A DNA stretch of 64,000 nucleotides from Candidatus Latescibacterota bacterium. Lineage in GTDB: Bacteria; Latescibacterota; UBA2968; UBA8231. The notes beneath the pieces were generated by a model that worked only from the letters and a program-made list of their open reading frames with translations, was not told the origin of the DNA and ran no database searches. Below, in pieces: positions 1 to 64,000 of this stretch; within the stretch, counting starts at the first letter, position 1; every line of letters begins with the position of its first letter. The position numbers and the translations under genes are program-made. The stretch covers positions 1 through 64,000 of the forward strand of contig JAGWBY010000002.1 of NCBI GenBank assembly GCA_021295675.1, written 5' to 3'.

Positions 1-1
1 G

Positions 2-724
2 GGCACCATGACGCATACGCGCACTCAGGTCGTGATGAGTCTCGTAGCCGGCTTCATCCTCGGCATCGCCATATTTCACCTACTACCCGATAGCCTCGAT
101 CACATTCCTGGACCTAGCGCTATAGAAAAAGCCGTGGAATGGATGGCGTTAGGCATGGTGCTGATGATTCTCTTACAGCATCTGTTTCACTTTCACCAGC
201 ACGACTTCAGCCGCGAGGCGAGCGATCTGTATGATGACCACGACCACGGCCACGGTGTCGTCCATTCGCCGAGTTTGTTCGGCGTTGCCCTCGGCCTAGG
301 GGTGCATACCTTGACCGAAGGGATCGCGTTGGGTACCAGCATGAGGTTGGAATCGCCGTATGAAGACGGAGTCGCCTTGGCGGGACTAGGGGTATTCCTC
401 GTCATTCTGCTGCACAAGCCGCTCGATTCGTACTCCATTGTCAGCATGATGAAGTACGCCGGGCACAGCCAGCGCGCCCGGACATTGACCAATGTCGGCT
501 TTGCCCTGCTGTGCCCGGTAGTGACGCTGGCGAGCTTTGGGGGAGTGGAATTGCTTGGCCCGGAAGAAGGGGCAGTGATCGGCTACGTGCTGTCCTTTGC
601 GGCGGGCGTGTTCTTGTGCATTGCCTTGGGCGACCTGTTGCCAGAGATCCATTTCCACAGCCACGATCGCGGTAAGCTCATCGTTTCCCTCCTCGTGGGA
701 ATCAGTCTCGCCTATGTACTTTGA
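2..724 (+). CDS. ZIP-family divalent metal transporter (5' truncated by window edge)
   Basis: Integral membrane protein that would move zinc or a related divalent cation towards the cytoplasm. Numbering from the first visible in-frame Met (position 8), 238 residues remain. The segment at residues 10-30 (GFILGIAIFHLLPDSL) matches the second membrane helix of ZIP proteins, so helix I lies left of the window; the frame is open to the edge. The signature helix motif HTLTEG is at 100-105, and HKPLD at 136-140 stands where most ZIPs have HKxxE, so the last ligand is Asp. A His-rich loop at 59-86 is typical of the variable metal-binding loop. A GC-rich hairpin follows at about 863-893. ZIP membership is well supported; the metal is not determined. 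Confidence 0.88.
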   Translation, partial: GTMTHTRTQVVMSLVAGFILGIAIFHLLPDSLDHIPGPSAIEKAVEWMALGMVLMILLQHLFHFHQHDFSREASDLYDDHDHGHGVVHSPSLFGVALGLGVHTLTEGIALGTSMRLESPYEDGVALAGLGVFLVILLHKPLDSYSIVSMMKYAGHSQRARTLTNVGFALLCPVVTLASFGGVELLGPEEGAVIGYVLSFAAGVFLCIALGDLLPEIHFHSHDRGKLIVSLLVGISLAYVL

Positions 725-862
725 ATCCAGCACCCTTTATGACGTACGAAGAGCATTAGCTATATCTCCGGTCTGCACGACTCAATTTCCTTCAAACACA
801 ACAGCAGCGAGTTCCGTGCACTCTGACCGCCAATCTCCTGCCATCTTCATAGGTAAAAGCGA

Positions 863-893
863 CGCGGGACCGGACGCAAACACCGGTCCCGTG
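863..893 (+). terminator. GC-rich hairpin after the ZIP gene
   Basis: Inverted repeat GGGACCGG (866-873) / CCGGTCCC (883-890) with a 9-nt loop, extended by C-G, G-U and C-G pairs to 863/893. It lies in the 238-bp gap between the ZIP gene and the toxin-antitoxin pair. No clear T-run follows, so termination is plausible but not certain. Confidence 0.45.
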
Positions 894-962
894 CACTTAT
901 GTCAAGGTCAATTGAAATTGCCATCCAGATTATGTACTCTATCTTCGACTAGAGTAGCCCTG

Positions 963-1181
963 ATGATGAAAGCCTATCGCGTCGAAAAAAAGATCGCCGC
1001 AAACGGTGAACTGAAGCTGAATGCCCTTCCTTTTCAAGAAGGGGATGAGGTAGAGGTAATTATATTGTCGCACGAAACCGTCCACCATCTTGGAACGCCG
1101 TCACCGCTGCGCGGTAAGGTCATTGAATATCTGGACCCGACGGAGCCAGTAGCTAAAGAGGATTGGGAACTACTGAAGTGA
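963..1181 (+). CDS. VapB-like antitoxin (DUF2281-like)
   Basis: A 72-residue acidic protein that probably neutralises the downstream PIN-domain toxin and autoregulates the pair. Start chosen at ATG 963 (next Met at 966); the upstream in-frame extension is not supported. The N-terminal half (YRVEKKIAANGELKLNALPF) resembles small DUF2281/AbrB-like antitoxins, with a beta-rich DNA-binding half followed by a flexible, toxin-wrapping C-terminus rich in Glu and Pro. Its TGA overlaps the GTG start of the toxin by 4 nt, the usual coupling in type II systems. Family assignment rests on context plus weak sequence resemblance. Confidence 0.7.
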   Translation: MMKAYRVEKKIAANGELKLNALPFQEGDEVEVIILSHETVHHLGTPSPLRGKVIEYLDPTEPVAKEDWELLK

Positions 1182-1567
1182 TTATTCTGGATACTCACCT
1201 GTGGATTTGGCTGGCCGATGAAAATGAGCAATTGACCAAACACCACAGGGATATAATTGAGGAAGAGCGGTCGAGCGGCCTTGGGGTATCTGCAATCTCT
1301 TGCTGGGAAGTCGCCAAGTTAGTGGAGTACGAAAGGCTGAAATTGGCCTGCCCTATCGAGGAATGGATGGACAAGGCGCTGGCCCTACCCGGGATTCAAC
1401 ATATTGAGTTGACCCCGAGGGTTGCCATTGCTTCGACCAAGTTACCCGGCGAATTTCACCGCGATCCAGCCGATCAAATCATCGTTGCAACCGCCCGCGA
1501 GTACGGCTGCGAGCTACTCACTGTTGATCAAAAAATACTGCAATACTCGCACGTAAAGACACGGTAG
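1178..1567 (+). CDS. vapC: VapC-like PIN-domain ribonuclease toxin
   Basis: A PIN-domain toxin of 129 residues, predicted Mg2+-dependent endoribonuclease. The acidic pocket is visible: Asp5 (IILDTHLWIW), Glu44 (SCWEVAK), Asp96/Asp99 (HRDPADQIIVATA) and Asp117 (LLTVDQKI). I chose the GTG at 1178, which overlaps the antitoxin stop as GTGA and makes the protein begin in the typical MIILDTHLWIWL style; an in-frame TTG at 1163 would add five residues. Forms a two-gene operon with the preceding antitoxin and is convergent with the PCD gene. The RNA target cannot be inferred. Confidence 0.88.
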   Translation: MIILDTHLWIWLADENEQLTKHHRDIIEEERSSGLGVSAISCWEVAKLVEYERLKLACPIEEWMDKALALPGIQHIELTPRVAIASTKLPGEFHRDPADQIIVATAREYGCELLTVDQKILQYSHVKTR

Positions 1568-1589
1568 ATTCACCCACCTCACACCTCAA

Positions 1590-1898
1590 TCAAGCCGGGC
1601 CTGACTGCCACTCGTTGAGCGTGCGGGCGAAGAGGATATCCGAGCGGGTGACGGCCCCTTCGCTGTGGGTTGTCACCGAGACGGCGATGGTGCGCTTGCC
1701 GGTGTCCAAGGAGAAGTCGGGGTGGTGGTTCTGCTCAGTGATGGTGCGGGTGAGGTGGTTGAGGAACGAGGTGATGTCCTTGAAGTTGGCAAAGACGAAG
1801 TCGCGCGAGATGATGATGCCGTCGCGGCTCCAGCCTTCGAGGGTTTGCAGTTCGGCATCTACTTCGGCGGCGGTGAGGGTGGTTTTGTCTTCGGTCAT
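1590..1898 (-). CDS. phhB: Pterin-4a-carbinolamine dehydratase
   Basis: A 102-residue 4a-hydroxytetrahydrobiopterin dehydratase, full length for the family. It dehydrates the 4a-carbinolamine formed by aromatic amino acid hydroxylases, recycling the pterin cofactor; some bacterial members have uncertain substrates. The family signature is seen at residues 55-60 (EQNHHP), with the active-site His pair 58/59, and the C-terminal VTTHSEGAVTRSDILFA segment is typical. GAGGAG lies upstream at ribosome-binding distance. It starts 26 nt after the corrected end of the SelA-like gene on the same strand, so the two may be co-transcribed. No aromatic amino acid hydroxylase is in the window. Confidence 0.9.
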   Translation of the reverse strand: MTEDKTTLTAAEVDAELQTLEGWSRDGIIISRDFVFANFKDITSFLNHLTRTITEQNHHPDFSLDTGKRTIAVSVTTHSEGAVTRSDILFARTLNEWQSGPA

Positions 1899-1923
1899 GG
1901 CGGATTGCTCCTCGTTGAGATGG

Positions 1924-3010
1924 TTAGGAGGTTAAGATGCGGTGGAGGCGGTCGGCGATGATTTCGGCTTCGCCGTCTAAGAGGGTTTGCGGCCCAACGC
2001 TGAGCGCGGTGTCGCTCGCCTTGTTCGAGTGCGCGCACTACGTCGCCGGCCGAGAGGGGGGCCGCGTCGCCGAAGTGCAGATGCACCAGCGGTGAGGCCG
2101 GCGGAAATTTGTTCTCGTAGGCTTTGGTAAAATGGGCTTCAATGCCGGCGATGCCCTCGACGGCCTCGGCGACGATCCGACAGCGGCGCTCCCACTCGGC
2201 GACGACCGCCGCTTCGTCCATTTCAAAAAACAACTCGACGGCGCGGAGCAGGCCGCATATTTCCTCTTTGCCGACCTTCATACCGCGACCGATGGCCGAG
2301 TGCGGGTTAGAATTGAGATGACACGCCGCAATCAGGTCTTTGCGCCCCAAGATCAGGCCCGATGACTGCGGCCCGAACAGGCCCTTGCCGCCGCTGAAGA
2401 CGGACAGATCGCATCCCATAGCTGGCAGGTCAGTCAGATTGGAGCGCGGCGGCAATTGCGCGGCCGCATCGACGATGACCGGCACATTGCGCTCGTGGGC
2501 TGCGGCGACGAGCGCGGGTAGCTCGGACAAGGGCTGGCTGCCGAGGAAATACACTACGGCCGCGGTTTTGGGGCCGATGCCAGCGACGTAATCGTCAATA
2601 GTCACAGACTCTGTGGTGCCCACTTTGACCAGTTCGCCGCCGCTGAGGCGGAAGCCCTGATGGACGTAGTAATGCGAATCGACCAAGCTGATGACGAACT
2701 GGTTGGGCCGGTCCCCCACATCGGGAAGCTGGGCAATGGCACGGGTGTCGGTGCCGGTCAGGCAGGCGGCACCGGCCAAGAGCATGCCGCCGGCCGCGCC
2801 CGAAGACACAAAAGCCGCTTCAGCACCAGTGAGCGCGGCGAGGCGAGCACCGGCTTTTTCGTGCAGTTCGTTGAGGTGGACGAATTGGCGCGACGCTTCG
2901 GCCATCGCCTCGACCACGGGCGCGGGCATGATGGAGCCGCCGAGCGTGGTGATGGTGCCGCGAGCGTTGATGAAGGGGCGCAGGCCTAGGCGTTGGTACA
3001 GGGTGGGCAT
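1924..3010 (-). CDS. SelA-like / aminotransferase-V-fold PLP enzyme, frameshifted near its 3' end
   Basis: A fold-type I PLP enzyme of the SelA/D-glucosaminate-6-phosphate ammonia-lyase group, not selenocysteine synthase itself. The N-terminus (LGLRPFINARGTITTLGGS) and the PLP-lysine region (SVFSGGKGLFGPQSSG) are characteristic. The reading frame is good to about position 2012; beyond that the open frame becomes Arg/Pro-rich nonsense, while the adjacent frame encodes a normal tail (TALSVGPQTLLDGEAEIIAD) ending at a TAA at 1924-1926. One extra or two missing bases in the GCGAGCGAC stretch (about 2011-2018) explain this. Corrected length is about 362 residues. Substrate unknown; members act on amino-sugar acids or related amines. 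Confidence 0.8.
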
Positions 3011-3082
3011 GTGTAGGTCCTTAAGGAATGTAGTAGATTGAAGTCGCGTGTCCGACGCAGCAATTCATTTTGCAAGGTTAAA

Positions 3083-3123
3083 TAAAAAGAAAGCGGGCGG
3101 GATGAAACACCCCGCCCGCTTTT
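3083..3123 (-). terminator. Intrinsic terminator of groESL
   Basis: Perfect 12-bp inverted repeat AAAGCGGGCGGG (3090-3101) / CCCGCCCGCTTT (3111-3122) with a 9-nt loop. Read on the minus strand it is followed by TTTCTTTTTATTT, a strong U-tract, 20 nt after the groEL stop. It isolates groESL from the SelA-like gene downstream. Confidence 0.9.
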
Positions 3124-3143
3124 ACATGTTCGCCAAGCGTCCC

Positions 3144-5082
<1,939 letters not shown>

Positions 5083-5126
5083 GTTGGCTCCTCCTTATTA
5101 AGGGTAAAATGGCTACGTGATGCTAT

Positions 5127-5144
5127 ATGCAAAGTTCGTGCCAA
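5127..5144 (-). promoter_or_regulatory. Sigma-54 (-24/-12) promoter of groESL
   Basis: Minus-strand sequence TTGGCACGAACTTTGCAT matches the RpoN consensus TTGGCACG-N4-TTGCW at every defined base. The -24 GG is at 5142/5141 and the -12 GC at 5130/5129, with exactly 10 bp between them. The predicted start near 5117 gives a roughly 35-nt leader to groES. This implies activation by an enhancer-binding ATPase. Confidence 0.82.
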
Positions 5145-5161
5145 TGGACGGAAATTTTGCT

Positions 5162-5183
5162 AGTGCTTTGTTTATAAAGCACT
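5162..5183. promoter_or_regulatory. Perfect 8-bp inverted repeat between groES and the SDR gene
   Basis: AGTGCTTT (5162-5169), 6-nt spacer, AAAGCACT (5176-5183). It sits about 45-66 bp upstream of the predicted sigma-54 start and inside the AT-rich divergent intergenic region (5083-5355). It could be an activator or repressor operator, or a hairpin. It is not a CIRCE element: the half-sites are in the opposite order and spacing. Confidence 0.5.
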
Positions 5184-5194
5184 TATGCCGTATC

Positions 5195-5222
5195 TTGACG
5201 CAGAGCAGTAAACGGATATTTT
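5195..5222 (+). promoter_or_regulatory. Possible sigma-70-type promoter for the divergent SDR gene
   Basis: TTGACG (5195-5200), 16-bp spacer, TATTTT (5217-5222), in AT-rich DNA upstream of the SDR start at 5356. The match is partial and AT-rich DNA yields such matches by chance. Confidence 0.3.
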
Positions 5223-5355
5223 CCCATATTGATAATATATCTGAAAAATAAAGGCATAAAATACATATAAGTGTATTAAAAATAATATATTGTGGTTTTT
5301 TCTCCAAATGAAAATAGAAACCTCTAATTCTCATTATGAAAAAATTGAGGGAATA

Positions 5356-6141
5356 ATGGACTGGGATGACCAGCGAGTTGTGCTTACTGGGGCCAGCAGC
5401 GGCATCGGTCGCGCCTTGGCTTTTGTGCTAGCCGAGCGCGGAGCGCGCTTGGTGTTGGTGGCGCGCCGCGCTGAGGCGCTAGCCGAACTGGGAGCGGCGA
5501 TTGAAGCAAGCGGCGGTCGCCAGCCGTTGGTGGTGCCGTGCGACGTAGGCGATCTGGCCCAAGTCAGTGCTTTGCACGCCGAGGTGGAGGCGCAATGGGG
5601 CGGGGCTGACGTGCTGATCAACAACGCAGGTCGGGGGCATTACCGCTCGTTTGCCGACGCGGATGTGCGCGAATACGAGGCCGTGGTGCAAACGAACCTG
5701 CTCGGCACCATCTACTGCACCCGGGCCTTTCTGCCGGGTATGCTAGCGCAAGGGCGGGGCCGGTTGGTCTTTATATCGAGTATTGCCGGCGAATTCCCCG
5801 TGCCCAAGCACGCCGTGTACAGCGCGACGAAATTCGCATTGAATGGCTTGGCCGAAAGCCTCGACTACGAGCTGGCACCCCAGGGCATTGGCGTCCACTT
5901 GGTAGGGCCGGGCTTGGTGCATACCGAGTTTGCCGAGCGGGCTGGTTCTAAGCATCTGCCCGTACAGAAAAAGTTCGCCAAGTCGGCGGAGGAAGTGGCC
6001 GAGGCCATCGCAGACGCCGTGGCTGCGGGCAAGTACAAGAGCGTCCCCGACGCGGCTGCGCATTTGCTGATCAAGCTGCGCCAGCACTTGCCTCGCTTGA
6101 CGCGGTTCGCTTTTCGGAGGGTCTGCCGTCGATTTCATTAA
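5356..6141 (+). CDS. Short-chain dehydrogenase/reductase (classical SDR)
   Basis: A 261-residue NAD(P)-dependent oxidoreductase. The cofactor motif TGASSGIG is at residues 11-18, NNAG at 89-92, and the catalytic Ser141/142-Tyr155-Lys159 triad (FISSIAG, YSATK) is complete. The C-terminal 25 residues are basic (RQHLPRLTRFAFRRVCRRFH), which may give membrane or surface association. The start at ATG 5356 gives the usual short lead-in; an ATG at 5308 would add 16 unlike residues. It is divergent from groESL and convergent with another SDR gene. Substrate unknown; it resembles the broad DltE/YqjQ-like SDR group. Confidence 0.88.
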   Translation: MDWDDQRVVLTGASSGIGRALAFVLAERGARLVLVARRAEALAELGAAIEASGGRQPLVVPCDVGDLAQVSALHAEVEAQWGGADVLINNAGRGHYRSFADADVREYEAVVQTNLLGTIYCTRAFLPGMLAQGRGRLVFISSIAGEFPVPKHAVYSATKFALNGLAESLDYELAPQGIGVHLVGPGLVHTEFAERAGSKHLPVQKKFAKSAEEVAEAIADAVAAGKYKSVPDAAAHLLIKLRQHLPRLTRFAFRRVCRRFH

Positions 6142-6171
6142 TGGCGGTAGGGGGCGGTTTGAAACCGCCCC

Positions 6172-6954
6172 CTACTGAGAGGTGTATCCGCCGTCGACGA
6201 CTAGGGTCGCCCCGGTGGTAAAGCCAGATGCTTCCGAGGCGAAGTAGAGGACGGCCGTGGCCAGTTCGGCCGGGTCGCCCCAGCGATCCATGGGGACTTT
6301 GGCGATCATTTCGCGCGCCTTGGCTGGATCTTGCAGCAGGATGGCGTTGATCGGGGTGATAAAGGGGCCGGGGCAGATGGCGTTGACAGTGATCCCGTGC
6401 GATGCCCATTCGAGGGCGAGGGTCTTGGTGAGTTGGACGATGCCGCCCTTGCTCGATGCATACGGCGTGCGGTCGGCGATTGAGACCTGAGACACGGTGG
6501 ATCCAAGGTTGATGACGCGGCCGTAGCCGCGCTCGATCATCTGCGGCCCCACGGCTCGGCAGTAGTACATCGGGCCAGTGAGGTTGATGGCGATGACCGC
6601 GTCCCAATCCTCGTCGCGCAACTCGACGATGGGGCTGCGGATGTTGATGCCAGCGTTGTTGACCAGAATGTCGATGGGCCCCAAGGCGTCGTTGGTTTGG
6701 CGCACTGAGGCTTCTACTTGGGCGCGGTCGGCTGCATCGGCTTGGAAAGCGAGCACGCGGCCGTTGGTGTGAGCACTGATTTGCGCGGCTGCGGCGCGGG
6801 CTTCTTCTGCATTGCGGCTGGTCAGGGCCACATCGGCACCGGCCGCGGACAGCGCGCAGGCCATAGCTTCGCCGAGACCCTTGCTGCCGCCCGTCACCAA
6901 GGCTGTGCGGCCCTTGAGGCTGAAGAGGTCGAGCGAGGAGGGTGGGATCATCAT
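6172..6954 (-). CDS. SDR-family oxidoreductase (gluconate-5-dehydrogenase/FabG-like)
   Basis: A 260-residue classical SDR. It has a TGGSKGLG cofactor loop near residue 21, NNAG near 97, a Ser-Tyr-Lys catalytic set in the SSKGG region, and the C-terminal SGFTTGATLVVDGGYTSQ typical of FabG/IdnO-type enzymes. Start at ATG 6954 overlaps the stop of the small upstream gene (ATGA), so it is the last gene of the sugar-nucleotide operon. Probable role: oxidation or reduction of a sugar or polyol; the substrate is not deducible from sequence. Confidence 0.87.
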   Translation of the reverse strand: MMIPPSSLDLFSLKGRTALVTGGSKGLGEAMACALSAAGADVALTSRNAEEARAAAAQISAHTNGRVLAFQADAADRAQVEASVRQTNDALGPIDILVNNAGINIRSPIVELRDEDWDAVIAINLTGPMYYCRAVGPQMIERGYGRVINLGSTVSQVSIADRTPYASSKGGIVQLTKTLALEWASHGITVNAICPGPFITPINAILLQDPAKAREMIAKVPMDRWGDPAELATAVLYFASEASGFTTGATLVVDGGYTSQ

Positions 6955-7196
6955 AGCGAGGCCCAGCCTTCGGCCTCGACCATGGACTTGGCGAGGTCGC
7001 CCAACTCGGCAACTAAATCGCCTTGATCTTGGGCGCGCGCCTTATTGGTGACCTGCATGGTCAGGGCAATCAGCCCCAAGCCGAAGATCCGCTGCAAGCT
7101 CTGCGGCGAGTCTGGTTCGAGGTCGGGAATCAGCTCGGACAGGCGGTTGAGCAGGTCGCGGTGCTCGGCGGGAATTTCAATGACTTCCAAGGACAT
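6951..7196 (-). CDS. Small conserved-looking protein of unknown function
   Basis: An 81-residue protein, predicted largely helical and acidic, with no signal peptide and no motif I recognise. It is supported as a gene by its position: its stop overlaps the SDR start by 4 nt and it lies 35 nt after the MBL hydrolase gene, on the same strand. The long alternative frame covering this region is Arg/Pro-rich and is clearly not coding. Could be a partner subunit of the SDR or hydrolase; this is only context. Confidence 0.65.
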   Translation of the reverse strand: MSLEVIEIPAEHRDLLNRLSELIPDLEPDSPQSLQRIFGLGLIALTMQVTNKARAQDQGDLVAELGDLAKSMVEAEGWASL

Positions 7197-7231
7197 AGCG
7201 GCGTTAAAAGTAACGCACGGCCTAGTTGCGG

Positions 7232-8077
7232 TCAAAGTTCGCCATCGTGGGCGACGAAGTGTTCGCCATCTTGGGCGATGCGGCTCCACGGAGCGTCGGG
7301 ATCGTGGTCCCAAGCTACGATCCACCCCTGGGCGGCGGCTTCTGCGGTAAACTGCTGTTTGCGGGTCAAGGTCTGGTAGGGAAACATGTCGTAGGCCATG
7401 TTCCAATAGGGCCGCAAATGGGGGCGCGTGGGGATTAGCTCCCCGGGATAGACGAGGGTGTGGCCGCCAGCTTCGAGGCGAAAGCCCTGATGGGCGCGAG
7501 TATGGCCGCCGGTGACAAAAGTCATCAGGCCGGGAATCAATTCGCCGTCGCCGTCGAGGAAGCGCATCTCGACTTGACGGGCGAGAGCGTGCAGTTCTGC
7601 GGGCCGATAGCTGCTCCGCATGGTGCTGCGGCCGGCCAAGGCATCGTCCCACTCGCCGCGCTGCACCGCGTGGACGGCGTTGGGAAACAGCGGGGCTAGG
7701 TCCGTAGGCCCCTCGACGAGGCAGCCGCAGAAGTGGTCGAAGTGCAGGTGGGTGAGTGCGACTAGGGTGATCGCCTCCGGGATCACATCGGCGGCTGCGA
7801 GCGAGCCACGCAGCGTATGCGCGCCGTCCATGCCGTACATGGTGCGCTCTCGCGGGGAGAAGCGCTCGCCAAACCCCGTGTCGAGCAGCACGAGCTCGCG
7901 GCCTATTTTCAGGAGCAAGCAGTTGCACGACAGGCGGATGCGATTGTGCTCGTCGGCAGTTGTGACGCGCTGCCACAGGGCCTTGGGCACCAAGCCGAAC
8001 ATGGTTCCTCCGTCGAGGCGAAAGTCGCCGCCGGGCAGGTGTACGACCTCTGCGTCGCCTAGGTCGAGGGTGCGCAT
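7232..8077 (-). CDS. Metallo-beta-lactamase-fold hydrolase
   Basis: A 281-residue MBL-fold protein, probably binding two Zn2+ ions. The signature H110-L-H-F-D-H115 is present, followed by later ligand candidates in TGGHTRAHQ (about 207-215) and AWDHDP (about 262). The overall layout resembles the AHL-lactonase/methyl-parathion-hydrolase branch, so it probably cleaves an ester or lactone. Its ATG overlaps the last base of the kinase stop codon (TAATG), so the two are translationally coupled. In a sugar operon a sugar-lactone substrate is a reasonable inference but unproven. Confidence 0.85.
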   Translation of the reverse strand: MRTLDLGDAEVVHLPGGDFRLDGGTMFGLVPKALWQRVTTADEHNRIRLSCNCLLLKIGRELVLLDTGFGERFSPRERTMYGMDGAHTLRGSLAAADVIPEAITLVALTHLHFDHFCGCLVEGPTDLAPLFPNAVHAVQRGEWDDALAGRSTMRSSYRPAELHALARQVEMRFLDGDGELIPGLMTFVTGGHTRAHQGFRLEAGGHTLVYPGELIPTRPHLRPYWNMAYDMFPYQTLTRKQQFTAEAAAQGWIVAWDHDPDAPWSRIAQDGEHFVAHDGEL

Positions 8078-9066
8078 TAGATGTGGACGAGGACTTGGAC
8101 GCCCTCGGTGGCAAATTGGCAGCGCATCTCGCGCAGGCCCTCTTGGGCCATGGTCGCGCGCAGCTTGGCGTGGTGTTCAGCCGGGCAATAGAACATGAGA
8201 AAACCACCGCCGCCGGCCCCTAGCAGCTTGCCGCCGAGGGCACCAGCGGCGCGGCCGGCCGCGTACCAGTGGTCGATATCCGCATTGGATATCTGTTGCG
8301 TCCGCTGCTTTTTGGCCAGCCAGTGTTCGTGGAGCAATTCGCCGAAGCGGTCCAGCGCATCTCGTTCGAGCGCCTCCTTGATCTGGTAGCCGATCTGCTT
8401 GGTCTGATGCAGGCTGTCTATGACTCGGTCGTCGCCTTGTTGCGTGTCTTGATTTTGCTGGGAGAGGATGTCCGAACTCTCGCGCCGGATGCCGGTGAAA
8501 AAGACCAGCATATTGGCGGCTAGGGTCTCGGTGGTGGGCGCGGAGATTGCCAGGGGCGCGACGGCGACGCGACCGCTGGTGTCGATGTCGAGGCAAGTCA
8601 GGCCGCCGAAGGTGCCCAGGTAGTGGTCGTGTTTGCCCGCTGGCTGAGCAGCCCGCACCGCTTCGATATAGTGGGCTTCCTCGGCTAGCGCTTGGGGGGA
8701 GGGTTGTTCGCGCTTATAGGCGTGGAGCGCGGCTAGTAGCGCCACGGTGAACGCGCCCGAAGAGCCTAGGCCGGTGCGTCCCGGCACGTCGGACATCGCG
8801 CTTATTTCGATCCCGCGCTCGATCCCGGCGTAGATCAGGGCTTCGCGCAGCAGGGGATGTTGGATCTGGTCGGGTGCATCGACCTTTTCGGTCTGCGAGT
8901 ATTTGACGCGAATGAAGTCTTCCACCTTGAGGTCGTTGAGCTGGATATAGACGTATTTGTCGATGCCAGCACTGAGCACAAAGCCTCCATAGCGGGCGTA
9001 ATAGGAGGCTAGGTCGGTGCCGCCGCCGCCGAGCGGAATGCGCAGGGGCGCTCTGGTGATGATCAA
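8077..9066 (-). CDS. GHMP-family sugar kinase (D-glycero-D-manno-heptose-7-phosphate kinase-like)
   Basis: A 329-residue cytoplasmic GHMP kinase that phosphorylates a sugar, most like HddA, which makes heptose 1,7-bisphosphate. Seen: RAPLRIPLGGGGTDLASYY at residues 5-23, the phosphate-binding GLGSSGA at 99-105, and a late GGKLLGAGGGGFL motif. I chose the TTG at 9066, which overlaps the upstream nucleotidyltransferase stop as TTGA; the longer upstream extension is out-of-frame shadow. Flanked by a nucleotidyltransferase and an epimerase, so it fits an NDP-sugar route. True heptose specificity is inferred; no gmhA or gmhB is present here. Confidence 0.87.
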   Translation of the reverse strand: MIITRAPLRIPLGGGGTDLASYYARYGGFVLSAGIDKYVYIQLNDLKVEDFIRVKYSQTEKVDAPDQIQHPLLREALIYAGIERGIEISAMSDVPGRTGLGSSGAFTVALLAALHAYKREQPSPQALAEEAHYIEAVRAAQPAGKHDHYLGTFGGLTCLDIDTSGRVAVAPLAISAPTTETLAANMLVFFTGIRRESSDILSQQNQDTQQGDDRVIDSLHQTKQIGYQIKEALERDALDRFGELLHEHWLAKKQRTQQISNADIDHWYAAGRAAGALGGKLLGAGGGGFLMFYCPAEHHAKLRATMAQEGLREMRCQFATEGVQVLVHI

Positions 9067-9779
9067 ACTAGCCTCGCGCCCGAGTCCACGCACTGACGGG
9101 CGTGGCGGTAGCGCTCTGGCGTATCGGTCGAAAGGAGCTGCCCGAGCAGGGGATGCCCGAGCAAGGGGCGGCCGGCGGCGAGCAAGTCGGCGAAGACCTC
9201 GCTGAAGTCGCAGGGGGTGTCTGGGGGAATGTGGTCGAGGATTTCGGGTTGTAGGGCGTAGATCCCGGCGTTGACCCAGTAGTTGTCGAATACTTGGTCG
9301 GGCCGTGGTTTTTCGATGAAGCGGGTGATACGATTGTGTGCGTCGAGGCCGATGATGCCCCGCGTGGTTGGATCGTCCATCCACAGGAGTCCAATGCTGG
9401 CGATTTCGCCCTCGCGCTGGTGGGTTTGCCACAAGTCGCCTAAGTCGAAGTTGGTCAAGTTGTCTCCGTAGTACACTAAAAAAGGGCCGTCGAAGAAGTC
9501 GGCGACTTGCCGCACAGCGCCAGCGGTGCCGAGTAGGTCGTCCTCCAGCGAATAGGTAATCGACACGCCCCAGGCTCGGCCATCGCCGAAATAGTCGGTG
9601 ATGACTTGGGGCAAGTGGTGGAGGTTGATGACGAGATCGTCGAATCCGTGCTGTGCCAACAGGCACACGACGTATTCGAGCAGGGGTTTGTCGGCAAAGG
9701 GGACCATCGCTTTGGGGATCTCGTCGGTGAGCGGGCGCAGGCGCGTGCCGCACCCGGCGGCTAGGACCATCGCCTTCAC
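9063..9779 (-). CDS. Sugar-1-phosphate nucleotidyltransferase
   Basis: A 238-residue cytoplasmic enzyme that transfers a nucleotide to a sugar 1-phosphate, releasing pyrophosphate. The signature AAGCGTRLRPLTDEIPKAM (residues 7-25) is complete, and GDN (YYGDNLTNFD) marks the metal site. It is a single catalytic domain without the C-terminal left-handed helix of many mannose-1-phosphate guanylyltransferases, like HddC-type enzymes. It overlaps both neighbours by 4 nt, in an order that matches activation of the kinase product. The nucleotide (GTP, dTTP, other) cannot be decided by eye. Confidence 0.9.
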   Translation of the reverse strand: MKAMVLAAGCGTRLRPLTDEIPKAMVPFADKPLLEYVVCLLAQHGFDDLVINLHHLPQVITDYFGDGRAWGVSITYSLEDDLLGTAGAVRQVADFFDGPFLVYYGDNLTNFDLGDLWQTHQREGEIASIGLLWMDDPTTRGIIGLDAHNRITRFIEKPRPDQVFDNYWVNAGIYALQPEILDHIPPDTPCDFSEVFADLLAAGRPLLGHPLLGQLLSTDTPERYRHARQCVDSGARLV

Positions 9780-10864
9780 GCGCTAGCCCTGCGCAGGACG
9801 TTGGCGGCTCGCATATTCGCTTGGGCTGCGGCGTAGAAGTCCGCGAGGTTGGGTTGCCGTTTGACCCACTCGATGTATTCGCCAATGGTTTGTTCGAGCG
9901 AGACCTCGGGCTGCCAGCCGAGGGCTTGCAGGGCCGCGCCGGAGGAGACGGTGTGGCGCGTGTCGCCGAAGCGGTATTCGCCGCTTACGAGCGGTTCGAT
10001 GGGCCGCCCGGCAATGCGCGTTACTAGCTCGGCGTATTCGAGGACGGTGGTGCCGCGCTGCCCGGCGACATTGAAGGAGCGAAAATCGGCGCGCTCGTCT
10101 TTGAGACAGAGGACATTGGCGCGGGCCACATCGCCGACATAGACGTAGTCGCGCAGCGATTGGCCGTCCTCGTAGCAGACGGCAAAAATGCGGCCGATGC
10201 CCGAATAGGCATTGAAAAAGGAGTTGCGCGGTCCTTGGACTATGGAGTAGCGCATGTTGACCGTGGGAATGTCGTATTTGCGGCCGAGGCTGAAGGAGGT
10301 CAACTCTGCTGCGTACTTGGAGATGCCATAGGGGGTGTGGGGGTTGACGGTGTCTTCGGTAATGGGCAGGTGTTCGAGTTCAGCGGCACAGTGGGGGCAG
10401 CGGACTTCCCATTCGGCTCTGGCTAGCTGCGCGTCGGGACGGGCGTCGGGATAGGCGATACCGTGCTCGCCGCAGCGGTACTTGCCCTCGCCATAGACGG
10501 CTTGCGACGAGGCTAGGACGACTTTCTGCACGGGGAGCTTCTCGGCGACGATTAGCTCGTAGAGCAGGGTGGCACCGACGGTGTTGACGTGGTGGAAGGT
10601 GGAAAAGTCGGGCATGTAATCTTGGTAGGCCGCTAGGTGAATGACGCCGTCGATGCCGTCGAGTGCGGCCCGCCAGTCGGCGCGTTGGCGCACGTCGCCG
10701 CGCATCTTTTCTACGCCTGTAGGCAGATAGGCAGGCCAGCCTTCGGGGTGGACCCGCTCCTGGAGGGAGTCGAGGATGCGGACGCGATAGCCCGCGGCGA
10801 CGAGGCGATCTACGGTGTGCGAGCCGATAAAGCCGGCACCGCCTGTGACTAGAATGTGGCGCAT
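9776..10864 (-). CDS. NAD-dependent nucleotide-sugar epimerase/dehydratase with Cys-rich insertion
   Basis: A 362-residue extended SDR. It has TGGAGFIG at residues 7-14 for NAD binding and the Tyr179-x3-Lys183 catalytic pair (YGISK). Between residues 128 and 170 it carries an insertion with Cys131, His134, Cys156 and Cys159 (CPHC), a probable zinc site also found in dTDP-L-rhamnose 4-epimerase-like enzymes. First gene of the minus-strand sugar operon; it overlaps the nucleotidyltransferase by 4 nt. It probably epimerises an NDP-hexose or NDP-deoxysugar for a surface glycan. The divergent neighbour operon encodes envelope-glycan membrane proteins. Confidence 0.88.
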   Translation of the reverse strand: MRHILVTGGAGFIGSHTVDRLVAAGYRVRILDSLQERVHPEGWPAYLPTGVEKMRGDVRQRADWRAALDGIDGVIHLAAYQDYMPDFSTFHHVNTVGATLLYELIVAEKLPVQKVVLASSQAVYGEGKYRCGEHGIAYPDARPDAQLARAEWEVRCPHCAAELEHLPITEDTVNPHTPYGISKYAAELTSFSLGRKYDIPTVNMRYSIVQGPRNSFFNAYSGIGRIFAVCYEDGQSLRDYVYVGDVARANVLCLKDERADFRSFNVAGQRGTTVLEYAELVTRIAGRPIEPLVSGEYRFGDTRHTVSSGAALQALGWQPEVSLEQTIGEYIEWVKRQPNLADFYAAAQANMRAANVLRRASA

Positions 10865-10916
10865 GGGTTGGCTCTAAGATAAATAGGGGGCGAAATCCCG
10901 GCCAAATGCGTCGCGG

Positions 10917-10947
10917 TTGACAGAAAATCGCTGTTGTGTGGATTTTG
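10917..10947 (+). promoter_or_regulatory. Promoter-like element upstream of the envelope-glycan operon
   Basis: A perfect TTGACA at 10917-10922 is followed about 18 bp later by GATTTTG (10941-10947), which is closer to the TTTG-type -7 box of Bacteroidetes-like promoters than to TATAAT. It lies in the 108-bp divergent gap before the ATG at 10973. Confidence 0.35.
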
Positions 10948-10972
10948 AGGGATCACAATAGATATTGAACGG

Positions 10973-12081
10973 ATGAAATGGACAATGCGCTACGCGCCTA
11001 AAATAGTCCTTGCACTGGCCAGCTTAGTCATCGGGATCGCGCTGTGCGAGCTGGCGTTGAGCTTCCTGCATCCGCAGCTCTTCCGCCGGCCCCCCGTCGG
11101 GGCCACATCCCAGATGGCGTCGGCCGCTTGGTCACGCCGGAATTCGACGTGGAAATGCGGATCAACAGCATCGGCTTGCGCGATCGCGAGTTTGCAGCCA
11201 GCAAGGAAGCGGATGTCAGCCGCGTGGCCCTGTTTGGCGACTCGTTTGTCGAAGGGTGGGGCGTTCCCATAGAAGCCGCTGTCAGCCGCCAGCTCGAAGC
11301 CTGTCTCCAGCGGGAAGAGGCCGCAGTGGAAGTGGCTAACTTCGGGGTGGCTGGCTACGGCACTGACCAAGCGCTGCTGTTTTTTGAGCAACAGGGACCG
11401 CGCTTTGGGGCCGATGAGGTGGTGCTCTTTTTTTACGGCAACGACCTGTGGAACAATGCTTCGCGCCGAGGCATTGGTGCCGAGCGGGGCTTCAAGCCCT
11501 ACTTCCGGGTGCGGAATAATGGGCAGCTTGCGCTCGCGGGCGTCCCGGTAAAGGAGTCGAGCTTTTGGCGACAGCCCACAGACGCGTTGCCCCTTGCGGC
11601 GCGGTTGGAGCGCTATTTCTCGCAGAGTTGGCACTTGTACCGGCTGGTGCAAAAGGCGTGGCAGCCGGAGGTGCCGCGCGGACAGCAGCAGGATTTTTAT
11701 GCGGGTCTATACGGCGCGGATGCGCGCTTTGCCCCGGCTTGGGAGCTGACGGGTCGCATCCTCGCGGCCTTTAAGCGCAGCGTCGAGCGACGCGGCGCGC
11801 GCCTGACCGTCGTGTACGTGCCGTCGATCGTCCAAGTAGAAGAGGATAATTGGCGCGCCAAGCGCGAGCTGTACGGCCTGATCGGTGAGTTTGACCTGAG
11901 CAAGCCCAATGCCAAGCTAGCCGGTTTTGCCAAGCAGCATGGATTCGCGCTGATCGACTTGCTCGACGAGTTCAGGGAAAAGGCCCAAACCCAAACCCTG
12001 TATTGGCGCGATAGCCACTGGAATGAGGCTGGCCACGCCTTGGCGGCCAAGCGGCTCTGCGCGCATCTGGGGAGGCCCTAG
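10973..12081 (+). CDS. Membrane-anchored SGNH/GDSL-family hydrolase (frameshift in a C6 run)
   Basis: An N-terminal signal anchor (residues 6-31, PKIVLALASLVIGIALCELA) followed by an SGNH domain outside the membrane. Block I is FGDSFVEGWG, block III is FFYGNDLWNN, and block V is DSHWNEAGH with the Asp-His pair. Such proteins add or remove O-acyl groups on polysaccharides or act as esterases. The anchor and the domain are in different frames; one base missing from the C run at 11090-11095 joins them as FRRPPRRGHIPDGVG. Corrected length is about 369 residues. First gene of an operon with YfhO-like and DUF2723 proteins. Confidence 0.82.
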
Positions 12082-12084
12082 CCC

Positions 12085-14429
12085 GTGGAGTGGCGCAAGG
12101 ATCTGGGTGCGGTGGGACTGCTTGGGGCGACGGTCGCCATTTTCTTTTGGCCGGCCGCTGTGCTAGAGGGGGCGTTTTTCGTCCAGGACGTGATGGTGCA
12201 AAACCATCCATTTCGCGACTTTTTCGCCCACGCTCTCCGCGAAGGTCAATTGCCGCTGTGGAATGCGGCCATCAACTGCGGCTTTCCCCTGTTTGCCGAA
12301 GGCCAAGCCGGGCCGCTGTATCCGCCCAATGTGATTTTGGCGTTGCTGTTGCCCACTTGGGCCGCTATCAACTGGAACATTGTCCTGCATCTGTGGTTGG
12401 CGGGCGCGGGTATGTACGCACTAGTGCGCGCTTTTGGCGCGGTGCGGCCGGCCGCGCTGTGCGCTGGGCTTTGCTATGCCCTAAGCGGATATATGGTCGT
12501 GCGGACCATGTCGCCCAACTTCATCGACGTATGCGCTTGGTTGCCGTTGCTGTTTTGGCTCGTCGATCGCATTCTGAACCGGAGGCACTTTTTTTACGTA
12601 TTGCTCTTCGCCTTAGTGATTGGCTTGCAACTGCTGGCAGGCCATCCCCAAGCCGCTCTGTACGGGGCCGTTGCGGTTGCGGGCTACTGGCTCTATCGGA
12701 GTTGGGTTCAGGGTGCGGGGTGGGTCGCTTGGACGACGCTGGCTGGCGCATTCGCGTTGGGTGCGGCCCTCGCCGCGGTTCAGCTAGGGCCTACCGCCGA
12801 ATTAGTGCAGCTATCCAATCGCGGGGCCGGCCTGTCGTGGGCTAGCTTTGTGGCGATGTCGTTGCCGCCCGAGCGGCTGGCTACCTTGTTGTGGCCCAAC
12901 TTGTTCGGCAACTCGGCGCACGGCACGTACGGGAGCCGAGAGATAGGGTTCTTCATCCAACTCTGCGCCTACGTCGGCGTGGTACCCCTGTTTTTGGCTT
13001 GGTCAGCCCTGCGCGAGCGGCGGGATGGCCAAGTCGGTTTTTTTGCCGTGCTCGCCCTTGTCGGACTAGTGCTCGCACTGGGCAAATACACGGCCATCTT
13101 CTCTTTCTTCTATCAGATTCCTGGGTTTAGCCTGTTCCGCATCCCAACGCGCTTTTTGTTGTGGTTTGCCGTGGGGGCCTCCGTGCTTTGCGGTCTCGGA
13201 CTCGACCAAGTGTTGCGTCGCGAGCGTCCGCGGCCCGCGAATGGTTGGCTGTTGGCTGTAGTACTCGGCGTGGCTAGTGTGGGTCTGCTATGGGCCAGCG
13301 GGGTCGCGCTCTTTGGCGACGGTTCAGAACCAACGCGCTACATCCACCACTTGCGCGGCGACGGTCTGCGGCTCGTAGGGGCGTTGATAATTGGCGCGTG
13401 GCTGCTCGGTCGGCGCGCGCGGCGAGCCGCAGCGTGGGCCGCGCCCGTGGTCATTTTTGCCGAGCTGTACAGCTTTGGCGCAGATTTTAACGGTACCATA
13501 GAGCCAACCGCGTACACCGAGACCCCGGCGACGGCCCGCGAGATTTTGGCCGACCACACGGCTGTTGCGCCGCCGCGAATCGTCAGCTTGGTCAGCGAGC
13601 GGAACTCGCCGTTTGATTGGCACGGGGGATGGGCCTACGACTTGGAGTCCTATCGGCGTTATAACGAGACCTTGCGGATGTATTCGGGAGGGCTGTGCCG
13701 GGGTGGAGTCCGCTGCACCTGTATCGCCACGGGGAATTCGCCCGCGGCTATCCGGCGTTTGCCGCCTTGGCTGGCGTGGAATACGCGGTGCGCTACAGCC
13801 GAGATGGGGGCTTTGAGGTGCAGCGCCTGCCCACGGCCTTGCCTCGCGCGTACGTGGTGGGTCAATATCACCTAGCTACCAGTCCGCGGGCTGGGCTGGC
13901 TTATATGGCACGCAGGTTTTCCATGCGGCGCGAAGTAGTATTAGAGGAAGCGCCGGTCGCCTCGATTGGGCCGGGTGGCGCGGCGGAGATCGTCCGCTAC
14001 GAGGACGAGGAAGTCGCCGTGGCCCTCACTGATTCGGCCGGGGGAATTTTGGTTTTGAGCGATACGTACTATCCAGGCTGGCGAGCCTTTGTCGATGGGG
14101 TTGAGCGCCCGATCCTGCGCGCCAATCACGTGTTCCGCGCCGTTGTGGTCCCGGCCGGGGCGCAAGAGGTCGTCTTTTCGTACGAGCCGGATAGTTTCCG
14201 CTATGGCTTGCTGGTCAGCGTGGCCGCGGTTGCGCTCTGGTTGGGGCTGGCTTGGGGGGGACGGCGGCTGATCTTGCCGTCGGTGGCGAACATGCCGGCG
14301 GATGCCGGGGCGCGGTGGAAGGTTCGGGCTGTGCTGGGCGTCTTGATCGTCGTGATTCACGCAATAGCCACGCAGGGGCCTTTGTGGAGCGGGTGGCTGG
14401 AACGCCTGCGGTTGGGGTTGGGGTCGTGA
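12085..14429 (+). CDS. YfhO-like polytopic membrane protein (one frameshift)
   Basis: Large membrane protein of about 781 residues after correction, with roughly 12 N-terminal helices and a soluble C-terminal beta-rich domain, the layout of YfhO family proteins linked to glycosylation of lipoteichoic acid or other envelope polymers. Early motif QNHPFRDFFAHALREGQLPLWN resembles the catalytic-side loop of GT-C-type enzymes. The membrane part stays open to 13875 but degenerates after about 13690; the continuing frame (PGWSPLHLYRHGEFARGYP onwards) begins there and runs to 14429. One missing base near 13685-13695 joins them. GTG start at 12085 preceded by GGGGAGG. Overlaps the next gene as GTGA. 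Confidence 0.8.
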
Positions 14430-16247
14430 CGGCCGGGATTGTCGGGCTGGCCGCAGGGGCTGCGGCGCTCGTGGTCTATGGGATGACGCTGTGCCCGACC
14501 GTGTACGTGGAGGGGAGCGGCGAGCTGATCGGCGCGGCCTATAGATTGGGAACGGCGCATCCGACCGGGTATCCCCTGTTTTGCCTCAGCAGCCGCTTAA
14601 TTGCGCTGGCGCTGCCGTGGGTTAGTCCGGCCATGGCGATCAATGCCGCATCGGCTCTGTTTGCCGCTGCCTGTTGCGGGGCTTTGGCGGCTGTGCTCTA
14701 TGGGCGCGGGGTGCGGCCCGTGGTGGCCTTGGCCGCGGCCTTGGCGCTGGCGTTTTCGCGCACCTTTTGGTCCCAAGCCGTCATCGCCGAAGTCTATGGT
14801 TTGGCCTTGTTGCTGGTGGTCTTGGTCTTGGCTCAAACCCTTACGCCAAGTGCTCCTCTTGGGCTGGCTGATGGGCTTGGGGCTCACGGCTCACTTGATG
14901 CAGGTGCTCATTTGGCCGGGTATAGTTGCGGTCCTGGCTTGGCGCTGGCCCGCGCTGTGGCGGCGGCCCTTGTTGCTGGCGCAGGGGCTGCTCGCAGCGC
15001 TGGGTGGGTACAGCTTGGTGGCGTACCTGCCGCTGCGCAATGGCCGGGGTTCGGGGTTTCACTGGGGGCCGTTAGACGACCTAGCGGCCCTGTGGCAGCA
15101 CTTGAGCGGCGCGCTGTATCGCTCGTCGTTTTTTTCATTGCCCTTAGAGGGCATGCTGCTCAATGCCCAGCGCTGGCTAGAGCAGGCAGCGGGCGAGTTT
15201 CATCTCGCACTAGTGCCATTGATTGCTTGGGGTGGGTGGGCGGCTTGGCGGCGCGACCGCAGTGTATTGGTCTTGGTTGGGGGGGCAATCGCCTGCAATT
15301 TGATCGCTGCGCTTAACTACCACCGCGATCCCAATGGCTTGCCAGTGTTTTACTTGCTAAGCATAGTGGGATTGGCCGTGTGGTTGGCTATGGGGTTGGA
15401 CGAGTTGGCTAGTCGGGTGCGGCCGCTCGTTTCGGTGCCGATTGCCGCGCTCGTCGTTGTCTTGGTGCTAACCGCGCACTACGAGGCATCCGACCGCAGT
15501 GAGAATTGGGTCGCCGATCGCTATGGCCGCGACATTCTCGCCGACTTGCCCAAGGGCGCGATCCTGATTACCGAGGGGGACGATGCGGCCTTTGTGCTCG
15601 ACTACCTGTTGCGCATAGAGGGCTTGCGCCCGGATGTGACCCTGTACAACCGCATGGGGCGGGGGACGGATGTACTCGCTTGGAGCGAGCACGCGCTGAC
15701 GCAGCTAAGGCGGGAGCAACTGCGCTGGCGGCGCGAAGCTGCATTGGCTCGGGGCGAGCGGCCCCTTTTTTATTTAGTCCCGCGCCGTGCTCCAATCTCG
15801 GGATGGGTGTTTGTGCCTGCGGGCTTGGTCTATCGCCTACAAGCACCCAACGACAGCACCGGGACCGCCCCGCAGATCGAGATGGGCAATGCGTTGGCCG
15901 CGGACTTTTTCCGCGATTCGTGGGTGCGAAAGATCCAGAGCAATTATTATTTTATGGCCGGCGAGGAGCGCCTATGGGCTGGGGATCAGGCTGGGGCGCT
16001 GGCCGCGTATGAGCAGGCCGCAGCCATCGCGTTCGACTCGCGGACTACTCGTTTTAACGTGGCACTTAAGTTGTTTGAAGTTGGTGAGTTGGATCGCGCT
16101 ATGGACCACGCGGCGGCCGCGGCGGCCATCGATCCTTGGCAGCCTATGCCCTATCGCCTTATGGCGCGCATTGAGCGAGAACAGGGGCGCTATGACGAGG
16201 CGAGGCACTGGCGCAAAAAAGCAGGCGAGTTGCAGCGGGTGCCTTGA
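14426..16247 (+). CDS. DUF2723-type membrane glycosyltransferase-like protein with C-terminal TPRs (one frameshift)
   Basis: N-terminal membrane domain of the DUF2723 family: CPTVYVEGSGELIGAAYRLG followed by HPTGYPL is the conserved first loop. Eukaryotic relatives (TMEM260) are protein O-mannosyltransferases, so a GT-C role using a lipid-linked sugar is likely. About ten helices are followed from residue 350 by a soluble region and two or three TPR-like repeats at the C-terminus. The frame changes at about 14841-14846; removing one base (for example the A of CTTACGCC) gives a continuous LAQTLRQVLLLGW. Corrected length is about 606 residues. Starts at GTG 14426, overlapping the YfhO-like stop. 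Confidence 0.8.
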
Positions 16248-16298
16248 TGGGGTATATAAGCTGTAGCTGCTCCCCCTTTGACGCCGTTGAGGGTTGCT

Positions 16299-16763
16299 AT
16301 GGAAAAATTAAAGCGCATACTCGATCCGAAGAAGGTCGTTTTAAACCTCGCGGCGCAGCGCAACTTCGACGCCATCCGCGAATTGACTGCCGTGCTATTG
16401 CAAGACGAGGTCGTGCCCGACCCAAAGCACTTGCTCGCGGCCTTGATTCAGCGCGAGCAACAGGCATCTACGGGCATTGGCAAGGGCGTGGCCGTACCCC
16501 ACGCACACGAGGACGGGATCCAGCGCCAACTCTTGGCCATCGGCATTTCGCAGGCCGGTATTGACTTTGACGCGCCCGATGGCCAGCCCGTCCACATCAT
16601 CGCGCTGCTGGTCACGCCCCTCAAACACCAAAAACAGCACATGGCGCTGCTGGCGGCCCTGTCGCAACGCTTACAGCAAGAGGAAGTGCGCCAGCGCTTG
16701 CTGCAAGCCGCTGATGCAGCCGAGATCGTCGATATTTTTACTGGCGATTCTCCCCCAGGCTGA
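16299..16763 (+). CDS. PTS EIIA domain protein (PtsN/fructose type)
   Basis: A 154-residue stand-alone EIIA domain. The phosphorylated histidine is His68 in GKGVAVPHAHEDG. No EIIB, EIIC, HPr or EI is in the window, so a regulatory PtsN-like role is more likely than sugar transport. TTGAGGG lies 5 nt before ATG 16299. It sits between the envelope-glycan operon and the helicase-nuclease operon, 15 nt before the latter, so it may be co-transcribed with it; a functional link is not evident. Confidence 0.85.
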   Translation: MEKLKRILDPKKVVLNLAAQRNFDAIRELTAVLLQDEVVPDPKHLLAALIQREQQASTGIGKGVAVPHAHEDGIQRQLLAIGISQAGIDFDAPDGQPVHIIALLVTPLKHQKQHMALLAALSQRLQQEEVRQRLLQAADAAEIVDIFTGDSPPG

Positions 16764-16778
16764 GCGCAGCGCAAAACC

Positions 16779-18854
16779 ATGGTTCCATCATTCACTAGGG
16801 CGGTGCACGCCCCCCTATTCGAGCAGCACTCGTGCTTTCTCGCCGGGCCACTCGTGGCGGGGCAGCGGCAGGCTCTGATCGAGCGGCTGCGGATTTTGCT
16901 CGCGGCCGGGGTGCCTGGGTACGCGATCTTGGTATTGCTGCCCGACCGAGCGACCGCGCGGCGCTTTCGCCAGGCGGTCGATCGGCTCGACTTGGGCCCG
17001 TACAGCAGCGTTGATCTACAGACGTACTACGGGCTGGCGAGTCGGTTAGTGCGGCTGTTTTGGCCGTTGGTGGCTGGCAAGGTCGGCTTTGCGGCCCCAG
17101 CGCGACCGCCGGTTTTTCTCAACTACGAGGCCGCTCAATACCTGATGGGACAGGTGGTGGAGCCGCTGCTCGCCGAGGGCTACTTCGAGGGGCTGTACCT
17201 GCGGCCCCAGCGCATTCTCTCCCAATTGCTCGACAATTTGAACAAGGCGGCCGTAGCGGATTTTGCGCTCGATGAAGTGGCACCGCGCCTGAGTCGCGCT
17301 TGGGCTGGGGAAGAGCAGCGGCTGCGCGTGTACGAGCAGGTGCAGACGTGCATCGACCGCTACCGCAGCCACTGCTTGCAGCATGGGTTGCTCGACGCGT
17401 CGCTGGTCTTTGAGGTCTGCAACCGCCATCTGATCGCGCAGGAGGAATTCTGGCGCTACTTCACCGAGCGCTATCGCCACCTCTTGGTTGACTCGGTCGA
17501 GGAACTGGTGCCGGTAGCCGGTGATTTAGTGGGGAGACTCTTGCCGAGGTGCGACTCAGCCCTGTTGGGTGGGGACGCGCAAGCTGGCTTCCGCATCTTT
17601 TTGGGCGTCGATGCGCTTGGGGCCACCGGGCTACAGCAGCAATGCAAGGAGACGATTTCCGTAGCGCCAGCGGCATGTGCCAGCCAGGATATGGTGGCCT
17701 TTGCCGACCGCCTTGGCGCGAAGTTAGGACAAGCAACCGACGGAGGCTCGGAAGGATTGCCGCAGCAGGCGGTGGTGGATGTGGTGCAGACCCGCTACCG
17801 GGGGCAAATGATCGAGGCCGTGGCCCAGCGGATCGTCCAGAAAATCGCCGAAGGCGTGGCTCCGGGCGAAATCGCAGTCGTGGTTCCACACGCCGACGGG
17901 GTATTGCGCTTTCTCTTGTCCGAGACTTTTCGCGCCGCCGACATTCCCTTTGCAATCGTGCGGCGTTACGAGACATTGCGCGAAGAGCCGGTAGTGCGAG
18001 CCTGTCTAGCGCTGGCCATTCTCGCCCACCCCGATTGGGGGCTGCGACTGTCGCTCTTCGATTTGTCCGGGGCGTTGGAGCGGGCGCTCAAGCCCCTCGA
18101 CCGACTGCGGGCCGAATTGATGGCGCGGAACTTGTACGATCCGCGTTCAGGTCAACTTAAACCCGCGAACGAGTTGAATGCTACGATGGAAGAGCGGCTA
18201 GGCCGGGCTGCGCTCACTCGCTATGAAGTACTGCGCACTTGGATCGAAGCGTATCGCAGCGGCGCGGCCGACCCTTGGGACCACTTTTTGCGCCGGCTCT
18301 TCGGAGAGGTGCTATCGCATGCTGCGCTGGAGCCTGAAGACGCCGAGGTGTACAGCAAACTGATCGCCTCGGCTACCTCGTTCCGCGAGGTGGCTCCAGC
18401 GATGGCGCTAGCGGGCGCGGCGGTTGGCCAGCGCTACGTCGAGATGATAGGGGCCGGGGTCGTCGCCGCCCAATACCTGACCGATGTCGATCTAAACGAG
18501 GCCCCAGAGTCCATTGCCCTCGTCGCGCCGGTCTATACCTATTTGCTCTCCGGCCACGTGGCGCGCTACCAGTTCTGGCTGGACATTGGCTCGGCCACTT
18601 GGTGGGAGCCACTGCACCAGCCCTTGACCAATCACTACGTGCTGACCCGGCGCTGGAACTCAGAAGATCGCTGGACCGACGCGGTGGATTACTCGATCCG
18701 CAACCGCAACCTCTACCGCTTGGTGCGGGGCTTGTGCTTGCGTTGCCGCGACGGAATTTACCTCTGCGCCAGTGAGTCGGAAGGCCACGGCTCGGCGCAG
18801 GACGGGCCGCTGATGATGGCGGTGCAGCAGGTCTTGCAGGAGGAGCGTGCGTGA
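16779..18854 (+). CDS. Degenerate SF1-helicase-like subunit of a RecBCD/AddAB-like complex
   Basis: A 691-residue soluble protein. Its N-terminus (FLAGPLVAGQRQALIERL) looks like a Walker A region that lost the GKT/S, and later segments (RHLLVDSVEELVPVAGDL; VDVVQTRYRGQMIEAVAQRI; GEIAVVVPHADGVLRFLL) follow the order of helicase motif II, motif III/IV and the domain-2 region of AddB/RecC proteins. I infer a catalytically dead helicase scaffold that helps a partner bind or scan DNA. Its stop overlaps the GTG of the UvrD-like helicase, and a Fe-S nuclease gene follows. Similar three-gene sets exist in cyanobacteria as uncharacterised recombinase-family proteins (from memory, not checked). Confidence 0.65.
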   Translation: MVPSFTRAVHAPLFEQHSCFLAGPLVAGQRQALIERLRILLAAGVPGYAILVLLPDRATARRFRQAVDRLDLGPYSSVDLQTYYGLASRLVRLFWPLVAGKVGFAAPARPPVFLNYEAAQYLMGQVVEPLLAEGYFEGLYLRPQRILSQLLDNLNKAAVADFALDEVAPRLSRAWAGEEQRLRVYEQVQTCIDRYRSHCLQHGLLDASLVFEVCNRHLIAQEEFWRYFTERYRHLLVDSVEELVPVAGDLVGRLLPRCDSALLGGDAQAGFRIFLGVDALGATGLQQQCKETISVAPAACASQDMVAFADRLGAKLGQATDGGSEGLPQQAVVDVVQTRYRGQMIEAVAQRIVQKIAEGVAPGEIAVVVPHADGVLRFLLSETFRAADIPFAIVRRYETLREEPVVRACLALAILAHPDWGLRLSLFDLSGALERALKPLDRLRAELMARNLYDPRSGQLKPANELNATMEERLGRAALTRYEVLRTWIEAYRSGAADPWDHFLRRLFGEVLSHAALEPEDAEVYSKLIASATSFREVAPAMALAGAAVGQRYVEMIGAGVVAAQYLTDVDLNEAPESIALVAPVYTYLLSGHVARYQFWLDIGSATWWEPLHQPLTNHYVLTRRWNSEDRWTDAVDYSIRNRNLYRLVRGLCLRCRDGIYLCASESEGHGSAQDGPLMMAVQQVLQEERA

Positions 18855-21052
18855 GGTTTGAGCCGCGCGCGGGACAGCGCGAGATCGTGGCTTACCAAGG
18901 CGATCTGCTGGGCGTGTCAGCCGTGCCCGGTAGCGGCAAGACCGAGGCGATTGTAGCTTTGGCGACCCGGCTGATCGCCGAAAGGCGCGCCGAGGGGGGA
19001 CAGGTGCTGATTGTGACCTATCAGAACGCGGCCGTGGATAATGTCCGCGCCCGGATCGGCCAGCGCTTGCAAGAGATGGACATGCTCCCGGTCGGCTACG
19101 ACGTGCGAACTTTGCACAGTTTGGCCTACGGCATCGTCCAGGCCAATCCCGGGCTGGTGGGGGCCGCAGCCGAATTTACGGTCCTCGACGAGCGCGCCAG
19201 CGAGAGTTTGCTCGACAAGGCGGTGCGGACTTGGAACGACGACAACAAAGGGGTGTGGGGCCGGTTGGGGCCTGGGGAGTACGTGGATCAGCAGTGGGAG
19301 CAGGAGTGGCGCGACATTGCGCGGAAAGTCGCCCGCACGGTCATCACCACGGCTAAGAACCGTCGGCTGCGGGCCGAGGACCTCTTGGCGAGGATTGGCG
19401 GCCAGGAGGACAGAAACCAGTTTTTGCGGATCGGCGCGGAAATCTACCGGCTCTACCAACAGCAAGTCGAGACCATTGGCGGCCTCGACTTCGACGACTT
19501 GGTGTGGATGGCCGTAGAGATGTTGCAGCAATACCCGGATTTGTGCAGCCGCTACCGGCGGCGTTGGCCCTTTGTCTTGGAAGACGAGGCGCAAGACAGC
19601 GTCCCCTTGCAGGAGGAGCTGATCGCGCTGTTGGTGGGGCCGGGCGGCAATTGGGTTCGGGTTGGCGACCCCAATCAGGCGATTATGAGCACCTTCACCG
19701 CGGCCGATCCTCGCTATTTGCGCGACTTCTTGGATCGGGAAGACGTCGCGGTCGCGGAGATGACGATCTCCGGTCGCTGCGCCCCCAAAATCATGGATTT
19801 GGCCAACTTTTTGGTCGAGTGGGCCGCGGTCGAACACCCACTGGTCGAGGTGCGCCAGCGCGCTTTCCGACCCCAACAGATGCAGCCCACCGACCTCGGC
19901 GATCCCCAGCAAAATCCCTCGGACGCGGACAGCATCATATGGTTCCGCGAATACAACAATCGCCACGATGAATTCGACAGCATTGCGCGCCGGGCCAAGG
20001 GCTTTGCCGAGGGCAACCCGAACTTGACGGTAGCGGTGTTGGTGCCGACCAACCGCATTGGCTACGACATGGCCGAGCGCTTGCGCCAAGCCGGAGCGGA
20101 CTTCGACGAGGTCCTGCAAAGTCCACGCTCGGCACGGCGGGTGGGCGAGGCTCTATGCACAGTGTTAGATTTTCTTTCGGATCCTTTGGGGCGCAATCGG
20201 TTAGAAAGATCCTATCGCGCATTGGTTGGCTTTTGGCCCGGGCCGAGTGGACCGGGGAACGAGGAGGCTGTGGCCATGTTGTTGCGTAGCTGCTATCGGC
20301 CCGAAGCCCTGCTCTACCCAGAGGCCGGCCAGCGGATAGAAGCGGCTCTGCCACCGGTGGATCACATCGAGCCGCAGGATTTGGAAGCTATTGATTTCCT
20401 GTGTGGTTATCTGCGGCGCTGGCTGCGGGCGGGCGCGCTGCCGGTAGATCAGCTTTTGATGACGGTCGCCCAAGATTTGCTAGTAGAGGAAGTAGATATG
20501 GCGCGGGCGCAGCAACTGGCGATCTATGTGCGCATCCGCGCCGACCAAAACACAGACTGGCAGTTGCCCGAGTTAGTGCGCGAGTTGAGCGAGGCCGTGC
20601 AGGGCCGAGCGGGTGCGCTCGCCGAGGCCGAGGACGCATTGGGACCTCAGCCTGGGCGGATTTTTCTGACGACCATGCACAAGGCTAAGGGGATGGAGTG
20701 GGATTTAGTTTATGTCATGGGGGTTGATGGCGATTGGTTTCCCCACGACCTCGACGCGCGCTTTTTGGGCGAGTACGAATTCTTAGGCGGCGATCCCTGC
20801 GAGGATGCAAAGGCCGAACTATTGGACCTGATCGGCGAAATCGGGTCGAGCCGGCTGTCGGCCACCGACCGCTCTCACGCGGAAGTGATCGCCGAGCGGC
20901 TGCGGCTGCTCTACGTGGCCATTACCCGGGCACGGCGCTATTTAGTCCTGAGCTGGAGTCGCCAGATTCCGCGCGCGACGCGGATGCAGCCCGCGCCCAT
21001 GGCCGAGGTATTCCGCCAGTTGCAACTCTATTGTGGGCAGCAGAGCCGATGA
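18851..21052 (+). CDS. UvrD/RecB-like SF1A DNA helicase
   Basis: A 733-residue ATP-dependent 3'-5' DNA helicase. Walker A is AVPGSGKT at 24-31, the Walker B/DExQ box is LEDEAQDS (about 250-257), motif III VGDPNQAIMSTF follows, motif V includes MHKAKGMEWDLVYV (about 609-622), and motif VI is VAITRARRYLVLSW near the C-terminus. It lacks a fused nuclease domain, which the next gene supplies. It starts at GTG 18851, overlapping the previous stop by 4 nt, and overlaps the nuclease start by 4 nt. Likely the motor of a double-strand-break-processing complex. Confidence 0.9.
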   Translation: MRFEPRAGQREIVAYQGDLLGVSAVPGSGKTEAIVALATRLIAERRAEGGQVLIVTYQNAAVDNVRARIGQRLQEMDMLPVGYDVRTLHSLAYGIVQANPGLVGAAAEFTVLDERASESLLDKAVRTWNDDNKGVWGRLGPGEYVDQQWEQEWRDIARKVARTVITTAKNRRLRAEDLLARIGGQEDRNQFLRIGAEIYRLYQQQVETIGGLDFDDLVWMAVEMLQQYPDLCSRYRRRWPFVLEDEAQDSVPLQEELIALLVGPGGNWVRVGDPNQAIMSTFTAADPRYLRDFLDREDVAVAEMTISGRCAPKIMDLANFLVEWAAVEHPLVEVRQRAFRPQQMQPTDLGDPQQNPSDADSIIWFREYNNRHDEFDSIARRAKGFAEGNPNLTVAVLVPTNRIGYDMAERLRQAGADFDEVLQSPRSARRVGEALCTVLDFLSDPLGRNRLERSYRALVGFWPGPSGPGNEEAVAMLLRSCYRPEALLYPEAGQRIEAALPPVDHIEPQDLEAIDFLCGYLRRWLRAGALPVDQLLMTVAQDLLVEEVDMARAQQLAIYVRIRADQNTDWQLPELVRELSEAVQGRAGALAEAEDALGPQPGRIFLTTMHKAKGMEWDLVYVMGVDGDWFPHDLDARFLGEYEFLGGDPCEDAKAELLDLIGEIGSSRLSATDRSHAEVIAERLRLLYVAITRARRYLVLSWSRQIPRATRMQPAPMAEVFRQLQLYCGQQSR

Positions 21053-21828
21053 TACCGCAAGGATTCAATTACAGCCAGAGCAGCCTGACGGCCTTTGCGC
21101 GCTGTCGGCGGCAGTTTCTGTTGCCAGCGCCGCTGACCGACCAGCTCGATGAGTGGGAGGCCGCAGCCGACCGGGGGCGGGCGTTCCACCAGTTGGTGTT
21201 GCAGGAGAGCTTGGGCATGGATGTGGAGGACGCGGTGCAGCGGAGCCGCGATCCGCTGTTGGCCGCTTGGTGGCGCAATTGGCGCGAGCAGCCGCCAGTT
21301 GTACCCGAGGGGGCGGTGTTCGGGGAAACCATGCTCTCCGTGCCCCTAGCTGGGCGGCGTCTCGTCGCTAAGTTCGACCGCGTGGTCCTAGCCGACGATG
21401 GCCGCGCTTGGATATTCGACTGGAAGACCGGCCGCAAAAAGCCAGAGCAAGCCGCCTATGTCCAAAGCTGGCAAACGCTGGTCTATCGCTTTGTCTTGGT
21501 CGAGGCCGGTGCGGTCTTGAACGATGGCCGCGCACTCGCGCCCGACGACGTAGTGTTAGTCTATTGGCATGCTCAGTACCCGCAGGTCCTGCAGCCGATT
21601 ACCTATTCAGCCGCCGAGCACGAGCGGACAGGTGCGCTTTTGTCAGAGGCAATCGCTACCATCGAAGCCCTCCCAGACGCAGATGCGTACGCCAAGACCG
21701 ACGACGAAAGCGAGTGCCAGCGCTGTCAATTTCACACCTATTGCAACCGGCCAGCGGCGCGGGGCGACGATTGGGATATCGACGAGGACGAGCTGGAGTG
21801 GGAGCAGATGCCTGAAGCAGAGCTTTGA
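21049..21828 (+). CDS. PD-(D/E)XK nuclease of the RecB/AddB/Cas4 type with Fe-S cluster ligands
   Basis: A 259-residue nuclease. Catalytic residues are His47 (GRAFHQLVL), Asp110 (KFDRVV) and Asp124-Trp-Lys126 (FDWKTGRK). Four cysteines, Cys19 near the N-terminus and Cys223, Cys226 and Cys232 (ECQRCQFHTYC) near the C-terminus, match the 4Fe-4S staple of AddB and Cas4 nucleases. The C-terminal 20 residues are strongly acidic. ATG 21049 overlaps the helicase stop (ATGA). Together with the two upstream genes it forms a split helicase-nuclease. It ends 6 bp from the convergent ABC permease gene. Confidence 0.88.
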   Translation: MIPQGFNYSQSSLTAFARCRRQFLLPAPLTDQLDEWEAAADRGRAFHQLVLQESLGMDVEDAVQRSRDPLLAAWWRNWREQPPVVPEGAVFGETMLSVPLAGRRLVAKFDRVVLADDGRAWIFDWKTGRKKPEQAAYVQSWQTLVYRFVLVEAGAVLNDGRALAPDDVVLVYWHAQYPQVLQPITYSAAEHERTGALLSEAIATIEALPDADAYAKTDDESECQRCQFHTYCNRPAARGDDWDIDEDELEWEQMPEAEL

Positions 21829-21834
21829 AGCTGG

Positions 21835-23293
21835 TCAGCCTTTGAGTGCGCCGAGTTGGATACCGCGCACGAAGAACCGCTGGCCGAAGACAAAGAGTAC
21901 GATCATCGGCAGCATCATCAGCACGCTTCCCGTCATCAACAGCGAGTAGTTGGTCCCCTGCGAAGAATCGAAGTAGCGCAGGGCCACCGGCAGGACTCGC
22001 ATGTGCTCGGAGTGAGTGACGATCAGCGGCCAGGTAAAGGATTGCCAAGTGCCCATAAAGGAGAAGATCGAGAGGGTGATCAACGCCGGCTTGGACAGGG
22101 GCATGACGATGGTCCAGAAGGTCTTCCAGAGATTGGCACCGTCGATTTCAGCGGCCTCTTCAAGCCCTCTGGGCAGCCCGGTCATAAACTGGCGCATCAT
22201 AAAGGTGCCAAAAGCAGTGAACATGGCTGGGATGATGAGCGCTTGGAACGAGTCGAGCCAGCCGAGGCTTTTGAGAATCACGTAATTGGGCAGCAAGGTG
22301 ACGATCCCGGGGACCATCAAGGTGGCCAAGTAGAGCAAAAAGACGGCATCGCGATAGCGCCATTCGAGGCGGGCAAAGGCAAAGCCAGCCATGGCTGAGG
22401 TCACCACTTGGCCGACCATCACGCAGACGGCGACAAAGAGGCTATTCCAGCCGTAGAGCGAGAACTTGATGTCCTTGTCGCGCAAGACCCGGATGTAGTT
22501 GGACCACATGAAGCGCGGCTCGCTACGCGATGCGCAGTTGGTCCTCACCGGGGAAGCGGGCGTAGAGGACGTCGCCCCCGACTTGTTCCGTCAGTGGGTC
22601 GTCGTCGCTTCTGAGCAGGGGAAAGGCCGAGCGAAAGGGAATGGTGTTGCCGTCGGCGTCGAGAATCGGCTCTTTGGCTTGGACGTCCAAAACCGGGTCC
22701 CCGACGCGATCCCAAGAGATATCGCGATAGGTGTAAGCCTCGCCGTTGGCGCGCAACAGCGGGGTGCCGTCGGCAAGCTCGACCGAGGCCGGCGGTAGCT
22801 GCTCGGCCGTGCGCCAATTCTGGCGCTGTTGCACAAGCCGCTGCTGCCACTTGTCGCGTAGGGCTTCGGTCAGCAGCAGGGGGGCACCATCGACGAGAAC
22901 CGGGTTCCAGCGGTTTTTGTACACGGCAATGCCACCGCGCTCTTCGACGTTTTTGCCGGGGATAGGCTGGTCTTCTGGGTCGTAGATTAGGCGGCCCTGC
23001 TGATCGCGGATCGGGTCGCCGGGAGCACCGAGTATCACTGGGTTGCCGAGGGTGATGCGGATCGGTTCGCCTTGAGCGTTGAGCAGCGGTTGGCCATCGC
23101 GGGTCCTCAGCAGGTCGCCTTCGTTGCCGAGGCGCACCTCCTGCGGCCAGACGTGGCTCTGGAAGACCTCGTTTTCGCTCTTGAACGAGGTGAGTACCAT
23201 CCACAGGAAAGGCACGAGCGTGGTGAAGCCGAAGAGGACGAGTAGTCCGTGGCTCAGCGAGTGGATCGCGGTCGTTTGCGCAACTTTGGCCAT
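21835..23293 (-). CDS. MalG-type sugar ABC permease with ~195-residue extracytoplasmic insertion (frameshifted)
   Basis: Inner-membrane permease of a carbohydrate importer. The first part (start 23293) has helix I and the usual PFLWMVLTSFKSENEVF segment, then about 195 residues of inserted sequence rich in G-x-P-(L/I) and D-G motifs. The frame stops at 22523; the adjacent frame continues with MWSNYIRVLRD, helices II-VI and the EAA loop (LEEAAEIDGANLWKTFWTI) to 21835. One extra base around 22530-22540 explains the break. Corrected length is about 485 residues against 270-300 for the family. Twelve nt separate it from the MalF-type gene. No ATPase is encoded nearby. Confidence 0.82.
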
Positions 23294-23305
23294 GCGCCTT
23301 TCCTC

Positions 23306-24463
23306 TCAGTTGACCGCGCCCCGACCGAAGCGCCAGTTGAACAGCGTGATAGTAAATATGATGACAAACATAAACCAAGCCACCGCGGCAGCGTATCCGA
23401 ACTCTAGGTTTTCAAAAGCCGAGCGGTAGATGTAGTAGCCGAGCGTGACCGTGTTGTCCCCGTCCTTGCCCGGGCCGCCATTGGTCATCAAGTAGGCGAT
23501 CTCAAAGCCCCCTTGCAGCCCGCCGATAATAGACATGACGCAGATAAAGAAGGTAGTAGGGGCGATCATCGGCCACGTGATGTGCCAAAACTGCTGCCAT
23601 TTAGAGGCTCCGTCGATGTCCGAGGCTTCGTATAGCTCCTCGGGCACATTGGCGAGGGCCGCGAGATAGAGGATCATGTTGCCCCCGCCCATGGACGCCC
23701 AGATGCCCATGAAGATGATGGCCGTCTTTGCCCAATAGGCAGCTTGCTCTAGGCCGAGCCAAGAGAGCCAGCCCAAATCGACGCTGCTAGAAAGCCAGTT
23801 GGGCAAGTCGTCGATGCTGTTGAGACCCGACAGCAGGGCCATGCGCCCCGACAGCCAAGCCCAGGGGCCGCCGTATTCGTAGAGGCCGCTGGCGATCCAG
23901 TAGAGCGTGGCTACTGAAAGGAGTGCGAGCAGAATTTGAGTCGGTCGTTCAGACATAGCCTTGCGCGCTAGCGATTGCAGGGCCAAGCCTACTAGCACGA
24001 GGATCGCGACGCGCACGGCGAGCGAGAAGTAAGGCCACGAGAGTATGGGCAGCAGGACTGAGTTGACGAGGCCGTACTTGGGGTTGTAAAGCCACTTCCA
24101 GAGCAAGAACAGCGCGACCCCATTGGTGACGGTGGGGAGGTAGAAGACGGTGCGATAGACGATGATGCCGCGCAGCTTTTGCGAAAGAACGATGGCCAAG
24201 ATGAGCGAGCCGCCGATGGACAGGGGCAAGCCTATCATGAGAAAAACCGTGTTGTAGAGATAAAACCAGAGCTTAGGGTCGGTCAGCAGCCGGATAAAGT
24301 TGTCGAAGCCAATGAAGCGCGGCGGAGAGAAGGTGTCCCACTGAAAGAACGCGAGGCCAAACGAGAAGAGCACCGGCAGGGACGTGAAGATCAAAAACCC
24401 GGTCAGATTGGGCGCGAGAAAGAGCAACGCCCAGCGCAGAGTTCTCTTTTCGCGGGGTTTCAA
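23306..24463 (-). CDS. MalF-type sugar ABC permease with extra membrane segment
   Basis: A 385-residue inner-membrane permease of the CUT1 group. The EAA motif that docks the ATPase is EELYEASDIDGASKWQQFWHI. Compared with usual members of about 290-310 residues there are roughly 90-100 extra residues after the third helix (YNPKYGLVNSVLLP to the GIWASMGGG helix), including two further hydrophobic stretches near residues 145-165 and 175-195. Its ATG overlaps the stop of the binding-protein gene by 4 nt. It forms an importer with the neighbouring MalG-type permease and the anchored binding protein. Confidence 0.88.
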   Translation of the reverse strand: MKPREKRTLRWALLFLAPNLTGFLIFTSLPVLFSFGLAFFQWDTFSPPRFIGFDNFIRLLTDPKLWFYLYNTVFLMIGLPLSIGGSLILAIVLSQKLRGIIVYRTVFYLPTVTNGVALFLLWKWLYNPKYGLVNSVLLPILSWPYFSLAVRVAILVLVGLALQSLARKAMSERPTQILLALLSVATLYWIASGLYEYGGPWAWLSGRMALLSGLNSIDDLPNWLSSSVDLGWLSWLGLEQAAYWAKTAIIFMGIWASMGGGNMILYLAALANVPEELYEASDIDGASKWQQFWHITWPMIAPTTFFICVMSIIGGLQGGFEIAYLMTNGGPGKDGDNTVTLGYYIYRSAFENLEFGYAAAVAWFMFVIIFTITLFNWRFGRGAVN

Positions 24464-26169
24464 GCGTCCATCTCCGCGCGTTGCCGCCGCGCGTAAAACG
24501 CGAGGCCGACGCCGATTGCCACTAGGAGTACCGCGATCCCGAGGATATCGAGCGCGTGGCTGCGGCTGGAGAGCGTGCGGTTGCGCTTGGACTTGGCCAA
24601 GGATTCGCGCATGCGGACGGACATTTCAGTGACGGCCGCTTGGCCGACCGTGGGGTTGCTCTCCACGCTCTGGTCGGGCATGCGGCCGAGAAATCGGTAG
24701 GTCTGACGAGCTGTTGAGTCGGCAGGCTGGTAAGCCGCGTTGATCAGATTGGTACCCAGCGCGCCCTGCAAACGGGTAATGTCAAAAGCAGCTCCGTAGG
24801 CCGCGGCCTGCTCTGCAACTGGGTGCTCCATGGCGTCGAGCAGGGCCGAGCGGTGTTGGTCCTCATCGGGGAATTCGGGATCGGGCTGCGAGAAATAGCG
24901 CTCCGAGAACTGCTTGCGGCTGCCAAAGGCATCTGCGTCCTTGGTCAACAAGTTGTTGAAATCCGGGCTGGACAAGTACTCTAGAAAGTAAAAGGCCTCC
25001 CGCTCGTGCTGCGTGCCCTTGCGGATGGCAGTCACTCGCCCACCCATCTCCCCCGCCTTGCCCCGGTGGCGGCCGGTCTCGCTGATTTCGCCCCAAAGGC
25101 CATCGCGCAGGCTCGGATTAGCGCGTATCTCGGGATTGCTCATCCAGCGCTCCCACTCCTCGTAGGGCACGTAGCGGGGCATGGGGTAAATCTCGGTGGT
25201 AAAGCGGGCCTCGCGGCGCACCTTGATCAGTCCCCAGCGGCCGATGAGGATGGTGCCCAATTTGCCCGCCGAATACAGCCCTAGGATGGATTGTCCACCC
25301 CAACCGCCCCCACCTGTTTGCGCGGATTGATCTTCGGCCGAGGGCACGACGTGGAAAGTGTTGACGAGGTCGTACAGATATTGGGCGGCTGTGGCGCCGG
25401 CTGGGGAGTCGAGGGCAATCTCAGTGCCGTCGTCGTTGAGGAGGCTGCCACCGGCCTGATAGATGAAGTTGTTCAGCCCTCCACCGAAACCCGCCCCGCC
25501 CGAGCCAAAGGTCTCATAGCGCCGGCCATCGGCGCTCTTTTTGGTGAGGGCCTGACACAAGAGGACGTAGTCCCACCAAGTCCAGTGGTTCCACGGCAGG
25601 GGAGGCATGGCCAAGTTCTGAGCTTGGCGCTCACGCTGGACTGCGTCGTAGAGCGAGCGGTTGAGAAAGGTGACGCTGACGGTGATGTTGTTGGGGACGG
25701 CGTAGATGCGAAAGCGCTCGTATTCGTCGGCTCCGGTCGGCGCAGCGGCTACGGGTACGGCGAGGGCGTTACGCCGATGCCGCCAAAAGTCGTCGAGGCT
25801 TAGCTTGGCCTCGCGCATGTAGTCGTTTAGTTCGACCATGACGCCTTTGGAAGCATAGAGCGCGAAGGTCGCATAGCTATAAATATCGAAAACGTCCGGC
25901 CCGGAGCCAGCCGCGGCTTGGGTGAGAATTTTTTGCACGTCCGCGCTTGGGTCGAGGACGACGCGCACTTTTTTGTCTTCGTAGAGCCGGTTGAAGAGGG
26001 CCATTTGTTCGGTGCGTGCCGGATTGGGGTCGGAGGCCCAGCGGATGACAGTGTACTCGCCGCCCGCAGACGGGTCGTCTGGATAGACGGATAAGCCCCA
26101 GCGGTTAAGGGCGTACCAACCGACCAAGATCAGGGCGAGGACGGCGATGGTTGTAGATAGATCGCGCAA
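24460..26169 (-). CDS. Extracellular solute-binding protein anchored by N- and C-terminal membrane helices
   Basis: A 569-residue family 1 sugar-binding protein. The ligand-binding fold is recognisable (YTVIRWASDPNP, then GSGPDVFDIYSYATFALYASKG, and a C-lobe with FYFLEYLSSPDFNNLL). It lacks a lipobox: residues 4-22 form an uncleaved-looking hydrophobic segment, and residues 543-562 form a second helix followed by a basic tail (ARRQRAEMDA). Both termini may therefore be fixed in the membrane beside the permeases. Starts at TTG 26169 with no good ribosome-binding site. First gene of the importer operon. Ligand unknown, probably a carbohydrate. Confidence 0.85.
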   Translation of the reverse strand: MRDLSTTIAVLALILVGWYALNRWGLSVYPDDPSAGGEYTVIRWASDPNPARTEQMALFNRLYEDKKVRVVLDPSADVQKILTQAAAGSGPDVFDIYSYATFALYASKGVMVELNDYMREAKLSLDDFWRHRRNALAVPVAAAPTGADEYERFRIYAVPNNITVSVTFLNRSLYDAVQRERQAQNLAMPPLPWNHWTWWDYVLLCQALTKKSADGRRYETFGSGGAGFGGGLNNFIYQAGGSLLNDDGTEIALDSPAGATAAQYLYDLVNTFHVVPSAEDQSAQTGGGGWGGQSILGLYSAGKLGTILIGRWGLIKVRREARFTTEIYPMPRYVPYEEWERWMSNPEIRANPSLRDGLWGEISETGRHRGKAGEMGGRVTAIRKGTQHEREAFYFLEYLSSPDFNNLLTKDADAFGSRKQFSERYFSQPDPEFPDEDQHRSALLDAMEHPVAEQAAAYGAAFDITRLQGALGTNLINAAYQPADSTARQTYRFLGRMPDQSVESNPTVGQAAVTEMSVRMRESLAKSKRNRTLSSRSHALDILGIAVLLVAIGVGLAFYARRQRAEMDA

Positions 26170-26205
26170 GGGAAAACCCGTTGAGGATGCGAGGCGAAAG
26201 GGCCA

Positions 26206-26233
26206 AGTGTAAAAAAAAATGTGAGATTGTCAA
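26206..26233 (-). promoter_or_regulatory. Sigma-70-type promoter of the ABC importer operon
   Basis: On the minus strand TTGACA (26233-26228), 16-bp spacer containing a nine-T run, then TACACT (26211-26206). It lies about 37 bp before the TTG start at 26169, in an AT-rich divergent region. Confidence 0.5.
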
Positions 26234-26297
26234 TGAGGGTAGCCGATAGTGATTCGATAAATATGATAAAGTATGAATAATAGGTAAATAAAATTGC

Positions 26298-26326
26298 TTG
26301 ACAGGTATATGGACAGGTTATAAATT
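26298..26326 (+). promoter_or_regulatory. Promoter-like element of the CBM9-like gene
   Basis: TTGACA at 26298-26303, then TATAAATT at 26319-26326; spacing to TATAAA is 15 bp and to TAAATT is 17 bp. It precedes the TTG start at 26376 by about 50 bp and is divergent from the importer promoter. Confidence 0.5.
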
Positions 26327-26375
26327 GACCACTTCTTCGTCTCTCGTTCTATCAACCTTGCAAAGGAGGATTCCC

Positions 26376-27278
26376 TTGAAGAGACTAAGCCTTCTCGCCT
26401 TGGTTGCAGTGATGGCTGCTTCGGCTGCTTTCGCGCACCAAGCTAACTATTTCATGCCGCAGATTCCCAACCCCGACAACATGGTCATCGACGGCAACGA
26501 CGACGACTGGGGCTGGATTGATCCGGCTTTTGCCATCAACCCCGACACCATGTACGAGATTCTCGGTAGTGAGTGGCCTCCGGCCAAAGACGACTGGGAC
26601 TGCATTCTCTACGTGGCTTGGAGTTCGGCTCCCGACAATTCGCTGTACTACTTTTCTCGGGTTACCGATGACTCGCTGGGCCTTTTCGTCGAGAACCCCC
26701 AGGAGTATTGGAAGGACGACTCGCTGGAAATCATCGTCGATGCCGACCACTCGAGTGAGAACTTCAACGAGACCGAGATGACCTCCGGCCAGCAGTACGG
26801 TATCCGCGTCCTGCCCGCCGCTGGTCAGAAGGACACTTGGATCTTCAACGTACCGCAGGAGAGCATCCTGTGGTCCACCGAGCGTCCTTGGTTCGTCTAT
26901 GAGTGGACCCTCGATCCGCCGGACGCCCGGCCGATGGAGCAGCCCGCTGGTAGTTCGGTGACCTATACGTACGAGGTCAAGCAGGCTGTGTGGACCTTCC
27001 ACGACAAGACGGGTCCCGATGGCAGCGCCCGCCACAACTTTGCCTCCGACCAGATCATCGGTCTGACCTTCCAGTTTGACGAGACCGAGAATCCCGAGGT
27101 AGGCCGCGAAAAGCAGCCGGGCACGACGCCGGTTAATGGCGCGTTCCAGGACAACTCGAACGGCTCGGACTTCATCACAGTGGAGACCGAAGGCGCTACG
27201 GGTGGTACTGGCGGCGTGACGGATACGGCAGTCGAGGCCGATAGCTGGGGTCGGATCAAAAGCTACATGGTCCAATAA
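26376..27278 (+). CDS. Secreted CBM9-like carbohydrate-binding protein
   Basis: A 300-residue exported protein. Start is the TTG at 26376, six nt after AAGGAGG; it opens with a clean signal peptide (KRLSLLALVAVMAASAAFA, cleavage before HQANYF). The body fits the family 9 carbohydrate-binding-like fold: VIDGNDDDWGWI, an internal LYVAWSS segment, YYFSRVTDDSLGLF, and KDDSLEIIVDADHSS. The C-terminal 60 residues are low-complexity and Thr/Gly-rich (TEGATGGTGGVTDT). It is the first gene of the plus-strand surface-protein region and divergent from the sugar importer, with which it may share regulation. Ligand is unknown. Confidence 0.8.
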   Translation: MKRLSLLALVAVMAASAAFAHQANYFMPQIPNPDNMVIDGNDDDWGWIDPAFAINPDTMYEILGSEWPPAKDDWDCILYVAWSSAPDNSLYYFSRVTDDSLGLFVENPQEYWKDDSLEIIVDADHSSENFNETEMTSGQQYGIRVLPAAGQKDTWIFNVPQESILWSTERPWFVYEWTLDPPDARPMEQPAGSSVTYTYEVKQAVWTFHDKTGPDGSARHNFASDQIIGLTFQFDETENPEVGREKQPGTTPVNGAFQDNSNGSDFITVETEGATGGTGGVTDTAVEADSWGRIKSYMVQ

Positions 27279-27322
27279 GGCGCACCCTAGCATCTTCTGC
27301 TAGATCGCACATTGTACGCAAG

Positions 27323-27362
27323 AGATAAAGAGAGGTGGAGGCGACTTCATCTCTCTTTATCT
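27323..27362 (+). repeat. Long inverted repeat (hairpin) in the leader of the lipoprotein gene
   Basis: Arms AGATAAAGAGAG (27323-27334) and CTCTCTTTATCT (27351-27362) are perfectly complementary. One G-U and two more pairs extend the stem to 15 bp around a 10-nt loop. A smaller hairpin (CTAGCA/TGCTAG, 27287-27303) precedes it. It lies between the CBM9-like gene and the lipoprotein start. No T-run follows, so it may be an attenuator or mRNA-stability element as well as a terminator. Confidence 0.6.
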
Positions 27363-27397
27363 ATCGCCTTTGCATCGCTTTCAGGAAGGCATTCTCA

Positions 27398-28144
27398 ATG
27401 AGGATACGGAACATCGCAACGAGCGGGCTTTTGTCGGCTCTTTATCTGTTCGTGCTTGTCGGGTGCATCTCACAGGTGGGGCTGCGGCGCTTTGCAACGT
27501 TTCCCGAGCCAGTTCCGCAACAAGACGGGGCCATGACCGTTCTCGATGATGGGACGATTGTCTATGCCAAGGATCGCTTGGAGATCTCGCTACAGGTGTT
27601 GAATGACGGATTCCTCAACCGCCAGTTCGCGGCCGATTCAAGGAAGGGCGCTGAATCGACCAATCCATACACGTATGGCAATTGGAAGCCCTGGGGCCAA
27701 GAATGGACTCCAGAGCGCTTTACCGTGGTCTTGCTGAAGGTCAAAAACTACGAGTATCCCAAGGTTTTCATCGACCCCAAGGCGCTCGTGATCACTACGT
27801 CGAACAACCGAGTGTACCATGCGCTCGACGGCGGGCAGCTCGAAGATCACTTCAGCCCGTATCTGCGGGCTTATGCCGGCAACCAGCGGCAGCAGTTTGA
27901 GGCTACCACCGACCTGCTCAAACGCACCATCTATCCGCCCGACATGGTTTTTTCCGGTCAAGAGTCAGTCGGGTACATCGTCTTTCCGGTTTTGCACCGA
28001 GACGTGAGCAACTTCACCATCAACGTGCCGGACATGGCCGTGCGTTTCGACTACAAGAGCGAACCGGTGGAGACCATCGACTTAGCATTTAAGTTCCAAC
28101 GCGAAGTTTACTACGCTCTTCATCCCCGTGCGGAGACGCCGTAA
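27398..28144 (+). CDS. Predicted outer-membrane or periplasmic lipoprotein, unknown function
   Basis: A 248-residue protein with a lipoprotein signal: hydrophobic residues 10-21 and the lipobox LVGC. Start ATG 27398 is preceded by AGGAAGG at 8 nt. The mature part is predicted mainly beta (VVLLKVKNYEYPKVFIDPKAL; SVGYIVFPVLHRDVSNFTINV). I do not recognise a family. Its stop overlaps the next start by one base (TAATG), so it is coupled to a FlgD-Ig surface protein gene, and a barrel-like protein gene follows. A role in assembly or anchoring of those proteins is possible. Confidence 0.75.
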   Translation: MRIRNIATSGLLSALYLFVLVGCISQVGLRRFATFPEPVPQQDGAMTVLDDGTIVYAKDRLEISLQVLNDGFLNRQFAADSRKGAESTNPYTYGNWKPWGQEWTPERFTVVLLKVKNYEYPKVFIDPKALVITTSNNRVYHALDGGQLEDHFSPYLRAYAGNQRQQFEATTDLLKRTIYPPDMVFSGQESVGYIVFPVLHRDVSNFTINVPDMAVRFDYKSEPVETIDLAFKFQREVYYALHPRAETP

Positions 28145-30111
28145 TGAATCGAGGGCGGGCGGCCCGTATTGCAGTGCTGTTGTGCGCCTCGTGCGCTTGG
28201 GCCCAGTGGCTTGCTGCGGACGAATGGGTGCTTGGGGGCGGCGGTGGCTTGCCGTGGGGCGATCTCGTCCAGGTTCGCGCCCAGATCGACGACCAAAGTA
28301 GCCCCGGCGCGATTCAGATCCGCGGCTTTACGCCCGACGAAAACATTATCACCACGCTCTCTTGGAAATACGGCAAGCCCAACGACTTGGTCAGCGAGGG
28401 CGATGCGGCGCTGTGGGACAATACGGCGGCTAGGAATTCCATTTCGCTGTCGATTGTCGATGGCGACGACACTACAAGCACCGCAGACCTTTTTAAAACC
28501 GCTGGCGTCGATCAAGACGGGCGCACCTTTTTTTTAGATATGGGCTCGCGCGTGCCAGCCGACAGCTTGGTCTTCTTCCCCCGGCAAGAGGGGACGTACG
28601 CCAACGGCAAGCCCTTTAGCGACGACTTTGTTCGCAAGCACCGGATTTCCGTCAGCGATGGGCTGACGTACGTGAACGAGCAGCCGCTCTTCGCCTTACT
28701 GCGCGACGTTCCGGTGAACCCCAATAGCGTGTTCACCATGAAATTTCCCCAGCAGTTCATTCGCTTTATTCAGTTGCGCGTGGGGTCGCGGAGTCCCTTT
28801 GAGATTGCCGAATTTGAACTCTACGGCAACGGCTTCGTGCCACGAGCCACGTACCGGAGCCAAGTTATCGACTTGGGCGAGGTCTCCAACTACGGCACCA
28901 TATCTTGGGCCCAGCGGGCGCTGGAGTTGGTAGAAGGTGAGTTGATTGAGTTGCCGGATCTGGGGCAGACCTCGGTCGCGGTGCGCATGAAGACGGGCCA
29001 AGATGACAGCCCGCTGGTTCACTTCCAAAAGGTTGTTGACAACGAAACGCGCGCTGTGAGCCAAGTAGTGGTCTCGGAAGCGGATTACAACAAGTTGCCT
29101 TCGGGCGAGAAGGGTGATATCGAGGATGACGCTGATAACTGGAGTCCTTGGTCGTTGCCGCTCGAATCCGGGCAATTGATCCCGCTGCCCAGTCCGCGCC
29201 CCTATTTTCAGCTACAGATTATCATGGAGAGCCAATCCGTGACGCAGACGGTGCGCATCGACTCGTTGCGGATTGAGCATTCGCTGCCCCCGGCTGCTGC
29301 AGTCGTCGGCGAGATCTCCTTGGCTGACGAGCCCAACCCACCGGCCGATATCGGCGTAATCGACAAAGACGACGCCGTTGTGCTACCGAGCATCGACGGG
29401 GGCGAAGAGGTGCTCTTCGCCTATGACGTGCGAGCTATAATAAACGACAACCAGAACGGCTTTGATGCTTTGCGCATCGACACGCCGACACCAGCGCGCT
29501 TTGTCGGTCTGCAGATGGGTGATCCGCTCGAGCCCGTGGAGCCAGATCGCGTAAGTGCGGGCGATAGAAACCTCGAAGTGATTTTCACCAGCAACAAGAT
29601 CACCTTTGACAACAATGTGCCGCTGCGCGTGCTCTTTGAAGGATCGACCGTGGTGTTCGGCACGATTTTCACTGGCACGGTCTGGGATACTCAGTCCGAT
29701 ATTCTCGGACAGCCCGTGCTCGAAGGCGATGCCAATTTCGACGTCAGCACCAACTCGCTGCGCGTGGCTTTGACCCAGCAGTCCGTGGGAGAAATCGTCC
29801 GCGCTATAGAGTTTAATCCTTCGGTCTTCACGCCGAATGGAGATGGTATCAACGACCATATCGCCATCAAGTACACTGTAATTCAGATTTCCGAGCCCAA
29901 GCCCATCGAGGTGGCCATTTACGATTTGGCAGGTCGGTTGGTGCGCGTGCTGGCCGACCGCGAGCAGCCCGGCGGGATTTATACTGAGATGTGGGATGGG
30001 CGGAGCGATGCCGACGAGGCCGTGCCTCCGGGTAGTTACGTGGTCTCGCTCTCAGTTGACAGCGGGATCGGCAACTTCAGGCGAGTCGGCGTCGTCGGCG
30101 TGGCCTATTAG
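28144..30111 (+). CDS. Secreted surface protein with GFDxLR module and C-terminal FlgD-like Ig domain (paralogue 1)
   Basis: A 655-residue exported protein with a signal peptide (residues 1 to about 25). Two N-terminal beta domains resemble discoidin/galactose-binding folds. A middle region contains WSPWSLPLESG. A module with GFDALRI is at 439-445, and the C-terminal FlgD-like Ig domain (VFTPNGDGINDHI, about 561-573; then YDLAGRLVRVL and WDGRSDADE) ends exactly in Val-Ala-Tyr. Four other proteins here share this layout. FlgD-like Ig ends are typical of type IX-type secretion cargo in FCB bacteria; no secretion gene is visible in the window. Function unknown, possibly binding glycans. Confidence 0.78.
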   Translation: MNRGRAARIAVLLCASCAWAQWLAADEWVLGGGGGLPWGDLVQVRAQIDDQSSPGAIQIRGFTPDENIITTLSWKYGKPNDLVSEGDAALWDNTAARNSISLSIVDGDDTTSTADLFKTAGVDQDGRTFFLDMGSRVPADSLVFFPRQEGTYANGKPFSDDFVRKHRISVSDGLTYVNEQPLFALLRDVPVNPNSVFTMKFPQQFIRFIQLRVGSRSPFEIAEFELYGNGFVPRATYRSQVIDLGEVSNYGTISWAQRALELVEGELIELPDLGQTSVAVRMKTGQDDSPLVHFQKVVDNETRAVSQVVVSEADYNKLPSGEKGDIEDDADNWSPWSLPLESGQLIPLPSPRPYFQLQIIMESQSVTQTVRIDSLRIEHSLPPAAAVVGEISLADEPNPPADIGVIDKDDAVVLPSIDGGEEVLFAYDVRAIINDNQNGFDALRIDTPTPARFVGLQMGDPLEPVEPDRVSAGDRNLEVIFTSNKITFDNNVPLRVLFEGSTVVFGTIFTGTVWDTQSDILGQPVLEGDANFDVSTNSLRVALTQQSVGEIVRAIEFNPSVFTPNGDGINDHIAIKYTVIQISEPKPIEVAIYDLAGRLVRVLADREQPGGIYTEMWDGRSDADEAVPPGSYVVSLSVDSGIGNFRRVGVVGVAY

Positions 30112-30166
30112 TTGATAGTTGGATCTGGTGCTTGACCGGCAAAAATTCAAAAGGGAGGATTCCAGC

Positions 30167-32797
30167 GTGAGGTGCATGCTCTACGCAGCAGTTGTCACAG
30201 CCGGCGTCGCGCTCCTGTGCGATGCCGCTTTTGCCCAACGGGTCGGTTTTCTGACCGGACGCGAACCGCGCGGTGTGGATGTCTATGAGATGGCGATGAC
30301 GCCGGCACAGCGAAAGTGGCAATATCCGCAAAGCCTATACCACTTCTATCGTTGGACCGGCGAGGAATACAGCAATTACGCCCGCCAAAACTACGAGCGC
30401 TACGTATCTACCGAGCTTGAAGGCTTTCGCACCTACGACCTCTACGGGAACTACATCACTCGTGGTTTCGAGGTGTACAATTGGTCTATGGACAGTCCGG
30501 TGACTTCGGGCAGTACAGTGCGCAAAGGCCCCAAGTACAGTAGGTGGTTTCAAAGCCTAATCGTCTCGTCGATGTCCAAGGGGCAGTTTTATTCCTCAAT
30601 GACCATTGGCGAAGCCCTGCGCACGACCCTGACGCCGCTGACCTTTTCCAAGCCGGCCTTCAACGGGGTGCAGTGGGACTTTGCCGCTGACAAGTACCAG
30701 ATGACCCTCTTGGCGTCGCGCTTGGCCTCCCCGGGTTCAGCCATACAGTTTGAAAACTCACTCGGCCAGATATTGGGCGACATGACCAATCTCTTCGGCA
30801 TGCACTCCAAAGTGCAGCTCGGGGATTTTTCCAAGTTGGGCTTTACCTATCTGAACATTGCCAACTTCTCCACGGGTCGCAAGCTGGGCGATAACTCGCT
30901 TAAAGGTGTGTTGACCGAGGCCCAAAACGGCGGCAACGTCGAGACGATCGTCCTGCGGCTCTCAGACGATTCGCCCGAAGACGGCGTAGGCGGTGCTCAG
31001 CTTTTTGCCGAGCGCATTATCATCAACGGGGTTGATCATCCCGAAATCGTCCCCTCACCGCGCGGTGGTGTGCGGCGCGCCGGCGTCATCGAAGCCAATG
31101 GTGCTGAGACGTTGGAGTTGACCTACAACATCGCCCGCGACTTCCGCCAACAGCCCGACGACGAAATCACCACGTTTCAGGAGATCAGCGAAATCGAGTT
31201 TGAGTTGGTCATCGCCAACGACTACCGGATCGAATCCACCTCTAATCTCCAAGTCAACGCTCAGGGCGAGCCGGTGTTCTTAGAGGTCGAGCGCGCCCAC
31301 GGCAACGTCAGCGATGGCTCAAACCAGCGCTTCATCCGCTTTGAATACGGCCTGCCCACCGGCAAGGATATCATCGGCTTCAACTTTGATATAGACGATA
31401 TCAAGGGCTTCAATATGCGCTCGGAGCTTGCTTTCAGCCGGGCGTTTCGCCGCTTTCCCAACCAGAACTTCCAAGATCACACCCTCGCCCAAGACGAAGG
31501 CATGGCCTACTACATCACGGCTTCGCAGGACGCTTATCCGTTTTTCGCGTACGGAGAATTCTACCGTCTGGAGCCTGAGTACCGGACCAATGCGTTTATC
31601 TCGGATGCGCGGGGTTTCATCGACTACGAACACCCGGAGCGCTATTCCTTTGAGGCGGTTGACGACAACGACGACCAAGACCGCTTTGCCGACTGGAAGC
31701 GCCTGTGGCAAAACGGCGACAACGCCTTTGGCGAATCGCCTTTTGGTACAGGTGGCCAAGCCGACCCACAGGTTTTCCCTGGGTACGACGAGAACTCGGA
31801 CTTCATCTCGGACTTTAACCAAAACGACAATAGCCAGCCGGATTTCGCCGAGCCATTCCTGCGCTACAACGTCGATCCACCTGAGTTCCTCTTTGGCGTT
31901 GACATGAACAACAACAACGTCATTGATCGCTTTGAGAACGATACGTTCGCCGACTATCCCTACCGCCACGACCGCGATGGCTACAACGTGTACGGGGGCG
32001 TTCACTTGACCGAAGCCATCAAGGCGACGGTGGGCTACTCCACGGCCGACGAGATCAGTTCCAAGCGCAGCGCGCAAATGAGCTATGCGGTAGTCACGGG
32101 CGAGTGGAAATGGCCGGGCATTGAGGCTCGGGCTTTCCAATACGCTCGCTCGGTCCAAGACGACATCGAAGACGATGTGATCCAATGGGTAGATCCAGAT
32201 GGATTTCGCGAAACCATTGACCCACTGATCGCCCAAGACACCTTCGTTTGGACTGGCTATCTGACGTTCGATTACCTGCGCCTTAAAAACCTGAATATCT
32301 ACAACAAGGTGAAGTACGACTGGTTTAGTCAGCGCGACGAGCAGGCCGAGGTCAAAGACAATCGCCTCTTTTTTGGCGCGATCAACAAGGTTGATTATCC
32401 GCTGCCGATTACCGACAACCTGTCTTTCTGGCCGCGCTACAAGAGCGTGTACCGCAAGATCAACCCAACTTTTAGCACCGACCTCGATATCACCGAGTGG
32501 TCGCAGTTTTACATGCTGACCTCGAAGTACTTCATCCTGCCTGGAACCTTTATCGAATACGGCGTCGAGCTCAATCTCTTCCGCAACCTCGAAGAGCGCC
32601 CGGAGATCTTGCCGCCTGGATACGTCGATGACTTCACTGGTTCGGTGTTGGCCTTACAGCTTTCCAACAGATCGGCGTATCTGGGTTATTCGCTGACCAT
32701 GAATACGGGATTTCGCTGGGAGCGCCGGGCCTTTGCCGAGGCGACCGAAACCAACTCTTTGCTATTCATTCGGGTTTTCGCAGGCCTCCAGGACTAG
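30167..32797 (+). CDS. Predicted outer-membrane beta-barrel protein with Asp/Asn-rich loop
   Basis: An 876-residue exported protein, start GTG 30167 eight nt after GGGAGG, with signal peptide (LYAAVVTAGVALLCDAAFA, cleavage before QRVGF). Many alternating amphipathic beta strands occur, most clearly in the last 300 residues (FIEYGVELNLFRNL; SAYLGYSLTMNTGFRWERR; SLLFIRVFAGLQD), so it is probably an outer-membrane barrel. Residues about 540-600 are very rich in Asp/Asn (YDENSDFISDFNQNDNS; FGVDMNNNNVIDRFEND), resembling calcium-binding loops. No family recognised. Follows paralogue 1 by 55 nt; could be its export or anchoring partner. Confidence 0.7.
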   Translation: MRCMLYAAVVTAGVALLCDAAFAQRVGFLTGREPRGVDVYEMAMTPAQRKWQYPQSLYHFYRWTGEEYSNYARQNYERYVSTELEGFRTYDLYGNYITRGFEVYNWSMDSPVTSGSTVRKGPKYSRWFQSLIVSSMSKGQFYSSMTIGEALRTTLTPLTFSKPAFNGVQWDFAADKYQMTLLASRLASPGSAIQFENSLGQILGDMTNLFGMHSKVQLGDFSKLGFTYLNIANFSTGRKLGDNSLKGVLTEAQNGGNVETIVLRLSDDSPEDGVGGAQLFAERIIINGVDHPEIVPSPRGGVRRAGVIEANGAETLELTYNIARDFRQQPDDEITTFQEISEIEFELVIANDYRIESTSNLQVNAQGEPVFLEVERAHGNVSDGSNQRFIRFEYGLPTGKDIIGFNFDIDDIKGFNMRSELAFSRAFRRFPNQNFQDHTLAQDEGMAYYITASQDAYPFFAYGEFYRLEPEYRTNAFISDARGFIDYEHPERYSFEAVDDNDDQDRFADWKRLWQNGDNAFGESPFGTGGQADPQVFPGYDENSDFISDFNQNDNSQPDFAEPFLRYNVDPPEFLFGVDMNNNNVIDRFENDTFADYPYRHDRDGYNVYGGVHLTEAIKATVGYSTADEISSKRSAQMSYAVVTGEWKWPGIEARAFQYARSVQDDIEDDVIQWVDPDGFRETIDPLIAQDTFVWTGYLTFDYLRLKNLNIYNKVKYDWFSQRDEQAEVKDNRLFFGAINKVDYPLPITDNLSFWPRYKSVYRKINPTFSTDLDITEWSQFYMLTSKYFILPGTFIEYGVELNLFRNLEERPEILPPGYVDDFTGSVLALQLSNRSAYLGYSLTMNTGFRWERRAFAEATETNSLLFIRVFAGLQD

Positions 32798-32823
32798 GGG
32801 CTGCACTATTTCTCTGTGGATCC

Positions 32824-32863
32824 AAAGCGCCCGGCGTTCTCTAGTGGAGATGCCGGGCGCTTT
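32824..32863. terminator. Perfect 12-bp inverted repeat after the barrel gene
   Basis: AAAGCGCCCGGC (32824-32835) / GCCGGGCGCTTT (32852-32863), loop 16 nt with a small inner TCTC/GAGA stem. It starts 27 nt after the barrel-gene stop and ends 13 nt before the TPR lipoprotein ATG. The T-run is short (TTTA). The A/T-flanked arms suit a bidirectional terminator, but its closeness to the next start also allows a control hairpin. Confidence 0.65.
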
Positions 32864-32875
32864 ACTGCCTAATAA

Positions 32876-34120
32876 ATGGACATGCGCCTTGCTGTGATGT
32901 GGATAGGGCTAGTCGGCCTTCTCGGAGGGATCGGCTGTGGCTCCCTGGAACGCCACGTCCTCAAAAAACCTGCCACGCCCCAGTCTCTTGCATTCTACCA
33001 ACGCGCCTACGAGCAAGATCCGGCAGACCCAGAGGTGCTGTTGGCCTTGGGGTGGCTCTACCTGCAAAAGGACCGCACGCGCCGTGCTGTCGCCGTGCTG
33101 TCCGAACTGGTTGCGATTGCGCCCGACGACGCGGATGTTCACTACTACCTCGGGGTTGCCCTAGCCAAAGAGCACCAAAAGAGCGAGGCCATCGCTGCCT
33201 TTCAGCGCGCGCTTGAAAAATCACCGGCTTTTGTCGAAGTGTACTGGGCCTTGGCGCTGCTGCACAACGAGCGTGGCGACGGGTACGAAAAGGCGCTTGC
33301 AACGGTCGAAGAGGGGTTGCAATTGGCCGGGCAGAGTGGCTATGGGCACTTCGTGCTGGGCTTTGTGCTGTGCTCGCGCGGCGACAATGAAAACGCCAAA
33401 ACCGCGCTGCTGAAGGCTATTGAACTCGACCCTGACTTAGCGCACGCCCACTACTACTTGGCGTTGGTGTACTTGCGCTTACAGGACGATCCGCAGGCTA
33501 TGGCGGCCATGGAGCAGACCATTGCCGCAGATCCGGGTTACACCTCGGCCTATTATAGCTTGGGCACGCTCTATGCGCGCACGGGCCGCGACGCCGAGGG
33601 AGCGCGGATGATCGAGCTTTTCCAGCAGTTGAGTAGCGCGACGATGGACGAGGATCACTACCGCCGTTTGCTCTATCGCCAAGCCGTGCCGCTGGCGGTC
33701 GATAAGCAAGTAGCCACGCATTTCAACTTGGGACTGGTTTATTTGCGCAGAAAGGAACTGGCCGCGGCACTCGAGCAGTTCGCGGCAGCTTTAGCCCTCG
33801 ATTCCACGTACGCGGAAGCCAGCCACAATATCGGAGTGATCTATTCGCTACAAGAGCAACACGCGGTCGCTCGGCACTTTTTGCTGCGCGCGGTGCGCCA
33901 CAAGCCCGACTACGCTTTGGCCTTTGAGAACATAGGCAACAACAGCTTGGCACTCGGCGAGTACGAAGAGGCGGCCACCGCGTTTCGCCGCGCCTTGGCC
34001 CTCGATGGGAGTATGATTGCGGCCCTTGAGGGTTTGGGCACCGCGCTGATCCAACAGGGCCGCGTGGCCGAGGGACGCGCCGCTCGCGCCGAGGCCGCAG
34101 CCTTGAGGGCGCAACAGTAA
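32876..34120 (+). CDS. TPR-repeat lipoprotein
   Basis: A 414-residue protein with a lipoprotein signal (LVGLLGGIGC, lipobox GIGC) and about nine tetratricopeptide repeats through most of its length (for example YYLGVALAKEHQKSEAIAAFQRALEKSP). It would form a superhelical scaffold on the periplasmic side of a membrane. Start could be ATG 32876 or 32882; neither has a clear ribosome-binding site, unlike the neighbours. Stop and the next ATG are directly abutting (34120/34121). First gene of a five-gene coupled cassette with two ASPIC/UnbV proteins, a second TPR lipoprotein and a parvulin-type isomerase. Confidence 0.88.
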   Translation: MDMRLAVMWIGLVGLLGGIGCGSLERHVLKKPATPQSLAFYQRAYEQDPADPEVLLALGWLYLQKDRTRRAVAVLSELVAIAPDDADVHYYLGVALAKEHQKSEAIAAFQRALEKSPAFVEVYWALALLHNERGDGYEKALATVEEGLQLAGQSGYGHFVLGFVLCSRGDNENAKTALLKAIELDPDLAHAHYYLALVYLRLQDDPQAMAAMEQTIAADPGYTSAYYSLGTLYARTGRDAEGARMIELFQQLSSATMDEDHYRRLLYRQAVPLAVDKQVATHFNLGLVYLRRKELAAALEQFAAALALDSTYAEASHNIGVIYSLQEQHAVARHFLLRAVRHKPDYALAFENIGNNSLALGEYEEAATAFRRALALDGSMIAALEGLGTALIQQGRVAEGRAARAEAAALRAQQ

Positions 34121-35812
34121 ATGTGGTTTGTACTAGCCGTTATTTGGGCGTTGGTGGGGTGTGGAAGCGAGGAGACGCGGCCTAGTTTTGTCGATGTGGC
34201 TGCTGAAGCAGGGGTCCAATTGCGCACCGTATCTGGGACGCCGCAAAAAGAGCACATCGTCGAATGCAATACGGGCGGGACGGCCCTTTTAGACTACGAC
34301 CTAGATGGCGATGTGGATATTTTTATCGTCAACGGCTCGCGTATCGCTGGATACGCCTTGGGCCGCGAACCCCGCGCTGAGCTGTACCGCAACGACGACG
34401 CTTGGCGCTTTACCGGCGTTGGCCGAGAGGCTGGCGTCGCGCACGTGGGCTGGGGTATGGGGGCCACGGCGGCTGACTACAACGCCGATGGATGGCCCGA
34501 TTTGTACTTGGCGAACTACGGTCCCAATGCCCTGTACGAAAACGAGGGCGACGGCACGTTCGTCGATGTGGCGGCCGAGCGGGGCGTGGACTTTAGCGGC
34601 TGGAGCTCGTCTGCGGCCTTTGGCGACTACGACCTCGACGGCGACTTGGATTTTTACTTGGCTAATTACATCGACTTTGACCCGGCGTTTCGCCCGATTG
34701 ATCCGAGCTATTGCACTTGGCGCGGGATAGACGTATTCTGCGGCCCGCGCGGGATGCCGGGTGAGCGGGATCAATTCTATCGCAACGATGGGCCTAGCGC
34801 AGGTTGGACCTTTGCCGAGGCGAGTGCGGCGGTTGGCATTGCCGACTACGAGTACTATGGTTTTGCTGCGCTGGCTGGCGACTGGGACGAGGACGGCGAC
34901 TTGGACATTTACATTGCCAACGATTCGACGCCGAATGTGCTCTACCGCAACGACCGAGGTGCGTTTGCGGACGTGTCGCTTCTGTCGGCGACTGCGTACA
35001 GCGAGGATGGTCGGGAACAGGGCGGCATGGGCTTGGCGGCTGGCGATTATGATCGCGATGGCGATTTCGACCTCTTCGTTACCAATTTCTCGCACGACAA
35101 CAACTCGCTCTACGACAACAATGGCCGGGGGTTTTTCACCGACGCTAGTTTCAGTTCGACCCTAGGCCGTTCGAGCATTAGCTCTTTAGGGTGGGGCACG
35201 GGTTTTTTCGATTGCGACAACGACGGCGACGCCGACCTGTTCGTCGCCAACGGCCACGTGTATCCTGCCGTTGACCACCGCGACTTGGGGACTCGCTACG
35301 CCCAGCGCAACCATCTGTTTGAAAATCGCGATGGCGCATTTGTCGAGGTTGGTGCAACCTCGGGTCCGGGCCTAGCGGTGGAAAAGTCGAGCCGCGGTTC
35401 GGCCTTTGGCGATTTGGACAATGACGGGGACTTGGACATTGTGGTAGTCAATATCGACGACACGCCGACTTTGCTGCGCAACGACGGGGGCAATCGCCAC
35501 AACTATCTGATGGTAAGGCTGCTCGGCGATGGCGGGAATACAGACGCCATTGGTGCGCGAGTCTCGGTGTCGGTGGGTGGTGCGGTGCAGATGCGGGAGG
35601 TGCGCGCGGGCACGAGCTACCTGTCGCAGGACGACCTGCGGCTGCATTTCGGCTTGGGAGCGGCGACCGAGGCCGATCACCTCGTGGTGCGCTGGCCCGA
35701 TGGAGTGGAAGAGCGCATTGACGGAGTGGCGGGCAACCGGCTGATCACCATCCAGCGCGGCGCGGGCCTCGTCGCCGAGGGGTTTGGTCCAGTACCGAGG
35801 CCGGGGCCGTGA
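34121..35812 (+). CDS. FG-GAP/ASPIC-UnbV repeat lipoprotein (CRTAC1-like), copy 1
   Basis: A 563-residue exported protein with lipobox ALVGC at the N-terminus. It contains many Asp-rich FG-GAP/VCBS repeats (DYDLDGDVDIFIVNGSR; DEDGDLDIYIANDS; DNDGDLDIVVVN), which usually fold as a calcium-binding beta-propeller, and a C-terminal ASPIC/UnbV domain (IGARVSVSVGG, about residues 465-550, with HFGLGAATEADHLVVRWPDG). The biochemical role of the family is unsettled; surface adhesion or glycan binding is often suggested. It abuts the TPR lipoprotein gene and overlaps the next gene as GTGA. Confidence 0.88.
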   Translation: MWFVLAVIWALVGCGSEETRPSFVDVAAEAGVQLRTVSGTPQKEHIVECNTGGTALLDYDLDGDVDIFIVNGSRIAGYALGREPRAELYRNDDAWRFTGVGREAGVAHVGWGMGATAADYNADGWPDLYLANYGPNALYENEGDGTFVDVAAERGVDFSGWSSSAAFGDYDLDGDLDFYLANYIDFDPAFRPIDPSYCTWRGIDVFCGPRGMPGERDQFYRNDGPSAGWTFAEASAAVGIADYEYYGFAALAGDWDEDGDLDIYIANDSTPNVLYRNDRGAFADVSLLSATAYSEDGREQGGMGLAAGDYDRDGDFDLFVTNFSHDNNSLYDNNGRGFFTDASFSSTLGRSSISSLGWGTGFFDCDNDGDADLFVANGHVYPAVDHRDLGTRYAQRNHLFENRDGAFVEVGATSGPGLAVEKSSRGSAFGDLDNDGDLDIVVVNIDDTPTLLRNDGGNRHNYLMVRLLGDGGNTDAIGARVSVSVGGAVQMREVRAGTSYLSQDDLRLHFGLGAATEADHLVVRWPDGVEERIDGVAGNRLITIQRGAGLVAEGFGPVPRPGP

Positions 35813-37446
35813 AGGTGCGCTACGGAATGGCCCTGCTGCTGTGTTGCAGTGCCGCAGCGGAATCGCGTTTTGTCGATGTCGCGCAATCCGCTGGGATCGA
35901 TTTCGTCCACCATAGCGGTGCGGCCGGCGCACGCTATTTGCCCGAGACCTATGGCTCTGGGGCCGCGTTTTTGGATTTCGATGGCGATGGCGCGCTCGAC
36001 CTCTACTTGGTCAACGCCGGGCGGTTACCTCAGCTATCAAGCGAGCCTGAAGCGGCCAACGCGCTTTTTCGCAACGAGGGCGTGGGTCGCTTCTCAGATC
36101 AGACGGCACGGGCTGGCGTCGGCGACCGCGGCTACGGTATGGGCGCTACCGTCGGCGACTACAACAACGACGGCTGGGCCGACCTCTACGTCACTAATTT
36201 TGGCCCCAACGTGCTCTTCCTCAATCGAGGAGAGGGTCACTTTGCCGATGTTACGGCCACAACCGGCGTTGGCTGCCCAGGGTGGGGGACGAGCGCGGCC
36301 TTTGCCGACGTGGATCTCGACGGAGATTTGGACCTATTCGTCGGCAACTACCTCGACTACCCGACCGAAGATCCGCTCGTGTGCCGGATCGGCAACAGCG
36401 AGGAGCGGCTCTACTGCGACCCGCGCAAGTTCGATGGTCAGGTTGACCGCCTCTATATTAATGAGGGCCATGCGAGCGGTTGGGCTTTTGCCGACCGCAC
36501 GGCGGCCTTTGGCCTCGTCAGCACGGCCGGCAAGGAGTTGGGGGTCGTCTTTGGCGACTACGATCAAGACGGCGACCCCGATCTGTACTTGGCCAACGAC
36601 CTCGTGCCCAACATGCTCTATCGCAACGACGGCGCACGCTTTGTCAATCGGGGTCTTGCCAGCGGCACCAGCCTCAACGGAGAGGGGGTTGCTGAGGCTG
36701 GGATGGGCGTTGACATGGCCGATGCAGACGGCGACGGGGATTTGGATTTGTTCGTGACCAACTTCCAGTGGGAGAGCAACACCCTGTACAGCAACTTGGG
36801 TGGGGGATTCTTTGCCGACGCAACCGTGGCGTCGGGCATCACTCGCGCTAGCATGGCCTTTCTCGGGTTTGGTACGGGATTTTTCGACTGCGACAACGAC
36901 GGCGATCTCGACCTATTTGTCGCCAATGGCCACGTGTACGACAACGTGGAAAAGGTCGATCGAGCAGCTGCGTACGCGCAGCGCAATCAGCTACTCGAAA
37001 ACGTCGGCGAGGGCATCTTTGTTGATAGCAGCGACCACGGCCCGGGTCTCGCGCTGGTACAGGTCAGTCGCGGAGCTGCGTTCGGCGACCTCGACGGCGA
37101 CGGCGACTTGGATATTGCGGTGAACAACTCCAACGAGCGGCCAGCCCTGTTGCGCAACGACGCAGATGGCGGCGGATGGTTGGGGCTTAGGTTGAAAGGC
37201 GCGGTGAGCAATCGCGACGCCATTGGGGCGCGGATCGCCCTGACGACCAACGGTCGCACCCTCGTGCGCGAGGTTCGCCGCAACGCGAGCTATCTGTCGT
37301 CGAACGACCCCCGCGTGCTCTTTGGCCTTGGGGAAGCCGAGGTCGCCGAGCGGGTTGAGATTCGCTGGCCGTCCGGCGTCATCCAAGTTGTCGAGACCCT
37401 GCCTGGGCGGCAATACGTGGCCATAGAGGAGGGTACTAATCGGTGA
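35809..37446 (+). CDS. FG-GAP/ASPIC-UnbV repeat protein (CRTAC1-like), copy 2
   Basis: A 545-residue paralogue of the preceding gene. It starts at GTG 35809 with a short signal peptide (MALLLCCSAAAES; a Cys-Cys pair could serve as a lipid site but the lipobox is poor). The same succession follows: FVDVAQSAGIDF, Asp-rich FG-GAP repeats (DFDGDGALDLYLVN; DYDQDGDPDLYLAND), FFDCDNDGDLDLFVANGHVYDN, and the ASPIC/UnbV end (IGARIALTTNG, HFGLG-like LFGLGEAEVAERVEIRWPSG). It overlaps the TPR gene downstream as GTGA, so stoichiometric synthesis with its neighbours is likely. Confidence 0.88.
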   Translation: MKVRYGMALLLCCSAAAESRFVDVAQSAGIDFVHHSGAAGARYLPETYGSGAAFLDFDGDGALDLYLVNAGRLPQLSSEPEAANALFRNEGVGRFSDQTARAGVGDRGYGMGATVGDYNNDGWADLYVTNFGPNVLFLNRGEGHFADVTATTGVGCPGWGTSAAFADVDLDGDLDLFVGNYLDYPTEDPLVCRIGNSEERLYCDPRKFDGQVDRLYINEGHASGWAFADRTAAFGLVSTAGKELGVVFGDYDQDGDPDLYLANDLVPNMLYRNDGARFVNRGLASGTSLNGEGVAEAGMGVDMADADGDGDLDLFVTNFQWESNTLYSNLGGGFFADATVASGITRASMAFLGFGTGFFDCDNDGDLDLFVANGHVYDNVEKVDRAAAYAQRNQLLENVGEGIFVDSSDHGPGLALVQVSRGAAFGDLDGDGDLDIAVNNSNERPALLRNDADGGGWLGLRLKGAVSNRDAIGARIALTTNGRTLVREVRRNASYLSSNDPRVLFGLGEAEVAERVEIRWPSGVIQVVETLPGRQYVAIEEGTNR

Positions 37447-38831
37447 TTAAATGGGTTTCATTCGCGCTGGGCATTGCGCTGATAGTCGGCTGCGAGACCA
37501 AGCCGGAAGTCCCGCCCGCTCAGCCTATAGTGCAGCCGCCTCCGGTTGAGGACCCGCTGCTGATCGGGCGCGCCCTGTTGAGACAGAAGCGCTACGCAGA
37601 CGCACTTGAGGTGTATGGGGAAGCTCGGAAGCGTCATCCGCAGTCGGGCGAGGTGCTGGCCACGCTGGGCCGGATCCACTTGGCCTTGGGCCAGCCCGAA
37701 GAAGCGGTCCAATTCTACGAAATGGCCGTGGCCCTCGAATCCGACCAACCTGAATGGCTCGTCGCCTTGGGCAATGTGCATCTGAAGCTGAACCGCTACG
37801 ACGAAGCCCACGCCGCGTTTGCCGCGGCCTTGGCCTTGGATTCGACGTATGCGCCAGCGCGGCGAAACAAAGCGGCGGTGTACAGCAAGCAGGGGCGGTT
37901 GGGCGACGCCGCACACGAATACGAGCGCGCCTTGGCGCTGCGGCCTGAACATCTCCACACCCGCTTTAACCTTGGGCTGGTGTACGCCAGCTTGGGCCGC
38001 TATGCAGACGCCAGTGAGGCCCTGCAACAGGTTTTGGTGGCAGCGCCGGAAAACGCGCGTGCGCTCTACGCGATGGGGGAGATCAAGCTCCAAGAGGGCG
38101 ATGACAAGGGGGCAGTTGAGTACTTTGAGCGCACACTAGCAGCCGACACCACATACGCAGAGGCCCATCTGCAACTGGGGAGGATCCAGATGGGCCAAAA
38201 CGATCTTGCGGCTGCGGCCGAGCGCTTCCGCCGGACCATCCTAATCGAACCTGGGCTGGCCGAGTCCTTCCGTCTGCTGGGCCAGATCCACCTGCGGCAG
38301 GGCCGCGAGACAGCCGGCGAAAAATCCTTCGCCGCCTACGAGAAGGTCAAGCAGGTCGAGGGGGATATCCAGCGCTATCGCGAGCGGCTGCGCAGCGATC
38401 CAGACGACGCCGACGCCCATTACAGTTTGGGTTTTGTGTACAACCACTTGGGGTTTACCGGCGTGGCTTTGCCGCACTACGCCCAAGCCGTGCGGATCAA
38501 TCCCGGCCACGTGCGGGCGCTTAACAACATGGGCAACATCTACTTGCGCACCGGACATTTCGATCAAGCGGCAGCGGCCTATCAGCAGATCATCCAACAA
38601 GACCCCGAGCACGTGGCCGCCTTTGCGGCCCTCGGACAGGTTTATTTGAATCAGCAGCGCACGGATGAGGCCATTGCCATGCTCAACCGCGCCCTCGCGC
38701 TCGACGAAAACTGGCTCGGTGCTCACCAAGCCTTGGCCGAGGCCTACAAGCGGCTGGGGCAGATTGCCAAAAGCGAAGAACACAAACGCATGGCCGACGC
38801 CTTGCTTAGAAAGCAAAAAGATGACCAATAA
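37443..38831 (+). CDS. TPR-repeat lipoprotein, second in cassette
   Basis: A 462-residue protein with a lipoprotein signal (FALGIALIVGC) followed by a Pro-rich linker (KPEVPPAQPIVQPPPVEDP) and about ten TPRs up to the end. The linker would hold the repeat scaffold away from the membrane. Start is GTG 37443 overlapping the upstream stop; the last 11 nt overlap the parvulin gene. Similar repeat organisation to the protein encoded at 32876, but the sequences are not close copies. Likely a protein-protein interaction platform for exported proteins of this locus. Confidence 0.88.
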   Translation: MIKWVSFALGIALIVGCETKPEVPPAQPIVQPPPVEDPLLIGRALLRQKRYADALEVYGEARKRHPQSGEVLATLGRIHLALGQPEEAVQFYEMAVALESDQPEWLVALGNVHLKLNRYDEAHAAFAAALALDSTYAPARRNKAAVYSKQGRLGDAAHEYERALALRPEHLHTRFNLGLVYASLGRYADASEALQQVLVAAPENARALYAMGEIKLQEGDDKGAVEYFERTLAADTTYAEAHLQLGRIQMGQNDLAAAAERFRRTILIEPGLAESFRLLGQIHLRQGRETAGEKSFAAYEKVKQVEGDIQRYRERLRSDPDDADAHYSLGFVYNHLGFTGVALPHYAQAVRINPGHVRALNNMGNIYLRTGHFDQAAAAYQQIIQQDPEHVAAFAALGQVYLNQQRTDEAIAMLNRALALDENWLGAHQALAEAYKRLGQIAKSEEHKRMADALLRKQKDDQ

Positions 38832-40563
38832 CGCGAGAAAATGGGTGGGGCTTGCCGCCTGCACATTCCTTTTTTGTTGTGCCCAAGAGCCAGCGGCCCC
38901 GGTCGCCGAGGGTGGTGGTTTAGTGGTGACTGGTACCGCCTTGGCCCAAGTCGGCGACGATCTAATTAACGAACGCGAATTCCGCCGCTACGAAGCCCGG
39001 ATCCAATCGCAGCACCGCTCTTTGGCCCAAGGCGTGGAAAACCACCGCGAGCACCTGATGAGTTTGATCGACATCAAGCTCATGGTGCGCGAGGCGTACG
39101 AACGAGGACTGGACAAAAACCCCGAATGGATCAAGGCTGTGGAACTCGCCCGGCACAAGGCCATGATCGAAGCCTATCTGCGCGAGCAAGTCGGTCTGCA
39201 AATCGAGATTTCCGAAGACGAGTTGCGAGCCAATTTTGCCGCGCATCCAGCCCGCCACGCCGTGCGCGGGGCGCACATTCTGCTCGACAGCCGAGATCGC
39301 GCCGATTCCATCTACGCGGAGATCGAAGCCGGTCGGGCTACTTTTGAGGACATGGCGCGCAAGCACTCGCGGGACGAGGCGACTGCGGCCGAGGGGGGCT
39401 GGTTTGATTCGTACTATGCCTTCGACCGGGTCTCAGACCGAGTGTACGAGCGCGTGTTCTCGTTGGATGTAGGCGTGGTCAGCCAGCCCTTCCGCACACC
39501 CCAAGGCTGGGAAATCGCCAAGGTAGTAGATAAGAAGTTGGTGCCTTTTGAGAAGTATCGCTCGGTGATCCAGCGGGCGACTTTTCTCGAAAAGATCGAA
39601 AACTTGCGCAACGATCACATCGATAAGCTAGTCGCTGAGAGCAGGTTGCGCCCAGTGGGGGAACAGGTGCGGCGCTTTGTCGCGGCTTGGAACCAACAGC
39701 CTGGTGCGCCGCAGCTTGCGCCCGAGGAGTGGGCCGCCCCGCTCTACGAGTACGATGGCGGCGTCATCACCGTGCAGCAGGGCAGCAACTTGTTGCACAA
39801 TACGCGGCTGGGCCGCGCCCAAATCGACAGCGCCGTGCTCGACGACCGCGTGCGTCGCCGTGGGGCACCAGACCTGCTGTTGGGCTTGGCGGCTGAGCGC
39901 GGAGGATACGCCGAGCGGCCCGAGGTGGGGGAGAAGGTGACAGCCGAAAAGGAGCGACTGCTGCTGCAAGGACTGTGGGAAGAGTTGCTCGAGGACGCCT
40001 TAGAGGTGAGCGAAGAGGAAGCGCGCGCCCACTACGAGGCGCATCCAGAGATGTACTGGGCACCGGAGGAAATCATCGTCCAAGAAATCATGGTCGCCGA
40101 CGAGTCGCTCGCTCAAGAGTTGCTGGAGCAAATTCGCGACGGGTCTGATATGGCCGCGCTGGCAACCAAGCACAGCATCCGCCGCGACGCAGATGAAAAC
40201 GGCGGCCTCTACGCGCTGCGCGCATTTGAAAAGATCGTTTACAAGGAGCTGATGGACGCGGCTGTATCCGCGCCCGAAAGGGAATTACAAGGTCCGATTG
40301 AACTAGTCGATCCCTTGCCGACTTCTCTGCGCGATCCTCAGCCTTTGGAACGGGCCTTTTCGATCTTCAAGGTCTTGCAGCGCCGACCCAAGCGAGTGCA
40401 AGAATACGAATTGAGCCAACAGAAGGCCCACTACTTGGCCCGCCAAGAAAAACAGCAGCGCGAATTGCGCACCCTCAACTTGCAGTTGCGCGACAAATGG
40501 CACGATGCATGGGGCATCAACGCCGACGCGCTCGAAAAGTACGCGCTGGCCAAGCCTTTATAA
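38821..40563 (+). CDS. SurA/PrsA-like periplasmic peptidyl-prolyl isomerase with two parvulin domains
   Basis: A 580-residue exported chaperone/isomerase. The N-terminus has a hydrophobic stretch ending in LFCC, possibly a weak lipobox. A SurA-type N-terminal helical domain (INEREFRRYEARIQSQHRSL) precedes a first parvulin domain at about 144-240 (VRGAHILLDSRDRADSIYAE, GGWFDSYY) and a second at about 414-525 (IIVQEIMVADESLAQELLEQ, NGGLYALR). Start ATG 38821 overlaps the TPR gene by 11 nt. It is the last gene of the cassette and lies just before three large discoidin/FlgD-Ig genes and paralogue 2, so it may fold those secreted proteins. Confidence 0.87.
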   Translation: MTNNARKWVGLAACTFLFCCAQEPAAPVAEGGGLVVTGTALAQVGDDLINEREFRRYEARIQSQHRSLAQGVENHREHLMSLIDIKLMVREAYERGLDKNPEWIKAVELARHKAMIEAYLREQVGLQIEISEDELRANFAAHPARHAVRGAHILLDSRDRADSIYAEIEAGRATFEDMARKHSRDEATAAEGGWFDSYYAFDRVSDRVYERVFSLDVGVVSQPFRTPQGWEIAKVVDKKLVPFEKYRSVIQRATFLEKIENLRNDHIDKLVAESRLRPVGEQVRRFVAAWNQQPGAPQLAPEEWAAPLYEYDGGVITVQQGSNLLHNTRLGRAQIDSAVLDDRVRRRGAPDLLLGLAAERGGYAERPEVGEKVTAEKERLLLQGLWEELLEDALEVSEEEARAHYEAHPEMYWAPEEIIVQEIMVADESLAQELLEQIRDGSDMAALATKHSIRRDADENGGLYALRAFEKIVYKELMDAAVSAPERELQGPIELVDPLPTSLRDPQPLERAFSIFKVLQRRPKRVQEYELSQQKAHYLARQEKQQRELRTLNLQLRDKWHDAWGINADALEKYALAKPL

Positions 40564-40594
40564 AAAGAAAACAGCGCCGCTTCCGTAAATTTTT

Positions 40595-40616
40595 TATACT
40601 ATATCTATCTAGTATA
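40595..40616 (+). promoter_or_regulatory. AT-rich promoter-like region with inverted repeat
   Basis: TATACTA (40595-40601) / TAGTATA (40610-40616) with an 8-nt spacer in a 70-bp AT-rich gap before paralogue 2. TATACT resembles a -10 box, but no good -35 box lies upstream. It may be promoter plus operator; the evidence is composition and symmetry only. Confidence 0.35.
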
Positions 40617-40633
40617 TATCCGGGAGTAAAACC

Positions 40634-42685
40634 ATGAAACGTCTAGCGAATTTTTGGCTTTGGTTCCTCGCCGCAGCATCAGCTACGGCCGCGGCGGCGG
40701 ACATTTCCTTGTGGCAGATCGGCGGCAGCGGCCTTCGCTGGGCCGATAGCGACTCAGCCCAAGTAATGATTGACTTTACCGGATCGAACAACTCGATTCA
40801 GCCAGTGCTGGTGAGTTCGGATACGACGGTCTTTCCTCTGCTCGAAAATTGGTCGCCGAAAAAGGCTCCAGACGAGCTAGGTTTTGTCGATGGCGAGCGG
40901 CCCCGCGCTTGGAAGGGCTGCTGCGGCACCTCTTCGACGGTTGACAACGCGCTCAACCTCATCGACGGCAGCGGCGCGACGTACAATCCGGTGACGAGCA
41001 ACAGCATTAACAGCGAGTACTACACCATTGATTTAGGGGTGCCGGTGCCGTTGTTCCGCTTTGCTATGAGTACGCCGGACAAGGGATTTTTCCGCTCGGA
41101 CGGGACCCCGCTAGAGGAAGACGCCATCCCGGCCTTTGAGGTGTCGATAGCTCCAGACACCAACAACGACGTGCTGCACACGCCCTACGGACCCCCCATC
41201 GGGGAAATCATCGCCGAGGCGCGCGAGAACGTCAACCCCAAGATCGTGGCTGATTTTCCCTTGCAATACGTGCGCTACGTGCGCTACAAGCGCAAGAATT
41301 CAATCCTCGACGAAGCGACCAATCAGTCGTTGGGGCATTCGGGCACGGCGCGCAAGGGGACGGTGGCCGAGTTCTTCCTCTGGGGAGAGGGAATCCCCAA
41401 ACGGGCTACGTACAAGACGGTCATTTTTGACCTCGGCACAGTCGTCAACTTCGGTCGGCTGTTTTGGAAAGCCACGCCCATGCGCCTAGTCGACGGCGTG
41501 GCCGAGGAAGCTCCCGACGCCAACGTGCAGATCGAGGTCGAAGCGCGCACTGGGATTGACTCAAATCCGGATATCTACTACGAGTTTACGGATATGGGGA
41601 CGCGCGTCGTCGTCGAGCAACAACGCTATCAGGGCAAGCTGAAAAACCAGAGCGCGGCCGTTACGAATGCCGATGGGCTGGGCGGTACTCTGACCCTTTC
41701 CACGCGGCCCAAGCCGGGGCTCCGCGCCGGCATTGAGTACGACCAACAAAACTGGACGTTCTGGTCCTTTCCAACGACCGAGTCCGACCGGCCTCTCAAC
41801 CTCAACCGAGGGTCGTATTTGCAGGTCAAGGTGGTGCTGCACAGCGAGCGATTCGACGAGTTCGTGCGCCTCGATTCCCTGTGGATTGAGACCTCGCCGA
41901 TATTGGCTAGCCGCGTCGTGGCTGAGATAGCCCAACTCGGCCAGCCCAACCCGGCGCGTGGCGTGGCCGAGGTACCGTTGGGCCAGAGAACGGATTTCAC
42001 CTATGACATCAAGGCGGAATTTGCAACTGGTGAGGTGGGTTTTGACGCCCTGCGGATTAGCACCGGCAGCTCACAGACCGAGTTCAAGGATCTGGAATTG
42101 GATGGGGTCGCAACCGACCCGGCCGGGATAGAGGTTGTGGACGACGGCTTTGTCGTGCAGCTACCGCAGCGCATAAGTGGTGCCTACAACCCGAGTTTGC
42201 GGGTGACCTTTGCCGCCGAGGTCTTCGACTTTGCGCGCACCTTTGAAGGCGAGGTTTTCAACACCGGTGGCACCGAGTTGCCGCAGCCTGTCGAAAGTGG
42301 GGACGTCAGCGATGCGATCGGTACCAATAGTCTGCGGGTTTTGGCTGCAAGCGCGGCCAATCCGCAGTTAGTGCAAGATGTGCAGTTTTCCAGCGGCGTA
42401 ATCACCCCCAACGGCGACGGGGTCAACGACGAGTTGGTCATTTCCTACTCGCTCTTCGCGCTGCCGCAATCGGTGCCGGTGCAGTTACAGGTGTTCTCGC
42501 TGGACGGTCGTCAGGTGGCGCAAGTCCAGCGCGGCCAACAAGGGTCCGGGCCTCAGCGCTTGTCTTGGGATGGCCGCGACCAACGCGGTGAGACGCTCGC
42601 CCCGGGCCTGTACCTTTTGGGTGTCGGCATCGAAGCCGAAGACAAGAGCGCCCTACAACTGCGCCCCATCAACATCGCTTACTGA
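40634..42685 (+). CDS. Secreted discoidin-like / GFDxLR / FlgD-Ig surface protein (paralogue 2)
   Basis: A 683-residue exported protein with signal peptide (FWLWFLAAASATAAAA, cleavage before DISLW). A discoidin-like domain lies around residues 100-260 (LIDGSGATYNP, YYTIDLGVPVPLFRFAM). A middle beta region contains WTFWSFP. The GFDALRI module is near 469-475, and the FlgD-like Ig is at about 585-683 (ITPNGDGVNDELV, WDGRDQRGETLAPGLYLL), ending in Ile-Ala-Tyr. GGGAG precedes the ATG. Layout matches paralogue 1 most closely. A Cys pair at CCGTSS is unusual for this cysteine-poor family. Secreted, probably surface-displayed; ligand unknown. Confidence 0.78.
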   Translation: MKRLANFWLWFLAAASATAAAADISLWQIGGSGLRWADSDSAQVMIDFTGSNNSIQPVLVSSDTTVFPLLENWSPKKAPDELGFVDGERPRAWKGCCGTSSTVDNALNLIDGSGATYNPVTSNSINSEYYTIDLGVPVPLFRFAMSTPDKGFFRSDGTPLEEDAIPAFEVSIAPDTNNDVLHTPYGPPIGEIIAEARENVNPKIVADFPLQYVRYVRYKRKNSILDEATNQSLGHSGTARKGTVAEFFLWGEGIPKRATYKTVIFDLGTVVNFGRLFWKATPMRLVDGVAEEAPDANVQIEVEARTGIDSNPDIYYEFTDMGTRVVVEQQRYQGKLKNQSAAVTNADGLGGTLTLSTRPKPGLRAGIEYDQQNWTFWSFPTTESDRPLNLNRGSYLQVKVVLHSERFDEFVRLDSLWIETSPILASRVVAEIAQLGQPNPARGVAEVPLGQRTDFTYDIKAEFATGEVGFDALRISTGSSQTEFKDLELDGVATDPAGIEVVDDGFVVQLPQRISGAYNPSLRVTFAAEVFDFARTFEGEVFNTGGTELPQPVESGDVSDAIGTNSLRVLAASAANPQLVQDVQFSSGVITPNGDGVNDELVISYSLFALPQSVPVQLQVFSLDGRQVAQVQRGQQGSGPQRLSWDGRDQRGETLAPGLYLLGVGIEAEDKSALQLRPINIAY

Positions 42686-42696
42686 GGAAAGCACTC

Positions 42697-45120
42697 ATGT
42701 CCAATCGAGCCATCGCCTTAGTGATGATACTCGCCTGCTACGCGCACGCCGAGTTTCTCACCTTTGACAGCCAAGAGGCTTGGGAGGCCAACTGGTCGCT
42801 CAAGCCCCAGTTAAACATCTTCACGCCGGAGGGGCATTTGGGGCTGATCAAGTTCCGCAAGGACATCAACGCCGCGCTCGATGCCCATCTCTTCGTCCAC
42901 CCGACCAATGAGCGCGGGGATGTGGCCGGTGGTATCTGGTCCGCACTGAGCAACCCAAACGACGCCCCCCAGATCATCGACGGGGATGCTGCCACCTTTT
43001 GGCAGCCAGCCGACAGCGACCCGTTAGACAAGTGGATCGTGCAAATCGACTTGGGCCGCGCGGTACTGGCCAAAGAGATCCGCATCCACTTCCCCGATGA
43101 AGAGGGAGCCAAACCCTTCCGTCAGTTCAGCGTTTTCGCCTCTACAGGTGCCCACGTGGCAGCCTTAGAGGATGTATATCGCTTCGCGCCGATCTATCGC
43201 ACGACTAAACCCAACCTGGATACGTATGTCAGCTTTGGCTTCAAGCCGGCCGTGGAGGATACCACTCGTGCAGTGGAGCAACTGAGCGATGTCAGCGGTC
43301 TCGACGATTTTACCGTGGACTTATTCAGATTCAAGGCCAACGCCGCTGCCACAGGGGATTCGCGGGTGGCCGCTAACTCGAGGTGGCAGATGATACAGTT
43401 CATCCGCTTCCTCGTCGATGAGCACCAACTCGATGGCGCGCTCGCGGAAATCGAGGTCATTACCGCCGGCGACAACATCAGCCTTGGGGTCGAGGCAAAG
43501 GGCGGCACGTACATCAATGGCTCACGGGCGACCGACCCCTTCTTCTGGCTCGACGGCAACCTCAATACGTACGGGGTCATCGAGGTGCATCAGCAGTTTA
43601 CCGAGTCGCGCGGCACGGCCTTGGAAGGGGGCTTGTGGTGGCAGGTAGATCTGGGGGCGACCTACTGGGTGGACGACGCGTTCGTCTATTGGCAAAAGGC
43701 TGGTGAGCGTCTGGCCGACTTCCGCTTGGGTACCAATAACGCCGGCACGGGGTACACCTTTTTCTCTTCCGACGGCACCAAGACCTTATCCGGCGACATC
43801 GATTTTGACACGTGGATTTTTGAACCGGAGTGGACCAATGCCCGCGAGGAATACAAGCGGCACTACCGGTATTTGTTCAATCCGCGCAAGGTGCGGCACA
43901 TCTTCTGGCTGGCCTTGCACGACTTGGGCTGGCGCGCCCATCCCATGGAGCTACAAATGTTCTCCCCAGGCCACCCGGCCGAAGTCGTGATCCAATCGAG
44001 CTTTTTGGACCTGAGCGCGCTCGCGGGCGATGGGCAGCCCAAGGTGATCAAGGCACTCCATTACGACGCTGATCTGCCGCCTAATACTCAGATCGAATTG
44101 CGTTCCCGTTCGGGTAACGAGATGGGCGAGGTGTACACTTTTCACAACAAGATCGGCGAGGTAGTAACTGAGGAGAAGTGGAACAGCTCGCCCAAGGTAC
44201 TGCGGGGCCGAGTGGATACCTCGGTCGTCGTCGGGGAGGCTTGGAGCGAGTGGAGCAACGTGTACAAGCTGTCGGGCGAGCCTTTTAAGTCGGACTCGCC
44301 GCGCAAATTCGTGCAGTTAGAGTTGGTTATGAGCACGGAAGACCCAGCGGTGGCTCCCACGGTGCGCTCGGTCGAGTTGGAATTCGTTGATGCGCTAGTC
44401 AACGAGGCGCACGGGTCGATTTTGCCGCGCCAAGCTAAGCCCAACGAGGATACCCGTTTCACCTATATGCTGTGGCCGTCCGTGACCGCGGATAACAAGG
44501 GTTTCGACCGCCTGCGATTGGTTGTGCCCGACTTGGTACGGGCCGATGAAGTCGAGGTGACAGTCGCTGGTCAGGTGGTTGCGCCGACGGCTATGAACAT
44601 TGCCGCGGATTCGCTGTTGATCGACTTGCCGCAGGTAGTTCAAGGCGACTCCGTGCAGGTCGCCTTCACCACTCGGCTGGTGCGGAACGCCGCAGTCGTG
44701 GATGCCGATCTAGGCCTGAGCGACGCGCCCGGCCTGTGGCAGGACGTCGAGCCGGCCGAGCGCCGGTCCAACGTAGTGCTATTGCCCGAACTGGCCGATA
44801 GCGACCGCTTGATTGGCGACTTGCAGCTTTCGAGCCGAGTGCTCACGCCCAATGGCGATGGAGTCAACGATGCCGTGGAGTTGAGCTTTGTCGTCTTCAA
44901 GGCCCAAGATGCGGTGCCCATGGTCGAGGTGCGCGACTTGGTCGGCCGGCCCGTGGCCCAATTGACGCCGGTCTCAGAGGGGCCGACCCGCCGCTTTACG
45001 TGGAATGGTCAAGATGCGGGCGGTGCCACCGTGCCTCCGGGCATCTATCTATGGCGCATAGACGTAAACGCAGATTCAGGCGATGCCATTGAGCTGCGCG
45101 TCGTCGAGGTGGCCTACTAA
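42697..45120 (+). CDS. Secreted discoidin-like / GFDxLR / FlgD-Ig surface protein (paralogue 3)
   Basis: An 807-residue exported protein with a short signal peptide (ALVMILACYAHA, cleavage before EFLTF). A coagulation-factor 5/8 (discoidin)-like domain spans about residues 65-160 (IIDGDAATFWQPAD, WIVQIDLGRAVLAKEIRIHF). A second such domain begins near 255 (GDNISLGVEAKGGTYINGS, then WWQVDLGATYWVDDAFVYW). The conserved WSEWSNVYKLSGEPFKSDSP motif follows, then GFDRLRL at 602-608 and the FlgD-like Ig (LTPNGDGVND near 716-725), ending in Val-Ala-Tyr. Twelve nt after paralogue 2. Shares the N-terminal HLFVHPT...GGIW stretch with paralogues 4 and 5. Confidence 0.8.
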   Translation: MSNRAIALVMILACYAHAEFLTFDSQEAWEANWSLKPQLNIFTPEGHLGLIKFRKDINAALDAHLFVHPTNERGDVAGGIWSALSNPNDAPQIIDGDAATFWQPADSDPLDKWIVQIDLGRAVLAKEIRIHFPDEEGAKPFRQFSVFASTGAHVAALEDVYRFAPIYRTTKPNLDTYVSFGFKPAVEDTTRAVEQLSDVSGLDDFTVDLFRFKANAAATGDSRVAANSRWQMIQFIRFLVDEHQLDGALAEIEVITAGDNISLGVEAKGGTYINGSRATDPFFWLDGNLNTYGVIEVHQQFTESRGTALEGGLWWQVDLGATYWVDDAFVYWQKAGERLADFRLGTNNAGTGYTFFSSDGTKTLSGDIDFDTWIFEPEWTNAREEYKRHYRYLFNPRKVRHIFWLALHDLGWRAHPMELQMFSPGHPAEVVIQSSFLDLSALAGDGQPKVIKALHYDADLPPNTQIELRSRSGNEMGEVYTFHNKIGEVVTEEKWNSSPKVLRGRVDTSVVVGEAWSEWSNVYKLSGEPFKSDSPRKFVQLELVMSTEDPAVAPTVRSVELEFVDALVNEAHGSILPRQAKPNEDTRFTYMLWPSVTADNKGFDRLRLVVPDLVRADEVEVTVAGQVVAPTAMNIAADSLLIDLPQVVQGDSVQVAFTTRLVRNAAVVDADLGLSDAPGLWQDVEPAERRSNVVLLPELADSDRLIGDLQLSSRVLTPNGDGVNDAVELSFVVFKAQDAVPMVEVRDLVGRPVAQLTPVSEGPTRRFTWNGQDAGGATVPPGIYLWRIDVNADSGDAIELRVVEVAY

Positions 45121-45137
45121 CCGGTTAGAGCGGTAGA

Positions 45138-47486
45138 ATGCGGCGAAAACACGGGATTTGCTGTGCTCTCACGGCCCTGTTCATCTGCGGTGCGAACCAT
45201 GCCGAGGAAATCCGCTTCGACACTCCGGCCGAGTGGGCGACTTGGGAAGTTCCGGTCGATATCGTCCAGTTTGCCGACGACGGCTCGCTGGAACTGAGGA
45301 AATTTCGCAAGCAGATCAACGCCACTCTCGATGCCCATCTCTTTACCCAACCCACCCAGACTCGTGGCAAGGTCCAGGGGGGGATCTGGCAGGTCGGCTC
45401 CAATTCGACCGCGGCCCGGCGCATCATGGACGGCAATCTGGAGACGGTGTGGCGGCCTAGTCAATCCGACGATCTGGTCGATTGGGTGGTGACCATCGAC
45501 TTGGGGCGGCCGGTGCTAGCCGAGCGCATTCGCTTGGTGTTTCCTGATCGCGCAGGGGCACGTCCTTGGCGGCAATTCAGCGTTTTCACGGCCAATGGTG
45601 CGCGCATCCAATCCACGGATGATGTCTTCAGGTTCGACCAAGCCTTTCAGACAACCCAGCCCAACCAAGAGCAGGTCGTCGATATTGATCTAGTCGGCGA
45701 GCGCGATGTAACGCGAGTCATCGACGAAAACCTCGGGCTGGACCCAACCGCGCTAAATACCTTCCGCATGGTGCGCTTTGTGCGCGTGCGCGCCGACGAA
45801 AAAAGCGCGGATGCAGCTTTGGCCGAAGTGGAGGTGATCTCCGCAGGCGACAACATAAGCCTCGGAGTCTTGGCGCGCGGAGGCAGCTTCGACAACGGAC
45901 TTTTGGCGCGCGAGCCACAGAATATGTTCGACGGCATCACCGACACGTACGGCAATATATTCACTGTTAAGACTAAGGGTGGCTGGCGCGAGAGTGGGGT
46001 GTGGTGGTCGGTTGATTTAGGGGCGCTGTTCTGGCTCGACGAGGCATTCATCTACTGGCAGGATCGAGGCGAAGGCCTGTCGAGCTTCCTGTTCGAGGGA
46101 TTGCAGGCTGGTTCTGGATACCAAATCCTCTTTTCCGATGGGCGGCGAACCATTGCCGGCGACATCGACTACACGCCGCTGATCTTTGAGCCAAGGCCAG
46201 TCGGCGCGGAGTGGAACTTGCGCCACCATCGCTACGCGTTTGCGCCGCGCAAAATTCGCTACTTATTCTGGCATTCGCTGACCGATACAGGCTGGTTTTC
46301 TCACCCCATGGAGTTGATGCTGTTCTCGCCGGGCTACCCCGCGCAAGTGGTGTTGCTCTCGGACTTTATCAACCTCGGCCAATTCGCTGGCGATGGCCGC
46401 GCCAAGGCCATCAAGCGCTTGCGCTGGGAGGCGACCATGCCCGATCAGACGAGGTTGCAGGTGCGATCGCGCTCGGGCAATACCCTGCAAGAGTTCTACA
46501 CGTTCTACGATAAAAAAGGCGAGGAAGTCACCGAGACGCGCTACGGGAGCCTGCCCAAAGTCATCCGCGGCCCCATTGACACTATGGTCGTCGTCGGGGA
46601 AGATTGGGGCGCATGGAGCAACTTCTACCAGTTTTCCGGCGAGGCGTTTAAGTCGGAGACGCCGCGCCGCTTTATTCAATTGGAACTGATTCTTTCCACC
46701 GAGGATCCGGTCGTCGCACCGGTGCTGCACGCACTGGCGCTGGATTTTGAGGATGCGCTGGTTTCGCAGGCGGCTGGACAGATTGCACCGCGCCACGCCG
46801 TCCCTAACGAGGTGACGCAGTTTACGTATGTGCTGCGGACGAACGCTACCGAGGGCGACTCGGGCTTTGACCGGCTGCGCTTTTCCACGCCGAGTGCGGT
46901 GGATGCAGCGGACGTGCGGTTGCGAATCGGCGGTGCGGAACGCGAGGCGAGTGGGGTACACGTGGAAGGGGATTCGCTATTGTTTGTAGATTTGCCAGAG
47001 ACGGTGCGGACGGATTCTGTCGCCGTGGAGTTTACCACTAAGGTATTGCACAATGCCACGGTCTTTGCTGCGGACTTAGGGCAAGAAGCGCGTCCCGGTC
47101 TGTGGCAGTCGGTGGAGGCGGCTGAGCGGCAAGCGAACTTGGTATTTTTGCCGGATCTACCCGGCAGTGCGCGGCTGATCGGCGATTTGCAGGTTGCGCC
47201 GTCGGTGTTTTCGCCCAACGGCGACGGTATAAATGATCACGTGCAGATTCGCTTTGCGCTATTCAAGGCGGTGGATGCGTCTCCGAGCGTGCGCATCTTT
47301 GACTTGGCGGGCCGAGAAGTGGCCGCTCTTGTGTCGTCGGGTGGAGATGTGTTGCAGTCGTTTAGTTGGGGAGGGTTGGATGCGTTGGGTGAGCGGGTTG
47401 CACCCGGTGTGTATGTGTGCCGCATTGACGCGGGAGCCGATGCAGGGCAGGGGGAAATAGTGCGCACCATAGCCGTAGCCTATTGA
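45138..47486 (+). CDS. Secreted discoidin-like / GFDxLR / FlgD-Ig surface protein (paralogue 4)
   Basis: A 782-residue exported protein (signal LTALFICGANHA, cleavage before EEIRF). It has the same order as paralogue 3: N-terminal INATLDAHLF segment, discoidin-like domain (RIMDGNLETVWRPSQSD, WVVTIDLGRPVLAERIRLVF), a second discoidin-like domain (GVWWSVDLGALFWLDEAFIYW), the WSNFYQFSGEAFKSETPRRF motif, GFDRLRF at 576-582, and FlgD-like Ig (FSPNGDGINDHVQIRF near 691), ending Ile-Ala-Val-Ala-Tyr. At DNA level it is strikingly similar to paralogue 5 over long stretches, pointing to a recent tandem duplication. Confidence 0.8.
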   Translation: MRRKHGICCALTALFICGANHAEEIRFDTPAEWATWEVPVDIVQFADDGSLELRKFRKQINATLDAHLFTQPTQTRGKVQGGIWQVGSNSTAARRIMDGNLETVWRPSQSDDLVDWVVTIDLGRPVLAERIRLVFPDRAGARPWRQFSVFTANGARIQSTDDVFRFDQAFQTTQPNQEQVVDIDLVGERDVTRVIDENLGLDPTALNTFRMVRFVRVRADEKSADAALAEVEVISAGDNISLGVLARGGSFDNGLLAREPQNMFDGITDTYGNIFTVKTKGGWRESGVWWSVDLGALFWLDEAFIYWQDRGEGLSSFLFEGLQAGSGYQILFSDGRRTIAGDIDYTPLIFEPRPVGAEWNLRHHRYAFAPRKIRYLFWHSLTDTGWFSHPMELMLFSPGYPAQVVLLSDFINLGQFAGDGRAKAIKRLRWEATMPDQTRLQVRSRSGNTLQEFYTFYDKKGEEVTETRYGSLPKVIRGPIDTMVVVGEDWGAWSNFYQFSGEAFKSETPRRFIQLELILSTEDPVVAPVLHALALDFEDALVSQAAGQIAPRHAVPNEVTQFTYVLRTNATEGDSGFDRLRFSTPSAVDAADVRLRIGGAEREASGVHVEGDSLLFVDLPETVRTDSVAVEFTTKVLHNATVFAADLGQEARPGLWQSVEAAERQANLVFLPDLPGSARLIGDLQVAPSVFSPNGDGINDHVQIRFALFKAVDASPSVRIFDLAGREVAALVSSGGDVLQSFSWGGLDALGERVAPGVYVCRIDAGADAGQGEIVRTIAVAY

Positions 47487-47502
47487 GACAGACTGAAGCG
47501 AT

Positions 47503-49872
47503 ATGATGCAGATAAAACGCGGGGTTTTCTATTTGCTCTTAGTCCTGTTTACCTACGGTTCGAGCCATGCCGAGGAAGTCCGCTTCGACACCCCGGCCGA
47601 GTGGGCGACTTGGGAATTTCCGGTCGATATCGTCCAGTTTGCCGACGACGGTTCGCTGAAGCTGAAGAAATTCCGCAAGCAGATCAACGCCACCCTCGAT
47701 GCCCACCTCTTCACCCATCCTTCCCAGCAGCGCGGCGAGGTCCAAGGGGGAATATGGCGTGCCGGTAGCAATGAGGCGGACGCGCCCAAGCTCATAGATG
47801 GCGATCCAGCGACCTATTGGCAGCCCGAGAGAGCGGATCAACTCGTCGATTGGTCGGTCGATATCGATTTGGGAAGGCCGGTGCTGGCGCGGGAGATCAA
47901 GCTGACGTTTCCCGATGAGGAAGGTGCCCGGCCCTTGCGGCAGTTTAGCGTCTTTATCACTCAGGGTGCCCGGATTCAGGCCCAAGACGACGTGTTCCGC
48001 TATCGCAAGATCTTCCAGACGACCAAGCCCAACACCGAAACTAGTATTGCGATTCCGCTGCTGGGCAGTGCGCTGGATACCACGCGGGTGCTCGACGCGG
48101 ACAGAGACGTTGATTTGAATGCCGAGCAGGATTTCCAGATGGTGCGGCTGATCCGCGTCGTCGCCGATGAAAAGAGCCGTAATGCAGCTCTGGCCGAAAT
48201 AGAGGTCCTTTCCCAAGGGGACAACGTCAGTTTGGGGACTTTGGAGCGAGGTGGGCACTTTGAACACGGCTTGCTGGCGCGCGAGCCACAGAACATGTTC
48301 GACGGCAACATGGACACCTTCGGCAATATCCTCACCTCGGGGGGGAGTAAGGGCGGCTGGCGCGAGGGAGGGCTGTGGTGGCAGGTGGATTTGGGTGCAT
48401 TGTTCTGGATCGACGAGATGTTTATATATTTTAAGACCCGGGGTGAGGGCACGTCGAGTTTTTTGTTTGAAAGGCTACATCACGGGCGCGGTTACAACAT
48501 CTTGTTCTCGGATGGACGGCTCACTACCGGCGGGGATTTGGACCTGACCTTTCTGTTGCGCGAGGACATGGCCATTGACGCGGCGTTGGCATCCGCGCGG
48601 CAGGTCCGCCACATTCGCTATCTTTTTCAACCGCGCAAGATGCGCTACATCTTCTGGCACGGCCACGAGGATAGCGGCTGGTTTTCACATCCGATGGAGT
48701 TCGTGATCTTTTCTCCAGGCTATCCCGCGCAGGTGGTATTGCGTTCGGACTTTATCGACCTCGGCCAACTCGCCGGCGATGGCCGTGCCAAGGCGATCAA
48801 GCGCTTGCGCTGGGAGGCGACAATGCCGGAGCAGACGCAGTTGCAGGTGCGCTCGCGGTCGGGCAACGTCCTGCAAGAGCTATACACGTTCTACGACAAA
48901 AAGGGCGAGGAGGTCACCGAGACGCGCTACAATAGCCTGCCCAAAGTCATCCGCGGCCCCATCGACACCATGGTCGTCGTGGGAGCCGATTGGGGCGCGT
49001 GGAGCAACTTCTATCAGTTTTCCGGCGAGGCGTTTAAGTCGGAGACGCCGCGCCGTTTTATCCAATTAGAACTGATTCTCTCCACTGAGGATCCTGCCGT
49101 CGCGCCGGTGCTCCACGCGCTGGCGCTGGATTATGAGGACGCGCTGGTCGCCCAAGCGGCTGGGCGAGTTATGCCGCGTCATGCCGTGCCCAACGAGACA
49201 ACGCAGTTCACATACACGTTGTGGACGAACGCGGACGAAAGCGACTCGGGCTTTGACCGGCTGCGCTTTTCCACGCCGAGTGCGGTGGATGCAGCGGATG
49301 TGCGGTTGTGGATCGGTGGTGCGGAACGCGAGCCGAGTGGGGTGCGGGTGGTAGGTGATTCGCTGCTGTTCGTCGATTTGCCGGAGACGGTGCGGACGGA
49401 TTCGATAGCCGTGGAATTTACCACTAAGGTATTGCACAATGCCACAGTCTTTGCTGCGGACTTAGGGCAAGAAGCGCGTCCCGGCCTGTGGCAATCGGTC
49501 GAAGCGGCTGAGCGGCAAGCCAACTTGGTGTTTCTGCCGGATTTGCCCGGCAGTGAGCGTCTGATTGGCGATTTGCAGATCGTGCCGTCGGCTTTTTCGC
49601 CCAATGGCGATGGGATCAACGATCAGGTGCAGATCCGCTTTGCGCTGTTTAAGGCGGTAGATGCCACTCCGAGTGTGCGCATTTTCGACTTGGCAGGTCG
49701 AGAAGTGGCGGCTCTTACTTCGTCGGGTTCGGGTGTGTTGCAGTCGTTTAGCTGGGCCGGGCTAGATGGGTCGGGTAATCGAGTTGCGCCCGGCATGTAC
49801 GTGTGTCGCATCGACGCGGGTGCCGATGCTGGGCAGGGCCAAGTATTGCGTACCCTAGCCGTAGCCTATTGA
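47503..49872 (+). CDS. Secreted discoidin-like / GFDxLR / FlgD-Ig surface protein (paralogue 5)
   Basis: A 789-residue exported protein, tandem duplicate of the preceding gene. N-terminus (EEVRFDTPAEWATWEFPVDI) and C-terminal third are nearly identical to paralogue 4, while the region around residues 150-380 differs more, as expected for a variable ligand face. The discoidin-like domain (LIDGDPATYWQPE) and second domain (GLWWQVDLGALFWIDEMFIYF) are clear, GFDRLRF is at 583-589 and FSPNGDGIND near 699-708. It ends Leu-Ala-Val-Ala-Tyr. Two adjacent ATGs (47503, 47506) begin the frame. The membrane-TPR gene follows after 8 nt. Confidence 0.8.
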   Translation: MMQIKRGVFYLLLVLFTYGSSHAEEVRFDTPAEWATWEFPVDIVQFADDGSLKLKKFRKQINATLDAHLFTHPSQQRGEVQGGIWRAGSNEADAPKLIDGDPATYWQPERADQLVDWSVDIDLGRPVLAREIKLTFPDEEGARPLRQFSVFITQGARIQAQDDVFRYRKIFQTTKPNTETSIAIPLLGSALDTTRVLDADRDVDLNAEQDFQMVRLIRVVADEKSRNAALAEIEVLSQGDNVSLGTLERGGHFEHGLLAREPQNMFDGNMDTFGNILTSGGSKGGWREGGLWWQVDLGALFWIDEMFIYFKTRGEGTSSFLFERLHHGRGYNILFSDGRLTTGGDLDLTFLLREDMAIDAALASARQVRHIRYLFQPRKMRYIFWHGHEDSGWFSHPMEFVIFSPGYPAQVVLRSDFIDLGQLAGDGRAKAIKRLRWEATMPEQTQLQVRSRSGNVLQELYTFYDKKGEEVTETRYNSLPKVIRGPIDTMVVVGADWGAWSNFYQFSGEAFKSETPRRFIQLELILSTEDPAVAPVLHALALDYEDALVAQAAGRVMPRHAVPNETTQFTYTLWTNADESDSGFDRLRFSTPSAVDAADVRLWIGGAEREPSGVRVVGDSLLFVDLPETVRTDSIAVEFTTKVLHNATVFAADLGQEARPGLWQSVEAAERQANLVFLPDLPGSERLIGDLQIVPSAFSPNGDGINDQVQIRFALFKAVDATPSVRIFDLAGREVAALTSSGSGVLQSFSWAGLDGSGNRVAPGMYVCRIDAGADAGQGQVLRTLAVAY

Positions 49873-49880
49873 GGAATGCC

Positions 49881-51755
49881 ATGACTGTCGCTCCAGCCGT
49901 ATATCGCGATCAGAAGTGGATCATCTCGCCCTTTGGCGACCTGTTCTTTTTTATCGGCACGCCGCTTTTGTGCTTGGTGACCATGCTGCCACTGCGGGCC
50001 GTGTTCGACTCGCAGACCATTGCCTTCTACGCGCTAGCATTGTTTGCCACCGGCCATCATTTGCCCGGCTTTATGCGCGCATACGGCGATCCAGAGCTAT
50101 TCAGCACCTTCAAGGAGAAGTTCCTCGTCGCGCCCATCGTCGTGCTCTTCGTGACGGCACTGGCGCAATTCAATACTCTGCACGGGCTTTTCCTAGTGGT
50201 GCTAGTGTGGGAGATCTGGCACCTGTTTATGCAGCACTACGGCATCATGCGGATCTACGATGCCAAAAACAAGATCTTCTCCAAGCTCAATTCCCGGCTC
50301 GACTGGCTGTTGACCTTGTGCGCCTTTGTAACGGTGGTCATCTATAGCCCCGAATACTTCCACCGCATCCTCGACCACAACCAGCGGGTCGGCGTGCCCT
50401 TCTTGTCGGCCGAATTGACGTTCCTGCTCAAAAAGGGGCTGTTTTATGTTACGATGGCCGTGCTCGCGGCCTACTTGGCCAATATCGTCCAACGGGCGGT
50501 CACTGGTCAGAAGATAAGCCTGCCCAAAATCGCAGTGATGGCGACGACGGTGTTTATCATCTACTACGGCTGGATACATATCAACGACCTCGTCATCGGC
50601 TACGCGGCCTTTGCCGTTTTCCACGATATCCAGTACTTCGCCATCGTCTGGGTCTATAACAACAACCTCGTCAAAAGGCAGGAGCGGACTACCAAGCTCT
50701 TGCGCACCTTCTTCACCACGCGCACCTTGCCGATATTGGTTGCGTACGTGTTGGTCTGCTTTGCTTACGGCAGCATCAACATGATGGAGGGCTTCCTCAA
50801 GTCCGAGCAGGCGATCAAAATGGTCGAGATCTTCGTCATCACCTCGACGCTTTTGCACTACTATTTTGACGGGTTCATCTGGAAAATCCGCGACCGCAAA
50901 AACCAAGCCAATCTGGGGATCAACGCCGAGGAAGGGTCCAACCGCATTGGCTTGCAGGCATTGCCGAGCGGCTTGGTCTCGTACGTCCGCGAGACTGGCA
51001 GGCAGTTGGCCTATTTTGCGGTGCCAGTGATGGCGTTCTCGCTGTTCCAGTTTTACTGGACGGCCGACGAGGCCGAGGCACGGGAGAAGATGGTCGAATT
51101 GTTCCCGGACTTGGCCGGTGCCCACAACAACCTCGGCGTCTTCTATGCGCGGCAGGGCGATTGGGAAAGGGCCGCCAGCGAGTATCGGCGGGCGCTAGAC
51201 CTGGACGGGGGGGCCTATGAGGCGCACAAGAATCTCGGCCTACTCTACGCGCGGGAGGGCGATTGGAAAAAGGCGCATATTCACTACCAGCAGGCGATAG
51301 ACCGCAAGCCGCGCTACGTCGAGGCGCTCAATGCGCAGGGGTTGGTCTTTTTGCAGCGGGGCGAGTTCACCAGGGCAGAAGAACGCTTCCGCGAGGCCCT
51401 TGATGAATTCGACTACGCCCCGGCGTACAACAACCTCGGTACGGCCTATTTGCAGATGGGAGATTTCTCGCAGGCGATCTCCGCCTACGAAAAAGCCGTC
51501 GCGCTCAACCGGGCCGACGCTTCACACCACTTCAACTTGGGGTTGGCCTTGCAGAAGGCCGGAGAAAACGAGCGGGCGGTCGCCGCGTTTGCTCAGGCAC
51601 TCTCCTTGGAGCCACGCCACGTCAAAGCCTATTTGAGCATGGCGCTTTCCTACCAGCGGCTGGGCCACCTCGCCGAAGCGCGGCAGGCGTTGCAGCAGCT
51701 CTTGGCGGTGGACCCGAACCACACCACGGCAGCGCGGCTGTTGGCCCGGCTATGA
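49881..51755 (+). CDS. Polytopic membrane protein with conserved His motifs fused to C-terminal TPRs
   Basis: A 624-residue inner-membrane protein. Residues 1 to about 400 contain roughly ten hydrophobic segments; histidines recur next to them (ATGHHLPGF, EIWHLFMQHYG, AVFHDIQYF, LLHYYFDGF), a pattern seen in membrane enzymes that bind metal. Residues about 405-620 form six or seven TPRs (AHNNLGVFYARQGDWERAASEYRRAL and following). Start ATG 49881 is preceded by GAGGA at 5 nt. I do not recognise the membrane family; the TPR part would lie on one face to recruit partners. It ends the surface-protein region, convergent with an FG-GAP gene. A role in modifying the secreted proteins is speculation from position. 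Confidence 0.75.
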   Translation: MTVAPAVYRDQKWIISPFGDLFFFIGTPLLCLVTMLPLRAVFDSQTIAFYALALFATGHHLPGFMRAYGDPELFSTFKEKFLVAPIVVLFVTALAQFNTLHGLFLVVLVWEIWHLFMQHYGIMRIYDAKNKIFSKLNSRLDWLLTLCAFVTVVIYSPEYFHRILDHNQRVGVPFLSAELTFLLKKGLFYVTMAVLAAYLANIVQRAVTGQKISLPKIAVMATTVFIIYYGWIHINDLVIGYAAFAVFHDIQYFAIVWVYNNNLVKRQERTTKLLRTFFTTRTLPILVAYVLVCFAYGSINMMEGFLKSEQAIKMVEIFVITSTLLHYYFDGFIWKIRDRKNQANLGINAEEGSNRIGLQALPSGLVSYVRETGRQLAYFAVPVMAFSLFQFYWTADEAEAREKMVELFPDLAGAHNNLGVFYARQGDWERAASEYRRALDLDGGAYEAHKNLGLLYAREGDWKKAHIHYQQAIDRKPRYVEALNAQGLVFLQRGEFTRAEERFREALDEFDYAPAYNNLGTAYLQMGDFSQAISAYEKAVALNRADASHHFNLGLALQKAGENERAVAAFAQALSLEPRHVKAYLSMALSYQRLGHLAEARQALQQLLAVDPNHTTAARLLARL

Positions 51756-51766
51756 GCTGTGCTGCG

Positions 51767-53941
51767 CTAGTGGCTATGCGCTCCCTGTCCCTCGTTGGCT
51801 AGCGAGAGGGGATCGACGGCCAAACGCTCCAAGGCCGTGGCGTCTTCGCGGACCCGATACACTTCATCAACCGGCACGTTGGTAAAGGTTTGCACTGTGC
51901 CCGACGGCCAGTGCAAAGTCAGCGCGTCGAGTACCTCCGCTTTCCCCAGCCCTATTTCCTGTTGTAAGGTAGATGCCCCAAAACTCGCGCCCGTACCGAC
52001 GAGGATGTGGATCGTCCGCGTCTCCGTGCGGGCTTGAATCCGCGTCCCGATCCCGGCTCGATTCGATTTAGTCCCCTCCAGCTTGAGGGTGATCCAGTGG
52101 TTGCCGTGTCCGGGGTTTTCAAAGAGCACATTGGTGTACACGTCTCCCGAATAGGCCCCGCCGACTACTGCGTAGATGTCCTGATCGCCGTCGTTGTCGA
52201 TATCGCCGAAGGCTACGCCGTGCCCTTTTTGCAGGTGGCCGAAGCCGCCGGAAGTGGTTACGTCCTCGAAGCGCTGTCCAGCGGCGTTGCGGAACATGCG
52301 GTTGGGCATTAGCGAACGGTAGTCGGGGTCGCCCGTGCCAGCGTAGAAATCGAGCCAGCCGTCGTTGTCGAGGTCGCCGAAGTTGCAGCCCATTGTATAG
52401 AGGACCTTGTCGCTGTGGGTCTGTCGGGCCATGTCGGCGAAGGTGCCGTCGCCTTGGTTGCGGTAGAGGCGAGGTGGCTCGCCCTTGTGCGGCAGACCCA
52501 TGTAGTCGGCGGCGACGTCGCCGGCGTCGGCCTTATAGCCGGAGACGAATAGGTCCAGCCAGCCGTCGTTGTCGTAGTCCCAAAACCACACTGGGAAGCT
52601 GAATGTCGGCTGGCCCACGCCAGCGCGGGCGGTTATGTCGGAAAAACGCCAGCGACCGTCGGCGTCTGGACCATCGTTGTGGAAGAGGAGATTGGGCTGC
52701 CCGAGGCGGGAGATGTAAAGGTCGGGTCGGCGATCGTTGTCAATGTCGCCCCAAGCCACCCCTTTGACGAAGCCCTCGACGTCCAAGCCGACTTCCGCTG
52801 CGACGTCGGCGAAGGTGCCGTCGCCTTGGTTGCGGAATAACTCGCAGGGATGCTGCTCTTGGGCGGAGGATTCGTTGCCCACGAATAGGTCGAGCCAACC
52901 GTCGTTGTCGAAGTCGGCCCAAGCCGCGGTCTGCGTTGGGTGCAACGTGAGCAGCCCAGCTGCCTCGGTTACGTCGGCGAAGGTGCCGTCGCCTTGGTTG
53001 CGCAATAGCGAGTTGGGATGGCGGCCGTCGGCTCCAAACCAGCCGCCGCGCAGGACTAGCACATCGGCGAAGCCGTCATTGTCAAAGTCCGTCTGCACGG
53101 CGTTGAGGCCGCCGACTAGTCCGGTCAAACCGGCGGCAGCCGTGCGCTCGGTGAAGGTGCCGTCGCCTTGGTTGCGAAAGTAGCGCAGGGGATCATCGAG
53201 GCCCCAAGAAGTAGCGACGATGTCGAGGAAGCCGTCGTTGTCAAAGTCTTCCATAATGCCCCCCCCAGCCAAGCCGAGGACATTCAACCCTAGGGCAGGA
53301 GCCCGGTCGGGAAAGCGACCGATATCGGCGTCCGCGGCGAAGACCTCTGGGGGAATGAGGTGGGCGGCGGGCACTTGGTGCGGATATTCGCCTACGGTCA
53401 TATAGGCGATGTTGAGCAACCAGCGTGAGGTCAGGTCGTAGGGCGTCTTTTCTAAAATTGCCCGATAGTAGGCGATGGCCGCTCTCGATCCAGCTTGCGC
53501 TTTGTGAACTCCCTCGGCCGCGATGGGTAGCAGGCAGGAGGCGAGGTTGTGGTCGTCGATGCAGTTTTGCTGCTCGCCGAACCGCAAATAGGCGAGGGCT
53601 ATCATCTCTTCAAGGCTCGGTCGAGTGCGGAAGCGGTGGTCAGCAGCTTGTTTGCGCACCTGCTCGAACAGGGTGGCTGCCTCGGCGGATGCGCCGGCGC
53701 GCAACAACTCTTTGGCCAATTCGACCTGTCGGCTGAGCTGTTGCACGGGGTCGTCTGGTGCGGGCTGACGGCGCAGCCAGTCAACGCGGTGCTGGCTCAA
53801 ATAGATGTTGTCCTCGGCGTTGGCCTGAGCAGCGAGGGCGTCGAGTTGCTCGGCCATGCGCTGGGTGCCGGGAGCTTGGTAGGGATCGGCAGCGCAACTC
53901 GCTAGCGCGAAGGCCAAGAGGAAAATGGCGCAGAGATTCAT
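51767..53941 (-). CDS. FG-GAP/ASPIC-UnbV repeat lipoprotein with N-terminal helical domain, copy 3
   Basis: A 724-residue lipoprotein (lipobox LASC). Residues 25-200 are helical, with TPR-like features (AELAKELLRAGASAEAATLFEQ region), then Asp-rich FG-GAP repeats (DFDNDGFLDIVAT; DFDNDGWLDLFVGN) with the recurring FRNQGDGTF peptide, and a C-terminal ASPIC/UnbV domain (about 630-700, IGTRIQARTETRTIHILVG, then ALTLHWPSGTVQTF). The His-containing end (GQGAHSH) is unusual. Single gene on the minus strand, convergent with the membrane-TPR gene and 30 nt after the sorbosone-dehydrogenase-like gene. The fused helical domain combines both partner types of the 32.9-37.4 kb cassette in one protein. Confidence 0.87.
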   Translation of the reverse strand: MNLCAIFLLAFALASCAADPYQAPGTQRMAEQLDALAAQANAEDNIYLSQHRVDWLRRQPAPDDPVQQLSRQVELAKELLRAGASAEAATLFEQVRKQAADHRFRTRPSLEEMIALAYLRFGEQQNCIDDHNLASCLLPIAAEGVHKAQAGSRAAIAYYRAILEKTPYDLTSRWLLNIAYMTVGEYPHQVPAAHLIPPEVFAADADIGRFPDRAPALGLNVLGLAGGGIMEDFDNDGFLDIVATSWGLDDPLRYFRNQGDGTFTERTAAAGLTGLVGGLNAVQTDFDNDGFADVLVLRGGWFGADGRHPNSLLRNQGDGTFADVTEAAGLLTLHPTQTAAWADFDNDGWLDLFVGNESSAQEQHPCELFRNQGDGTFADVAAEVGLDVEGFVKGVAWGDIDNDRRPDLYISRLGQPNLLFHNDGPDADGRWRFSDITARAGVGQPTFSFPVWFWDYDNDGWLDLFVSGYKADAGDVAADYMGLPHKGEPPRLYRNQGDGTFADMARQTHSDKVLYTMGCNFGDLDNDGWLDFYAGTGDPDYRSLMPNRMFRNAAGQRFEDVTTSGGFGHLQKGHGVAFGDIDNDGDQDIYAVVGGAYSGDVYTNVLFENPGHGNHWITLKLEGTKSNRAGIGTRIQARTETRTIHILVGTGASFGASTLQQEIGLGKAEVLDALTLHWPSGTVQTFTNVPVDEVYRVREDATALERLAVDPLSLANEGQGAHSH

Positions 53942-53971
53942 AAGGGTCTAGGTCGGAAGATTAGACGACTT

Positions 53972-56878
53972 TTATTTGAGTAAGGTCAATTGTTTGGTGG
54001 CTAAATAGTCCCCGGCCTGTAACCTATAGAAGTAGGCCCCGCTGGCGACAGGACGGTCGGCGTCGTCTCGTCCATCCCACTGCGCGCGGTAGCGTCCAGC
54101 AGCGAGATGCTGTGCGACCAAGGTGCGGACCTTTTGGCCTATCGCGTCGTAGATATCCAATTCGACGGTGGCCGGGGCCGCTAGCTGGAATTCGATGATC
54201 GTGGCCGCATTGAAGGGGTTGGGGTAGTTCTGGTCGAGGGCAAAGGCGGTCGGTGTGGTTTCTTCGACCGCGGCTACCGCCGTCGAGCTACCCATGCTGG
54301 CGATCCATGTAGCTATGAGGTCGGCTCCGCGCTCGTCGATGATTGACGAAGCCAGCGGCGGCATGCGAAAGGTGCCCTGCGTCAGTATCCGCAGGTAGAG
54401 CGTAGAAAGCTGCGGTTTTCCGGGGGAGAAGATTAGAGCTTCAGGCTCGCCTATATCGCCGAGGGTGGGGAAAGCCCCGACCGTATTGGTTTCGGTCAAG
54501 GGCGTGTCGTAGCGCAGGTCGATGATGGTGCGGCCGACGCTCTCGGGCCGGTGGCACGGTGCGCAGTTGACTTCGAGGTACGAGCGGGCGCGTTGGTCGA
54601 GCGGGACGCTGGGGTCGAAGGGGTTGGGCAGGTGGGGCAAGGAAGACAGGTCGGCCGGCAACTTCTCGGTGAAGAGGCCCTGTTGGGCGAGGGTGTGCAA
54701 CTGGTTTTGCTCCGCGCCTGTGTGGAGCTGGGCCGTGTGTACGCCGAGGACATAGCCCGCGCCTTTGGTGTGGCAGACCTCGCAGTCTTGGCGCGCGGGA
54801 AAGTAGTACTCCTGCAAGAGAAAGCCCACTGGATCTTGAGGGGCGTCAATTACGTATGTAACCGTCGTGCTGTCGGCGAGCAAGGTGGCGTCGGTGCCAG
54901 CCTCGTTCCACAGGTAGCTATAACCGTCCCAGCCCGGAGCATCCACGCGCTTGATGAGGAAGCGCGTTTCGATGATGCGTCGGCTGGCTGGATCGCCGCG
55001 CACCAAGTCGAGGTAAAAGTTCTTGATCAGGAGAGTCGCGTCGGGAAAGTCCCAAGGCCCACTGCTGGCAAAGGCAATGCGCTTGCCGGACGGAAGGCGA
55101 ATGAACCGCGTCTTGGTGGCTCCGTCCGACCAAAACGGCGCATTGACTTCGTACGGCACCACACCGTCCGCGGGCGTTTGCGTGCTTAGGTCGCTGAAAA
55201 CTTGCGCGTCGGCTAAGTTCGCGGGCGGGAATTTCTCAGCGGGCGGCAGGACGATTTCCCACAGCCCGCGCTTGCCGCTCCATTCGATCACATAGAGGCG
55301 ATTGCCGATAATTTCCGCGTCAATGGGGTTGGAAAATCCGCCGACGATGCGGGTGACGCGCGCCTCGTAGTTATCGCCGACTTTGGCCAAGTCGAGATGC
55401 AGCAGGTCTTGACTTGGGTCGTTGAACGGGCCGTTGATGCTGTCGCCGTTTGGGTCGCCCCGGGTCCAACTGAGCGTGAAGCCGTCGCCTTGGAACGGCT
55501 CGGCGAGGGCATGGTCCACATCGAACACCAATCCGAGCGGCGAGCGATGTGCGGTGAAGGTGCCGAAGCGCACGCCTTCTTCGCTGGCGTCCTTGATGCG
55601 ACCGTCGGCTGGATCGCGGTAGGCGTCGGCGTCTGGACCGAGATTGATCACTGGGTCGGTGAAATCGCGCGGCGGTGGTGGATACGTGGGATCGTTGTGG
55701 TAGTAGCCTTCGCGCACGGCCGTGGAGCGGGGAGAGAGGAGGAGAAATTGCTGCGGGGTGTCGTCGAGTCCCATGCGCCAGGGAAAACCGTAGTGATGCC
55801 CTTGACGCAGCCAATTGAGTTCCTCGGGCATATCGCGGCCCGGTCCGTTTTCCGTGGTGAAGAGGTCGCCGTTGGGCGCGAAGGCGAAGTCGTAGGCATT
55901 GCGCAAGCCCTCGGCAAAGAGGAGTCCTTGGTCGAGGAGGGCATAGCGGCTGTTGGGCAGCACGAGGTCGCGAGCATTGGTCGGGACGCGCAAAATTATG
56001 GCCGTGAGCGCGGTTTCGCGCAGTCCGGGGAAGTGCCCATCGCCGTCTTGGATCTCGCCGTGATCGGTGCGCGAGCCGCTGTTGATAAAGAGTGTGCGAT
56101 TGTCGGGACTGACGATTAGTGCATTGACTTCGTGGTTGTAGATGCAGTCGCACCGTTCATAGGGTTCGGTTTCCGCAAGGGTAAACCAGATGCGCTCGCC
56201 ACTGCTTGGATCGACTTCGCCCTTGGTGATGGTGGCGATGTTGTAGATGGATAGGTCGATGCGTTTGAGGACGTAAAAGGTGCCGTCGGCGTCGATAAAC
56301 AGGGCGCTTGGGCGGATGAAACCGTGGTCGGCAGTCGTGTACGCCGTGCCTTCAGGCAAGAGGGTGATATCGCCGTTGGTCTTGAGGACGTAGCGGTTGG
56401 CGGTCGTGGGGTCGCGGCCAAAGATGGAGGCGGCGAGGATGTCATCGATGGGAACGTCGGCGGGTAGGTTGTCCGGGTCGAGCTGTTCCCACTGCCGCTC
56501 GCCAGTGTCGGCGTCGAGCAAAATACCTCGGGCGAGGGCGAATTGGCCGCTGTTGCGGGGGCCGTGGCGATTGGACGCCAAGTAAAACGAGCCGTCCGGT
56601 CCGATGGCAAAGCCCGTGAAGCCGCTGCGGATGCCGTGGTCGCTGTGGGAGTATGTTGGGACGCGCCTAGCTGCTGTTAGGTCTATGCGTTCAATCGCGC
56701 CGTCCTGCCGCAAGATATAGAGCGCGTCATCGCGCGGATCTTTGGCGATGCGGATGGTACCTTGGGAGATGCCGAGGATGCGGCGGATTTCAATGTCGTC
56801 GTGGGTGGCTTGCGGGTCGGCGTACGCGGTGGAGCAAAGGGCAGCGAGCGCGGCGAGCGAGAAGCAACGGACCAGCAT
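53972..56878 (-). CDS. Sorbosone-dehydrogenase-like beta-propeller fused to a diheme cytochrome c module and FlgD-like Ig
   Basis: A 968-residue exported protein with signal peptide (FSLAALAALCSTAYA, cleavage before DPQAT). Residues about 30-540 form a glucose/sorbosone-dehydrogenase-type propeller (GDLFTTENGPGRDMPEELNW then GHHYGFPW). Residues about 550-850 match the SO2930/HNE_0200 diheme cytochrome type: TPADGVVPYEVNAPFWSDGA, heme sites Cys699-x2-Cys-His703 and Cys772-x2-Cys-His776. The C-terminal 95 residues are a FlgD-like Ig (FALDQNYPNPFNAATIIEFQ). It probably oxidises a sugar or alcohol and passes electrons to its own hemes. Tandem paralogue follows at 56897. Confidence 0.85.
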   Translation of the reverse strand: MLVRCFSLAALAALCSTAYADPQATHDDIEIRRILGISQGTIRIAKDPRDDALYILRQDGAIERIDLTAARRVPTYSHSDHGIRSGFTGFAIGPDGSFYLASNRHGPRNSGQFALARGILLDADTGERQWEQLDPDNLPADVPIDDILAASIFGRDPTTANRYVLKTNGDITLLPEGTAYTTADHGFIRPSALFIDADGTFYVLKRIDLSIYNIATITKGEVDPSSGERIWFTLAETEPYERCDCIYNHEVNALIVSPDNRTLFINSGSRTDHGEIQDGDGHFPGLRETALTAIILRVPTNARDLVLPNSRYALLDQGLLFAEGLRNAYDFAFAPNGDLFTTENGPGRDMPEELNWLRQGHHYGFPWRMGLDDTPQQFLLLSPRSTAVREGYYHNDPTYPPPPRDFTDPVINLGPDADAYRDPADGRIKDASEEGVRFGTFTAHRSPLGLVFDVDHALAEPFQGDGFTLSWTRGDPNGDSINGPFNDPSQDLLHLDLAKVGDNYEARVTRIVGGFSNPIDAEIIGNRLYVIEWSGKRGLWEIVLPPAEKFPPANLADAQVFSDLSTQTPADGVVPYEVNAPFWSDGATKTRFIRLPSGKRIAFASSGPWDFPDATLLIKNFYLDLVRGDPASRRIIETRFLIKRVDAPGWDGYSYLWNEAGTDATLLADSTTVTYVIDAPQDPVGFLLQEYYFPARQDCEVCHTKGAGYVLGVHTAQLHTGAEQNQLHTLAQQGLFTEKLPADLSSLPHLPNPFDPSVPLDQRARSYLEVNCAPCHRPESVGRTIIDLRYDTPLTETNTVGAFPTLGDIGEPEALIFSPGKPQLSTLYLRILTQGTFRMPPLASSIIDERGADLIATWIASMGSSTAVAAVEETTPTAFALDQNYPNPFNAATIIEFQLAAPATVELDIYDAIGQKVRTLVAQHLAAGRYRAQWDGRDDADRPVASGAYFYRLQAGDYLATKQLTLLK

Positions 56879-56896
56879 GAAGTTCCTTAGTGCAAC

Positions 56897-58885
56897 TCAC
56901 TTGAGTAGCAGGAGTTGCCGGGTGGCGACAAAGTCGCTGGCCGATAGTTGGTATAAATACGCGCCGCTAGCTACTGGCTCACCGCGCTCGTTGTGGCCGT
57001 CCCATTGCAGGCGGTGATGCCCTGCGGGCAGGGATCCGCTGATGAGGGTGCGCACCCGCTGTCCGCTGATGCTGTAAATGGCCAGTTCGACTTGGGACGC
57101 AAGGCCGAGTTGAAAGGTAATGGTGGTGCTTGCATTAAAGGGATTGGGGAAATTTTGCGCCAGCGCGAACTCGGCGGGTACAACGTCTATGGCCTCGGCG
57201 ACAGCGGTTTCGGCTGTAGCTTGCGGCAGGACGATTTCCCACAGCCCACGTCCGCCGCCCCACTCGATAACGTAAATGCGATTGTCGATGATTTCCGCGT
57301 CAATGGGGTTGGAAAATCCGCCGACGATGCGAGTGACTCGCGCCTCGTAGTTGTCGCCGACTTTCGCTAAGTCGAGGTGCAGTAGGTCTTCACTGGGATC
57401 GTTGAACGGGCCAGCGACGTCGTCGCCGTCGGGATCGCCCTCGGTCCAGCTAAGCACAAAGCCGTCGCCTTGGAATGGCTCGGCGAGAGTATTATCTGCG
57501 TCGAAGACCAGCCCCAAGGGGGAGCGATGCGCGGTGAAAGTACCGAAGCGCACGCCCTCTTCGCTGGCATCCTTGATTCGGCCGTCGGCTGGATCGCGGT
57601 AAGCGTCGGCGTCTGGTCCGAGATTGATCACCGGCTCGGTGAAGTCACGCGGTGGCGGTGGGTACGTGGGATCGTTGTGGTAATAGCCTTCGCGCACGGC
57701 CGTGAATCGGGCGGGAAGGAGGAAGTCGCTGGCTGGTTCGTAGTCGGGAAATTGCTGCGGGGTGTCTTCGAGACCCATGCGCCAGGGAAAGCCATAGTGA
57801 TGGCCTTCGCGCAGCCAATTGAGCTCCTCGGCCATGTCGCGGTCGGGTCCGTTTTCCGTAGCGAATAGGTCGCCGTTGGGGGCGAAGGCGAGATCGTAGG
57901 CATTGCGCAGACCCTCGGCAAAGAGGAAGCCCTCGGCGCGGAGCGCATCGCGGTCATTGGGTAGCACGAGGTCGCGGGCGTCGGTTGGGACGCGCAAGAC
58001 GATAGCTGTGAGCGCGGTTTCGCGCAGGTCGGGGAACTGCCTATTGCCGTCTTGCACCTCTCCGTGATCGGTGCGCGAGCCGCTGTTGATAAAGAGCGAG
58101 CGATTGTCGGGGCTGACGACTAGCCCGTTGACTTCGTGGTTGAAGATGCAGTCGCATCGCTCGTAGGGTGTGGTTTCTGCGAGTGTAAACCAGGTGCGCT
58201 CGCCGCTGCTTGGATCGACTTCGCCCTTGGTGATGGTAGCGATGTTGTAGCTGGATAGGTCGATGCGCTTGAGGACGTAAAAGGTGCCGGCGTCGTCGAT
58301 AAACAGGGCGCTCGCGCGACTGAAGCCGTGATCGACAACTGTGTACACCGTGCCCGAAGGTACGAGGGTGATGTCGCCGTTGGGCTTGAGCGCGTAGCGG
58401 GTGTTGGTCGTGGGATCGCGGCCGAGGCTGGTGGCGGCGAGGATGTCGTCGATGGGAACGTCGGCGGGTAGGTTGTCTGGGTCGAGTTGGTCCCATTGCC
58501 GCTCGCCGGTGTCGGCGTCGAGCAAAATGCCACGGGCGAGGGCAAATTGGCCACTGTCGCGAGGGCCGCGGCGGTTCGACGCGAGGTAAAATGAGCCGTC
58601 CGGCCCGATGGCAAAGCCCGTAAAGCCGCTGCGGATGCCGTGATCGTCTCTGGAGTATGCGGGCGTGTGCTCGGCTGCCGCTAGATCAGCGAGATCAATC
58701 GCGCCGTTTTGCCGCAAGGTGTAGAGTTCGCTGTTGCGTGGATCCTTGGCGATGCGGAGAGTGCCTCCGGGGACGTTGAGGATGCGGCTAATTTCGATGT
58801 CGTCGCGGGTGGCTTGCGGGTCGGCATAGGCGGTGGAGCAAAGGGCTACGAGTATCACAGAAAGCGAGAAGTAACGGGCGAGCAT
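56897..58885 (-). CDS. Sorbosone-dehydrogenase-like beta-propeller with FlgD-like Ig, no cytochrome module
   Basis: A 662-residue exported protein (signal LSVILVALCSTAYA). Residues 20-540 are closely similar to the neighbouring protein, including GDLFATENGPDRDMAEELNW and GHHYGFPWRMGLEDTPQQF, but after WEIVLPQA it goes almost directly to the FlgD-like Ig (FALAQNFPNPFNASTTITFQ). The roughly 310-residue diheme module is absent. The DNA of the shared parts is highly similar to the gene at 53972, so the pair is a tandem duplication. It could use PQQ or a bound metal like other family members; which is not visible. Nineteen nt separate the two genes, so one operon is likely. Confidence 0.85.
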   Translation of the reverse strand: MLARYFSLSVILVALCSTAYADPQATRDDIEISRILNVPGGTLRIAKDPRNSELYTLRQNGAIDLADLAAAEHTPAYSRDDHGIRSGFTGFAIGPDGSFYLASNRRGPRDSGQFALARGILLDADTGERQWDQLDPDNLPADVPIDDILAATSLGRDPTTNTRYALKPNGDITLVPSGTVYTVVDHGFSRASALFIDDAGTFYVLKRIDLSSYNIATITKGEVDPSSGERTWFTLAETTPYERCDCIFNHEVNGLVVSPDNRSLFINSGSRTDHGEVQDGNRQFPDLRETALTAIVLRVPTDARDLVLPNDRDALRAEGFLFAEGLRNAYDLAFAPNGDLFATENGPDRDMAEELNWLREGHHYGFPWRMGLEDTPQQFPDYEPASDFLLPARFTAVREGYYHNDPTYPPPPRDFTEPVINLGPDADAYRDPADGRIKDASEEGVRFGTFTAHRSPLGLVFDADNTLAEPFQGDGFVLSWTEGDPDGDDVAGPFNDPSEDLLHLDLAKVGDNYEARVTRIVGGFSNPIDAEIIDNRIYVIEWGGGRGLWEIVLPQATAETAVAEAIDVVPAEFALAQNFPNPFNASTTITFQLGLASQVELAIYSISGQRVRTLISGSLPAGHHRLQWDGHNERGEPVASGAYLYQLSASDFVATRQLLLLK

Positions 58886-58931
58886 AGGGGCCTTTCAGAG
58901 GAAGAGTGGGGTAAGGGTCAACACAGTGGGG

Positions 58932-59309
58932 TCAGGGCCGAAAGATTTTTAGATTGAGTTCGTTGATTTCGCGGTAGTGTTTTTTATTGGCTGTACAAAG
59001 TGTTAAATGATGTTCAATAGCGGTTGCGGCAATCAAGGCGTCGGCCAGATACAGTGCTGTCTTAAGGGCGTATTCTTCCATATATACAGACGCTCGGTGG
59101 CCGATGTTTTCAGTGAGAGGTACAGTCTGAAAGGCGTGATCCGTGAGAAAATTCTTGATCTTTTTTAATTCCTGCCGATTTCTCGCACCCTGGATAAATT
59201 CCATGTACGTAACAATTGATATATGACGATCAGCGATGCTGTCAACGAGGTTTGCAGCCTCTTCATGGCCTCTGAAAACCCATATCACAACATCGGTATC
59301 AAAGATCAT
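58932..59309 (-). CDS. vapC: VapC-like PIN-domain toxin, second pair
   Basis: A 125-residue PIN-domain protein, predicted ribonuclease. Pocket residues are Asp4 (IFDTDVVIW), Glu37 (TYMEFIQGARN) and Asp90 (LADALIAATA); the fourth acidic position is replaced by the TANKKHY motif, common in this branch. Start ATG 59309 overlaps the antitoxin gene by 11 nt. It is not close to the first VapC of the window, so the two pairs were probably acquired separately. Base composition around this pair is noticeably more AT-rich than the neighbours, a sign of horizontal transfer. Confidence 0.88.
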   Translation of the reverse strand: MIFDTDVVIWVFRGHEEAANLVDSIADRHISIVTYMEFIQGARNRQELKKIKNFLTDHAFQTVPLTENIGHRASVYMEEYALKTALYLADALIAATAIEHHLTLCTANKKHYREINELNLKIFRP

Positions 59310-59544
59310 TCAAGCGGCCTTTGCGCAAACTGCGGACGTAAGCATCGACATCGGTCATATCTTTTCTGTCTCGCCACAGACCAAAAGCCTCATGGTCTTT
59401 TACCGATTGGTTTGTTCGCTGTCGGCTGGGAGACAGGATGGCTTTTTCCTTGCCGCGGTAAAAAATGGTGACCGATTCGTTGCGGTCGAGCGCGAGCAAA
59501 ACATCTTTCATACGTCGTCTTAAGTCGAGAATAGATGCTTTCAC
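59299..59544 (-). CDS. Phd/YefM-like antitoxin
   Basis: An 81-residue small basic protein paired with the PIN toxin. The N-terminus (ASILDLRRRMKDVLLALDRNESVTIFYRGKEKAIL) follows the Phd/YefM pattern of a short DNA-binding domain, and the C-terminal part (DVDAYVRSLRKGRLNDL) would fold on the toxin. A good AAGGAGG lies upstream, and an imperfect inverted repeat sits about 16 nt before the start codon, suitable as its own operator. Confidence 0.75.
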   Translation of the reverse strand: MKASILDLRRRMKDVLLALDRNESVTIFYRGKEKAILSPSRQRTNQSVKDHEAFGLWRDRKDMTDVDAYVRSLRKGRLNDL

Positions 59545-59559
59545 AATGCCTCCTTAAAG

Positions 59560-59596
59560 TGTACACATAACGTGTGCAATTAAAAATAAATGTCAA
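59560..59596 (-). promoter_or_regulatory. Putative toxin-antitoxin promoter/operator
   Basis: Inverted repeat TGTACAC (59560-59566) / GTGTGCA (59572-59578), one mismatch, spacer 5 nt, just before the antitoxin ribosome-binding site. A TTGACA box lies on the minus strand at 59596-59591. The -10 box is unclear: TATGTG at 59569-59564 is spaced 21 bp away. Typical place for autoregulation. Confidence 0.4.
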
Positions 59597-59691
59597 GCGA
59601 TGAATTGGGTTCAAGCCCTGGATAGCGATCTTACAACCCGATAGTCGAGTATCTGTAACTTTTTGCCTAACAGGTTATTAGCACATTTATA

Positions 59692-61070
<1,379 letters not shown>

Positions 61071-61074
<4 letters not shown>

Positions 61075-62396
61075 CCGCGCGCTCCAAAAGTTAGCTCTTC
61101 GCGGGCTTGCTCGATCTGCACGTCCACGAACTCATTGGGTATGGCCGGGCCGGTGAAGAGGACCTTGACGTAGTTGTCGCTCAAGCCGACTTGCAAGCCG
61201 GTGGCTGAGTCTGAACGCCCCTCGGCGAGGACTTGGAGCGTGCGGCCGACAAAGCGCTGGTGGAAGGCGAGTCGCTTGGCTGCGCCGAGGGCGATAAGCG
61301 CTTGGCTGCGTTCCTTTTTGACCGCGGCGTCTTGGTGTTCGGGCAGCCGCTCAGCCGGGGTGCCTGCGCGCTGAGAGTACGAAAAGACGTGGAGATAGGT
61401 CAGCGGCAGGTCGGCCAACAAGGCGCGAGTCTGGGCAAAATGCGCGTCGGTTTCCCCGGGGAAGCCGACCATGACGTCGGCACCAATGGCGCAATCGGGG
61501 ATGCGACTGGCGATTTGCTCGATCCGCTCGGCGTAATAGGCGCGGGTGTAGCGCCGCCCCATGCGCTTGAGAATGTGGTCGTCGCCGCTTTGCAAAGGCA
61601 CGTGGAAGTGGCGGCAGATCGCTGAGGAAGCTGCGGCTTGGTCAATCAGCTCGTCGGTGACGTAACCCGGCTCAATGGAGTTGAGGCGAATGCGCTCTAG
61701 GCCGTCGATTTGCTCGAGTGCTGCGAGCAGCTCGACGAGGGCTTCAGGCTGGCCTTGGTCGAACCCGTAGCGGCCCGTGTGGACACCGGTCAGGGCAAGC
61801 TCGCGGTAGCCGGTTGCGACCATGCGTTGGGCTTGGGCGACGACTTCGGCGGCTGGGCGGCTCGCGCTGTGCCCGCGCACCGTCGGGATGATGCAATAGG
61901 TGCAGTGTTCGTCGCAGCCGTCTTGGATTTGCAGGCTGCCGCGCGTGCGGCCTTGGGGCACGGCACCGTCAATGGTGAGAAATTGCTCAGTGCGCGGTCT
62001 CGTTGTCGAGGGCGCAGAGGTCTCGGCACCCGCTAGATGCGCTTCGAGCAACTCGACGAGTTGGTTCTTCTGGCCGTTGCCCACGACTAAGTTGGCACCG
62101 GCTGCTGCGAGGTCTGCTGGTCGCCGCTGGGCATAGCAGCCGGTGGCGACGATCTCCGCGCTTGGATTGCGCCGCCGGGCGCGGCGCACGGCCTTGCGCG
62201 AGTCCGCATCGCCCGCGCCGGTGACCGTGCAGGTATTGACCACGTACACGTCGGCCTCAGCGCCGAAGGGCACGACTGAATAGCCGCGCTCGGTCAGACG
62301 GTGGGCGAGGGCTTCTACTTCGTAGGCATTGAGCTTGCAACCCACGTTTTGCAGGGCCACGCGCGCATTTGCATTTGCGGATGTTGGAGTGCCCAT
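61071..62396 (-). CDS. mtaB: tRNA t6A37 methylthiotransferase MtaB
   Basis: A 441-residue radical SAM methylthiotransferase that makes ms2t6A37 in tRNAs. Diagnostic N-terminus VALQNVGCKLNAYE, VVNTCTVTG, ATGCYAQ; radical SAM triad in IQDGCDEHCTYCIIPTVRG; then LTGVHTGRYG, where many MtaB proteins have LTGVHLGSYG. A TRAM-like end (LQVLAEGRSDSATGLQVGLS) completes it. The order mtaB-miaB with a 4-nt overlap is unusual but sensible. It starts 69 nt after the end of the pcrA-like gene on the same strand, so all three may form one transcription unit. Confidence 0.93.
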
Positions 62397-62465
62397 AAGT
62401 CCGTCAAGGAAAACGAGATAGACTATAAAATTTAAAGGTTGACCCTCTCTGGGGCAATGGGCGGT

Positions 62466-64000
62466 TCAGGCTGGTTCGAGCTGGGCGTACGCGACGGCGA
62501 TCCGTTTGATCCGCGTCCCAAAGCGGATGGAGAGCTTCATCTTTTCGCCGTGCCCTTCGCGGCTGACGATCTGCCCGCGTCCCCATTGAGGGTGACGCAC
62601 CCACTGGCCAACGGCGAGGAAGTCGTCTTGGGCGACAAACTCGTCGAAGCCGGGCGACTGCTCGGAATCCGGTTCGTAGTGGACGCCTTGGGGAGCCTTT
62701 TTGCGGGGCGGAGGGCCGACGCGCTGCCGTGAGCGATCAAATCCGCGGTCCAACTCGTAATTTTGGGTCGTCAGCTCGGCGGGGACTTCGCCCAAAAAAC
62801 GCGAGGGTTCGGTCGCCAGCAGCGAGCCATACGCATAGCGGCGCAGGGCATAGGTGAGGCTGAGTTGCTCTTGCGCCCGGGTCATGCCCACGTAGCAGAG
62901 CCGGCGTTCCTCTTCAATGGCTTGGGGATCGCCGACGGCTCGCGCCGTGGGAAAGAGGTTTTCTTCGAGGCCGCAGACAAAGACCAAGGGAAACTCCAAG
63001 CCCTTGGCACTGTGCAGGGTCATTAAGGTAATGGCGTTGCCATCGTTGTCGCTTTCGTCCGCCGAGGTCAGCAGGGACTTTTCTTCGAGATAGGTCGCTA
63101 ACGTCGAGTCTGGGTTCTCGTCTGCGTATTCGGTCATTTCGGCCAGTAACTGGTCGAGGTTCTGCAAGCGCGCCTCGGCTTCTGGAGTATTTTCCGCCGC
63201 GAGCATGGCGCGGTATCCACTCTTTTCGACGACGGCAAAGCCTAGTTCGGGCAGGGAGAGTGCATCGGTGGCTGTCATTAGCTCGTCGATCAGGGCAGAG
63301 AAGGCAGCGAGGCTTTTTTGCGCGCGGCCGCTGAGGTCGGGCACGTCGTCGAGGTGCTTAAGTGCCGTGGAGAGGCTCCAGCCCTTGGCTTGGGCAAAAG
63401 CCTGCAAGCGGGCGAGGGAGGTATCGCCAATGCCGCGACGGGGCGTATTGATGATGCGGCGCAGGGCAATGTCGTCGGCCGGATTGACCAACAGGCGCAA
63501 GTAGGACAGCACATCGCGGATTTCGCGGCGGTCGTAAAAGCGAATGCCGCCGACGATTACATAGGGCAGGCGAGCGCGCTGTAGCTCTTCTTCAAAGGGA
63601 CGAGACTGGGCATTGGTGCGGTAGAGCACCGCGGCGTCCCCGAGGCCGTAGCGTCCCAAGCGATCGTAGCGGCGGATGGCATCGACCACGTGGCGGGCCT
63701 CGCGGCGGTCTGAGTCGCATTCGACGACCGCGACCGGGTCGCCCTCGGGGCCGTTCGTCCACAGTTCTTTGCCTTTGCGGCCTTGGTTGTGACTGATGAC
63801 GGCATTGGCTGCGGCGAGGATGCGGCCGGTGGAGCGATAGTTTTGCTCCAGCCGCACGCTGCGTGCATCCGGATAATCGCGCTCAAAGTCGAGGATGTTG
63901 CGGATGTCGGCACCGCGAAATTGGTAGATCGACTGGTCGTCATCCCCGACCACGCAGATGTTGCGGTGGTGAGCTGCTAGCTGGCGGCAGAGCAAGTACT
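62466..64000 (-). CDS. pcrA: PcrA/UvrD-type DNA helicase (N-terminus beyond right window edge)
   Basis: The C-terminal 510 residues or so of an SF1A 3'-5' DNA helicase for nucleotide excision and mismatch repair and replication restart. Visible: motif III with VVGDDDQSIYQFRGADI (the Gln-Ser-Ile-Tyr signature), motif IV QNYRST, TLHSAKGLEFPLVFVCGLE, and motif VI YVGMTRAQEQL. The C-terminal QWVRHPQWGRGQIV segment is the Tudor-like domain that binds RNA polymerase in PcrA. Walker A lies off the window. It is distinct from the smaller UvrD-like helicase at 18851. Confidence 0.93.
   Translation of the reverse strand, partial: YLLCRQLAAHHRNICVVGDDDQSIYQFRGADIRNILDFERDYPDARSVRLEQNYRSTGRILAAANAVISHNQGRKGKELWTNGPEGDPVAVVECDSDRREARHVVDAIRRYDRLGRYGLGDAAVLYRTNAQSRPFEEELQRARLPYVIVGGIRFYDRREIRDVLSYLRLLVNPADDIALRRIINTPRRGIGDTSLARLQAFAQAKGWSLSTALKHLDDVPDLSGRAQKSLAAFSALIDELMTATDALSLPELGFAVVEKSGYRAMLAAENTPEAEARLQNLDQLLAEMTEYADENPDSTLATYLEEKSLLTSADESDNDGNAITLMTLHSAKGLEFPLVFVCGLEENLFPTARAVGDPQAIEEERRLCYVGMTRAQEQLSLTYALRRYAYGSLLATEPSRFLGEVPAELTTQNYELDRGFDRSRQRVGPPPRKKAPQGVHYEPDSEQSPGFDEFVAQDDFLAVGQWVRHPQWGRGQIVSREGHGEKMKLSIRFGTRIKRIAVAYAQLEPA

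Follow-up and report, generated by a model that had tools for sequence, protein, structure and literature searches.

Five predicted secreted proteins encoded in a single Latescibacterota locus finish on the same residues, which raises the question of whether this shared end serves as a sorting signal, and through which export system, or whether it merely records descent from one paralogous family. The window, meaning the whole stretch of DNA analysed (64,000 nucleotides), contains five open reading frames of what is here called the tyrosine class, all located on the + strand at starts 28144, 40634, 42697, 45138 and 47503. The predicted products are protein 1 (28144..30111, 655 aa, ending GVAY), protein 2 (40634..42685, 683 aa, NIAY), protein 3 (42697..45120, 807 aa, EVAY), protein 4 (45138..47486, 782 aa, AVAY) and protein 5 (47503..49872, 789 aa, AVAY), so that the (Val/Ile)-Ala-Tyr ending ascribed to all five in the preliminary description is borne out. 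Signal peptides of the class proteins were assessed by eye. In the alignment of the five proteins the invariant columns were GFD-x-LR, PNGDG-x-ND and the final Ala-Tyr. The GFD-x-LR motif precedes PNGDG in every case, as described, over a measured distance of 116-125 residues rather than the 100-120 first given, and the distance from PNGDG to the end is 90-92 residues. In protein 1 the GFDALR motif lies at 29458..29475 (+), with GFD at residue 439, the C-terminal domain covers residues 549-655, and the terminal Tyr codon and stop occupy 30106..30111 (+).

Pfam analysis showed CHU_C (PF13585) above the 27-bit cut-off in four of the five proteins, with 24.4 bits in the fifth, and FlgD_ig above cut-off in two. 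F5/8 type C matches were found in three proteins, once each in proteins 4 and 5 and twice in protein 3, and an F5/8C or CBM32-like domain is predicted at residues 63-231 of protein 1. Directly upstream of protein 1 lies a lipoprotein-like gene (27398..28144, +), whose product has Leu-Val-Gly-Cys near the N-terminus and gave no match in Pfam and NCBIfam at E<=0.1, and whose stop overlaps the start at 28144 by 1 base. Directly 3' of protein 1 is a gene for a large outer-membrane barrel (30119..32797, +), with TTG at 30119 and a likely ATG start at 30176. A PpiC/SurA-type peptidyl-prolyl isomerase with a PF00639 match (38815..40563, +) precedes protein 2 and is a recurrent neighbour of such loci. 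On the opposite strand, two genes with FlgD-type tails of a second kind (53972..56878, -, ending QLTLLK; 56897..58885, -, ending QLLLLK) provide a contrast, their tails resembling those of the class I loci described below. Scanning the window against Rfam and for tRNA genes gave no hits.

The closest named relatives of the locus are Latescibacterota; the named relatives as a whole comprise Latescibacterota/Latescibacteria, Handelsmanbacteria and metagenome-assembled genomes (MAGs) labelled Gemmatimonadetes, with one labelled Dehalococcoidia, and two near-identical loci were found in the MAGs SB0670_bin_29 and p16x65bins.25 (98% for protein 1). Genome-level counts refer to 64 genomes of the phylum, i.e. 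relatives of the window, including one complete genome, G001 (record OY282352.1, 5.97 Mb). The names class I, for FlgD-type tails with a non-aromatic end, and class II were coined for this analysis. Presence of the tyrosine class was defined post hoc at a best E <= 2.1e-17, the next genomes scoring 2.0e-14 or weaker, and on this definition 39 of the 64 genomes were positive. Tails read in three of the 25 class-negative genomes (G024, G026 and G047) included none that ended in Tyr.

Comparison of 238 distinct tyrosine-class tails, 99 of them from G001, revealed that 232 end in Tyr, four in Phe, one in Trp and one in His. The penultimate position is variable (139 Ala, 84 Val, 9 Ile, 5 Ser and 1 Thr), and the fixed Ala-Tyr end claimed at the outset was thus narrowed to Tyr alone: the tyrosine stood in 232/238 tails and the alanine in 139/238. 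The free variation of C-termini that would have spoken against a signal was not seen among the gathered homologues. At a mean pairwise identity of about 36%, Tyr ranks seventh among the columns by conservation (97.5%); one row of alignment A3 is one codon short and is without its final Tyr. Among the database relatives listed, 196 of 204 were Tyr-ended, two ended in His, and six had odd ends, apparently truncated or frame-shifted. All 25 representatives chosen at a 40% identity cut end in Tyr. In G001, at least 105 class tails reach the end of the model at >=65 bits, a lower bound obtained by scoring 150 of 265 candidates; other scored matches fall below 60 bits and stop short. These 105 tails end in Tyr (102), Phe (2) or His (1), and 103 of them stop exactly where the aligned stretch ends.

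The class I tails of the same genomes behaved differently, the 75 examined ending in Pro (28), Arg (19), Lys (16), Glu (9), Gln (2) and Asp (1); their alignment (A6) holds 13 of the 75. A sample of 46 class I tails from G001 contained no aromatic end. In 41 Bacteroidota tails the last residues were Arg (21), Glu (7), Asp (3), Lys (3), His (2), Pro (2), Leu (1), Asn (1) and Gly (1); these comparison loci were found with a PNGDG-containing pattern and therefore share PNGDG by construction. The Tyr-ended pattern is well beyond chance, and a strict C-terminal tyrosine is a real feature of the five window proteins and their relatives. The proposal that the fixed end forms part of a sorting signal gains support from the retention of Tyr at this level of divergence while its neighbours vary.

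Shared descent alone would make the end the fold-determined last strand of one paralogous family and leave the tyrosine without a sorting role, a reading in keeping with the homology of all members, their confinement to one phylum as far as seen, and the structural nature of the remaining conserved positions (W, G, P, D). It is nevertheless improbable, since Tyr occupies the very last position, with no extensions, across the identity range described, is found in six of six genes of a deep clade, and is replaced by six other residues in the homologous class I tails of the same genomes. Simple paralogy, the alternative offered in the preliminary description, does not in its recent form account for the 25 Tyr-ended representatives at the 40% cut beside class I tails that are not so ended.

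Structure prediction gave the class tail a seven-stranded Ig-like fold as in the tails of PorU, PorZ or RgpB, the best structural match being the PorU C-terminal domain. In profile comparison the class domain scored closest to the type B signals of Bacteroidota. CHU_C (PF13585) was matched at E<=1e-3 by 31 of 31 diverse class tails, the FlgD Ig-like domain PF13860 by 30, the tail end of NF033707 (PorU) by 24 and TIGR04131 (type B) by 21. The five window proteins, taken in order, gave 24.5, none, 15.4, 17.0 and 18.8 bits with TIGR04131, all below the curated cut-off of 35, and the tail of protein 1 alone, the best window tail, reached 29.4 bits, also below it. With TIGR04183 (type A) the values were 17.6, 13.8, none, 13.0 and 15.5 bits for the proteins and 21.6 bits for the tail of protein 1 alone, none attaining the cut-off of 23.

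This fold also bears on a very improbable reading of the terminal aromatic residue, namely as an outer-membrane-protein beta-signal read by the BAM complex. In BAM substrates the last residue is aromatic and positions -3 and -5 are hydrophobic, and nearly all of the 238 tails show that pattern. However, position -7 is mostly Arg or Gly, and in the model the end sits in a soluble Ig-like domain, alignable with the tail of PorU, rather than in a transmembrane barrel; the beta-signal was set aside because of this fold.

Upstream of the tail, the GFDxLR module was described by a profile of about 165 residues. The first-round profile, built from relatives of 28144 only, matched 222 of the 238 class tails and none of the 75 class I or 41 Bacteroidota ORFs. 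The refined profile matched all 199 class ORFs of >=300 aa, being itself refined on class members, and none of the 75 class I ORFs, which supports the suggestion that the module is part of the signal. The literal motif is not universal, as a loose GF[DS] pattern was found in only 63 of 120 tails. In 125 of the 199 ORFs the module ends 7-10 residues ahead of the start of the domain profile, and the combined length of module and domain is about 215-235 residues. Type B signals are reported to need more than 200 residues (PMC10202324), a length close to this.

The preliminary description had raised an undescribed export route, an idea dropped because the relatives' genomes encode the type IX secretion system (T9SS) proteins SprA, PorU and PorV; the tail, moreover, has in the model the fold of T9SS C-terminal domains (CTDs). 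Matches above cut-off were obtained for SprA in 61, PorU in 37 and the PorV family in all 64 of the phylum genomes. The expected co-occurrence with PorU/SprA was largely observed, SprA being above cut-off in 37, PorU in 35 and PorV in 39 of the 39 class genomes, although some class genomes fall below it. Among the 25 class-negative genomes, PorU was above cut-off in two and below in 23, so that having PorU is not enough for the class to be present. PorP/SprF (PF11751) gave weak matches in 16 of the 64 genomes, two of these being class genomes; several overlap PorV-family matches, and they were not counted as PorP. The 12 PorV-family matches of G001 lie 4.6 kb from the nearest class gene in one case and more than 15 kb away in the other eleven, and no PorV-family gene adjoins a class gene in the window or in G001.

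The large barrel following protein 1 is about 890 aa long. Neither Pfam nor NCBIfam gave a match for it at E<=0.1, hence none to PF11751 or TIGR03519, the profiles that together with about 14 strands define PorP/SprF. In its AlphaFold model (mean pLDDT 78) we counted 27 strands of >=8 residues, and the middle of the protein contains an acidic stretch that is poorly predicted. At least 1018 homologues were found at E<=1e-10, and no Pfam domain appeared in the 120 of them that were listed. There was no match to PDB sequences at E<=0.1, nor any match of the barrel patterns in viral contigs. By fold the model did match barrels in the PDB, and its best Foldseek hits are the large barrels MtrB and SlpA/SDBC, with low TM-scores (0.24-0.29 of the query) at 8% identity, a likeness which at the level of the model is one of size class and not a shown relation; no T9SS barrel was among the matches listed in this fold comparison. 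Judged from these searches, the large barrel family is an undescribed one, with no counterpart in Pfam or NCBIfam.

Barrels at E<=1e-10 occurred in 39 of the 64 genomes, the same 39 that carry the tyrosine class, a co-occurrence in line with the partnership first suggested that follows clades and so represents few independent events. G001 encodes 34 strong and 7 divergent barrel copies. A class gene lies <500 bp upstream on the same strand of 20 of the 34 strong copies, and another six of the 34 follow a further barrel; random placement, with gene bodies ignored, gave a mean of 0.14 and a maximum of 3 for the directly following count. In addition, 58 of the 105 class genes are <=5 kb from a barrel versus 9 expected (maximum 24), and the 46 sampled class I genes of G001 are all more than 10 kb away from the strong barrels. 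The other 47 class genes are >5 kb from any barrel, and this was weighed against the barrel as receiver. In loci L001-L048, 69 non-redundant barrels stand directly behind a class gene (46), behind a barrel (13) or elsewhere (10), counts biased by the choice of these loci for their class matches, so that G001 gives the fairer figure. Other recurrent neighbours are PpiC-type isomerases, whose homologues stand beside barrels, together with TPR proteins, ASPIC/FG-GAP proteins and the lipoprotein. Homologues of the lipoprotein (27398) were found in 10 loci and adjoin tyrosine-class genes or barrels in the loci mapped; of the two partners initially suggested, the barrel is a recurrent one and the lipoprotein recurs in fewer places. 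Together, these data make the large barrel a probable new partner of the class.

A different arrangement was found in a deep clade (G014-G017) with divergent barrels and few class genes. The six class genes found there all end in Tyr (VVVAY, VVVAY, VVVGY, VAVAY, VAMAY and VAVAY), and each is followed after 17-88 bp by a PorV-like gene of 317-338 aa and then, in all six cases, by one or two large barrels. The best NCBIfam match of the PorV-like products is the PorV/PorQ family NF033709 (64.7-86.3 bits, cut-off 90), and five of the six have weak TIGR03519 matches. The order cargo, PorV-like gene, large barrel may be the older arrangement. In 9 of 15 deep-clade barrel contigs examined, no class gene stands beside the barrel, which was likewise weighed against the barrel as receiver.

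These neighbours invite a further explanation, in which the class would use the T9SS with a PorV or PorV-family shuttle and the large barrels would serve otherwise, for example in the transport of material bound by the lectin-like cargo, as SusC does with SusD. The PorV-like gene directly behind all six deep-clade class genes found fits such a role, as do the presence of the PorV family above cut-off in every genome, with a dozen matches in G001, and the excess of at least 105 cargo proteins over 34 strong barrels there, which leaves many cargo genes without a barrel of their own. The 27 strands counted in the large barrel are also set against the 14 reported for PorV and PorP (PMC9143113). 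We nevertheless regard this explanation as unlikely, because in G001 every class gene is at least 4.5 kb from the nearest PorV-family gene, whereas large barrels directly follow class genes 20 times.

The preferred reading, to which we assign a probability of roughly two in three, is that the tyrosine class is a type-B-like variant of the T9SS signal with its own barrel partner, recognition and export being proposed. The five proteins would be cargo of a Latescibacterota type IX secretion system, entering the periplasm through Sec, as their N-termini suggest. The last 215-235 or so residues, comprising the module and the CHU_C/FlgD-type Ig domain, would act as the sorting signal, as suggested by fold, profile similarity, obligate pairing and the machinery present. 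Within it, the conserved Tyr, with its free carboxyl group closing the last strand, may replace the end that motif E forms in type B signals of Bacteroidota. Once past the SprA translocon, the signal would be received by the large barrel of the adjoining gene instead of PorP/SprF, as the gene pairing suggests, and this barrel may shuttle the protein or anchor it on the surface. Given their N-terminal F5/8C (CBM32-like) domains, the proteins may bind glycans, or host and particle material, at the surface. Points against this reading include the missed TIGR04131 cut-off, the near-absence of PorP/SprF, weak in 2/39 class genomes, the lack of an adjoining PorV-family gene in the window and G001, SprA and PorU counts short of the full 39 class genomes, and the clade-bound co-occurrence of class and barrel.

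The class points, by its sequence features and its barrel neighbours, to a new branch of a known export system. A bolder version is tentative and somewhat doubtful: a third, phylum-specific T9SS branch in which a signal of module plus domain, closed by Tyr, would be read by barrels of about 27 strands replacing the PorP/SprF shuttle or anchor, placing more than 100 lectin-like proteins on the surface of each cell. A review calls T9SS sorting domains restricted to Bacteroidota (PMC10202324), and the system has been placed in the wider Fibrobacteres-Bacteroidetes-Chlorobi group (PMC11205867). Our literature search found no paper joining Latescibacter- names with T9SS or type IX secretion. G001, a non-Bacteroidota genome, carries at least 105 putative signals of the tyrosine class and a second class as well. 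The one-residue rule of Tyr-COOH and the paired barrel would make the shuttle reading of the type B sorting domain, and the role of its last strand, testable. If true, the proposal would also hint at the way in which Latescibacterota, sponge-associated as well as free-living, construct their cell surface.

Compared with known systems, the class differs from FlgD in that an N-terminal hook-assembly part was reported in none of the five window proteins, and from PorU in having no protease domain, the Latescibacterota PorU tails being Arg-ended in six of six loci read. With the type A CTD (TIGR04183; partners PorV and PorU) it shares the Ig-type fold. Type A tails are described as binding to loops of PorV inside the SprA pore, chiefly through hydrophobic contacts shaped by the fold (PMC10994853). 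Unlike them, the class has neither the (Y)PNPFN start nor Lys near the end and stays below the TIGR04183 cut-off; it is the class I tails of these genomes (YPNPFNP ... TRKMxLLK) that resemble type A. In the type B system, cargo of Flavobacterium johnsoniae is reported to leave SprA together with its cognate PorP/SprF barrel, whose gene lies downstream, and to require every one of five motifs within its last 100 residues (PMC12618676), and in Porphyromonas gingivalis PG1035 is reported to bind PorP (PMC9143113). The class differs from type B by its Tyr end, an Arg column closing the 13 Bacteroidota tails of alignment A5 (13 of 41, hand-picked for tidy ends) and Arg ending 21 of the 41 overall, by its sub-threshold TIGR04131 scores, by more than 100 copies in one genome, and by a 3' barrel of about 890 aa with no profile relation to PorP/SprF. 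It was kept apart from ordinary type B because it falls below the TIGR04131 cut-off and its barrel lies outside PorP/SprF. What it shares with the type B CTD (TIGR04131/PF13585) of F. johnsoniae and P. gingivalis is a CHU_C match, a PNGDG(I/V)ND start, a conserved last strand, a signal of more than 200 residues, an outer-membrane barrel gene on the 3' side and a T9SS core in the genome; the tyrosine-class signal most likely works like a type B signal.

Two genes on the minus strand of the window encode proteins with type-A-like class I tails, a second class of FlgD-type tails in the phylum, which end in TLLK (53972-56878) and LLLK (56897-58885). Since these tails occur in one window together with tyrosine-class tails, the organism uses both tail classes. 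Among the class I tails sampled from the complete genome G001 (OY282352.1), 24 of 46 had a terminal proline. The KTTKLP end forms a large subgroup there (for example, L195-L198), with some of its members encoded close to the divergent barrels found at 3.63 and 5.27 Mb.

The tyrosine-class genes of the window are interspersed with and flanked by three FG-GAP/ASPIC-UnbV-like genes (34121-35812 and 35809-37446, plus strand; 51767-53941, minus strand), and such genes were found again close to tyrosine-class loci outside the window.

The large outer-membrane barrel (30119-32797, plus strand) contains, at residues ~480-600, a conserved run made up of acidic residues and asparagines (DDNDDQDR ... DENNDFISDFNQND ... 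DMNNN ... DRFENDEEPDYPY), which falls within the low-confidence central part of the predicted model and may represent a calcium-binding region or a plug. In the deep clade, loci L282-L290 hold divergent large barrels in other gene contexts; several of these barrels are followed by a gene pair of ~280-300 and 355 aa, and some end in LGW.

In 22 genomes of the phylum (G026-G047), SprA and PorV were over the cut-off and the PorU match was weak, corresponding in many of them to ORFs of ~1900 aa.
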